The position numbers were made by a program, and so were the translations under genes. The notes beneath the pieces were generated by a model. That model saw nothing but the letters and a program-made list of their open reading frames with translations, was not told the DNA's origin and ran no database searches. Shown here in pieces: positions 1 through 60,000 of a stretch of DNA of 60,000 nucleotides (the first letter of the stretch is position 1; each line of letters starts with the position of its first letter). Source of the DNA: Bolinopsis microptera (Eukaryota; Ctenophora; Tentaculata; Lobata; Bolinopsidae). Where the stretch lies: NCBI RefSeq assembly GCF_026151205.1, contig NC_087084.1, positions 11,623,453-11,683,452 of the forward strand. Reading direction: 5' to 3'.

Positions 1-2
1 CT

Positions 3-1271
3 GGTGTCCTCCTGATTTGTCTGATGACTGTGAGTAAACTGGTGATGATGTCCTTCCCTCTGAGGAGCTGGACTGGAGACGAGGCTCAAAAGATCTGTAC
101 TGGAATGTGGGTTCTATCTCTGTACTACCCCATCATATTCCTGGCCGTGGATAAAAGTGATGTGTATTTTGATTACAGGTCCTACAGCTGCATGTACGGG
201 TATACTTCTGACGTTTGGAGGTATCTGCAGTCCATCATATTCGTCATCATCCCAGTTCTACCTAACGTGGTTCTAGTCATAGCAACAGTTATTCTGCTGG
301 TAAAGGCGCAAAAGTTTGTCAGCAAAAGTCGGAAAAGTCTGCGTTGGCAAGGAATCCTTACAGTTCTGCTCACTGCTATCGTCTTCACCATGGCTTTCCT
401 TCCCTACTCCATCTACTGTATCCTTGAGAAATCCGTGGGGGTAACTCCCACTTCAATTAAGTTCTTCTTCTCATTATACTACAGGATCTCTGTAGCTTGC
501 ATGGCTTTAAGTGCACTATCCAACTTCTTCATCTACAGTCTGACTGTACGAAGTTTCAGAGCATTCCTGAGAGCCAGACTGCACCTAGCATTCCGGACCA
601 GATTCCATCTGGCTGCATTCCTCTTCTCCTCCACCAACTCAGCAGCTGAAAGAACGAGGACTCCTCAACAGGCGGGGATTAGTGAGGACAGTTTGCAGAT
701 AGTTGTTGAGAGGTTACGACGAGAGAACTTTAACATGAAGGAAATTGCTGCTAGGAATTCTGCTGGGAACACTCCTGCTGGGGGTACCCCAACTGGAGGT
801 AATTCTACGAGAAACACTTCTGTGGGGTCTCTCGGGGACATTCCTGAAATCACTGCTGGAAATGTTGGGGATAATTGGACTAGAGGTAATTCTACGAGAA
901 ACACTCCGTTGGGGTCTCTCGGGGACATTCCTGAAATCCCTGCTGGAAATGTTGGGGATATCGCTAATGGGAACGTCAGGGAAATGCCTTCTAGAGATGT
1001 TTCTGTTGGGGATGTTTTTGATAAGAATGCTGGGGACAGTCCTTTTGGAGATGCTTCTGCTGGAGATGTTGTTGATGAGGACATTGGGAACGTTCCTTCT
1101 AGGGATGGTTCTATTGATGAAGTTTTTGATGAGGAGCCTGAGGACATTCCCTACCTAGGCACTTCTGTTGGGCACATTCCTGCTGGCAGCGTGAGGGCTG
1201 GGGACGCTCCTACTTCTGTCTGGAATGTTTCTGATGGGGGTTTTGAAGAAGAATACTCTGTAAATTATTAG
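3..1271 (+). CDS. Rhodopsin-family GPCR, 5' end outside window
   Basis: The frame is open to the left edge, so the ATG at 24 is internal and the N-terminus with TM1-3 is missing. Visible are the end of TM3 and ICL2, TM4 (GMWVLSLYYPIIFLAV), an ECL2 cysteine (SYSCMYG), TM5 (IIFVIIPVLPNVVLVIATV), TM6 (LTVLLTAIVFTMAFLPYSIY) and TM7 ending SNFFIYSLTVRSFRAFL, an NPxxY-like motif. The position of the usual DRY motif reads SKL, followed by the typical FPLR. The long cytoplasmic tail (from about residue 205) is Gly/Asn/Asp-rich and built of degenerate repeats around GNxxRNTxxGSLGDIPEI. No intron is needed. The ligand cannot be inferred. It lies just upstream of, and on the same strand as, the visible ANKAR-like exons. 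Confidence 0.85.
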   Translation, partial: GVLLICLMTVSKLVMMSFPLRSWTGDEAQKICTGMWVLSLYYPIIFLAVDKSDVYFDYRSYSCMYGYTSDVWRYLQSIIFVIIPVLPNVVLVIATVILLVKAQKFVSKSRKSLRWQGILTVLLTAIVFTMAFLPYSIYCILEKSVGVTPTSIKFFFSLYYRISVACMALSALSNFFIYSLTVRSFRAFLRARLHLAFRTRFHLAAFLFSSTNSAAERTRTPQQAGISEDSLQIVVERLRRENFNMKEIAARNSAGNTPAGGTPTGGNSTRNTSVGSLGDIPEITAGNVGDNWTRGNSTRNTPLGSLGDIPEIPAGNVGDIANGNVREMPSRDVSVGDVFDKNAGDSPFGDASAGDVVDEDIGNVPSRDGSIDEVFDEEPEDIPYLGTSVGHIPAGSVRAGDAPTSVWNVSDGGFEEEYSVNY

Positions 1272-1610
1272 TCTTAATTGAGGAACTATTATGTGTGCGG
1301 ATATTATTGTACTTTAATCTGTATAAATTGATTGTTTGAATTGAGGAGCTTTTTCAAACGAGAAAAGTATTTGAAACAACATTTTTTGAACGTGATATTT
1401 TGTAACTATTATGTATCTTCAGTCTTGACATGTTTGTATTGTACTGTATGGTAGATCTTAGTGCATTTTTTGTTGTTGCTACCAGAAGCTTCTTTTCTAA
1501 TTTTAGACTTTTGTGGTGTTTTTCTATTTTCATTTGCCTTTGATACGTTTTAGTTATTTCATTTCAATGTTGGGTTTCATTTGAAGACTACTTATCACTG
1601 TAGAGTAAAT

Positions 1611-1616
1611 AATAAA
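1611..1616 (+). other. Polyadenylation signal of the GPCR
   Basis: AATAAA lies 340 bp past the GPCR stop. The stretch 1272-1775 otherwise looks like AT-rich 3' UTR and intron sequence with no exon-like frame. Confidence 0.5.
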
Positions 1617-1775
1617 GCCACTTAAAAGCAGACAAAGGAAATAAAAAATTAAATAATCTAACCAAGAAGCTGTAGTAGTTTGACTTATCGAACTATCATT
1701 TCATACGAAAAATTTCAAACTCAATCTACAATATTTGATCTCATTAATTTGTAATTTTAAACTGAAATATTTCAG

Positions 1776-4523
1776 GTGATAATATTAGCACGTGTAATGA
1801 CCGGTGAAGATCACGTGTTAGTCATGGCACAAGGTATACATCATCAAATTAATAATTATCATCATACTATTTTGTATTGGTTACTGTGACATTTTAGTTT
1901 GGTCACTCAGATTATTCAAAAATTGTTGAAATCAGACAAATTTACAAGTAAGTCTTCAAAGATTGCAATAACATACAACCTTTGATATTACCATGATGTT
2001 TAACAAATAACTTTGTCAGGTATCCAAATATTATATCAGTTACTGCAGAGCGATAATGAACTGATACAAGAGCTAGCTGCCAACAATATCGCTAGTTTAG
2101 CTCACACCCGAGCAGGTAAGAGAATATATCTCATCAAATATCCAACATGGTAAAATTATTCCCTCTTAATTTCATCAATACTGATTAAACGTGTCCATGA
2201 AACACAACACAACGTGACCTGCGGTGTCCCAAAACTACGAAAAATCGTTATCTTCTCGACAATAATTTCATCAACATCTAAAGTACGACGTATATCCCTG
2301 ACTCACTCTGATAACACTCTCTTCTGCCCCTAGGAATCCCCGCCGCGCTGGTCAGCGTTGGAGCAATGGACACACTGATTGAGCTGTTGTACTCACCTGC
2401 TGAGCTCGTGCGAAGTTCTGCTGCCACGGCTGTTGGTTACATGACATTCAATAGAGGTGCTATGAGAATACTGCTCACTGCATGTCGGAGGTGTGTTAAC
2501 AAGCGCTGGAACAAAATATTTAACTTTTTTCCTTGTATTTTTTAAATATTAAACGTAAGAGCTGTGTATCAATTTCAATTTTTCCACGGTAAATGTAATA
2601 CTTACGGGCCTTCATATCTCCAGGAAGCCGGATCTTTTCCAGATTCTACAAGAGAATTTAGGAGCCGGGAAAATATAGTAGCTAGTAACCATAGTTACAC
2701 TACTAGTTACCATAGTTACACTACTAGTTACCATAGTTACACTACTAGTTACCATAGTTACACTTCATATTTCCAGGAAGCCGGATCTTTTCCAGATTCT
2801 ACAAGAGAATTTAGGAGCCGGGAAAATATAGTAGCTAGTAACCATAGTTACACTACTAGTTACCATAGTTACACTTCTAGTTACCATAGTTACACTTCTA
2901 GTTACCATAGTTACACTTCGTATCTCCAGGAAGCCGGATCTTTTCCAGATTCTACAAGAGAATTTAGGAGCCGGGAAAATATAGTAGCTAGTAACCATAG
3001 TTACACTACTAGTTACCATAGTTACACTACTAGTTACCATAGTTACACTACTAGTTACCATAGTTACACTTCTAGTTACCATAGTTACACTTCTAGTTAC
3101 CATAGTTACACTACTAGTTACCATAGTTACACTTCTAGTTACCATAGTTACACTTCTAGTTACCATAGTTACACTTCGTATCTCCAGGAAGCCGGATCTT
3201 TTCCAGATTCTACAAGAGAATTTAGGAGCCGGGAAAATATCCGACGTTTTTATCAGAGAATGGGAATACTGTCTGACAGTTGGACTGCCATCACAATCGT
3301 ACGTTTAGATTTATGATCATGTAAACATGAATTGTGTCACATAAAATTTAGTACACTTAAATAATTAACAACTTGCCGAAACGATTTGATTCATAATCTT
3401 CGTTTATTTCAAAATATTTGATGATCTTGACAAATCTTGACGAAACTCCCGACCCAAACTGTTTTTGTTTTTATTCCGGGAAACACTTTGTCAACGGGGG
3501 CTAATGTTCTTCCTTTCAGTTGTCACTTGATGCCAGTTGATCACATAGTTGATGTTGGCGACAGTTCTCAGTCTACACTAATTGCCCACTTGAAAACAAC
3601 AACTGGCACGATCGTAAGTAGCTGAATCATTTAGCAATTAGCCAACTCGTTATTGTAAGTTGTAACCATGTTAACATGTTACGCTATAACCCAAGATTTG
3701 AGTGCTGTTTGGTTTACATAAGTGGCTATTAAATGTAACGCGCGCTCTCCGAACTGATTTTATGTGATAAAATTGCTCTTGTTGCTAGGGATAGCACATT
3801 TTGCACAAACAGCGACGGCGCGGCTTTAGACTTAACTTCTGTTCGAACGTTTGATCTTGACCGCCAAATTTACCGAATCGAGCAGAAGACGGCTGTCAAA
3901 CCTCTTTCTCATCTGCTTCTCATCTGCTTTTTGCAGAGCACCAACTCCTTATTTAGATCTCAAGTAACTAAGGCGATAAATTTTACCGGTTGTGAATTTT
4001 GATAAATTTTGTTTGATATCGTTTCAGTCACTTCGCCTAAACTAAGGATCTTCATCGAATGACTGTCCAATATTCAGTATTAGATATTTGCGCCTATTTT
4101 TGTCTAAACATAAACTATAGATAATTTATGCTCATTTTCTGAATAGGTTATGAATATTATGACCATCCCTTTAGATTCTGTGCCCGCTAAATAAACTGTA
4201 GTGATAATAATATGTTCAATTACGAAACCATGGCCGACTGATCGTTACGAGTCGGCCGACGGCCATGGTTTTTACTGTTATATACGTGACACGTATTTAA
4301 TGTTTAATCTTAAAAAGTTACGTTAAATTGGATATGACCACAAACTACAGAGTGCTTGGTATTTGAACCTTGCAAATTTTGGTGTCGTATCATTTTGAAT
4401 TCTTTATCTGACGTAATCCTCCAACAGGACACTCCAACATACGGAACTACAGTGACAGAAGACATGTTTGAAAATTCCAGCACACACCGATACACTTCAG
4501 CTTCTTCGTTAATGCTGCAATAG
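1776..4523 (+). CDS. ANKAR-like armadillo-repeat protein, last six visible exons
   Basis: Exons joined by frame and splice sites: 1776-1833, 2020-2115, 2334-2490, 3188-3298, 3520-3613, 4428-4523 (TAG). Phases run 0/1/1/2/2/0 without conflict. The product is about 200 aa. Exons 2-3 read as armadillo repeats (GIQILYQLLQSDNELIQELA; GIPAALVSVGAMDTLIELL; SSAATAVGYMTFNRGAMRIL). Exon 4 reads RKPDLFQILQENLGAGKIS, then DVFIREWEYCLTVGLPSQS. This arrangement matches my knowledge of the C-terminus of ankyrin and armadillo repeat-containing protein (ANKAR), probably a scaffold; that is from memory, not a search. Ankyrin and earlier ARM exons are not in the window, so either the GPCR sits in an intron of this gene or this is a 5'-truncated copy. 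Exon 4's acceptor lies at the end of a minisatellite that has duplicated it. Confidence 0.72.
2624..3187 (+). repeat. Composite minisatellite carrying copies of an exon start
   Basis: Two interleaved units: a 21-bp unit (ATAGTTACACTACTAGTTAC plus C) in runs of 3 to 9, and a 53-bp block identical to the first 53 bases of ANKAR-like exon 4. Block copies begin at 2624, 2777 and 2940, and the real exon at 3188. Each is preceded by an intact TNTCCAG or TTTCCAG acceptor. Because 21 is a multiple of three, a 250-residue frame (HSYTTSY repeats) stays open through the array. It reads the exon block in a different frame from the armadillo protein, so I do not call it a gene. Confidence 0.9.
4226..4271. 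repeat. Short palindrome (cruciform-prone)
   Basis: Arms AAACCATGGCCG and CGGCCATGGTTT enclose a second inverted pair GCCGACT/AGTCGGC. It lies in the intron before the last ANKAR-like exon. Confidence 0.6.
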
Positions 4524-5856
4524 TGATCAGTGACGTTATAGTGACGTTATAATAAGCGGTGACGTCATGTTTATTTCAATATATAATCAAATGTCCCGGG
4601 TCGTCAAGCAAATGTCTAGTAAATTAACAACTGATTTCTTAAAGTAATCCTGATAGAGGATTCAAAATCCGATGGGAAATTTTGGATAAGATTGCGATAG
4701 AAATAACACTTTGATGACAGTTCTTGATAAATCCATCTAAATTATACTATCTGACTTGCTTTCAGAAAATTTAAGCTTCTTTTATGTGTGAAAATCTTTC
4801 AGTTATTTTAGACTTCAGGTGTACTTAATATGAATTATTTTACTTCAAATGTAAATAGTTGTAAGTAAATTGTATAGTTAAGTATCTAAGTATTTACACA
4901 CTGTTTTACATCTAAATTACTAATAACATGTGTTTTTAATTTATACCACATTCCGATACAGATGGTAGCTGTGATCTGTAGTGTATATAATGTCACTACG
5001 CAGATCGTTAAAAAAACACAAAATATGCGTTTTAAGTTGAGTCTGATCACATATTATGTTATACTATAAGTCTTAAACAGCCACCCAATATGACCAATAT
5101 TTTGTATCCTGCAACGATCGATACCATTGCTTTATAGTCATACCCCTATAATCTATATACCATTCTCTTTGGAAGGGACTGGCGCCAGCAGGTCTCTCTG
5201 CAGTTTATTCGGCTAATGCGTTCATCAGACATCAGTGCAGTGCAGCATATAAGTTTCAGGGCAGCGCTCAGCCTGTCACTCCACCACATCTTCATCTACA
5301 TTTATATGGAATCTAAGTCTGACGTTCCCAGGTAACGCATAATCTGCAGAAAACAAAATTGTTTTTAGAACTTTATGCTGCACTGATCGATTGGTTGAAC
5401 TACAAACCGCGTATTATACAAATATTCTAGAATCTCAGGGGTGTCTAGTCAAGTAAAAGGTCACGACTTGGATTACCTAAAACCCACCTTAAAATATCTT
5501 TTTGTTAGTAATTTTATTAACGATCGAGTGCTGACTTGGTTTGTGCAGCTTTCCTGCAGATGTTGCCTGACCGGACACGTGTGCATTGCATCATTTGGTC
5601 AATGTGAGACAGGAAAGGTCACTGAAGGTCAACTAGATTGAGTTAGTAAGGTCGCAACGTACGTGAGACAAGTGCAGCTTGAGCTAAGCGTTGCAGCTGA
5701 GCTCTGCAGCAGGAGTTTATATTTATTATCACGTTTGCAATTCGTGATTTTTTAGAAGCGTCGAATTGTTGGGCGGGTCAAGTTGTTTAAACGAATAAAG
5801 TGTTCACCATAAATAAACTTACAGCGTATTATATTTTAATTGTCTCTTTTTTAAAA

Positions 5857-5917
5857 ATATACTCCTTCTTCGATTGATAAATTATAAAAATCTATATCAC
5901 TCGAAGAAGGAGTATAT
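5857..5917. repeat. Hairpin with 17-bp arms
   Basis: Arms ATATACTCCTTCTTCGA and TCGAAGAAGGAGTATAT flank a 27-base AT-rich loop. This is a foldback or MITE-like remnant. Confidence 0.65.
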
Positions 5918-6079
5918 TTCATAAAAACGGATTGCGATAACAAAATTATTGTCAAAACAGACATATTTTCGGTTTATAGTTTCAGCTATGAGCTAGCTGT
6001 TGCGTCTATTACAGCATTGCAATAAAAAGCATTATCATCACCGAACCATATTGCTTCATGCCACATCAAAAATATCGAG

Positions 6080-6230
6080 ATAATGGCGAAAAACTGTCTT
6101 GATCACGTGATATGACCGTATAAGGAAGTTGGTTGAATTTCTCGTTAGGGTTAGGGTTTCAGCATATACTTTCGTTAGGGATTGGGTTAGGGTTAAGGTT
6201 GTGATCAGATAAGAGGGTTCGGGTTTCGAA
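6080..6230. repeat. Dispersed repeat with TTAGGG tracts, copy 1
   Basis: Contains GTTAGGGTTAGGGTTT and GGGTTAGGGTTA. It is preceded by GATCACGTGATATGACCGTA, and that whole context recurs at 7545-7710. Confidence 0.7.
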
Positions 6231-7544
6231 GAGTCGTTCAGGATCAGGGCCAGCTTGAGCTAGAGAACGAGTTGAAAAAGTCACGTGACAGTCGAGTGTA
6301 GAGTGATTAATCATCATCCACTTTATGCCACATCAAAAATATCGATCGGTATCAAATTTGTTGCATTTGACCCAGTCAAAAAAGTTCCAGTTGTATATCT
6401 TTTACGCGGTTTTTGCGAAAAGTCGTGTTAAAGTTGATGCCGTGGTGTCAGTAAAATGGTACGGATCCATCCTGATCCATATATATCGTTTCGCTTTATA
6501 TATACTTATAGTAAGATTATCAATATCAACAGATCATTGCTTTTTACCGCACCGAAGTCTATATACAACCGGCAACTAAAGTTAAGTTATTGGTTTTGTC
6601 TATTTCAGAATTAAACCTAAAAACGACCGTAGTTGGTATACGGTAGTCATTTCCAGATTTTAATATCATATCATATCCGCCATAAATAAACATAAAGCCG
6701 TTTTGTTGTTTGTATGCTGGGGCATAATAAGCTGTATTCAAGTTGAAATAAATGTTTACTGTTTACTGTTTAGCCCCAAAATCAATAAAGCTGCCTTTCC
6801 CCAATGGTTTATTAATATATTGATAAAGTGATAACGTACTAGTACCATACAGTAGTCTGCGGGCTAAATATTTATTTGTTATAGTTATATACTAATTACT
6901 TTGATCGAGACACTAAATTTCTTTGCATTGTTCCCTTTGTTTTTTGTGCCGGTCTTTATCATTTATTAAGAACTCAAAACAGTCCGACAGTAATTTGATT
7001 CGAACTACAAATTATAACTATTTATAAGTTCAAAGAAATTGTTTAATAATTTATTGTCTGTATCACATATCTGCAAATGTCGCACAATGCATTGCAGCTC
7101 CAGATCATAAACTTAATGATACGGATCATATATAATAGACTTAAAGTTAAATAATACTTCATGATACTCCATGAACGGAATACGTAATTCAGACTGTTTA
7201 ATGTAATAACTTTTGCTGTTTCTGCAAAAATTCCTAAAAATTGGTCGATCATCATGCAATGGCATCGCCATCATTTTACTAGGTGGCGCTCAGCTTGTCA
7301 TTCCGTCGAATCTCTATTCTCTGTTTATATGAGCATGATAGGGGTCCCCCAGGTAAGGCATCATCGTATTTCGTAAGAATACGGGTAACACCGCCTGAGA
7401 AAATTGTAAACTCGATCTTTTCTCTAAAAGAGTAAAAGGGCCCCCTGGCCCCTACAGACACAATTGAAACCAACTTTGATTGATGTATTTTCGAACACTG
7501 ATACCGAATCATCCCCCATGACAATATGACATAGGGTTAAAATG

Positions 7545-7710
7545 CTCCCCTGGCGAGATATTGGCGGAAAACTGTCTCGATCACGTGATATGATCGTATA
7601 AGGAAGTTGGTATAATTTCTCGTCAGGGTTAGGGTTTCACTTTCAGCGTATGCTTTTGTTAAGGATTGGGTTAGGGTTAGTATAGGGTTGTGATCAGATT
7701 AGAGTGTTAG
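7545..7710. repeat. Dispersed repeat with TTAGGG tracts, copy 2
   Basis: Same order as the copy at 6080: ATGGCGAAAAACTG-like start, GATCACGTGATATGA, GGGTTAGGGTTTC, TTGGGTTAGGGTTAG, then TTGTGATCAGAT. Confidence 0.7.
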
Positions 7711-8214
7711 TCTGTCACTACTTTTATATTGGCCTTTTATATTGGCCACGGCGGTGAAATTTCGGGAGTAGTGGAAGATAACAAACACTGTCGGTCTCCT
7801 ATATTCTCTGGAGGATTATAAATTAAGTTGAGGCTAACTTTCAAAGGCTCCGGAGAAATTGTTTACAAGATGAAACAGCTGATCAGAAAAGATCTTTGTA
7901 CCTAATATTCTCAAATATTGGGTTTCAGTTTTGTAAAATAATGAGATGAAAAAAATCCTCAAATATCATGACTTAATTTGGGGTAAGAAATGTGGCGGTT
8001 TTCGGAAAAATTCCCATATTTTCGTTCTCAAATCATTTAGGTCACCGGAATTATGTCGAACATAAATATGTCTCGTAAGGTATATTATATAAGTATCAAC
8101 ATTAATAATTTTATCCATGATATTCTGAACTATACCGAATTTCTCTTTTATGACTTATGATTTATCTCCATATTTATAATTGTATAGAGATTTAATTGCA
8201 GCACGGTTGGGACC

Positions 8215-8718
8215 TACCTTATCGGATTTTATTTGAACGGACATTATGTGAAGTGCCAAGTGGGGTGCTACCGTTCTAGAGATAAAGCTCAAGTTGTACT
8301 TCAGGCATTCTAGTATCTCTGGTAGAGCAGTTGATATCGCTCATTTATACCTGGTACAGCTACGAGTTGGATAAACAACCAGTTGTTAGAGATCTAGAAG
8401 ATGTAGAGGTAGATTAATAGTAACTCCGAAGAAATGAACGAGGAACTGTAAATTAAGAAAGTGCAGAAGTGCCATAATATGATATTTAGAATATTTAAAT
8501 TTTGTAATAACTTGTTTTTCATTGATTCAATGATATAGTTTAGTCCAATGATAGCGAAATTGAAATTAACTGAAATTTAGAAGTTGTCATATCCTGGACA
8601 GTAAGTGAATTAATTTTTGAAAAACATTCGACGGACTTTAATTTGACAGGACATTAAAATGAACGTTAGGGCCTCCAGCGTTCAATTGATATCCGTTCAA
8701 ATAAGGTTCGATAAGGTA
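8215..8718. mobile_element. MITE, TACCTTATCGGA family, about 504 bp
   Basis: The left end TACCTTATCGGATTTTATTT and the right end AATAAGGTTCGATAAGGTA are inverted repeats. No coding capacity. Internal motifs TTTGAACGGACATTA and TCCGTTCAAAT recur in the other members (11331-12172, 16659, 36193). Confidence 0.75.
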
Positions 8719-10078
8719 TAAGGTATCTCCTAATCGCCAGGCATATGATTATGCACTCGTGCCATTTGTACAACTTTTAGGAAACTTATTTTATTCGAAT
8801 TGTTCCTTCTGTTTCCAGAAATAAGGATACAATTTTATTTTATCTCCGATCGTTGTTAGGAATTTGGAACAGTCCAAGTTGGTCTGAGTCCAACAATAAT
8901 CTGATTTGAAATAACAAATTTTATATCTATTTATAAGTAAAAGTTTATAGAAACTGTCTAACATGTGTATATATTTCTGCGGATGTTGTTCTGCAAATGT
9001 TGCAGCTGCACAGATCACAGACTTAATTAACGGAAGATGCAATTCAGACTATTTAACTTAATCATTGCATTATTTAATGGTAGCGTTAAAATTAAATAAT
9101 AAAAGTTAAGTTAGGCATATGATTATGTCTCGTGTCATTTTTACAGCTCTTATGCTCTTATGAGATCCCCTGATATGTCATCTGCTCTATATTTTGGCGA
9201 GTAAGGGCCTTCCTTCAGTTTTTGCCCAACCGGGATTCGAGCTCGCAATTATAAGTATCGCAATTAATATCGCAATTAATCAATGTGTCAGTAAAATGAC
9301 ACATTGGTTAATTTCAAGTGATTGCAATGATAATTTTTTAATGTTTCTCATCGTTAAATAATTTACTAACAACCTTGAAATTATTTTAACAAATAACGTA
9401 ATTATTCGCAGTGGGCACTTGTGAAGGTCCGGCCGTGAATTTTTTGTTCATACACTTTTTATTATAGAGCCTGCGATGTCACTATATCTTATTCCTAAAA
9501 TTACTATTTTACTGCTTCGAGGTTTCCTGTTTATGCAAATATTAAAATTAATTGTTCCATATTCAACATTCATACTAACAACCTTGAAATTATTTTAACA
9601 AATAACGTAATTATTCGCAGTGGGCACTTGTGAAGGTCCGGCCGTGAATTTTTTGTTCATACACTTTTTATTATAGAGCCTGGGATGTCACTATATCTTA
9701 TTCCTAAAATTACTATTTTACTGCTTCGAGGTTTCCTGTTTATGCAAATATGAAAATTAATTGTTCCATATTCAACATTCATAACGGCATAATTTTTTCT
9801 ATTTTGACGGTTTTTCCTACTATACATAGAAAACTCTATGGAGGTGAAAAATCAGAAATAAGGTCATTGAGTATTGATTGTCATACGTCGTATGACCCGC
9901 CTGTATCGTAGAAACTCTACAGGGGTAGTGAAACGACGATGGGGATCACGACGTGATACAAAGTATTGATAATATAACGGGCCAACGGGGCAATGTCTTA
10001 ATTTTCGTGGTTGTTGTACTATTCGTATCGAATTAAATTGTATTGGATTATTCGGACCCACCCAAACTCCAAGTTGTA
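8719..10078. other. Gene-free region upstream of paralog A
   Basis: No exon-like frame. It holds the 209-bp tandem duplication (9365-9783). The 8790-9060 stretch resembles 7030-7260 in its ATTTATAAGT and CATATCTGCAAATGT context. Confidence 0.55.
9365..9783. repeat. 209-bp direct tandem duplication
   Basis: Two near-identical units begin at 9365 and 9574 (ACTAACAACCTTGAAATTAT) with only a few substitutions. Part of the unit (TAATTATTCGCAGTGGGCAC) recurs at 24340-24420 next to the 32-bp minisatellite. Confidence 0.9.
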
Positions 10079-10298
10079 CTTGAATTTGTTCTCTGTCGCT
10101 CTGTCAATCTGTAGTCTGTACTTAAATGTATATAAGTGAAGATTGTGGGTGGAGCATAATAACTACTGTTTAGTGTTTACATGATCTCATCTCATTCCAA
10201 GAAATACAACTAGAAATATCAATGGAAGCTTAGAGAAACAACCAATATGCATTTATCGTGATGTATAACCTTTAAAAATCTCTTACCAGGGTAGTTCC
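10079..10298 (+). promoter_or_regulatory. Putative promoter/5' UTR of paralog A
   Basis: A TATA-like TATATAAG at 10129-10136 is followed by GTGAAGATTGTGGGTGG. The segment down to the ATG is conserved upstream of B and C (TCTCATTCCAAGAAATACAA, ATATGCATTTATCGTGATGT). A CAG just before the ATG, shared by all three, could be the acceptor of a 5' UTR intron. Confidence 0.55.
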
Positions 10299-13200
10299 AT
10301 GGTTTTAAAGGGCACGATGCTAGCGTGCATCATACTGCTATGCCTTCAAGGGGTTCTTTTCGCAGGTCAGGAGAAGGATTTGTACATATTTACACTAAGA
10401 TTTTTATGTGCACTATATCCTATTTTATTTTCATGTCAAATCAAATAGCCAGATATCAGCTGCATCGATCAATTCGAAATATTTAGGGATTGTTCCTAGA
10501 ATAGAAATCTATTTTCAGTCCCAAACATCTGTTAATACTTCAAGGGTTTTATTGCAAATCGTAATTAAATTTTCGGCATTGATTGCCACTATCTCTAACA
10601 CCTGCTGACAAGTTTTTCTTTACAGATTGCCCAGCTGGAAGCTTCATGTCAGCTGACGGCTGTGAGGAATGCGGAGTTGACCATTACAGTGCTGCAGGAG
10701 CTACATCCTGCACCCCCTGTCCTGGCGGACAGTTATCACAAAAGGGATCTGATTCTGTGAACGATTGTTATGATGGTGAGTGCATTGACATTTTACTGAC
10801 CAAATTTGTTATACTCAATTTGACCAAAACCCATAATCATGGGTAGAGTGAACCGCTGCCAGTGTCTCTCTTTTCCAAACAAAAGGAAATGATATTAATT
10901 TGAGGAACCGTCCGCAAATGCAAATTGATACCGAGAATGAAATCGGTCGCTCGCTTTTCCCATTCAATAAGCTTTATTACAATTCCTAAGCTGGCGCGTA
11001 TTTTGCGCAAATTTCTTAAAAACCTCCACATAACTATTTCTTATTCCTGTCATCTTTAACATTGAATTAGAATGTTTTGAACTTAAATATACCTGCTGAA
11101 CTACTTTCGATGAGTTTTAACTTTTTAATGCCTGGAAAACAATAAAGGGGATATAATAGTATAGGGGGTAAATAGTATTGTGAATATAAAGGCAACGGTA
11201 ATGCTTGCCAGCATTGTGATTTCGTGATATGTTACAAGTTTCATGACAAACAAGGCATTATGCTTTATTTCTAGGTTTATGTTTGGGAGCATTTTGAGAC
11301 AGCACCATTTATTAGCATCTAATCTGAAACTACCTTATCGGACCTTATTTAAAGGAACTTACTTGAACGCTGGAGGCCCTAGCGTTCACGTTAATGTCCG
11401 TTCAAATAAAGTCCGTTCAATTAATGTCCGTCCAAGTTAAAGTCCGTTGAATTTTTTTTCAAAACTTTTTCCATTTCGAACTTTTTGTCCAGAATATGAC
11501 AACTTTTTAATTTCAGTCAATTTCAATTGCTATCATTAGACTAAACTATATCGTTGAATCAATAAAAACAAGGTATTATAAAATTTTAACAATCTGAATT
11601 GTAAATATCACATTGTCATTATTGCATGATCACTATCTTGAAGTTGATCTTCGGCTTCTTCTACCTCATTTTGTCTTACAACTGGTTGTCTGTCCAACTC
11701 GTAGTCGTACCGGGCAATGAACGATCCCAACTGCTCTATTAGAGAGATACTTGAATGCCTAAAGTACAGCTTAGCTTTATCTCTTATAGCTCCCCACTTG
11801 GTATAGGCGACCTTCGGTGGCTTATGTCAGCTACGATACCTTCTACCATACCACCCATCTCGATAAAGGTGAAGACAAACCGGGATATCTCCCTGCACGA
11901 AAACCCATTTGATGAAGATGATATGTGATATTAGATAATGATCATGTACACATATTTTAACATTTTTACTTATTATAAACTGCTTTTCTTGCTTAGTGTA
12001 TGAAAAATGGATTTGAAAATCATTTGCTAAAAATATTTAAAAAAAGTAAAAAAAAGGTTGAAACAAATTCGGATTTTTGATGGTTTTGATTGCCTTCTAG
12101 CGTTCATATTAATGTCCGTTCATAATTATGTCCGTTCAAGTAATGTCCGTCCAAATAAGGTCCGATAAGGTAGTTAAATTATTCAAGCTATTTCAATTAT
12201 TTATTTTATTTCAGAGGCTGATGCTGCTGGCGAGGAAATTATTTATTTATTAGATAAAGTCACTGTAAAAGAGTACTTTACTAAAAAGGGTGAGCTTGTG
12301 ATAATTCTATTTATAGAAACGGTTTAAATGAGCAATTATTAAGCCAGATGAACGATTCGCAAAGAGGTGATACTTTCGATAACGTATGATTTTTGGTTTC
12401 TAACTTATATTTGATTTCTGAATAACACGAACGAACTAAAACCTAGTTTGAATCTGGAGAGTCGTTGTAAACCATAAACATATTACAAATTTCAGGTGTG
12501 ATTGAAGAGGGTAAGTTTTTATTTATATATTTATTTATGTAAATTTATTTAATTATGCAAATGACGGTAAATTTGTATGTAAATCCTTGGTATCAACACA
12601 TTGATATTCATATTCATGTCATAATTAACTACTACCAGCAATTTGCGATTAGACACATTTCTGCACAACAAATATAATGGATACATTTTAATGTATCATC
12701 TTGGTGAAAATGTTTAACAATAATTTCTAACATAATTATTTTACAGAGGGTCCAACCACAACCATTAACAAAGGTTTGAAATATTTTCCATTTGTTTCTT
12801 TTTTTCTTTTATCTTATTGTTTATTTTTCTGCTGCCCACAATGTCACGTCCAATAAAGAGTGAAATATTATAATACCGTTTGATCGTGTTTTTGTTGTTG
12901 ATTCGTTCATACAAATTATTTGGATTTTGTTTATTTCGACGTAATAGTGTTAGAGACCCTACAAAGTCTCGAAAATATACCAAATTTTGAAGTTAGTCAC
13001 TACGTATAATAATGATCAGCGATCCCATTCAAAAGTGAATAATTTTCAAAAACAACAATTTCAGGGTACGTATGTCCGGAGGGACAAACAAAGTGTGGCG
13101 ATATTGACGAATGTGTTCCCAACAGTGGTCTATGTAATGGAGGTCCTGCGTGTTCAAATGGTTTTGATGAATCAGCGGAGTTTTGCACAAGTATGCAGAA

Positions 13201-16200
13201 TTATTCCTCAATATAGTTTTAATTATGTGTTGAGTGGTTAGGATTTATTCATTCGATAGACAAAGTAGGAAATTTGTTTCGAAGATGGAAAGCAGTTGGG
13301 TGATTTGGATTAATATTCTGTTGCAAAAAAAACTGAACAAAATTTACCTCCATAGCTCTAAGTCTAACAATATACAATACAATAATACTATAAAATAGTA
13401 CTACAAAAGTACTATACAGGTTTTGAATGCCCTGCTGAACAGCAGAAGTGTGCGGATGGAATCCAGTGTTTTCCTTCATCTGGAAAATGTGATAAATTTA
13501 GATATCCTCACTGTAACGACAAGTCCGACGACGTGGGCTGCGCTTGTAGAGATGGCGAAATGATGTGTGCTGACGGAAATGGATGTGCTTCCTATCTAAA
13601 AAAGTGTGACGGTCACGCACAATGTGCTGACGGGTCCGATGAGAGTGACGACATTTGCTATGGTTAGCACTTATCAGAATAGATATTTGAAATAATATTC
13701 AACATAACATTTACCTTAGTGAAAAAAGTACTTTTCCAAAATGAACATAATTATATGGAGAATATTTTTAATTTGCAACATTTAAGCTCCGCATTCAAAC
13801 GGCAGATTTCCTAGGTTCAAGTTAGTTCAGCACTGCTTTAATTCAATATAACATATTTATTATGTTCAAACTAGTTTCTGGTGAATGCTCGATCGGCACG
13901 AAAAAGTGCGTCAGTGGTGACCAGTGTGTCGCTAAAGGGTCAACATGTGACGGAAGTATCAATTGTTTAGACGGATCGGATGAAGATCCGGATTTCTGTA
14001 TAAGTTAGTGAAGTTATTATTGAACTTAATTAGCTTATTTGCTTAAATTAGTTACAATTTAACTCAATAACTCAATAAACTAATTAAATTTTATCAGTTA
14101 TTACTCAGCTTAATTAGCTTGTTCGCTTATATTTGTTACAATTTAACTCAAAAAGTCAATAAGCTTATTAACTTTTATCAGTTATTATTTAGTTTAATTA
14201 GCTTATTTTCTTATAATAGTTACAATTTAAATGAATAACTCAATAAGCTAATTAACTTTTATCAGTTATTGTTTAGCTTAATTAACTAATAAGCTTAAAT
14301 TAGTTATTATTTAAGTTTGATAAATAAGTAAAATGTCAGTAAATTTTAGTTTATCAAAGTTTTGTCCACTTAACATTTAATAAGTCAACAAATCACTGTA
14401 TCATGTATATTGTATAACTATAATTAATGTACTGTATATAATTTTACTATATCTAATTTTTGAAACCAGCCTACGAGTGTCCGGGGTACCAAAAGAAGTG
14501 TGATGGTAATAAATGTCTGCCCGTATGGGATCTGTGTGACTCAAAGCCAAACTGTAAGGATGGATCGGACGAAGATCCTGCATTCTGTGCTGGTAAGCAA
14601 ATTATTTTAACAATATTAAGCTATATTACTATAATAGTGGAACAGCAATACTAAGGTAATGGGAGTATTGCTGTTCCACTACTACAGAAATAATCCCGAT
14701 AACACTCGACCTCTGCCTGATCCAGAGGATATCACCATTTTACCTTCACACAGACATCGAACGCTGTACGAAGATGACGATCAGACCTCATTATATTACT
14801 ATAAGTTGAGAATTATGAATTATAAACAAATAATAAATAATAAATAATCACTTTACCAGCCTACGAGTGTCCGGCAGCCAAAAAGAAGTGTGCGGACGGT
14901 ATGCAATGCCTTCCTAAGAAATTCTTCTGTAATGGTAAAACACAGTGCACTGACGGGTCAGATGAGTCCGAGGAAGAATGCGCAGGTTCGTAGAATCATT
15001 ATTGAAATTTGAAATATTTGAAGTATGGAAATATTGAGATTTTATTAACGAATTGCAACAATGAGAAAAAACGAGTAAGTCAGTTTTTCTGATAATAATG
15101 TATTTTTAATTCAGAGGAAAAAGGAGGAGGAGAAACAGTCATTGAGCACGGAAAAGGAAAAGGAAAACAAACGATTGGTAAGTAGCACACCCAGTATTTG
15201 ATTTTTATCGACCACTAATCATTATGAGCTTGCTTGTAGATGCATTAGTAAATTCTAACGTTGTTTTAACAACATTGCCCTTCATTCTCTTTGACGGATT
15301 TAGGAACTTAATATTAAATTAAAGAAAAGTTAAGAGAATATCATTTTTTAGAAAAGGGTGAAAGAGTTAAAGGAGTGACGGATCAAGAAAGCCGAAGGGG
15401 GCCACCAGAGCCAGTAGACCCAGAGCCAGTTGTCCCAATAGATCCAGAGCCAGTAGACCCAGAGCCAGTGGTCCCAGTAGACCCAGAGCCAGTAGTCCCA
15501 ATAGACCCAGAGCCAGTAGTCCCAGTAGACCCAGAGCCAGTAGTCCCAGTAGACCCAGAGCCAGTAGACCCAGAGCCAGTAGTCCCAGTAGACCCAGAGC
15601 CAGTTGTCCCAGTAGTCCCAATAGACCCAGTCCCAGTAGACCCAGAGCCAGTAGTCCCAGTAGACCCAGAGCCAGTAGTGCCAGTAGACCCGGAGCCAGT
15701 AGTCCCAGTAGACCCAGAGCCAGTTGTCCCAGTAGTCCCAGTAGACCCAGAGCCAGTTGTCCCAGTAGTCCCAGTAGACCCAGAGCCAGTAGTCCCAGTA
15801 GACCCAGAGCCAGTAGTCCCAGTAGACCCAGATCCAGTTGTCACAGTAGACCCAGAGCCAGTTGTCCCAGTTGTCCCAGTAGTCCCAGTAGACCCAGTCC
15901 CAGTAGTCCCAGATGGTAAGAAGACCTGCGACTGCTGGACTCCAGAATGTGGTTTCTGTTCAAACCCAGAATGCTCTGTCAAGCTGATTGGTGGGCTCGC
16001 CGGCTCTAAAGGTATTGGAGTACGCTCCTTCCTCCACAAAAGAAAAGTCAAGACCATCGTCATGTATAAAAATGATGGAGATTCAATCGGACAGTTCCAG
16101 TGGAGTTTGAACAGGATCTCAATGTCCGGCTGTGTCAGCTGTCACACACCTCAACGCATAAGGTACAAGGTAAAGGGGCTTCCTGTCGGAACTGTTGGCT

Positions 16201-16418
16201 GGAGATTTGCCATCAACGATGGAGTTGTTGAGCTTAGTGTTGAGGGTGAGATCTTGTTCACCTCGAAGCTGACAAGACAATGTGCGGAGGTATACGGAGA
16301 CGTGAAAAGCTTCTCTTTTACCGGAATGAGCTGCAAGGGCTCGTTTGCCTACGCTTCTGAGGAAATGAAACTTGCAACTATCTGTGGTGGAGCTGATAAA
16401 TGCCCCACCAACGCATAA
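10299..16418 (+). CDS. Paralog A: secreted GCC2/GCC3, six LDLa, proline repeat, Cys-rich protein
   Basis: Exons: 10299-10365, 10626-10775, 12215-12289, 12496-12510, 12747-12773, 13065-13190, 13420-13662, 13875-14003, 14470-14592, 14860-14985, 15115-15177, 15352-16418 (TAA). All introns are phase 1; the product is 736 aa. Exon 1 is a signal peptide ([18 protein letters not shown]). Exon 2 is a GCC2/GCC3 module ([29 protein letters not shown]). Exons 3-5 are a linker including a 15-nt microexon. Exons 6-10 hold six LDLa modules; the last four keep the calcium-cage DGSDE, the first two have NGFDES and DKSDD. Exon 11 is Gly/Lys-rich. Exon 12 holds the acidic proline repeat and a roughly 165-residue C-terminal domain with about 11 Cys ([33 protein letters not shown]). 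Secretion and an extracellular binding or structural role are inferred. Confidence 0.88.
10820..11222. mobile_element. Insertion in intron 2 of A, one arm of the CCATAATCATGGG MITE
   Basis: From TGACCAAAACCCATAATCAT onward it matches one arm of the 508-bp MITE at 30921-31428. The rest is unrelated or rearranged. Intron 2 of paralog B runs straight from TACTCAATT to TCGTGATAT and so is an empty site bracketing this block. Confidence 0.7.
11331..12172. mobile_element. MITE, TACCTTATCGGA family, 842 bp, TA target duplication
   Basis: Ends TACCTTATCGGACCTTATTT and AAATAAGGTCCGATAAGGTA are perfect inverted repeats of 20 bp. Paralog B's intron 2 has one TA at this point (GAAAT-TA-TTTAAATT), whereas A has TA at both ends, so the target duplication is TA, as for Tc1/mariner-type elements. 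The interior has several ATGTCCGTTCAA-type subterminal repeats and no ORF. Confidence 0.85.
14010..14290. repeat. Intronic tandem repeat, about 95-bp unit, three copies
   Basis: The unit runs from TTAATTAGCTTATTTGCTTA to TTTTATCAGTTATTA. Paralog B has one unit in the equivalent intron (33590-33690) and C has essentially none, so it expanded after duplication. Confidence 0.75.
14634..14791. mobile_element. Short retroposon-like insert in intron 9 of A with 12-bp target duplication
   Basis: Flanked by direct repeats TATATTACTATA (14622-14633 and 14792-14803). The equivalent introns of B and C lack the insert. Its sequence is an inverted copy of parts of the larger element at 18766-20042 (GTTCCACTACTA end and AATGAGGTCTGA end), with a hairpin built on GGAACAGCAATACT. 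Confidence 0.8.
15411..15914 (+). repeat. Coding 24-bp repeat of paralog A
   Basis: The unit CCAGAGCCAGTAGTCCCAGT plus AGAC encodes PEPVVPVD, with PEPVDPEPV and PVVPVVPVD variants; roughly twenty units. An acidic residue recurs every four or so positions. The complementary strand is also open in two frames (LLGLLAL and TTGSGSTG runs), as expected for such composition. Confidence 0.92.
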
Positions 16419-16658
16419 TTAGCATCATAATTAGTACAGTTAATGCTAATTAACGTGTTTTCAATGGAAAAATGAACAGTGAACTGGTTTAAGCTTAAAA
16501 TGTGTCGTGCATGAACCCAGCAAACCCCACAATTTCAAAATCATGGAGACTATGTCTAGAAGAGTTGAAATAAATGTCTATATTTTTGGAAAAAATGTTT
16601 AAATTATTTTATAAATAACATCAACTGTGTCATCATTTAAATTTAACTGAATTATATG

Positions 16659-16860
16659 TACCTTATCGGATCTTATTTGAACGGATTAACATGTCCCTAC
16701 AAGTCAAAGTCCGTTGAAATTTGTTATCTATCGTCGGACTAAATTATATCATAAATCACAATTATTAATGCTTAACAATCGCTTTTTTTGCTTACCGTAT
16801 AAAAAATCAATTGAAAAATCGTATACTACAATTGAAAAAAACGTCCAAAAAGAGATTTCG
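16659..16860. mobile_element. Truncated TACCTTATCGGA-family MITE downstream of A
   Basis: It begins TACCTTATCGGATCTTATTT about 240 bp after the stop and has no matching right end. Paralog B carries the same insertion at 36193, the same distance past its stop. Confidence 0.7.
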
Positions 16861-16916
16861 GTAATGGCCTCGATAACCTACACGATGTGAGCTCCTGCTT
16901 TTTCCTTTCCCTGTAC

Positions 16917-17345
16917 ATATATCTATATATGGACACGTTCATTTTATTATTTAAGAAACTGTTTACACCATTAAAATATTCAAAACCCCTAAAAGAAATC
17001 AAGTCATCCTAAAATGGTGATCAGTACAGATCAAGACAGCTAGAGTTAAAATTTCGTTCATTTGAGTTTGAGGATATTGGTAAATATAAGTGACCCTATT
17101 AAAAGGCACAGTGTAGTTGACTTTGTCACACTATGAAATTACTTAAACCCTTGATGGTTAGGATAATCGTCTCATCCTTTAGGCTAACTTTGTCACATAA
17201 CGATATCTTAATCAGGTGATAAGATATCGCTTAAATACGGCCGGCACGGAAATGGTTACATTGTCACACTATAAACATGTGACGGAGCAAATATGGACCC
17301 CTTGCTGCCGTTTTTGACCAAATTTTTTAGTGTCCAGTTGATTGG
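16917..17345. mobile_element. Terminal fragment of TTTGTCACA-rich transposon, inverted relative to 27612-29893
   Basis: Starts with TATATATGGACACGTTCATT. After a short divergent stretch, 17060-17345 is the near-perfect reverse complement of about 29585-29880, including AGATATCGCTTAAATACGGC and several TTTGTCACA motifs. Confidence 0.8.
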
Positions 17346-17371
17346 ATGGGTTGATTAGTTGACTGACTATT

Positions 17372-17750
17372 GATTACTGACTACTGACTACTGACTACTG
17401 ACTACTGACTACTGACTACTGACTACTGACTACTGACTACTGACTACTGACTACTGACTACTGACTACTGACTACTGACTACTGACTACTGACTACTGAC
17501 TACTGACTACTGACTACTGACTACTGACTACTGACTACTGACTACTGACTACTGACTACTGACTACTGACTACTGACTACTGACTACTGACTACTGACTA
17601 CTGACTACTGACTACTGACTACTGACTACTGACTACTGACTACTGACTACTGACTACTGACTACTGACTACTGACTACTGACTACTGACTACTGACTACT
17701 GACTACTGACTACTGACTACTGACTACTGACTACTGACTACTGACTACTG
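17372..17750. repeat. 7-bp satellite (TGACTAC)n, about 53 copies
   Basis: Uninterrupted TGACTAC units, followed directly by a G run at 17752-17766. Confidence 0.97.
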
Positions 17751-18493
17751 AGGGGGGGGGGGGGGGTGGGGCAAATTCTAAACATTTTTTCGGCATGTGC
17801 GAAATCGCGATTTTTCACGTTTGTCGCGACAAATCGCAATTTTTTCAAATCCTGGCCTCTCGTCAGATTGCGATTTTTTCAGTACTCCGCAACAAATTGC
17901 GCATTTTCCTTTAAATATGAAGACCAAATTCGCCTATTTTCCTTCAAATCTGCGGGCCAAATATCACGTTTTCTATAAAGCTATAAGTATATGAAACCAA
18001 TAACATCCACAGCTCCTTGTGAATGTAGGTACAGACTTCAGAAAACCGAAAAAATATTTTCGGCTCATAATGATCAGGGTAGCATTAAACATAAACAAAA
18101 GTAGTTTCCAGAAAAACTTTGAAAAATGTTGACTCAGAAAATGTTCGGTCCGAGTCATTTTCGATACACGATACGTACCTCTGAAGGCAGAGCTCCCGCT
18201 TCCGAGCTCGTATTGGGAAGGAGAGGCCTGCCTGGCTGCCTTCCGAGATCGCATTAAACCTTCCAGATAGAAGATTATTCGTCTTATTACCATACTATAA
18301 CTATCCATGGAAAGTGTAAGAAAATTCAAGAGATAATCGACTTTCAGTTCTCAAAATAATCGACCCTCGTCAAATATTGTTCCGCGGAACAAATGGAATG
18401 GAAAGTCCAACTCGGTGATTTAACGTGATATGACCAGTACCCATATTAATCCAGGTATAAATCCTATAAATAAACTGCACGTTGCACAAAGCC

Positions 18494-20588
18494 TACCTTA
18501 CTCGGGATTATTATGACCGGGATAAAGTGGTGGGTTTAGGGTAATTTCGCCATATTTTTCCCGAACCACATTTTCACCGGTCGTTAATAAACCCGCCTAC
18601 TCAGCTTTTAGGGTTCCCAAGGGGTATGGGTGCTCATATTTTAATCGTTGTCTTATATTCACTAAAGAAGACTATTGGGACACTTGTTGTAGGTTTTTCG
18701 ACTTCATTTGGCTAAAATTGCAAAAAATTCACCTTTTTGCCCAATTCTGGTCATATATCCTTATTAATGAGGTCTGATCGTCATCTTCTTACAGCGTTCG
18801 ATGTCTGTGTGAAGGTAAAATGGTGATATCCTCTGGATCAGGCAGAGGTCGAGTGTTATCGGGATTATTTCTTTAGTAGTGGAACAGCAATACTAAGGTA
18901 ATGGGACTACTGCGGACCCTCTACCGGCCAAACCTTGTTAACAAAGCCGCAGCCAAGGTTCGGTGAACGGTAGTTAAAAGCGCTTAAGGGACATAAGTCA
19001 AATTGGTAGAGCAACATCATGTAGTGGACGTCTTAAGAAATGAGGAGTAGGTAGAATGTTAGGTTGCTCCTTTATAAATCGTCTTTTTCTCCGATAATAA
19101 GTTGACATCAAGTCTTGAAAATTATTCGAGAAGAATCTCGAATAATTTAGTTGCAGCGTGCCACATGGCTATCTAAACTGCAAACCCTACCCATTGCTGA
19201 GCAAGGCCTTTATCTTCTCCGACGAGCGGGATCATCAATAATGAGGTCTGATCATCATCTTCTTACAGCGTTCGATGTCTGTGTGAAGGTAAAATGGTGA
19301 TATCCTCTGGATCAGGCAGAGGTCGAGTGTTATCGGGATTATTTCTTTAGTAGTGGAACAGCAATACTAAGGTAATGGGACTACTGCGGACCCTCTACCG
19401 GCCAAACCTTGTTAACAAAGCCGCAGTCAAGGTTCGCCGAACCTGGTTCGGTGAACGGTAGTTAAAAGCGCTTAAGGGACATAAGTCAAATTGGTAGAGC
19501 AACATCATGTAGTGGACGTCTTAAGAAATGAGGAGTAGGTAGAATGTTAAGTTGCTCCTTTATAAATCGTCTTTTTCTCCGATAATAAGTTGACATCAAG
19601 TCTTGAAAATTATTCGAGAAGAATCTCGAATAATTTAGTTGCAGCGTGCCACATGGCTATCTAAACTGCAAACCCTACCCATTGCTGAGCAAGGCCTTTA
19701 TCTTCTCCGACGAGCGGGATCATCAATAATGAGGTCTGATCGTCATCTTCTTACAGCGTTCGATGTCTGTGTGAAGGTAAAATGGTGATATCCTCTGGAT
19801 CAGGCAGAGGTCGAGTGTTATCGGGATTATTTCTTTAGTAGTGGAACAACCTAACATTCTACCTACTCCTCATTTCTTAAGACGTCCACTACATGATGTT
19901 GCTCTACAAATTTGACTTATGTCCCTTAAGCGCTTTTAACTACCGTTCACCGAACCTTGACTGCGGCTTTGTTAACAAGGTTTGGTCGGTAGAGGGTCCG
20001 CAGTAGTCCCATTACCTTAGTATTGCTGTTCCACTACTAAAAATATATCCTTATTGTCAAATTTGATTTAAATAGGCCAATTTTTAATTTCTTAGGTATT
20101 GACTATCTCTACATAATGAAATAGGACTCAAAGTAAAAGTAACAGTTAAATTAAAACTTGAATTAATTAAAACTGATGAAAGGGATGATCCAGATGAAGA
20201 TAACGAAGATGATTACAACTTATTGGAAGACTAAACAGCTCTCCCTTTATCTTAATATCGATCTGGTTGTTACGCTTCAAATGTTTAAAATTATTTTCCA
20301 TCTAGTTTGATTAACCACGAGTCATTATTTCTGTCTACTTTCAACAATTATTGATAATTCGACTTGTTTCACAAGTTTTAGCAATGCGAAAATGTCTAAA
20401 CTTGCTTATCTATAATAAGGAAATTTACATCTGAGACAAAATTTTTGAATCTAAAATTGAAAGGTTGGACACCGGTAAAATGGCGACCGGGAAAATGTGG
20501 TGGGTTTTGAGCAATTTCGCCATATTTTTCCCGAACCATATTTTAACCGGTCGTTAATAAACCCGTCGTAATAATCCCGAGTAAGGTA
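18494..20588. mobile_element. TACCTTACTCGGG-family element with a nested insertion
   Basis: Left end TACCTTACTCGGGATTATTA; the right end is its inverse (AATAATCCCGAGTAAGGTA). Both ends continue inward with matching TTTCGCCATATTTTTCCCGA and GGTCGTTAATAAACCCG. The element was split by the insert at 18766-20042. A smaller relative lies in intron 6 of B (32651-32892). Confidence 0.75.
18766..20042. mobile_element. Nested insert of direct and inverted units with 13-bp flanking repeats
   Basis: Flanked by ATATATCCTTATT at 18753-18765 and 20043-20055. It holds two direct units of about 480 bp (starting 18766 and about 19240, AATGAGGTCTGATC), a truncated third (about 19727-19850), then an inverted segment ending GTTCCACTACTA. 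There are no terminal inverted repeats between its two ends. Relative of the insert at 14634. Confidence 0.75.
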
Positions 20589-22942
20589 TTATATTTGTTT
20601 TAAAGTTCCAATAGTGAGTCTGACTCAATCAAATCATGCTTGCAGCCCTGTAGCCGACGAGGTTCAAGAGCACATAATTATGATCCAATTTTTTTTGAAG
20701 GTACCGCTCCCAACGGTCGTCGCACCATTGGACTGCTCTTCCTCTGTGTCCTCGGATGGCGGCGAGGGTTGTGCGGAGGATATGATCAAATTGGATATTA
20801 TGTTTCAAATGAATGTTGTGTTTTTACGTTAGCTTGGAGTTGGGGAGGCTCAGGGTTATTTTGTGGGCTTTTATCTCTTAAAAATAAAATCATGTTCTGG
20901 GTTGCAGCAGTATCAAGTAAATGATAAATTAGAAGTATAACTAGTATTTTAATACTTTCAACACTACTATATAACAAATAATTTGAGGGCTTATGTCACT
21001 GAAGATGACGCCTTGCAACATGTTTGACGATAGCCTGTAGATTGATAGTTTGATCTCAGTATTTACAACAATTCATCTAGTTTGATTGATTCAAAGGGAA
21101 ACAAATTCCTCAGAAGTATAACTATACGCATGTTAATTGCTTGTTATTGTTTTGTTTAATTAAGTTAAAGAATTCATCGCCAATTATTTCAGAATTTTTC
21201 AATTTTCCATCCGCACACTGATTTTGAATTTGATAAATTTTGTGGAGGTGGCCCAATTACTATGCCAAATCGACATACCCAAAACTGATATTATACTATT
21301 ATAGGTTATTGTAGCTTGTGGTATTTTGAACTCGTATAAGAATTTTTATACAGCTAGAATCTAGATTAATTGGACAAAAATTACTAAGTTATCATTATCA
21401 ACCAAAAACTATATTGTATATGCCCATATTTGAGCGCACGCACAAAATTTGATAGATTTTGGCCCATAAACTGGTTAAATATTTTTGAATGAGATTAACT
21501 TTGTCAAAGGTAAGCCTAAAGTTTAAGTAGGTACATATTCTTTGAATTAGGACGCTTAGGCGAAAAAAAACCACCGAAGATGAACTAAATCAAAATGTTT
21601 CGTATTTCTGATTTCGCTTCGTGTTAAAGCTTCCAATAAAAACTAACGGCTATAAGTTCTCAAATTTTCCTGGAAAAATTTGAAGTCAATATGCCACTCT
21701 ACGTATATGATAATGTGTCTTTCCAAAAAGAAAGGTCAGTGACCAAACTAAAGGTAGCGCATTAAGATTAAATGGAATTTCCTTCCAAAGTTTCCAACCG
21801 GGTCCATTTGATTCATGTTCTACGGAAAGAGTTTTATAATAGTTATTAGTTACTATTCATATTTACGTTATAATTATACCAAATCAAGTTAAGCATTATA
21901 TGATACGTTGCAGAAAACCTGGTGCAGCATCGGTCTCATTTTGTTCTGCAATAGGGCCAGGGTTAAATTACCTGGGGACCCCAGGCTATAATTATATTTA
22001 TGTTCATAATAGAGATACGCCGGAATGACAGGCTGAGAGCCGCCCAGTAAGGATCCAGGAGGGAAATTAGCGACAGTTTGTCTAGTTCTGCACATATTCT
22101 CATATTCCAGCCATTGAATTTCATGCACAAAAAAAGGGACTGATTAGGTTAGTTATAGTAATAAGATCATAGGATTATAAATCACGCGGCTTTGTATTCA
22201 AAACCAACGTACCGACTACCCAACTATAAGTATAACCGCTTAAAATTGTCTTTATAAGCGGAAATCATTTCCATCTTGTAGAGAATATTAAATTTAATAG
22301 GTTAGTTGACTTTAAATTAACATTAGATGTTTTAAGCTATCACCATCCATTTTTATCAATGTTCGTATTTTACGTAGGATTGCATGATACAATTTAAAAT
22401 AAGTTTCTACATGCGTTGATAAGTATATTGATATACCATCATTTCTTTTTTATTATTTATCTATATGCTTATATATAGATTCGATTGCAGCACGATTGGG
22501 ACGTACTACCAGTCGAGTTCGCTAGGATTGTTATACGGAAGGAATTCTACAACTAATATTCATGTTAATTTCAAATTAAGTTAAGCATGATATATGTATA
22601 AGGACTAAGGAGGCATCCTGGTACAACATCGGTCTCATTTTGCTCTGATTGAGTGATAGGGTCCAGGAGGGAAAGTAGAGACTTAGTTATCCGAAAAGTT
22701 TGTCTAGTACTTCGCATGCTCCAGATCGAATTTCAAAAGTGATCGATTAATCATAAGATTATTGACATACCATCATTTATTTTTATGATTTATCTCTATG
22801 ACTATATAGATTCAATTGCAGCACGATTGGGAAGTTCCACTTCCACCAGTCGAGTTGCAGCCCCAGTAAACCTAGAAACATTAATCAATTTCTAGTGATT
22901 GGGAGAGAATTGTTTCATATATGTCTTATTGTTAAACAATTG
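20589..22942. other. Repeat-derived intergenic region between A and B
   Basis: No gene seen. 20630-20900 matches 39600-39785 and 39960-40145 (CCTGTAGCCGACGAGGTTCA, TTATTTTGTGGGCTTTTATC). 21650-21740 matches 39820-39900. 22780-22945 matches 41640-41800 (GCAGCACGATTGGGA, ATCAATTTCTAGTGAT). These matches show that the region upstream of B was duplicated together with the region upstream of C. Confidence 0.65.
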
Positions 22943-24304
22943 ACATGGCGTAGTTTGGGCAGACATTCGGGGAATAGAGGCGTAGTGTGGGCTGACATTC
23001 GGGGAATAGAGGCGTAGTTTGGGCAGACATTCGGGGAATAGAGGCGTAGTTTGGGCAGACATTCGGGGAATAGAGGCGTAGTGTGGGCAGACATTCGGGG
23101 AATAGAGGCGTAGTGTGGGCAGACATTCGGGGAATAGAGGCGTAGTGTGGGCAGACATTCGGGGAATAGAGGCGTAGTGTGGGCAGACATTCGGGGAATA
23201 GAGGCGTAGTGTGGGCAGACATTCGGGGAATAGAGGCGTAGTGTGGGCAGACATTCGGGGAATAGAGGCGTAGTGTGGGCAGACATTCGGGGAATAGAGG
23301 CGTAGTGTGGGCAGACATTCGGGGAATAGAGGCGTAGTGTGGGCAGACATTCGGGGAATAGAGGCGTAGTTTGGGCAGACATTCGGGGAATAGAGGCGTA
23401 GTGTGGGCAGACATTCGGGGAATAGAGGCGTAGTGTGGGCAGACATTCGGGGAATAGAGGCGTAGTGTGGGCAGACATTCGGGGAATAGAGGCGTAGTGT
23501 GGGCAGACATTCGGGGAATAGAGGCGTAGTGTGGGCAGACATTCGGGGAATAGAGGCGTAGTGTGGGCAGACATTCGGGGAATAGAGGCGTAGTGTGGGC
23601 AGACATTCGGGGAATAGAGGCGTAGTGTGGGCAGACATTCGGGGAATAGAGGCGTAGTGTGGGCAGACATTCGGGGAATAGAGGCGTAGTGTGGGCAGAC
23701 ATTCGGGGAATAGAGGCGTAGTGTGGGCAGACATTCGGGGAATAGAGGCGTAGTGTGGGCAGACATTCGGGGAATAGAGGCGTAGTTTGGGCAGACATTC
23801 GGGGAATAGAGGCGTAGTTTGGGCAGACATTCGGGGAATAAAGGCGTAGTGTGGGCAGACATTCGGGGAATAGAGGCGTAGTGTGGGCAGACATTCGGGG
23901 AATAGAGGCGTAGTGTGGGCAGACATTCGGGGAATAGAGGCGTAGTGTGGGCAGACATTCGGGGAATAGAGGCGTAGTGTGGGCAGACATTCGGGGAATA
24001 GAGGCGTAGTGTGGGCAGACATTCGGGGAATAGAGGCGTAGTGTGGGCAGATATTCGGGGAATAGAGGCGTAGTGTGGGCAGACATTCGGGGAATAGAGG
24101 CGTAGTGTGGGCAGACATTCGGGGAATAGAGGCGTAGTGTGGGCAGACATTCGGGGAATAGAGGCGTAGTGTGGGCAGACATTCGGGGAATAGAGGCGTA
24201 GTGTGGGCAGACATTCGGGGAATAGAGGCGTAGTGTGGGCAGACATTCGGGGAATAGAGGCGTAGTGTGGGCAGACATTCGGGGAATAGAGGCGTAGTGT
24301 GGGC
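22943..24304. repeat. 32-bp minisatellite, about 42 copies
   Basis: The unit TAGTGTGGGCAGACATTCGG plus GGAATAGAGGCG is almost invariant; variants are mostly G/T in TAGTGTGGG versus TAGTTTGGG, concentrated at the left edge and around 23790-23830. Since 32 is not a multiple of three and the minus strand has no stop in any frame of the unit, three overlapping 440-470-residue frames stay open. They are composition artefacts. No promoter or splice context supports a gene. Confidence 0.95.
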
Positions 24305-24430
24305 TGGCCCTAACATCCTTGAGGTGTATATTTTAGCAAATAATGTAATTATTCGCGGTGGGCACTTGTTGAGGTGGCTGTGAATTGTTTTATAAACATT
24401 TTATTATAGAACAGGCGATACTACTAACTA

Positions 24431-24470
24431 CGCTTCTATTCCCCGAATGTCTGCCCAAACTACGCCATGT
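24431..24470. repeat. Inverted single unit of the 32-bp minisatellite
   Basis: Reverse complement of 22943-22982 with one mismatch, including the ACATGGCGTAGTTTGGGC end not found inside the array. The array is thus bracketed by a 40-bp inverted pair about 1.5 kb apart. Confidence 0.85.
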
Positions 24471-25560
24471 TTTGACGGGCCACATGGCGTGGGTCAAAAA
24501 ACTGGATTCACACATCAAATGGTTGTAACTGTTGATCTAATCAACTGATTTTTTATATTTCAAAAAGTATATTATCATATATTTTGAGTATAATTAGTTA
24601 AAAATATTTAAAACTCCGGAAGCCCGGAAGGAGACCCTTATTTATACTTTTGATTAGATTTGTACAGCTGTTGCGGCAATTTGGTACTTTATCGGTGGAC
24701 CATTTAGTGCCTCTAGGTGCCTGGGAGCCGGGAGGTGCCTCTAGGTGACTTGCAGCTTGCAATTTCAAATAAGTTTCTACCCGCGTTTATAAAGATAGCA
24801 ATATTTCAGAATATCATTGATTGCATTATCAATGATGATACTTATATAGTAGCCTGTTTACCCTTTTCCTTTCAGTGTACTACTACTACTACTACTACTA
24901 TGTCGGAACTAAGTCCGATCTACGCCAGATAACCCCTGTCACGCATCAGGGTTCGTAGTTCCTCTTCAAGTCTTTAGAGTTTGTCCCAACTTCCTTCAGT
25001 AACATAGAAAAGTAGCTTTGTTAGTGTACAGTGTACATTCCAATTGATTATCCAGTTTCTAATTATGTAACATGGACGTATATAATTTATAAAAACATTT
25101 CTGCAAATTTTGCATCGCTTCTGCAGATCATATAACGAGCGGAATTGGGGATAAGAGAAAATCAGATACAGGATAAAACACCTTTTCCAGTATGTTCTAA
25201 TATCTAAATATAGACATTTCGGAATTCATCCAGAGGAGGACATATTATGTAATTAGATGAATAATTCTAAATCAATAATAGAAAACAAGAAATTTAAATT
25301 TCCTGGAAGAGAAGATTACTGATTTAATTTCGTGTCTCCTCCCGCGGTTGAACACAAATTCAGTTATAACTCACATGATATTTTATATTGGGTATGACTA
25401 TGTCATTACTCAGTACGTGGCACAAACGGGGATAAAAAAGTCTGATCGTGAATTGAAGACAGTAAAATTAGCTCTGATTTTCGGGGATGTTGCTTTTAAA
25501 GTTGTAATTAGACTAATGTTTGTTCGTATTATTTTAATTTTTATTTATTGGTGATTGGTG
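24471..25560. other. Gene-free region upstream of paralog B
   Basis: 24560-24720 matches 43850-43980 (AGTATAATTAGTTAAAAATA, GGAGACCCTTATTTATACTT). A short CTA run lies at 24878-24900. No exon-like frame. Confidence 0.6.
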
Positions 25561-25762
25561 AGCCATGCCGCTCTCTCAATCTGTAGTCTATACTTAATAA
25601 TTATATTTATAGCGAAGATTGTGGGTAAGGGTATAACTACTGTTTACATCTCATCTCATTCCAAGGAATACAACTAGAAATATCAATTGAATCTTAAAGA
25701 AACAAACAATATGCATTTATCGTGATGTACTACCTTTGAAAATCTCTTTGCAGGGTAGCTCC
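25561..25762 (+). promoter_or_regulatory. Putative promoter/5' UTR of paralog B
   Basis: TATA-like TTATATTTATAG at 25601 is followed by CGAAGATTGTGGGTAAGG. The block TCTCATTCCAAGGAATACAA to ATATGCATTTATCGTGATGT is shared with A and C. TTTGCAG just before the ATG may be a 5' UTR acceptor. Confidence 0.55.
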
Positions 25763-28700
25763 ATGGTTTTAAAGGGCACGATGCTAGCGTGCATCATACT
25801 GCTATGCCTTCAAGGGGTTCTTTTCGCAGGTCAGGAGAAGTATTTGTATATATTTAAAATACAAATTTTAAACTGCTCTATAACCTATTTTATCTTCATG
25901 TCACAATCATTTAGCCAGATAAAAGCTGTATAGACGAATTCAAAATATTTAGGGATTGTTCTTAGAAATTTATTTTCAGTCCCAAATATTTTTTAATAGT
26001 TTGGAGTTTAGGGGTTTTATAATTTTCGTAATCGTAATTGAATTTCCGACATTGATTGCCACTATCAGCTCTAACACCTGCTAACAAGTTTTTCTTAACA
26101 GATTGCCCAGCTGGAAGCTTCATGTCAGCTGACGGCTGTGAGGAATGCGGAGTTGACCATTACAGTGCTGCAGGAGCTACATCCTGCACCCCCTGTCCTG
26201 GCGGCCAGTTATCACAAAAGGGATCTGATTCTGTGAACGATTGTTATGATGGTGAGTGCATTGAGATTTTACTGACCAAAATTTGTACTCAATTTCGTGA
26301 TATTTTACAAGTTTCATGAAAAGCATGGCATTATGCTTTATTTCTAATCTGAAATTATTTAAATTATTTATGCTATTTCAATAATTTATTTTATTTCAGA
26401 GAAAGATGCTACTGGCGAGGAAGTGGTTTATCAATTAGATAAAGTCACTGTAAAAGAGTACTTTACTAAAAAGGGTGAGCTTCTGATAATTCTATTTATA
26501 AAAACGGTTTAAATGAGCAATTATTAAGCCAGATGTACGATTCGCAAATAGATGATACTTTCGATAACGTATGATTTTTGGTTTCTAACTTTTATTTGAT
26601 TTCTGAATAACACGAACGTACTAAAACATAGTTTGATTTTGAATCTGGAGAGTCGTTGTAAACATATTACAAATTTCAGGTGCGATTGTAGAGGGTAAGT
26701 TTTTATTTATTTATTTATGTAAATTTATTTAATTATGTAAATGACGGTAAATTTGTATGTAAATTCTTGGAATCAAAACATTGATATTAATATTTATGTC
26801 ATAATTTACTATCAGCAATCTGCGATTAGATACATTTCTGCTCAAAATATAAAATGGATTCATCTTAATGTATCATGTTGGTGAAAATTTTTAACAAGAA
26901 TTTCTAACATAATTATTTTACAGAGGGTCCAACCGAAATCATTAACAAAGGTTTGAAATATTTTCCTATTGTTTCTTTTTTCTTCTTTTATTTTGTTGTT
27001 TATTTTTCTGCTGCCCACAATGTCACGTCTAATAGAGAATCACAGTGCTGACAAGCACGACCGTTGCATTTATTGTGGGTATACTATGTTCCCCATTTAC
27101 TATTATACCCCCTTTACTATTATACCCCCTTTACTATTATACCCCTTTTACTATTATACCCCCTTTGGTACACGTTACAAGCCTCTTTTGTGCACGCGAA
27201 GCGTGCACTCCGGCCGGAGGCGGCGGCCGAAGGCCGCCGCCTCCGGCAGGAGTTTTCCAGGGATTAAGACTCATCGGAAGTCGTTCAGCAGATTTATTTT
27301 TAGTTCAAAACATTCTAATTTGATGTCAAAGATGACAGGAATAAAAAATAGTTATGTTCAGATTTTTAAGAAATTTGCATAAAATACTCGCCAGCACTGT
27401 TATACGAAATTCGGTAAAAAACCCAAAATCGCCATATTCAGGTGCCCTAACAACCATGTTAAAATTGAGTTAGAGATCTGAAATTTTTCAGGGCGTCTAG
27501 ACGTTGACCAAATTGACTGCAAAAAAAGTTTCAGGTTTCAGGAGCATCGGGAAATGGGTTTTCTAGAACCCCTGTTTTACGACAGATTGTCGGGACATAT
27601 ACATACAGATATACATACAGATATACATATATGGACACGTTCATTTGAGTTTGAGGATATTGGTAAACAAAAATAATAGCGTTTTTGACGATAGTGGCTT
27701 AATTTTGACATCTATTAACCTAGCACGTTCAGAAGTTCTGAACATTAGCCGCGTAACCCATACTCCCATATGCACTGCTCAGAAAGAAAATCTATTGTTG
27801 TTAGGCACTATAATGGTTCAAATGTCACATTTTGTGTGACTTAGTTAACTGCAGTTGTCTAATTATCATTCCTTGGTCTGAAACATAGTAGATTAGGTCA
27901 ATCTAACAATTATGATACAACATTGGTTAAAGGGCACGGATCGAACGGTTACAAGGCAATATTAAGGTAACTTTGTCACACTCAAAATACCATACCTCTA
28001 TTCTACTGTGAGGTGTCCTCAAAACCCTTTTTACTCATTATTTGATGGTTGATCTACCAAGTACGGAGTACCAATCATAGCCCTAAAATATGTTGCTTTG
28101 AATAGTAAGCTAATACAGGCACTTGGTTATTGGGAAATGAGGTTAATTCTGTCACAATATATGGAATTTAAAATTTTGGGCGAATTATTTATATCTGATT
28201 TTGGTTTGAAAGGCGGGAAAACTTTACATGATGACAATGTAGTTGATGCGAGTTAAGATCAGTTGATGTTTACATTGTCACAAAAAATTATACGAAATCG
28301 TAAATAGGTTAAAAACAATGATTATATAATGAAATAGTCTCTTATAATAAGTAATAACTCTTATAATAACTGATGTGACAAAGTAAACATGTCTTGCCCC
28401 TATTTTGAAGATCTATATATTCTATAACTCTATTAGAATTTAACATTCTTTCAGAAAAAATTGGTAGAATATTGTCCAGAACATCAGAGCTCAAGTTTAA
28501 CAATTTTAGGTTAAATTTGTCAAAGTCACTAAAAATGTGACAAAATTAACTTTTCCTGCCCCAACAATTTCAAGAAAGTGTGTAAAAATTAGCATAGGCT
28601 GCCTTATTAACTAAATAAATCAATCCAAACTACAAAAAAATATATGTTAATGTGATGATGATTACCTAACTGTGATAATAACTGATGTGACAAAGTAAAC

Positions 28701-31700
28701 ATGTCTTGCCCCTATTTTGAAGATCTATAACTCTATTAGAATTCAACATTCTTTCAGAAACGATTGGTAGAATATTGTCCAGAACATCAGAGCTCAAGTT
28801 TAACAATTTTAGATTAATTTGTCAAAGACACTGAACAATGAACATGTGACAAAATTAACTTTTCCTGCCCCAAAAATTTCAAGATAGTGTGTTAAAATTG
28901 GCATAGGAATTAGGATGCTTTATTGCCTATATTAATTGATCCATACTACGAAAAAGATCGGTTAATCTGATAACGATTACCTAACTCTTATAATAACTGA
29001 TGTGACAAAGTAAACATGTCTTGCCCCTATTTTGAAGAACTATACCTCTATTAGAATACTATGTAATTTTATCATCAAAAAAATGTCGATAAACTAGTTA
29101 TTTTGCCAGCAAGGAGCTGACAGAGTTATAATAATTTTTTTGTGACGAAATTACCCTATTTTTGACCATGTTGTGGTAGTTTAATTGTGACACTGTTAAC
29201 ATATTACCACTGTTAACATATTACCACCATTTATGTGACTGGTGCATGGTACTAGCAGTGTTGTTTGATCCATAGTACGTAATACAAAGGGTTTAAGCTG
29301 GTATATCATTATTTGTTCAATTTCACACATGTTCAGATATCATCAAGATTATGTGACAAAGTAAACTTGTCTGTGCCTTCTGTGTTTTAATTCCTTGCGA
29401 CTATATGATATAATAACAATTCCTAGCACTTCCAGGCCATTAACTAAACCTACACTAGTCAGCATTGCTTATCAGGGTTCCCTAAACATTGTTCACATAT
29501 TTTCTTAAATGTGTGACAGAGTAAACCTGAGTGCACCATCTAACGAAAAAAGTCGTCAAATATGTAGGTAATGGTCATATGTACACATCCAATCAACTGG
29601 ACACTCAAAATTTTGGTCAAAAACGGCAGCAAGGGGTCCATATTTACTCTGTCACATGTTTATAGTGTGACAATGTAACCATTTCCGTGCCGGCCGTATT
29701 TAAGCGATATCTTATCACCTGATTAAGATATCGTTATGTGACAAAGTTAGCCTAGAGGATGAGACGATTATCCTAACCATCAAGGGTTTGTGTAATTTCA
29801 TAGTGTGACAAAGTCAACTACACTGTGCCTTTTAATAGGGTCACTTATATTTACCAATATCCTCAAACTCAAATGAACGTGTCCATATATTCAGGGATAG
29901 ACGCTTTGCCAGTCAATTGTAGCCTGTATTTAAGTGTCCATAGATTCAAAAGTATAAAAGATACAGCCATTTCCGACCACAGGTCTTGCAAATAATTGTT
30001 TACACTTTAGTTTACATTGTATAAAAAATTTATTTGACGTCATAAACACCCCTTGATGACGTCATCAAGTTAACCGTTTTAAAAACTTGATTTTTGACAA
30101 AGTAATAACTTTTAAAATTAATTTTAACCCATTAAGGAGTAATTTTATTCAAAATCTGAGGAAATTTTTACCTTAGATAATTGTTCAAGCATTCTGAAAA
30201 TCTACCGGAAAGTTTTTCTAGCTTGCTCCTTCATAAAGATATTTGTCATTGAAGTTTGTGCTTTTTTGAAGAATTATTTTATAAAAACGTCAATTTTGCG
30301 ATTTAGTATTCTTTGGTGTTGGGCCATGCCTTGGGTTGTGGAGCTCAGTTCTGCTTCCTATAGGTATACATTGTGCATTAGGCTAGTTTTAAAGTTGAAA
30401 ATCGAAAAGTTGCACACGTGGGGACACGCCCAAATTGATAGAAAATTGCTAAAATCACTGAAAATTGCTGTTTTCGTCATTTTCTGTCAACTTTAGAGTG
30501 CCGTTGTGATTACAGTTCTTCTTGAAATACTTTGAAACTTTGCATGCTTATCAAGCTATATATAATACAATTACATGCAAAAATTTACGGCGATTCAATA
30601 TTGGATGCGCATGCAACGTCCGCTCAAAGTTTGCACGTGCGAAAGGTGAGAATTTTGCTCATTCGTGATTTCCAACAAATTCTGCTTTGCCACGACAGTT
30701 TAATGTCATTATATATGAATTTAATGTCAACTTGAATGAGTATTAAGTGGTATATTCAGTCAGTGATGGACCGATATGCTTACCTAAACACAAGGAAATG
30801 TTTTTAAAGGAAAAATTTCGAAATCGTTGAAACTTCCTCCTTATTATAAATATAATGAAGATATCAGTTTATATTTCGACTTTATAAAGTACCCTGACAT
30901 TATAATCAAAAAGAGATGATATTTTACCAAAACCCATAATCATGGGTAGAGTGGACCGCTGCCAGTGTCTCTCTTTCCCAAACAAAAGGAAATGATATTA
31001 ATTTGATTGACCGTTCTCAAATGCAAAATGATACCGAGAATGAAATCGGTCGCTCGCTTTTCCCATTCATTTACAATTGTAATAGATTAAGAAGAACTAC
31101 CCAAAGGCAGCTGTACTCGGCAATAAAGATTCAATAAACTTCAGCTAATGCAATAAGTGATAACTACCACCCTTACCCCGAAATACTAGGTATCGACCCG
31201 AACGCAACCCAAAGAGATTTTTACAGCATCTGATTGACATGTAATCAATCGAAAATTATTACAATTCGTAAGCCGTGAATGAATGGGAAAAGCGAGCGAC
31301 CGATTTCATTCTCGGTATCATTTTGCATTTGAGAACGGTCAATCAAATTAATATCATTTCCTTTTGTTTGGGAAAGAGAGACACTGGCAGCGGTCCACTC
31401 TACCCATGATTATGGGTTTTGGTAAAATGAAATATTACAATATCGTTTGATCTTATTCGGCGAATATATTATATAATCACAATCTATGAAAAAAGTCATT
31501 GCAGTTCATACAGATTATTTGGATTTTGTTTATCTCAACGTATAAGTATTAGAGACCCTACAAAGTCTCGAAAATAAACTAGATTTTAAAGTTAGTCACT
31601 ACGTATAATAATGATCATATCAGCGATCCGATTCAAAAGTGAGTAATTTTAAAACAACCACAATTTCAGGGTTCGTATGTCCGGAGGGACAAACAAAGTG

Positions 31701-34700
31701 TGGCGATATTGACGAATGTGTTCCCAACAGTGGTCTGTGTAATGGAGGTCCTGCGTGTTCAAATGGCTTTGATGAATCAGCGGAGTTTTGCACAGGTATG
31801 CAGAGTTATTCCTCAATATAGTTTTTATTCTATGTAATAAGCGCCATGAGCTGGCACAGAATTTTTTTGTCTCTGATTTTGATAAATTTGGTACCAAAAG
31901 TTGCCTCTAAGTGTGAATAATGAAAATTCACCGTGTAGCACGATAACGTCAAGCTGTATGTGGGCCTTTTGTGCATCGCAAGAGTGTATAAAGGACGAAA
32001 AATGGGTAATTTATTGGTTAAAATGCCTATAACTCCTAACATATTGAATATTTTGAAATAATTCATACAGGATCGTAATAAACTTAGTCAGACGCAACTT
32101 TTAGTACCAAAATTATAATATTTCAAGCACAAAAATTTTCAAAAATTTGGTCAACATTTTACACAAGGGACCCTGTGTTCAGATTAAAAATGTTTGAAAA
32201 TAATTTTCCTTTAAATCTTAAAAGATTAGTACCAAAAGTTTCGTCTCGATGAGCTTATTACGATGCCATAATAATTAAGTGATAATAACTGAAAATGCGA
32301 AAGGTATAGGCCAAAAACTGAAAATTTGTGCGAAAAAAGCACGCGCGGCAAACAAGCGCCGTGTAGCATTCTTAGCGAAAATTGCTACACGGTGGATTTA
32401 TTTTATTCACATTTTTAGACAACTTTTGGTACCAAATTTATCGAAATCGGAGCTGGAGAAAAAAAGTTCTGTGCTCGCGCTTGGCGCTTATTACACTGAC
32501 TATTTATGAGGCGGTATCATGTGTTGAGTGGTTATGATTTATTCATTCGATAGAAAAAGTAGGGACCTTGTTTTGATGATGGAAAATAGTTGGATGATTC
32601 GGATTAATGTTCTGTTGCAAAAAACTGGACAAAATTTATTTCTAAAGCTCTACCTTACTCGGGAATATTATAGCGGGTTAATTTATGACTGGGAAAATTA
32701 ATGACCGGGAAAAATATAGCGGAATTTTCCAAAACCCACCAAGCATCAAAATGTATTACTATTAGTTTACCTTACTCAGGAACATTATAGCGGGTTAATT
32801 TATGACTGGGAAAATTAATGACCGGGAAAAATATGGCGGAATGTTCCAAAACCCACCACTTTATCCCAGTCATAATATTCCCGATTAAGGTAAGTCTAAA
32901 AATTAACAATAAAATAATACTATAAAATAGTACTGCAAAAGTACTATACAGTAACTTAAACCCCAACTAGGTTTTGAATGCCCCGTTGAACAGCAAAAGT
33001 GTGCGGACGGAATCCAGTGTTTTCCTTCATCTGGAAAATGTGATAAATTTAAAATTCCTCACTGCAACGATAAGTCCGACGACCTGGGCTGCGCTTGTAA
33101 AGAAAGCGAAATGGTGTGTGCTGACGGAAATGGATGTGCCTCCTTACAGAAAAAGTGCGATGGTGTCACGCAATGTGCTGACGGATCCGATGAGAGCCCC
33201 GACATTTGCTTTGGTTAGCACTTACCAGAATAGATATTTGACATAATATTGAACATAAGATTTAACCAAGTGAAAAAAGTACTATTCCATAATGAACATA
33301 GTGATATTAAAAATATTTTTAATTTGCAACATTATGATTAAAGCTCCGCAATCAAACGGCAAATTTCATAGGTTCAAGTTAGTTCAGCACTGCTTTTATT
33401 CAATATAACATATTTAACATATTTATTGTGTTCAAACTAGTTTTGGGTGTATGCGGGATCGGGACGAAAAAGTGCGCCAGTGGTGACCAGTGTGTCGCTA
33501 AAGGGACAACGTGTGACGGTAGTACCCAATGTCTCGACGGATCGGATGAAGATCCGGTTTTCTGTATAAGTAAGTGTAGTTATTAGTTAACTTAATTAGC
33601 TTATTTACTTAAATTAGTTACAATTTAACTCAATAACTCAATAAGCTAATTAACTTTTATCAGTTATTATTTAGCTTAATTTACTAATAAGCTTATATTA
33701 GTTATTATTTAAGTTTGATTGATAAGAAAAATCTCAGTAAATTTTAGTTTATCAAAGTCTTGTCCACTTATCATTTAACTAGTCAACAGATTACTGTATC
33801 ATGTATAACTATAGTTAATGTACTGTATTTAATTTTACTATATCTAATTTTTGAAACCAGCCTACGAGTGTCAGGATAACCAAATAAAGTGTGATGGTAA
33901 CAAATGTCTGTCCCGATGGAACCTGTGTGACTCGGAGCCAGACTGTAAGGACGGTTCGGACGAAGATCCTGCCTTCTGTGCTGGTAAGCGGACTATTTTA
34001 ACAATATTAAGCTTTATAAATTGAGAATTATGAATTATAAATCAATAATAAATAATAAATAATGAATAATCACTTTACCAGCCTACGAGTGTCCGGCAGC
34101 CAAAAAGAAGTGTGCGGACGGTATGCAATGCGTTCCTAAGAAACTCTTCTGTAATGGTAAAGAAGAGTGCACCGACGGGTCAGATGAGTCCGAGGAAGAA
34201 TGCGCAGGTTCGTAAAATCATTATTGAAATTTGAAATAATATTTGAAGTATGGAAATATTGAGATTTGATTTACGAATTGCAACAAAAAGAAAAAGCAAA
34301 TTTAAGTAAATTTCTCTGATTTTAATGTATTTTAACTCAGAGGAAAAAGGAGGAGGAAAATCAGATATCGAGCGCCGAAAAGGAAAAGGGAAACAAACAA
34401 TTGGTAAGTAGCACATTTATCATAAGAATATTAAGTTCAAGTCAGAGTGTATTAAGACTATTAACTTATTAAGAAATTTTAACATTGTATATAAGGGAGT
34501 ACTTTTACCCAGTATTTAATGTTTATCAACCACTAATCACTTCGAGCTTTTTGTAAATGCATTAGTAAACTCCAACGTTGTTTTAACTTTTTAATAACAT
34601 TGCCCTTCATTCTCTTTGACAGATTTAGGAACTTTATATTAAATTAAAGAAAAGTTAAGAGAATATCATTTTTTAGAAAAGGGTGAAAGAGTTAAAGAAG

Positions 34701-35959
34701 TGACGGATCAAGAAAGCCGAAGGGGGCCACCAGAGCCAGTAGACCCAGAGCCAGTAGTTCCAGTAGACCCAGAGCCAGTAGTCCCAGAAGACCCAGAGCC
34801 AGTAGTCCCAGTAGACCCAGAGCCAGTAGTTCCAGTAGATCCAGAGCCAGTAGTCCCAGTAGATCCAGAGCCAGTAGTTCCAGTAGACCCAGAGCCAGTA
34901 GTTCCAATAGACCCAGAGCCAGTTGTCCCAGTAGACCCAGAGCCAGTAGTCCCAGTAGATCTAGAGCCAGTAGTCCCAGTAGACCCAGAGCCAGTAGTCC
35001 CAGAAGACCCAGACCCAGTAGTCCCAGTAGACCCAGAGCCAGTAGTTCCAGTAGATCCAGAGCCAGTAGTTCCAGTAGATCCAGAGCCAGTAGTTCCAGT
35101 AGATCCGGAGCCAGTAGTTCCAGTAGACCCAGAGCCAGTAGTCCCAGTAGACCCGGAGCCAGTAGTTCCAGTAGATCCAGAGCCAGTAGTTCCAGTAGAT
35201 CCAGAGCCAGTAGTTCCAGTAGATCCAGAGCCAGTAGTCCCAGTAGAACCAGAGCCAGTAGTTCCAGTAGATCCAGAGCCAGTAGTCCCAGTAGTCCCAG
35301 TAGACCCAGAGCCAGTAGTCCCAGTAGATCCAGAGCCAGTAGTCCCAGTAGACCCAGTCCCAGTAGTCCCAGTAGACCCGGAGCCAGTTGTCCCAGTAGA
35401 CCCAGAGCCAGTTGTCCCAGTAGTCCCAGTAGACCCAGTCCCAGTAGTCCCAGATGGTAAGAAGACCTGCGACTGCTGGACTCCAGAATGTGGTTTCTGT
35501 TCAAACCCAGAATGCTCTGTCAAGCTGATTGGCGGGCTTGCCGGCTCTAAAGGTATTGGAGTACGCTCCTTCCTCCACAATAGAAAAGTCAAGACCATCG
35601 TCATGTATAATGATGATGGAGATTCAATCGGACAGTTCGAGTGGAGTTTGAAAAGGATCTCCATGTCCGGCTGTTTCCGCTGTCAGACACCTGAAGGAAT
35701 AAGGGACAAGGTTAAGGGACTTCCTGTCGGAACTGTTGGCTGGAGCTTTGCCATCAACGATGGAATTGTTGAGCTTAGTGTTGAGGGTGAGATCTTGTAC
35801 ACCTCGAAGCTGACAAGAAAATGCGCGGAGGTATACAGAGACGTGAAGAGCTTCTCCTTCACCGGAATGAGCTGCAAGAGCTCGTTTGCCTACGCTTCTA
35901 AGGAAATGAAACTTGCAACTATCTGTGGTGGAGCTGATAAATGCCCCGCCAACGCATAA
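25763..35959 (+). CDS. Paralog B: secreted GCC2/GCC3, six LDLa, proline repeat, Cys-rich protein
   Basis: Exons: 25763-25829, 26102-26251, 26400-26474, 26680-26694, 26924-26950, 31670-31795, 32971-33213, 33441-33569, 33861-33983, 34082-34207, 34341-34403, 34677-35959 (TAA). All introns are phase 1; 808 aa. Organisation is identical to paralog A. Exon 1 is identical base for base to A and C, and exon 2 differs from A at one base. The length difference from A comes only from the proline repeat. Intron 5 is 4.7 kb because of inserted elements (about 290 bp in A). The C-terminal domain keeps every Cys of A and gains one ([10 protein letters not shown] replaces [10 protein letters not shown] without loss). 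Role as for A. Confidence 0.88.
27093..27170. repeat. Short tandem repeat, CCCTTTACTATTATACC units
   Basis: About five units of 17-18 bp inside intron 5 of B, immediately before the GC-rich hairpins. Confidence 0.85.
27191..27247. repeat. Paired GC-rich hairpins with GAA triloops
   Basis: Hairpin 1 (27191-27207) is TGCACGC-GAA-GCGTGCA. Hairpin 2 (27213-27247) has a perfect 16-bp stem closed by GAA: GGAGGCGGCGGCC, then GAA, then GGCCGCCGCCTCC, with flanking GCC/GGC. Both present C-GAA-G at the tip. They are strikingly GC-rich against the AT-rich surroundings. Confidence 0.9.
27612..29893. mobile_element. TTTGTCACA-rich non-coding transposon in intron 5 of B
   Basis: Ends TATATGGACACGTTCATTTG and CAAATGAACGTGTCCATATA are inverted repeats that continue inward for about 40 bp (GAGTTTGAGGATATTGGTAA). 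The interior has no ORF of note, but TGTGACAAAGT or TTTGTCACA recurs roughly every 100-150 bp. It also holds 2.3 tandem copies (28349 to about 29060) of an approximately 310-bp unit starting with AACTGATGTGACAAAGTAAA. Other copies: 16917-17345 (inverted fragment) and 57510-58480 (divergent, direct). Confidence 0.82.
29894..30920. other. Unassigned intronic insert sequence
   Basis: Together with 27041-27611 this is extra sequence relative to intron 5 of A. It carries a TGATGACGTCATCA palindrome (about 30055) and no exon-like frame. It may be the right half of an older element split by the 27612-29893 transposon. Confidence 0.4.
30921..31428. mobile_element. MITE with 150-bp terminal inverted repeats
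   Basis: Arms 30921-31070 and 31279-31428 are nearly perfect inverted repeats beginning ATTTTACCAAAACCCATAAT. The core is about 208 bp with no ORF. Its right end abuts sequence homologous to intron 5 of A (TGAAATATTA). A one-arm relative lies at 10820. Confidence 0.9.
31834..32495. mobile_element. MITE in intron 6 of B, about 662 bp
   Basis: Ends GTAATAAGCGCCATGAGCTG and CTTGGCGCTTATTAC are inverted. The matching arms extend about 75 bp with substitutions (TTGGTACCAAAAGTTG / CAACTTTTGGTACCAA). An inner inverted pair is CACCGTGTAGCA / TGCTACACGGTG. Absent from A and C. Confidence 0.78.
32651..32892. mobile_element. Small TACCTTACTCGGG-family MITE in intron 6 of B, TA target duplication
   Basis: Starts TACCTTACTCGGGAATATTA and ends CCCGATTAAGGTA. 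The left part is present twice (32651 and about 32769). Paralog A reads GCTC-TA-AGTCTAACAA at this point, so the insertion duplicated TA. Confidence 0.8.
34731..35450 (+). repeat. Coding 24-bp repeat of paralog B
   Basis: Same PEPVVPVD unit as A but about thirty units, with GTTCCAGTAGAT and GTCCCAGTAGAC subtypes clustering in blocks. This suggests expansion by block duplication. Confidence 0.92.
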
Positions 35960-38090
35960 TTAGTACAGTTAATGCTAATTAACGTGTTTTCAGTGGACAA
36001 TTGAACAGTAAACTTAAAATGTGTCGTGCATGAACCCAGCAGGCCAACAAGCCCCACAATTTCAAAATCATGGAGACTATGTCTAGAAGAGTTAAAATAA
36101 ATGTCTATACTTTTGAAGAAAATGTTTAAATTATTTTATAAATAACATCAACTGTGTAGTGTGTCATCATTCAAATTTAACTAAATGATATGTACCTTAT
36201 CGGATCTTATTTGAACGGACATTAATTGGATGCTGGAGGCCCAAGCGTTCATTTGAATGTACGTTAAAATAAATTATACCCGTTAAATGTAGCTCCAAGT
36301 CAAAGTCCGTTCAAATTAATTTTTCCCCAAAAGTATTGCACCACAAACTTATTGTCCAAGATATGTTTACTTTTTAATCTCAGTAAATTTCAATTTCTAT
36401 CATCAGACTAAATTATTGCTTTTCTTGCTTACCGTAATATTAAAATTAAAAATCAATTAGAAAATTGTCTACTACAATTGGAAAAAACGTTCAAAAGTAT
36501 TTTTCAAATTTTGAATTTGAATGCTTTTGAATGCCATTAAGCTAATTCATTTCAATGTCTGTTTAAAATTATATCACGCAAATAGTGTGTTGGTCTCTCC
36601 TCCAACTGACTGTGGTGCTTATCGTCCAGTCATGAACAGAATGTTAACATTGTTTAGTTATAGTATGTCTCGGTTGAACTGCGGAGAATGGAGATTAGTA
36701 TTATTCAGTTTGCTGTAATATGTGGTCTCGATCATCAACTCAGTGGGATTCCAAATGATGAACTGTGCTTTAAGTTTACACCAACTGGAACCAAAGGAAT
36801 ATACCCATGAGTGCTCCCTAGCTTAAGTGTTAGTACCTGTTCGATCAGTTAAGGTGAGGATTGCCTGAGTTGCCTCGATCTTTCGGTTTCAGCCCTAGGT
36901 CATGAGCTGTAGAACCGAAGGATCAAAATATATGTTGCTCGTTGCTCCTATTAACTATAAAACATCAATTTTGAGGGATAAGGAAGTGTTTATCGGTTGA
37001 CTGTCACCCTGTTGTGATTTCTGGGACACAATTATTATACCTTATTACTATTAGGGCTTGTCACTGTCAGTATCTTTTATAAGATACTGGTAGTTAATAA
37101 AAGATACTGACCAGCAATTGTTAGTTGTTACGGATTTATACCCAGATTTTTGCCTAACTAACAGACCAGGTGAGTACCAGGAAGAAATTGTGATAGCTTG
37201 ATGATTTCAGAAGGACATTCGACAAATCTGTTCCAAATAAAAATGGAGTGTTTTAATACATAACGTTTTGATTTTCTCGGGAACTGGCCTATAGAATTTT
37301 TAAAAACTTTCCAGATAGTTATATGGTAATAAGACGAATAATTTGTGCAGGTTTGGTCGAATTTTTATGTGTCAAATTTGAGACATCACTTGGAGATGCT
37401 TTTTTGTGTTTGCAGGGATATCTTTTTAAAACGTAATATGACAGAGTCAATATATTTTATAAATGTATTTTAATGTTGCCATGGGGTGGAAGTCCCCATA
37501 CATCGTAGTCCGATAGTTTCACTGCGTCATAATGATAATACATGACCATATTAATCCGGGTATAAATCCGATAATAAAACTGCAGGTTGCACAAAGCCTA
37601 TTATGGTACGGCACAAGCACGTGGTAGTCGAGTGACGTAGTCACGAGACATGCCCCCGTGACACAGCACTCTGTTGCAATGGCCATTCACAAGCGTCTCA
37701 GAGTAAAACCGGTTTTTCTGAATATTTATATGAGATTAGATTCACAATTCACATCCTTATAGTTCTAGAGAACAGCACGTAACGGGTCAAGCATGAAGTA
37801 TCATTTTAAACGTTTTAAATTAGAGTAGATCGGAAAGGAACTACTTTCATAAATTTGAACAGGAAATTATCACCAACAATAATTTGAAAATATATTCAAT
37901 TTTTATTTATCAAAACTACCTGGTAAAGCGGATTTAAATAAAGCGCTTTTTTCACTCCTAATGATTAAGGCGACTAATCATTCCTTAAGAACAAGCACCA
38001 TCAACCAACACACTGTTTGATGCAGGTGTAACGGAAACTGACATAATTAAAAGGACCAGACACTCACACAGGAGCGTAGTCACGAGACGT
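35960..38090. other. Intergenic region downstream of paralog B
   Basis: Poly(A) signal AATAAA at 36096-36101; MITE remnant at 36193-36510. 36520-37540 has no recognisable gene, and a 37076-37130 inverted pair (CAGTATCTTTTAT / ATAAAAGATACTG) is the only structure. 37548-37605 matches the sequence just before 18494. Confidence 0.6.
36193..36510. mobile_element. Truncated TACCTTATCGGA-family MITE downstream of B
   Basis: Left end TACCTTATCGGATCTTATTT at the same distance past the stop as in A (16659). It retains more of the interior (TTTTTAATCTCAGTAAATTT) than A. The orthologous position means the insertion predates the A/B duplication; paralog C lacks it. Confidence 0.72.
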
Positions 38091-38099
38091 AATGGATGA

Positions 38100-39190
38100 G
38101 ACATCAAAATAAATGAAAATTCCTGGCTCAAAAAGATCGAATAGGACGGTAACACGACTCCTGTCCGACAGCGACATCTGTCCGAAAGAGACATCTGTCC
38201 GAATCAGGGTACCAGAAAAAAACGACATCTGTCCGAAATTGTGACCTGATTTCAATACGACACATTTCCAATTAGAGACATGATCTAAACTGTTACTTGC
38301 TAAATTGTATACGTAACATGTCCAATTTGAGATATGATCTGAGCCATAGTTTACTACCACAGTTTATTTTAATTTGATGTCGATAAATTGGACAATAGTT
38401 TCAATGTTATTTAAATGTTATAAATTAATTCAATATAATACAATATCACAGAATCAAATCTAAAGCATAGTCAAATTTCCGATAGCTTTAAGGAAATCCA
38501 TAGGGTTGCTGTAGTTGTTGTAATCATCTACAATTCTCTGAAGTTGTCGATCATAACGGATCCATTTGGGTGCACGTGGCTCAGGTAGTTCCCGCCCGTC
38601 TCTTTTGGTTTTCTTCACGTCTGTAAGGGCTTGTTCTGCTTTAAGGCAATCAAGGAACTTCCAAATTGTGGGCTTCGAGCAGGACAGCATTGAATGGAAT
38701 CCGTGATGCCAACCTTCTACGATGTTGGATGAGCGAGGAATCCTCATCTGTGCAGCTTCGTGTTGATTCCACATGTGGGGAGCGAAGTTAGGATTGGTGG
38801 TTGAAGATTAGTTGCCATTGTGGATTGCGATAAGTGATCTCCATACTGCTGTCCTATATGTACTCATGTCCTGTGATGTGATCGACAGCTTGTTAGGGTA
38901 CGGCTAGCACGATCCTGTTCTCAACTAGTCAATCACGTATCGATGGATCAGATCTTAAGGGATCACATCAGCTTTAGAACGTCACGAGATTACCTGTGAG
39001 CTTGTGAAATGCGAATGTGAACCGAAATTACAATATAATCCGAAATTCGGACAGATGTCGCCAAAAACGACTCCTGTCCGACAGAGACATCTGTCCGAAA
39101 TCCCTAATTCAGCTTTCGGACAGATGTCGCTGTCGGACAGATGTCGCCCAATCAATAGGACCGGGTCCTTGCACGCTAATCCTCTCAATC
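38100..39190 (-). mobile_element. Remnant Mutator-like element with GGACAGATGTC repeats
   Basis: Subterminal blocks at 38150-38240 and 39045-39150 carry many copies of GACATCTGTCCGAA and its reverse complement TTCGGACAGATGTC, arranged as a mutual inverted pair around a MULE transposase fragment. Exact ends and a target duplication could not be fixed. Confidence 0.6.
38460..38804 (-). pseudogene. MULE-type transposase C-terminal fragment
   Basis: The frame reads PNFAPHMWNQHEAAQ, then IPRSSNIVEGWHHGFHSML, then PTIWKFLDCLKAEQAL and ends NLTML-stop. WN-HEA...R-NN-VEGWH is the typical motif at the C-terminal side of MULE/FLYWCH-associated transposases (family recognised from memory). No zinc finger or catalytic DDE part is present upstream, so it is a fragment, about 110 codons. 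Confidence 0.7.
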
Positions 39191-39229
39191 TCACCTCAAA
39201 ACTCAATTAAAAGATCTGCCAAAAAATGC

Positions 39230-39276
39230 GTTACTCAATAAGTTGTTTGGAGTATGCAAACAACTTATTGAGTAAC
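39230..39276. repeat. Perfect hairpin, 20-bp arms, 7-base loop
   Basis: Arms GTTACTCAATAAGTTGTTTG and CAAACAACTTATTGAGTAAC are exact reverse complements around GAGTATG. It lies right beside the MULE remnant. Confidence 0.9.
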
Positions 39277-41645
<2,369 letters not shown>

Positions 41646-42204
41646 TATTTGTCTCTATGACTATATTAATTCAATCGAAGCACGATTGGGACGTACCACC
41701 AGTCGAGCTCGTAACCCAAGTAAACTGACACATTAATCAATTTCTAGTGATCGAGATGAAACTTTTTCATGTATGGCTCATCGTTAACAAATTGACTGAC
41801 ATACTTAAAGTGCATATTTTAACAGTTATTGTTACAAATTCAGAACTGTAGTTTTCTTTTATTCTTCATTTTTACATTTTCCCTTAAAAACTCATAGAGG
41901 TGAATAATAATATGCCAAAATAAGGCTAATGCACGAATAAAACAAGGGTTACTTAATTTTTAAGACACGGATAAGGGACTCCCACACTAAATTGACATTT
42001 AAATTAAGGCACGGTTAAGGCCTTAAAAGTGTGTCTCAAGTGTCCACCGACCCAGCACTGAATGACCTGATCTAAGTTAATTAAGATTTTCTGAATTATT
42101 ATCCCTCGGAAGAAAACGTCAAACAGCTGTAACTCATATAATTTAAAGATTTAACCCAAAAATGCAGCTTTTCGAGCATTAATTGACTGTTATATCCTAT
42201 GTGA

Positions 42205-42330
42205 ACGGCCGGGTGGTTTAATAGTTAATTCATTCGCCTCCCACGCAGGGGGTCAGGTTCGGTCGGTTGCACCCACCTCTGCTGCAGTGAAAGCACCAGA
42301 CCGTGGCCGAAACTTAATTAGACATTGAAA
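42205..42330 (+). mobile_element. tRNA-derived SINE-like segment
   Basis: An A-box-like TGGTTTAATAGTTAAT and a B-box-like GGTTCGGTCGG lie about 45 bp apart in a G/C-richer segment. No functional cloverleaf could be folded by eye. Confidence 0.45.
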
Positions 42331-43378
42331 TCTGTGACCAATTATGTGATCGAAATAATGAATTTACTGCAGTGCCTCTAGGCGAGCGTGCTAAATCACT
42401 TTACAGTTGATCTTCGAAATTGTTCTAAAAGGGCCCCCGACAGTTGAAACTTGAAACTAACTGAAATCGATGTATTTTTTATCCGAATCACCCCCATGAA
42501 ATAAGGTTCAAATGCTCCCCCGCCTCTATCTAGGATTACAAATAATGCAAGAGAGAACGGATATAGTTTAGTTGCCATTACAGCATTACATAATGATATA
42601 CTGGTGCCTCTAGGATTACAAATAATTCAGGAGATAACGGATATTATTTTGTTGCCATATTATAATGATCTGGTTGTTCATGGACGTGACAAACCGATAT
42701 ATCTCAAGTGGGAGATGACTTGAATTTCTGTTATACGGAAGGAAATGTTTTATTGTTTATACTGTTTTTACTGTTACGTTATATCAAATTAAGTTAAGAA
42801 GTTAACCCATTAGGGACGATAGGGTCGTTTACGACCCACCTTTTCTAGAGGCTATAGATGGCAAATCAAAATACTAAACGGCAAGAATCTTTAGCACATA
42901 TAATGCTCAAAATTTATTGGGCGACATTATTGACTTTCCAGTGAAGACCCAATTAATCATTAAAAATTAAATAATTAGGTTAATTAGTTGTAATAGTTGG
43001 AAAATATTTCATTTAAGTCATGTCACGTGACTCAGATCCGACCAATCACATAACAGGAGCAATTAGCATCGGACGGTTATCCTATGTTTACTTTTCTTAT
43101 CTGTATTTTACCCTTTGTTGAAGAGGTTATCAGAAATTTTTGTGGAGCCACAAGATTGTACAAATCAACCGAAAGAAAGAGTTGGCGGACGACGTCACTT
43201 CGTTTCTCGGAAGAGGTTTCGGGTTGAAGTGGAGGGTTGAAGTGTGCTGTTCTTTGAGTTGCTCAGTGCTCTCAAACCAGTGTGATTAGTTTATAATCTC
43301 ACTGTTTTTAGAGCAACTAACAACATGATAGTTCGTGCGATTATAAACTAATCGCACCGATCATCAGTCATACGCGAA

Positions 43379-43532
43379 TCTAACTGCATGTATAATACGA
43401 TTACACCAGTTATTGCACTCGGCTGCGCCTCGTGAAATAATTCTGCTTCGCCTCGTGCGATTATTGTATCAATTTACACCCGCAGCTGCACCTTGTGCAA
43501 TTAATAGTGTAATCGCATTATACGCAGTTAGA
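43379..43532. mobile_element. Foldback MITE with CTCGGC..GCCTCG core
   Basis: Arms TCTAACTGCATGTATAATAC and TAATCGCATTATACGCAGTT are imperfect inverted repeats. The core has ACTCGGCTGCGCCTCGTG and CTTCGCCTCGTG. A separate inverted pair lies just to the left (43279-43360, ATTAGTTTATAATC / GATTATAAACTAAT). Confidence 0.7.
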
Positions 43533-44360
43533 TTAGCCTATATAATTTTAATATCTTGCAACATTTAAAAAATCAATTGCCGGCTCTTCCTTTGCCTTTT
43601 TTAAAAAATCTAATTACAGCTTTACAGGTAACAGGACGTAGATATTGACGGAACAGTACTTAATTACTTATATCAATTAATTAATTGATTTAATATTAAT
43701 TTATCTTAGCAGGATAAATCTTAATCAGCTTACTGAGAGTTGAAATAATTCACGTGCTGGGCTGTAATTAACTACAAGGATCAGTGTTCATGAAGATGTG
43801 TGATTTTTACGATTTTCAATAGAAATTCAAATAGTGTTGTTTTGGAAATATTTTGAGTATAATTAGTTAAAAATATTTAAAACCCCGGAAGGAGACCCTT
43901 ATTTATACTTTTTATTAGATTTGTACCGCTGGGGAAAGTTGGTACTTTATCGGTGGACAATTATTTGGTGCCTCTAGGATTACAAATAATGCAGGAAAAA
44001 ACGAATAAATAGTTTTGTTTTCATATAATGATCTGGTTTTTGGGCGTGAAAAACTGGTCTGGGAGATGATTTGCAGCTATTCGATCAAGCCTGAATTTTT
44101 TTTGCAAGTCATTGGATAATTAAAGCTAAGAAACAATTCGATTAAATAAATAAAGCAGCTTTTTTCAGAATGTTGCAATATCCGAAAATAGAAATTTTTA
44201 CTTTGGTATTTACGTGGTATTTAAAATTAGGTGCGTGGCCCGGCACGAAAGGGAATAAAAATGTTTGACCGTGAATTGTAGACAGTGTGGTAAAATTGGC
44301 TCTGATTTTCGGAGATTTTTTATAAGTCCCAGGTCCTGACTGAGACTCCAAGTTGTACTT

Positions 44361-46201
44361 CTTCTTTTGATTGGTCGGCGTCGACAGTAAGCCTTCCTTG
44401 CGGTGGCTTTCACAACGCGTCCCCATTCTCCAACTCATGCTGCTAGAGAGAGAGACTCCCAAGTTATATACCATAATTATATTATATATAGAATATAGAT
44501 ATCGACAACAGACCCCGAGAGTCTTGAAGTTCTGTTACCACCGCCCCTGGTGCAACCCTTCCGGGTTAACGATGAGGAGACAGGGACTTTCAGGGACGGT
44601 CAATTCCTATTAATCTGCAAGTTATCCTACTTGTGTTAGTGGTTAATAGGATCCTGTAAAATATCCTCCTTTAATAGTCTATTGGTTGCCTCAATAAATT
44701 TTACAACCGTACTGATTCTAGTTGTGACTATATCTTCCCAGGTTAGAAAATTCTCAACCTAATGGTCATCTATCCTATACAGTGACACATGAAGTGTTCC
44801 GAGGTTTCCTCCTCTTCTGGACAGTGTTCACAGCGGGGGATGTGAAATTGTTTGCCTTGTATTGGAAGTAGGCTAGGGGGCTATGTCCTGTGAAGATCCA
44901 GGTTAACCACTTTTGATGATTTCCTGCAAGTCCAAGATTCATGTATTTATATTTGGTGAGTAAGATTTTTAGTGGGATTTTTCCTTTCTCATTCAGTACC
45001 GTGTTCCTGTATCTACGAAGATGGATTCCGTGTAAGTACTCCTTTACTGCCGCCTTAATTGCTCCTTCGGATAAACTGATGGGTTCAGGACCTTCTCTGA
45101 TCCTTCTCTGGCTAGTTCGTCAGCTCTTACGTCTCCTGGAGGCTGGAATTCCTGCATGTCCCGGGACCCACCTGACAGTGACTGAGTTTTTTGTCCTAGA
45201 TTGTTAAGGTAGTTAATGGTATCAAGTACTAAGTTAAATGTGACCGTGTGGTGTGTGACTGCTAAAATTGCTGCCTGTGAATCCGAAAAGAATGTTATAC
45301 TCCCAGGTTCTGTAATAGTGTTAGTTGCACAGTGAGCTGATGTGTTAAGAGCAAACAATTCACACTGGTATACAGTTGCCTGAGTGCCTAGGTGGAAACT
45401 TTGTCTCTGGACCTCGATTGAGTTTTTTATTACGCAGTAACCTAGTGCACCTGAGAACTGTTCTATTTTTGAACCATCTGTGAAAATAGCCCAATGTGAT
45501 GTTGGGGTGATTCCGACCTGCTGTGTTTCTGCAGACCGCTCCTGTATTATTGTTTTAAACTTCCGATCCAAATCTGTGGTAGTTTTGGTAATGTCCGTGA
45601 TTTTACATTTCATCGCTGGTATGGTTGAGATAGCTTTGAGTTTGTTCAACTTGTATGCATGGGACTTACAGTTTCCTGTTCTGCTAAACTGGTAGTTAGA
45701 ATTCCAATTTCTGTTAATTTTAAGTCTCCTAGCTGAAAGTATGGCCAGTTCCTTGAGTTTTAGATCAATGGATTTGAATCCTGCCATGATTTCCAAGTTT
45801 TCTAGTGGTGTGCTTTTGAGTCCTCTTGATGTCATGATACTAGCGTGTCTCTGAATTACCTGCATCTTGGTCTTATGTATTGGGCTTCGTCTATTCTATG
45901 CTGCCATGCAAATGCAGCGTAACCTAGAGAAGGGAGAATAATTTGGTGATATATCCATCTCGTCCCTGTAGGGGTAATACCCCACGTTTTACTGACTGCT
46001 CTGTTACACGCCTGAAGATGTTGTACCGCTTTGTTACATTTCAGCTGAATATGCTTCCCCCAAGACAGTTTGTTGTCAATGGTTACTCCTAAATAGACTG
46101 TATCAGTTACCTGAGGAACCTGATTAATACCTACCATTAGTGGGTTAGTGAGCGTATTATCCCTTTTATTTGTAAAAAGAATTGCCTTAGATTTTAGCGC
46201 A
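44361..46201 (-). mobile_element. 5'-truncated non-LTR retrotransposon with RNase H, 13-bp target duplication
   Basis: Direct repeats CCAAGTTGTACTT at 44348-44360 and 46202-46214 bracket the insert. On the minus strand the RT C-terminus reads YLGVTIDNKLSWGKHI and ILPSLGYAAFAWQHRIDEAQ. A frameshift near 45860 follows. RNase H comes next with its acidic residues in TDGSK, CELFAL and SDSQAA, then VRWVPGHAGIP in another frame and DELAREG in a third. A Cys/His tail PRCEHCPEEEETSEHFMCHC comes last (44770-44840). RNase H places it in the I/R1/LOA/Tad group of LINEs. Endonuclease and most of RT are missing, and frameshifts make it dead. The short 3' tail is AAGAAG-like. Confidence 0.88.
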
Positions 46202-46254
46202 CCAAGTTGTACTTAAACTTAGATTTGTTCTTATTATGTTACTTTTTATTTTTT

Positions 46255-46461
46255 GGCGGTTGGTCATGAGCTCTGTCAATTTGTAGTTTATAGTTAATAC
46301 TTATATTTATAGTGAAGATTGTGGGTGGGATATAACTACTGTATAAATCTTATCTCATTCCAAGGAATACAACTCGAAATATCAATGGAAGCTTAGAGAA
46401 ACAATCAATATGCATTTATCGTGATGTATAACCTTTGAAAATCTCTTATCAGGGTAGTTCC
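46255..46461 (+). promoter_or_regulatory. Putative promoter/5' UTR of paralog C
   Basis: TATA-like TTATATTTATAG at 46301 is followed by TGAAGATTGTGGGTGGG and the block shared with A and B (CATTCCAAGGAATACAACT). The LINE insertion ends only about 100 bp upstream of the TATA-like box. Confidence 0.55.
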
Positions 46462-49400
46462 ATGGTTTTAAAGGGCACGATGCTAGCGTGCATCATACTG
46501 CTATGCCTTCAAGGGGTTCTTTTCGCAGGTCAGTAGAAAGATTTGTTGGTTAATGTAACTTGTGTTAGTAATAAGGTAATAGGAGATTCAAGAAATCTAT
46601 TTATACTGAGATTTTTAGAACTGCTCTATTTCCATTCAGCCAGATAACAGCTGAATGAATTTATTTTAGAAATTCAGGAATTGTTCTTAGGAATTTATTT
46701 TCAGCTCGCCAAACATTTGTTAATAGTTTTTAGTTCAGGGTTTTTATAATTTTTGCAAATCGTAATTGAATTTCCGATATTGATTACCACTATATCTAAC
46801 ACCTGCTGACAAGTTTTTCTTTACAGATTGCCCAGCTGGAAGCTTCATGTCAGCTGACGGCTGTCAGCAATGTGGACTGGACCAGTACAGTGCTGCAGGA
46901 GCTACATCGTGCACCCCTTGTCCTGAAGGACAGTTATCAGTGAAGGGAGCCACTTCTATAAAAGAGTGTTATGGTGGTGAGTAATATACATAATGATATA
47001 CATAAGATTTACTCAGTTTAGAGTTGTTACAATTTTCACAAACATAACATTATGCTTTATTCCTAGGTCTATGTCAAGTGGGCATCTTTAGACAACACCA
47101 TTTAAGAAACTAAAATTATTTCAATTATTTACTTTATTTTAATTATTAATGTTATTTCAGAGGATGATGAAACGTCTCACCGTGTTATAGTGTACAAAGA
47201 AGAGCTCGGTACTACCATAGAGATAGTGACCAAAAAGGGTGAGCTTGCCAAAATTATCTTTAGCTTTAAAAGAGTAATTATTAAACCAAATTGCAAATAG
47301 GTGATATTTTTGATAATGTTTTATATTTTTGGCTTCTTACTTTTATTTTGTTTTTGAATAACGTGTTACGTGCTAAAACTTAGTTTGAATCTGCAGAGTT
47401 ATTGTAAAAATATTACATATTTCAGGTTTTGTGACAGATAAGGGTAAGTTTTTATGTAAATGACGGTAAATTATTATGTAAATTATTGGTATCAACACAT
47501 TACATTGATATCTATATTTATGTACTTAGACTTACCTACTGCCAGCAATCTGCGATAAGGCACATTTCTGCTCAACAATTAGTAAAACGGATACATCCCT
47601 ATCATGTATCATCTTGATTCTTGGTGAACATTTTGAACAAGAATTTATAATATCATCATTTTTCAGAGGATCCAACCGATTTTAAACCAATCACCATTCA
47701 TAAAGGTTTGAAATATTTTCTTTTTTTTCTTCTATTTTATCATATTTTTCTGCTTCCTACAACTTTACGTTTAGGAACCGACCGGTCTGGGATTTTGGCT
47801 GCCGGACCGGATTTTCCAGATATCAATCTATTTTATGGATAGCCAGATTTTACAGAACCGGATTTTAGGAAGGGGAAATATAATGCCGTAAGAAAATTTA
47901 AAATAATCCTTTTGTTGGGCTTTTATCAATTATAATACTAAAAGCCATGCGGAATTTCACTGTTCTCCTCGGATTCTGAAAGAGTTCGATCTGATTTTAT
48001 TAAACTAAATTAGTTGAACTATTATACCGAAGGATCAAAACATATGTGAAATATCATATACTGAACACAGGAAGAACCTATCTTAAAAGTTCTTCCTGTG
48101 AAAATCTTCTAAAGTTAAATTGGGAAAAACGTGGTCTATCTCGTGCAAACTTTCCTAATGACCAGGGTCCCATACGGAATTACACAATAAGACATTGTTT
48201 ACGGTCCGACCGTTTTCTTGATTTAATAATCGACAAATTTTTAAATAATATTCAATTTTCAATGCAAGTAGAAAGTTTCTTATGGTAAATTTCACAGTGT
48301 AGATTGAATTACAATATTTATAGTTTAACTTTAACTTACATTGCGTGCAGTCGATTAGTTGCACAAAACAATGATGCAGGATTATTAAGTTGCAGGATTA
48401 TTAAGTTATTACTCCGCCGTAGATTGTAGAAGTTTTAAGAAGCTATAAAATCACATACGAACTTTTAATTCCATAATCGGATGTTCGAATAATCGAATAT
48501 GTGATAATCTATAATATCTTAGCGCTCCCTCATCAGAATGCAAATATCTTGCAACATTTAAAAAATTAATTGCCGGCTCTTCTTTTGCCTTCTTTATCTT
48601 TATCTAGTACCATACCAAAGTACCAATGGGCAAATATTCGGTCAATCACGGTCTACAAAAAGTCATTGCAGTTCATACAAATGATTTAAATTTTGTTTAT
48701 TTAAAATGATTGGTGTTAGAGACCCTAAAAAACTATTTATAGTTTTTTATAAAACAAAGTCATCCTCGACATTATTCACTACGTATACGATATGCAGCGA
48801 TCCGATCAAAAAGTGAACAATGCAATTTTCAAACAACCCCAATTTTAGGGTTCGTGTGCCCAGAGGGAGAAACAAAGTGTGGCGATGTTGACGAATGTGT
48901 TCCCAACAGTGGTCTGTGTAATGGCGCTGCTGCGTGCTCAAACGGCTTTGATGAATCGCCGGAACTTTGTGCAAGTATGCAGAGATATTCCTAAATACTT
49001 AAATACTGTTTTAGTGTTTTATGAGGTGGTATTATAAAGTTATAAGTGTTATATGTAAATAAGATTTATTCATTAGATAGAAATTAGAAATATCGGGTAG
49101 GAGAGTTAGAATTAACCCAAATATCAGGGACACGAATGACTACTCCAGGATTTAAGAAACTAAACTTTCAACACTGAAAACATTCAGATTCTTGCCACAA
49201 TTAGTAAGATACATCCTAGTCAGTATCTCCTGATTCTGTGAACCTTAACAAGAATTTTAAAATATTTTCAGAGATCCAAACCGTTTAACCAATCACATCA
49301 TAGGTTTGAAAATTTCTTTTTCTCTAAATTTAATAATTGATTCTACCTTACGTTTAGAACGACGGTCTGATTTGGCTGCGAGATTTCAGTAATCACATTA

Positions 49401-52400
49401 TGGATGACAGATTTTAGCAAACGGTTAGAGGGAATTAATGCCGTAAGAAATGTAAAATAATCTTTGTTGCTTTTATCAATTATAATACTAAAGCCATGCG
49501 AATTCTACTGTTCTACCGAATACTGAAAGGTTTCGATCAAGTTTATTAAAATTAGTTAGACTTTATACCGAAGGTCAATACAATGTGAAATATCTATACT
49601 ATCACTAGAAGAACTATCTAAAAGTTCTCTACCTAGTAAATCTTCATAAAGTTAATTGGAAAAACGTGGTAATCCGTGCAACTTTCTATGACGCCATACG
49701 GAATAACAATAAATACATGTTTACAGTCCGACCCGTTTTCTGATTAATACGACAAATTTTTAAAGTATATCAATTTCATGCAATAAGTTTCTTATGAATT
49801 TCACAGTGAAAATGAATAAATATTAAGTTTAACTTAACTACATGCGGCAGTCGATAGTGCCAACAATATGAGCGGATTATGTAATTGCAGATTATAAGTT
49901 ATTACTCGCGCGGAATGATTGCTAGTTTTAGAAGCATAAAATATGACGATTTAAGTTCCAAATCGATGTTCGAATAATCGAAAGTGATAACTATAATTTA
50001 GCTCTATTCAGAATGCTAAATATTTGCAAAATTTGAAAAAATTATTGCCGGCACTTTTTGCACTTCTTTACTTATCTAGTACATAATACCAATGCATATT
50101 GGTCATCCGGTTTAGTTAGCAACAATTTGATAAATTTGGTATTTAATAAATGGATGTTTAGACCTAAATAGTTTAAGTTTTTTTAACAGCACTCGACATT
50201 ATTCACTACGTATACGTATCCGATCGATCAAAAATGAACATATTCAATTTTCAAAACCCAATTTAGGGTTCGTATGCCGAGGAGAAACAAAGTTGGCGAT
50301 GTGACAATGTGTTCAACAGTGGTATGTTAATGCGCACTGCGTGCTCAACGGCTTTGATAACGCCGACTTGTGCAAGTATGCAGAATTTCTGAATCTTAAA
50401 TACAGTTTTCAGTGTTTTTAGGTGTAATTATAATAGTTTATAAGTGTTTATGTATATAAATTTATTCATTAGATAGAAATTAGAAATATCGGGTAATTAT
50501 TTTTGACGATGGAAAATAGTTGAACACTTCACCAGGTTATCAGTGCCCGGCTGAATACGAAAAGTGTGCGGACGGACTGCAATGTTTTCAATCAGCTGGA
50601 AAATGTGATAAATATAAAGTTTCTCACTGTAACGATAAGTCCGACGATATGGGCTGCGATTGTAAATTGAACGAAATGATGTGTGCTGACGGAAATGGAT
50701 GTGCTCTCGTTTTGAAAAAGTGTGACGGTCAAGCACAATGTGCTGACGGGTCCGATGAGAGTGACGACATTTGCTATGGTTAGCACTAAATTATTTGACA
50801 TAATATTTGACATAATATTCAACATGATATTCACACATTTCCATAGTCATCCTAATCATATGGTAGTTTTGTTAGACAATTTGAAACATTTGAGATTTGC
50901 AATGAAACGGCAGATTTCCTAGGTTTAGATTTGTTCGGCACTGCTATTATTCATTATTCGATAAAACATATTTAACATATTTATTATGTTCAAACTAGAT
51001 TTGGGTGTATGCTCGAAAGGCACGAAATTGTGTACCAGTGGTAACCAGTGTATTTCTATTGCAACAATGTGTGACGGAACTGTAAACTGCGACGATGGAT
51101 CGGATGAAGATTCTGACTTCTGTACAGGTTTGTGGAGGTATTATTTAACTTAATTAACTGTTTTGTTCATATTGGCTATCATTTAACTTTGATTAATCAA
51201 AGAAATCAAAGTACATTTTAGTTTGTCAAATTCGTGTCCACTTTACATTTAATTAGTCAATAGATTACTGTATTTAATTTTCATAACTGCAGAATACGAG
51301 TGTCCGCCTTATCAAAGAAAGTGTGATGGTAATAAATGTCTGCCCCAATGGAATCTGTGTGACTCAGAGCCAGACTGCGAGGACGAGTCAGACGAAGATC
51401 CTGCCTTCTGCGCTGGTAAGCAGATTATTTTAACAATATTAAGCTATATAAATTTAGAATTATGAATTATAAATCAATAATAAATAATAAATAATAAATA
51501 ATGAATAATCACTTTACCAGCCTACGAGTGTCCGGCAGCCAAAAAGAAGTGTGCGGACGGTATACAATGCGTTCCTAAGAAACTCTTCTGTAATGGTAAA
51601 GCAGAGTGCACCGACGGGTCAGATGAGTCCGAGGAAGAATGCGCAGGTTCGTAGAATAATTATTGAAATTTGAAATAATATTTGAAGTATGGAAATATTG
51701 AGATTTGATTTACGAATTGCAACAATGAAACAAAAACGAGTTTATGTCGGTTTCTCTGATTTTAATGTATTTTTCAATGCAGAGAAAAAAGGAGGAGGTA
51801 AAAATGTGATTGAGAAAGGGAAAGGAACAAGGATCCCAAAGAGAGGTCAGTATAGCACATTAATTATAGTTAAAGTTCTTAATAGTATATTAAGTTCAAG
51901 TCAGGGTACATTAAAACCATTCAAAACTTTTAACATTACATATAAAGAGGCCTTTTTAATCCGGTTTTTAATTTTTATGAACCGCTTATCACTATGAACT
52001 TGCTTGCGTTTGCATAACTATAAGCAAACTCCATGCAAAGTTGTTTAACAGTAATGATCTCGATTTGTTGTGACGGATTTGGAACCTTTAATTAATATTC
52101 AATTAAAAAACAAGTTCACATAAAATCATTTCTCAGAAAAAGAAGAGAGAGTTATAAAATTGACGAAGGAGGAAAAGCGTAGAAAGTTAGAACAACAAGA
52201 GAAGGAAGATAAAGTCCCAGAGCCAGAGCCAGTAGTCCCAGTAGAGCCAGAGCCAGTAGTACCAGTAGACCCAGAGCCAGTAGTCCCCGTAGAGCCAGAG
52301 CCAGTAGTCATAGTAGACCCAGTCCCAACTGCCACTTCATGTAAGAATATGACGTGTTATAATTTTCTAAATATTTTTACACAAAATCATTTGTAATTGA

Positions 52401-55400
52401 TTCTGGAATTAATGTATACTGTATATAGCGTTTCAAGAAGATTTCTTAGATGATTAATTAAATAATTAATCGGATGGTATTCAAGCCTTAAGTTACTTTT
52501 TGAATTATTCCCACAGGATTAATTTCACAGAATTTAAAAATCTTTGTTGGAATAAAAGTTACTGAATAACACTATTCCAGATTTCACGGAGTATGCCACT
52601 ACATCATCGTGGATAACACTTGGAGGTCCTGGAAAATGTGAGTGCCCCAGCCCCCAATCCCCATTATTTTAATTCTTCCTTTTTCATGGCTTGGCTCAGT
52701 TGGTTAATCTGCCTGCTTGTTAAATACAAGGTACCAGGTTCAATTCCCAATTTTCAGCTTCCCACTTAATTGGCTGGTTACACTTGTGTAACAATGTGGC
52801 GGTTGGATTGTCCGAAATAAAATGAGAGTTAGATAAAATGCAAGTGATGCACGTACCTTTAGTGACGTATATTGAAAAAAATTAATCAATTAATATCCTA
52901 TTATATTCCATATTGATCGAATGATCATTTCCATTTCTAATCCTATGCAACCCTATGCATATCAGTATCACTTATAGTTATGCAAGCTGACACGGATCTG
53001 TGCATAATACTATAACGAAATGAAGTGCAAAATATTTACATATTTACATATCCGCCACTATAGACTTTATACAGTAAAACCCCGATTTACCGCAAATCTC
53101 AATTTAACCCCAATAGTCTGCGGTAAATAGGGTTTTACTTACTTCCGTTTCCTATTGAGTGAATCCGTGCGTGGTGATATGGTTCAATTTGACAATTCTT
53201 GACATTTAGCTCACCACTGATTTTAATAACATTCTCATTCTGAGATTGTACGCAAAATAATTTTTGGATTGTAATCATTTGGTCATTGTAACTGATACTA
53301 ACGTCAAGACAACTAAGCCAGGATGAAAAACAAACGGTGACAAACAAAGCTTCAGGCTTTGTACACAATATCAAAGAAAGTGACACTTAAGGTATACTTA
53401 GAAACGATCAAATTTATTGACTTAATTGATTTTTGGCTAGCTTGAGTCATGCGAATCGGCAATAACACATTTTAGCTTAATCGCATATATTTAGATTAAA
53501 AAGCTGGATTGCTGACCAAGAATGCGGCTTACCTGCACAAACCAGTATTGCATCAACACGCAAAGGAGTACTTCGACGGCTCAAGTATTGAGGTACGTAT
53601 AGCACACAAGAAAAAGTCAGATTCACCATCTTCCTGATTTAAACGTGTGGAGATCACCTCTGGACAGTTCCAGTGAGATTGTGCAAAATCATACCTCTCG
53701 GCTTATCCACTTCACACACAACGATAACGGCAAATAGATAGCTTGCAATGACTATGACTGAACTATAGCATCAACGATGGGTTGTTGACTTAGTGTTGAG
53801 GTGAGATCTTGTACAACTCAAATGCAAAATGCGCAAGCATATCGAGACGTGAAGACTTTTTTTCAACGGAATACTGCAAGAGCAATATAGTGTATATGTA
53901 AGAACTCTCAAAATGTGTTGTGGAGTGATAAATGTGGGACGATGTACGAACTTGAATCAAGTAATTTGTTTCAAGAAAATGGGACAGAACTGTTGAGGAA
54001 AATGTCGTGATAATGTGCGCATACAAGCTTCAAATTGGAAATACTAGAAATGCTTTGAATTACAGGATGTTATTAGCTGGTAGAACATTGATAATTCCTA
54101 AATGTTTTGGAGACATTGTTAAATTAAATTTTATAATATTCACCAGTGTCAACTGTCATCTTTAATTGAAGCGATAATAAATAATGTAGTAACATTGTGG
54201 ATCTGATAAAAATGACTTGTAGGTAGAATAATAAAATTCTCCGAACAACGCTGGTAATATTCAGTTAAAATCGTCTGAACGAAACTCTATTTTAAGGGAC
54301 TTATGACGTTGTGTTGGGATTGTGTATAGTGACGATAATGACATAATTGACGACCTCAGCTCTCAAATACTTGACTAGCAAAACTTCTGTTCACCCATGC
54401 AGTCAGTTCACGTGGATCTTATAATCAACACTTAAAACGGATGTTCTATACATTATACATCTACAGTTTTAATGACTCTAAAAATATCTAATAGAAAGAA
54501 AGTATTAGAATCACCTCACATCGATTGATTTGCAGGATGTAATTACGTATCAAACGCGCTCGCGGCGGAATATTCTAGACTCATAAGTACAAGACCCATA
54601 GGCGGAAAACACATTAATATCGCATGCACTAGGTAGCAGTACAAAGCAAATTCAGCGCGGCACACAGCATTCACTGTGTCATAAATGTGAAACGCGAGAT
54701 TCTAATTTTGACGTATTGTATCTTTAATATCTGAAATACTAACTTATCGAGAGCTATAAATAGCTTGGACATTATAAACATAAATAAGTTCGACATGTCT
54801 AGTTTTGCTTTGGTGAGATTTATAACTAACGTTTGATCAAATTCTGCTTTCCAGGCCAAATATGGCTCCAAATAATGGCAAATAATGGCAAATATGGCAA
54901 GTAAAGATGTATACTGACTAAGAACTAAGCAGAATACTTGATAAAATTCTAAGTCAACGATTACAAGTTGCATTGATTAAATCATTCTGAAATAACAGAC
55001 AATCAAGAATCAAGACGGACGATAATATTGTTGATGTAAATTAGGGTGTGCAGTGTATAATGTGGACTGATAAATAGACAATCATGGCGCCACAGCTCTA
55101 TACTATTCAAATTTAACAACCAGGAAATTCTTTCACCTTATCGCAGATACAGATTATACGATAAGGACTGTGATGTATAATCAACACTTAAACGGATGTT
55201 CTATACATTATACATCTACAGTTTTAATGACTCTAAAAATATCTAATAGAAATAAAGTATTAGAATCACCTCACATCGATTGATTTGCAGGATGTAATTA
55301 CGTATCAAATGCGCTCGCGGCGGAATATTCTAGACTCATAAGTACAAGACCCATAGGCGGAAAACACATTAATATCGCATGCACTAGGTAGCAGTACAAA

Positions 55401-56948
55401 GCAAATTCAGCGCGGCACACAGCATTCACTGTGTCATAAATGTGAAACGCGAGATTCTAATTTTGACGTATTGTATCTTTAATATCTGAAATACTAACTT
55501 ATCGAGAGCTATATATAGCTTGGACATTATAAACATAAATAAGTTAGACATGTCTAGTTTTGCTTTGGTGAGATTTATAACTAACGTTTGATCAAATTCT
55601 GCTTTCCCGGCCAAATTTGGCTCCAAAGAAAGTGTGATAAAACATTAATCACATGCCTTCTCATGCGATATCAACATTTTCAAAACTCGGCAAGCCTCGT
55701 GATTGAAAATGTCGATATAACCCTCGGCAAGCCTCGGGAAATATCGAAACTTTCGCTAACTCGGCAAGCCTCGTGGGCGAAAGTTTTGATATCGCATGAG
55801 AAGGCATGTGATAAATGTATAATATTCCATATTGATCGAATGATCATTTCCATTTCTAATCCTATGCAACCCTATGCATATCAGTATCACTTATGCAAGC
55901 TGACACGGATCTGAGCATAATACTATAACGAAATGAAGTGCAAAATATTTACATATTTACATATCCGCCACTATAGACTTTATACAGTAAAACCCCGATT
56001 TTCCGCAAATCTCAATTTAACCCCAAACTCCGCGGTAAATTGGGGTTTTACTGTACTTCCGTCTTCCATAATTGAGTGGAATCCGTGCGTGGTGATTGGT
56101 GAAATTTGACAATTTGCTTGACCAGTTTAGCTCCACGCACCGATTTAATAATTCAGTCTCAATTCAGAATATCACGCGAAAAATAATTTTGCGAATATTT
56201 AATCATTGAGTCATTGAAACTATACTAAACGGTCAGAGACAACAGCTACAGCCAGGATGAAAAACAAACGCGTGAGCATGAACACAAGCTAGGCTATTGT
56301 ACACAAACTCAAAGAAAGTGAAACACCTCAAGTTAGCTAACCCATATTTTTGACTTTTTGTTTTTTGTGCCTACGGCATTTGAGTCATGGATATCGGCAA
56401 AAACATCGTTTGTAGCCAATAGAAATACTATTTCAGATGGTAAGAAGTCCTGTGATTGCTGGACCAAGGAATGCGGCTTCTGCACAAACCCAGATTGCAT
56501 CAACACGTTCAAAGGAGGACTCGACGGCTCCACAGGTATTGGAGTACGCTCATTAGTCCACAAGAGAAAAGTCAAGACCATCTTCCTGTATAAAAGTGAT
56601 GGAGCTACCTGCGGACAGTTCCAGTGGAGTCTGAACAGGATCTCCCTCTCCGGCTGTATCAGCTGTCACACACCTCAACGCATAAGGGACAAGATTAAGG
56701 AGCTAGGCAATGGAGCTATTGACTGGAACTTTGCCATCAACGATGGGGTTGTTGAGCTTAGTGTTGAGGGTGAGATCTTGTACACCTCGAAGCTGACAAG
56801 ACAATGCGCGAAGGCATACGGAGACGTGAAGAGCTTTTCTTTCACCGGAATGAACTGCAAGAGCATGTTCGTGTGGGTGATTGATGGTATGGACCTCTCA
56901 TCTGTGTGTGGTGGAGCTGATAAATGTGGAGCGGATGTAGCACGTTGA
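46462..56948 (+). CDS. Paralog C: divergent member with split C-terminal exon
   Basis: Exons: 46462-46528, 46827-46976, 47161-47238, 47426-47443, 47667-47705, 48849-48974, 50536-50778, 50999-51127, 51293-51415, 51521-51646, 51783-51845, 52137-52340, 52581-52637, 56437-56948 (TGA). All introns are phase 1; about 644 aa. Signal peptide identical to A and B; GCC2/GCC3 module diverged (CQQCGLDQYSAAG). The linker is longer and the microexon is 18 nt. Six LDLa modules are present. The proline repeat has only about five PEPVVPVE/D units and ends on its own exon. A small extra exon (YFTEYATTSSWITLGGPGK) is supported only by open frame, splice sites and phase. The C-terminal domain sits on exon 14. 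Degraded duplicates of exons 5-6 and 14 lie in introns 6 and 13. Confidence 0.8.
49190..50497 (+). pseudogene. Deletion-riddled copy of 47570-49100 (exons 5-6 of C)
   Basis: Aligns throughout to the preceding 1.5 kb but is about 15% shorter. Differences are overwhelmingly one-base deletions, in exon and intron alike (GTTCGTATGCCGAGGAGAAA for GTTCGTGTGCCCAGAGGGAG). Exon 6's copy, about 50267-50376, has no usable frame. Confidence 0.85.
52221..52330 (+). repeat. Coding proline repeat of paralog C, about five units
   Basis: The same 24-bp unit with alternating GTAGAGCC and GTAGACCC ([16 protein letters not shown]). It is the shortest array of the three. Confidence 0.88.
52683..52860 (+). mobile_element. 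tRNA-derived SINE in intron 13 of C
   Basis: A-box TGGCTCAGTTGG and B-box GGTTCAATTCC are spaced as in a tRNA, but no convincing anticodon arm or acceptor stem forms. An unrelated body (GTAACAATGTGGCGGTTGGA) follows. Confidence 0.65.
53110..54420 (+). pseudogene. Deletion-riddled copy of 56010-57441 (exon 14 of C and flank)
   Basis: 52890-53100 matches 55820-56020 almost exactly. From about 53110 the copy continues but loses single bases every 5-10 positions, including through exon 14 (about 53510-53930) and its 3' UTR, up to 54420. Confidence 0.85.
54421..54872. repeat. 452-bp direct repeat, copy 1
   Basis: About 98% identical to 55177-55627, from ATAATCAACACTTAAAACGG to TCTGCTTTCC-GGCCAAAT. 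No coding potential seen. The spacer 54873-55176 is unique. Confidence 0.92.
55177..55627. repeat. 451-bp direct repeat, copy 2
   Basis: Partner of 54421-54872. Unlike the neighbouring degraded block, these two copies differ by only a handful of substitutions. Confidence 0.92.
55637..55813. mobile_element. Foldback MITE with three nested hairpins
   Basis: Terminal arms ATCACATGCCTTCTCATGCG and CGCATGAGAAGGCATGTGAT are exact inverted repeats. Inside are three successive hairpins (arms CATTTTCAA/TTGAAAATG, TCGATAT/ATATCGA, AAACTTTCGC/GCGAAAGTTT). Each presents the same core CTCGGCAAGCCTCG. Confidence 0.88.
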
Positions 56949-57138
56949 ATACAAATTAATTTGTTTTCAACGGACAAATGGACAGTAAACTGTTTTGAGG
57001 TTAAGATTTGTAGTGCCCATAAAGCCCCGTAATTGGAAAATACTAGAAACTTTTAATTTAAGAATTGTTATTAATGTTTAGAACAGTTAGAATAGATTCC
57101 CTTTATATTTTTGGAGACATTGTTTAAATTATTTTATA

Positions 57139-57144
57139 AATAAA
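57139..57144 (+). other. Polyadenylation signal of paralog C
   Basis: AATAAA about 190 bp after the stop, in a context (TTATTTTATAAATAAAATCA) conserved with the A and B 3' flanks. Confidence 0.6.
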
Positions 57145-57509
57145 ATCAACCGTGTCAACTGTCATCCTTTTAATTTGACTAAAAATATGTTATACCATTT
57201 GTTGGACGATAAAAATGACTTAGGTGGGTGATGAAATTAAAAAGTAAATCATCGCAAACCGCTTTGGTACTAATTAGGTAAAATCCGCTGGACGAAACTC
57301 TTTATTTTAAGGGACTTATGGACCGTTTGTTGGGAGCATTTGTTACTTAGTAACATACATCCCGACATGACTGACGGACTCTGCTCCAAAACTTTGCACT
57401 GCAAAACGTTCTGTCTTCACCAATTTCACGTTGGATCTTCATAATTCCAACGGTGAAAAAAAACGAGTTCAAGTCAACGTCTTAAATTAAATGTATTTCT
57501 AATGCATTA

Positions 57510-58480
57510 TAGTGCGATTTCACAAAAACGATAATTTTTCTAAATCACTAGAAATATGACGAAATTAACCTATGTTTTACCATGTTCAGCCATCAGCATG
57601 TTACGATGTTAACATATTGCTGCCTCATAATAATATTTGGCTGGGGGAGCGGGTGGTGAAGTGGTAACACGATCCAGTCCCATGCAGAAGGTCCCGGGTT
57701 CAAATTCGGTCTGATGCAAGTCGTCCAGTCACAAAGCTGTGATTTGGTAGAGTATCAGATGGTGAGTGGTGATTCATACTCCCTGTCTCATAGGACTAAC
57801 CCCCCTACAGCTAGTATAATACTAGTATAGTGCCTTGGCACAGAGTGGTTTAGGGTAACTGAAACGGGGATAAGCACCTCAGGCATCCCAACACCGGGAA
57901 AGACATTCCCTTTTATCTGAATCTCGTTATTTGATTATAATGTTTGTGGCTGCTACACGGTTTTATCATGTTGATTGATCAATAGTACGTAATATAGGGT
58001 GTCTCAGCTAATAATATATCAATATTTGCTCAATTTCACGCATGCTGAGATATCATCAAGAGTAGGTAACCTGGAGGCATGACTTTTTAACGGAACAATT
58101 GTCGAACATGTAGGTAATTTTCATGCGTACCCATCCTTTCAACTGGACAGTGGACACTCAAAATAATGGTCAAACACGGCAGCGAGGCCGAGGGGTCTGT
58201 ATTATTATTTATTCCGTCACAATCACAATGTTAATAGTGTGGCAATGTAAAGGTTTCCATGCCGACCGTATTTAGGCGATATCTTATCAGCCGCTTAAGA
58301 TATCGTTATGGTACATAGTTTGCCTAAAGAATGAGACGATTATTTATAGACACAATGATAGATGTAATTTCTTAGTCATAGTGTGATCACCAAATTACCT
58401 ACACCGTGCTTTTTAATAAACCTTTTTTTACTAAAATTTACCAATATCCTAAACTTCAAATAAACGTTTTCTTATATTCA
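57510..58480. mobile_element. Divergent right half of the TTTGTCACA-rich transposon
   Basis: Matches the 29120-29890 part of the intact element in the same orientation (ATCAATAGTACGTAATA, CAATTTCACGCATG, GGCGATATCTTATCA, ACCAATATCCT). A tRNA-derived SINE is nested within it. Confidence 0.75.
57645..57925 (+). mobile_element. tRNA-derived SINE nested in transposon remnant
   Basis: The tRNA-like head has A-box TGGTGAAGTGG and B-box GGGTTCAAATTC. The body ends GGGTAACTGAAACGGGGATA and AGCACC. Flanking sequence on both sides matches the transposon, so this is a nested insertion. Confidence 0.75.
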
Positions 58481-59287
58481 TGAGATCGAGTTGTTTTATT
58501 TTATAGATATGATTTTGAATAAAAATTAGACAAGAGTTTCAATATGACAAGTTATAGCAAATAGTTGACTGATTAAACTGTTTTCAAATTTTTAGCCAAA
58601 AATCAACTTTTTCAAACTAAAACTATACACCGACTAAGAAAATTAAGCAAACTTAACGAAACTTCGTATGCTTTTTAAAGATGGTGCTGAAAGAAAAATG
58701 TTTCTACGAATCAACTATGGTTATGATATTAGAAAATCATGAAATAATCATAATATTAGGAAAACTAAAACCTCGGTTGAAACATGAGCGCATATGAGAA
58801 GTGGATAAAACCATTAAAATCAATGCCCACAAATAACACACATTCTGTTCCAGACAGACAAATTTTGGGCAAAAAATTATCACATGCACAATCGCATTAT
58901 ATATATGAGGAACTTTTCAACAACCCCTTGAAAGAGCTTTTGCACAATGTTCAACAAATATACATTGGATGCTTTTTTTCTCTTTAAAAACTACGTCACG
59001 TTACCATGGCATTACTACGATAAAATAACTATTTGTTAAAATAACACGTGGCGCTAAAAAAGATAAAAACTTGTTAGCTATTTCATAGCAAGAGATCAGA
59101 GGATGATAATTTCAGTTTTTTTCATCGTTTTCACATTTTCTTGAGAGATTTTGTTCATAACCTATCAGGATGACATTTATCTGAGTACGTCTAAAGAACT
59201 AAGAAAAACTACATAAAGAGCAGAGATGTAGTGAGATAGTTGAAGGACTGGAGGAGGATAGAGAGGTGGTGTGGAGGAACCGTTCTT
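58481..59287. other. Gene-free stretch
   Basis: AT-rich. A 67-codon frame at 58784 has no recognisable feature and no splice or promoter context. I see nothing else. Confidence 0.5.
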
Positions 59288-59919
59288 TCATTTGCGACCC
59301 CATGGATTACCGCCGCCTGGGGCGAGCTTAATGTCTGATCCTGGGGAAGATTGGGTTAGAGTACACTTCGGTTATTTCAGCAGTGTGAATGCGCGCAGAA
59401 CAAATTACCGTGTGTTTTTAGCAGAGTTTGATACTCAAGACTGAAAACAAACAAACAAAAATCAAATTAAATTTTGTTTTCGCTCTCTTGAGTGGGTCGA
59501 TCATAATAGATTATACTGCACTGGAGACGAAATGAGAGTGTCCACTCACTGCGAATAGTTTACAGTGAGTACCGAGTGAAGACTCTCATTTTGTCCCCAG
59601 TCATCTCAAACAAACAAACTGATAAGCTAACAAACAAACTGATAAGCTAACAAACCTATGAGCTCCTCCTCCAGATCAACGCTATTATCAGCTTCCAATT
59701 CCTCTGCTCCTCCCAGTAATACGTCTTCGCTCTCCACCAGAATGCTGAAGGGAATATTGATTAATAACCCTAATTATGTTAGCTAATAATAATATTAATG
59801 AGGGACGTCAATGACTATTTGACTTATCAAGCTGAGAATTTATCGTCGATTGAATATCGACATGAAAATGAAAGCTAAGACTTTGAAGTATACTAGGGAG
59901 TAAAATTGAAAGTAAAAGG

Positions 59920-59950
<31 letters not shown>

Positions 59951-60000
59951 AAAGTGGAGAACATACCTTTTGGATTGTGCCAGTACAATGACTCCTAGGA
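59288..60000 (-). CDS. Last three exons of an unrecognised gene, 5' end outside window
   Basis: Minus-strand exons: 60000-59967 (partial, donor GTATGT), 59744-59656 (acceptor TTCCCTTTCAG-like TTCAG, donor GTTTGT), 59340-59288 (acceptor CCCCAG, stop TGA). Phases 2 then 1 agree. The visible tail reads LGVIVLAQSK, SILVESEDVLLGGAEELEAD, NSVDLEEELI, GSDIKLAPGGGNPWGRK. It is acidic in the middle with a Gly-rich basic end. I do not recognise the family. Support is from splice sites, phase and protein-like composition only. Confidence 0.55.
59521..59600. repeat. 80-base imperfect hairpin in intron of the right-edge gene
   Basis: Arms CTGGAGACGAAATGAGAGTG and CTCTCATTTTGTCCCCAG pair with few mismatches. 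An inner stem ACTCACTG/CAGTGAGT closes on an 11-base loop. Confidence 0.65.
59912..59958. repeat. (GTGAAA)n short tandem repeat
   Basis: GTGAAA units in the intron just below the last visible exon. Confidence 0.85.

Follow-up and report, generated by a model that had tools for sequence, protein, structure and literature searches.

Three tandem genes of the ctenophore Bolinopsis microptera encode predicted secreted LDLa proteins with an acidic proline stalk and an unmatched C-terminal domain

Annelid haemoglobin linker chains are secreted proteins in which LDLa is followed by a C-terminal domain, the same layout as in the three genes described here, and SCUBE/SVEP1-type proteins carry a GCC2/GCC3 cysteine module, which a putative module of these genes resembles. 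Extracellular proteins with several LDLa modules also include P-vulgata_3, a limpet adhesive candidate that has five of these repeats (PMC7333891), and the coral skeletal proteins of the MAM/LDL-receptor type (PMC4043741).

Within the window, a 60,000-nucleotide stretch of B. microptera DNA, we found three neighbouring paralogs on the + strand, g1, g2 and g3, each with an open joined product. The products, predicted to be extracellular, share their multiple LDLa modules with the limpet and coral proteins and differ from them in lacking C8, vWFD, TIL and MAM domains in the parts scanned with Pfam; in place of these stand a putative GCC2/3-like module, the PEPVVPVD repeats of the stalk and a C-terminal domain without a match. 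An LDLa array is likewise common to them and to the LDLR/LRP receptors, whereas the three products lack a transmembrane span, Pfam detected neither EGF nor beta-propeller in the parts scanned, and the acidic calcium cage is incomplete in 16 of 18 modules. A weak match to the annelid linker L1 (E 3e-4) was confined to LDLa, and the C-terminal domain had no match among PDB sequences at E 10. Compared with SCUBE/SVEP1-type proteins, the GCC2/GCC3 module fell just under the Pfam cut-off, and no EGF, CUB or CCP was found by Pfam in the parts scanned. Our literature search recognised no description of the full architecture, which is not proof of its absence from print. We tentatively propose, as the best of several readings though somewhat less likely than not, that the three tandem paralogs represent a secreted protein of several domains that belongs to the extracellular matrix, to mucus or to an adhesive secretion.

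The gene models confirmed the tandem arrangement of three genes with open frames given in a preliminary description of this DNA, and its boundaries were correct, position 10299 being the ATG of g1 and 56948 the final base of the g3 stop. The open joined frame of g1 (10299-16418) consists of 12 exons (10299-10365, 10626-10775, 12215-12289, 12496-12510, 12747-12773, 13065-13190, 13420-13662, 13875-14003, 14470-14592, 14860-14985, 15115-15177 and 15352-16418) and that of g2 (25763-35959) also of 12 (25763-25829, 26102-26251, 26400-26474, 26680-26694, 26924-26950, 31670-31795, 32971-33213, 33441-33569, 33861-33983, 34082-34207, 34341-34403 and 34677-35959), all on the + strand. They encode 736 and 808 aa, as previously described; g3 (46462-56948, + strand), for which about 644 aa had been given, yielded 625 aa in 13 exons (46462-46528, 46827-46976, 47161-47238, 47426-47443, 47667-47705, 48849-48974, 50536-50778, 50999-51127, 51293-51415, 51521-51646, 51783-51845, 52137-52340 and 56437-56948). 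In g3, unlike g1 and g2, the stalk and the C-terminal domain are split over two exons, and the last intron spans 4.1 kb. All introns (34/34) were GT-AG and, as had been proposed for the internal ones, phase 1, although this uniformity is no blind test of phase, as candidates for exons 2 and 6-10 (18 of 37 exons) were enumerated as phase 1-1 only. The small exons differ in length between copies by multiples of three (75/78, 15/18 and 27/39 nt). The open frames go beyond what chance would produce: at the composition of the window, a 165-codon open frame has a probability of about 7e-6 from a given start, and about 0.06 such frames are expected by chance in the window on both strands. Rfam and tRNA scans were empty.

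Each product begins with a hydrophobic leader and has no comparable span downstream; past residue 40, the maximal 19-residue Kyte-Doolittle means were 1.32, 1.02 and 1.07, which supports the secretion proposed earlier. The signal peptide, encoded by a 67-nt exon identical in the three genes (10299-10365, + strand, in g1) and assigned by hydrophobicity, is probably cleaved after residue 22. The GCC2/GCC3 module of the preliminary description corresponds to a putative GCC2/GCC3-like (Ephrin_rec_like) module at 10626-10775 (+) of g1, whose Pfam score fell just short: PF07699 reached 22.9 bits in the g1 open frame against a gathering cut-off of 23.1, other cysteine-rich families matched the region more weakly and below threshold, and Ephrin_rec_like was absent from the Pfam output for the joined N-terminal parts at E 0.001. 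The mature products of g1, g2 and g3 contain 53, 53 and 54 cysteines, respectively, and no RGD or N-glycosylation sequon.

The C-terminal domain occupies 15915-16415 in g1 and 35456-35956 in g2 (each 167 aa with 11 cysteines), and 56439-56945 in g3 (169 aa with 12 cysteines), as delimited by alignment on the + strand. No significant match was found in Pfam, NCBIfam, PDB sequences or Foldseek; the best sub-threshold hits were TMEM100 in Pfam (E 0.11) and acylphosphatase in NCBIfam (E 0.022, 14.9 of 113 bits). A farnesoic-acid-methyltransferase-like identity of the domain, guessed from its strand pattern, was rejected because Pfam gave no such hit. AlphaFold2 with the three sequences gave weak models containing beta strands, with a mean pLDDT of 47.8 for the whole domain and 57.4 for a cropped core. 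Neither model retrieved anything in Foldseek at E 0.001 or below; the best PDB matches reached E 0.06 (whole domain) and E 0.19 (cropped), the best in the viral library, searched with the cropped model only, reached E 0.08, and we claim no fold. Pattern searches with this domain alone returned 1 and 26 stretches in viral contigs and 130 in prokaryote genomes, none of which was confirmed, and phages yielded none; such an outcome is what an animal protein would be expected to give.

The three paralogs are under purifying selection. Outside the stalk, pooled dN/dS was 0.46-0.49 among the pairs, and synonymous changes per site exceeded replacement changes in all three (Fisher p 3e-4, 2e-9 and 1e-8). 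Individually, exons 4, 5 and 10 (5 to 42 codons) showed, in some pairs and from a small number of changes, dN/dS that reached or passed about 1. Exon 10 appears to have been homogenised between the copies. Between g1 and g3, exon 3 is more diverged than the introns on both sides and exon 8 more than its upstream intron, which raised the possibility of strong positive selection; the pooled dN/dS counters it.

The faster evolution of linkers and LDLa4 (exon 3 dN 0.73; exon 8 dN 0.30-0.31 versus g3), together with the tandem family, would suit soluble innate-immunity recognition proteins, with a C-terminal domain that binds glycans or microbial surfaces, a stalk that lifts it, an LDLa stem that recruits partners and tandem copies that diversify specificity. 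A sub-threshold match of g3 to the mannose-binding module PAW (PF04721; E 0.13-0.18) also speaks for this reading. We nevertheless consider it unlikely: the C-terminal domain evolves under purifying rather than diversifying constraint (dN/dS 0.42-0.51); PAW, which we rejected, matched just one of the three members and scored 12.1 of the 31.4 bits required; and the carbohydrate-binding module CBM66 appeared among the Foldseek matches of the weak cropped model at E 0.96.

Six LDLa-type modules per protein, as first described, were recovered by their cysteines, with all 18 modules holding six in LDLa order (spacings 6-5-6-5-10, 6-4-6-5-10 or 6-5-6-7-8), although just four stretches in each protein passed PF00057 alone (E 0.001). 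In g1 they lie at 13065-14985 (+) on five exons, exon 7 encoding two. As a whole set they scored 89.2, 103.1 and 103.5 bits in g1, g2 and g3 against a gathering cut-off of 24.1, which LDLa1 of g3, scored alone, missed at 22.5 bits. DGSDE, described earlier as kept in four of the six modules, occurs four times in g1, four in g2 and three in g3. With the cage ligands placed at what we take to be the positions of LDLR repeat 5, all four acidic residues are present in two of the 18 modules (LDLa5 of g2 and of g3), three in 12 and two in four, and the second ligand is N, Q, H or A in 14. The LDLa fold is possible without a complete acidic cage. Calcium-dependent rigidity is doubtful, because complete cages are rare. 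The array might alternatively be used as in LDLR/LRP-family modules, by a decoy receptor or by a soluble protein that carries lipids, lipoproteins or a cofactor. Among PDB sequences, the LDLa region of g2 matched LRP2, VLDLR and LDLR best, in agreement with such a use, but these matches are generic to LDLa, and the incomplete cages and missing EGF, beta-propeller and transmembrane parts noted above make it quite improbable.

The stalk is built of (PEPVVPVD)n octapeptide units encoded by 24-nt repeats and spans 169 aa in g1 (15405-15911), 241 aa in g2 (34730-35452) and 39 aa in g3 (52223-52339), all on the + strand; the long acidic proline repeat described before is thus long in g1 and g2 but short in g3. 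A sub-threshold Pfam match of the g2 stalk to Cornifin (24.7 of 34.8 bits) was read as low complexity. Dominated by Pro and Val and with isolated D/E, the stalk differs from Asp-rich mineral binders, and g3 has next to nothing of it. An organic-matrix protein of a mineralised structure, its acidic stalk binding calcium carbonate, is accordingly a poor prospect, even with stalk net charges of -39, -59 and -8 in g1, g2 and g3 and LDLa proteins present in coral skeleton (PMC4043741).

Two internal duplications are present in g3, each with one decayed exon copy left behind. The first copy (53497-53955, +), inside the last intron, is a decayed duplicate of the C-terminal exon, with an identity of 75% to that exon in g3 and of 66% to its g1 and g2 counterparts, has at least six stops in every forward frame and belongs to a 1.7-kb duplication (52899-54425 / 55818-57445). 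The second (50267-50374, +) derives from the LDLa1 exon and falls in the duplication 47575-49099 / 49197-50495; its LDLa reading is interrupted by a stop and small gaps, a different, non-LDLa frame is open across its 108 nt, and its alignment score of 46.5 compares with a maximum of 18 in 200 shuffles. That one or more copies are nonfunctional or the exon joins wrong, above all in g3, as these decayed copies, the 4.1-kb intron, a weak exon 5 donor (GTTTGA) in all three genes and the dN/dS of exons 4, 5 and 10 might suggest, is very improbable given three open frames, splice sites conserved across all three genes, pooled dN/dS well below 1 in every pair, g3 included, and an AATAAA or ATTAAA within 200 nt of each stop.

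The reading of a matrix, mucus or adhesive-secretion protein draws on the leader without a second hydrophobic span, the domain map with its disulphide-type set of a GCC2/3-like module and six divergent LDLa modules, selection, the composition and length differences of the stalk, and the cysteine count; only by analogy with the described proteins is an adhesive or matrix role plausible. In such a protein, the LDLa set would form a stem that binds or cross-links proteins. The stalk would be an extended acidic rod that sets reach and charge and whose number of repeats tunes them, and the C-terminal domain would serve as the head, for binding or for multimerisation; the odd count of mature cysteines in g1 and g2 would allow an intermolecular disulphide. 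Many LDLa proteins, however, do not belong to the matrix but act as receptors or as binding proteins in solution. The absence of RGD and sequons and the rarity of full cages also count against a matrix or adhesive protein. So do the precedents, which carry vWFD or MAM, neither found by Pfam in the parts scanned, and of which P-vulgata_3 is tabulated as 'cell membrane', not secreted (PMC7333891). Of the original interpretation, secretion, modular build and exon turnover are retained, and calcium dependence is weakly supported.

The C-terminal domain could be, though we rate this as somewhat unlikely in full, an undescribed cysteine-rich extracellular domain, perhaps of one animal lineage only, set on a rod of acidic polyproline that lengthens or shortens with an expandable 24-nt repeat; the family would gain and lose exons through internal tandem duplication. 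The proposed modular build, with exons added or lost, is borne out by uniform phase-1 introns and the decayed duplicates; exon turnover is directly visible here, with two decayed copies still in g3 and a stalk differing six-fold in length among neighbouring genes, and its mechanism is the ordinary one, in which exons are duplicated and genes are copied in tandem. With this family, the known secreted proteins of animals would gain an extracellular domain that has no match and a set of modules combined in an unusual way.

Comparison of the three regions with each other, together with exon enumeration, resolved three complete plus-strand genes, g1 (10299-16418), g2 (25763-35959) and g3 (46462-56948), with 9.3 kb (g1-g2) and 10.5 kb (g2-g3) from each stop to the next ATG. 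Each joined frame contained its terminal stop alone; the preliminary description had anticipated the 736- and 808-aa products of g1 and g2, and its estimate of about 644 aa for g3 is revised to 625 aa. All 34 introns were GT-AG and phase 1, the phase being the one proposed; because exons 2 and 6-10 (18 of 37) were enumerated from phase 1-1 candidates only, this uniformity was confirmed rather than discovered. An AATAAA or ATTAAA poly(A) signal begins 137-191 nt past each stop. Each ATG is preceded by a conserved acceptor-like CAG whose end lies 9 nt upstream (10287-10298, 25751-25762 and 46450-46461), so a 5′ leader exon or a trans-splice site is possible.

Aligned-block identity was mostly 85-94% between g1 and g2 and mostly 69-86% between g3 and either. 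Pooled dN/dS, stalk excluded, was 0.49 (g1-g2), 0.46 (g1-g3) and 0.48 (g2-g3), and synonymous and replacement changes differed in every pair (p = 3e-4, 2e-9 and 1e-8, respectively); values of about 1 or more, from small numbers of changes, appeared in small exons 4, 5 and 10 in some pairs. By chance, a frame would stay open for 165 codons from a given start with a probability of about 7e-6, and about 0.06 such frames would be expected in the window, counting both strands. Between g1 and g3, exon 3 (0.55) diverged more than its flanking introns (0.65 and 0.82), and exon 8, encoding LDLa4, gave 0.72 against 0.88 and 0.72; greater divergence of some linkers and LDLa4 than of introns fits loose constraint on those parts.

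The products share one module order: leader, GCC2/GCC3-like module, three small linker exons (one a micro-exon of 15 or 18 nt), six LDLa-type modules on five exons, charged linker, stalk and C-terminal domain. The predicted leader, judged by hydrophobicity, spans 22 residues on an exon identical in all three genes; no comparable hydrophobic span was found after it, and neither an N-glycosylation sequon nor RGD was found in the products. The GCC2/GCC3 assignment proved borderline (22.9 bits, Pfam cut-off 23.1), with weaker sub-threshold matches to other cysteine-rich families alongside, and was absent from Pfam matches at E 0.001 in the joined N-terminal parts. The six LDLa modules hold up securely when taken together, and in each protein four stretches pass Pfam on their own.

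Taking the calcium-ligand positions, as we assume them, from LDLR repeat 5, we found all four acidic cage residues only in LDLa5 of g2 and in LDLa5 of g3 (two of 18 modules), three in 12 and two in four; the second ligand position was Asn, Gln, His or Ala in 14 of 18. In LDLa4-6 the position of the core Phe of LDLR repeat 5 is taken by K, R or I. The literal DGSDE motif, said to persist in four of six modules, occurs four times in g1 and in g2 and three times in g3. Given the incomplete cages and core-Phe replacements, the LDLa set is, by its sequence, divergent, and the calcium dependence previously suggested is to be held loosely.

The stalk, (PEPVVPVD)n, is encoded by a tandem 24-nt unit and measures 169, 241 and 39 aa in g1, g2 and g3, with net charges of -39, -59 and -8; those of g1 and g2 are nearly pure P, V, D and E. 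A sub-threshold Pfam match of the g2 stalk to Cornifin (24.7 of 34.8 bits) was read as low complexity. The C-terminal domain (167-169 aa) has 11, 11 and 12 cysteines and many positions invariant across the three-sequence alignment. Its best family matches lay far under cut-off (Pfam E 0.11, NCBIfam E 0.022), and a PDB sequence search with the profile and with g3 alone returned zero matches at E 10. AlphaFold2 models from the three-sequence input were of low confidence and mostly beta strands; a Foldseek search with these models yielded no hit with an E value of 0.001 or lower.

A single exon encodes both stalk and C-terminal domain in g1 and g2; in g3 a 4.1-kb intron splits them at a matching phase-1 point. 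Two internal duplications were detected in g3: 47575-49099 versus 49197-50495 (75% identity), which left a decayed LDLa1-like exon (50267-50374) whose LDLa reading is broken by a stop and gaps and across which a non-LDLa frame stays open, and 52899-54425 versus 55818-57445 (77%), which left a decayed C-terminal exon (53497-53955) with at least six stops per forward frame. Since the latter is nearer g3's own exon (75%) than those of g1/g2 (66%), its duplication would most simply have arisen in the g3 line. In 60-base steps, similarity between g2 and g3 rises from 63-88% in the surroundings to 93-100% across exon 10 and its flanks, and exon 10 has 1, 1 and 0 synonymous changes over the three gene pairs; this suggests local homogenisation, most simply by gene conversion.

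Open minus-strand frames at 44775-46212 resemble the terminal and RNase H portions of a non-LTR retrotransposon, and a 115-aa minus-strand frame (38460-38807) resembles, in our judgement, a DNA-transposon-related protein; neither gave a Pfam match at E 0.1. Repeats include a minisatellite between g1 and g2 (22947-24304; 32-nt unit × 42, 99% matches, three minus-strand frames open), a 7-nt satellite, ACTGACT × 56 (17362-17751), a pure (TC)108 run (41426-41641) and a plus-strand open repeat frame of 256 aa (2546-3316) built on a 153-nt unit with HSYTTSY-type runs.

The products would be secreted modular extracellular proteins in which an acidic rod separates a cysteine-rich stem from a distinct head. 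Mature cysteines number 53, 53 and 54, and the odd count in g1 and g2, a weak hint, would permit intermolecular disulphides. LDLa modules have precedents in adhesive (PMC7333891) and skeletal (PMC4043741) proteins; in the portions of these papers drawn on here, the limpet adhesive candidate, labelled 'cell membrane', and the skeletal proteins have LDLa in common with g1-g3 but not their architecture. Roles in immune recognition or ligand carriage are live alternatives. The novelty of this family would lie in its combination of parts and in a C-terminal domain left unmatched by these searches.
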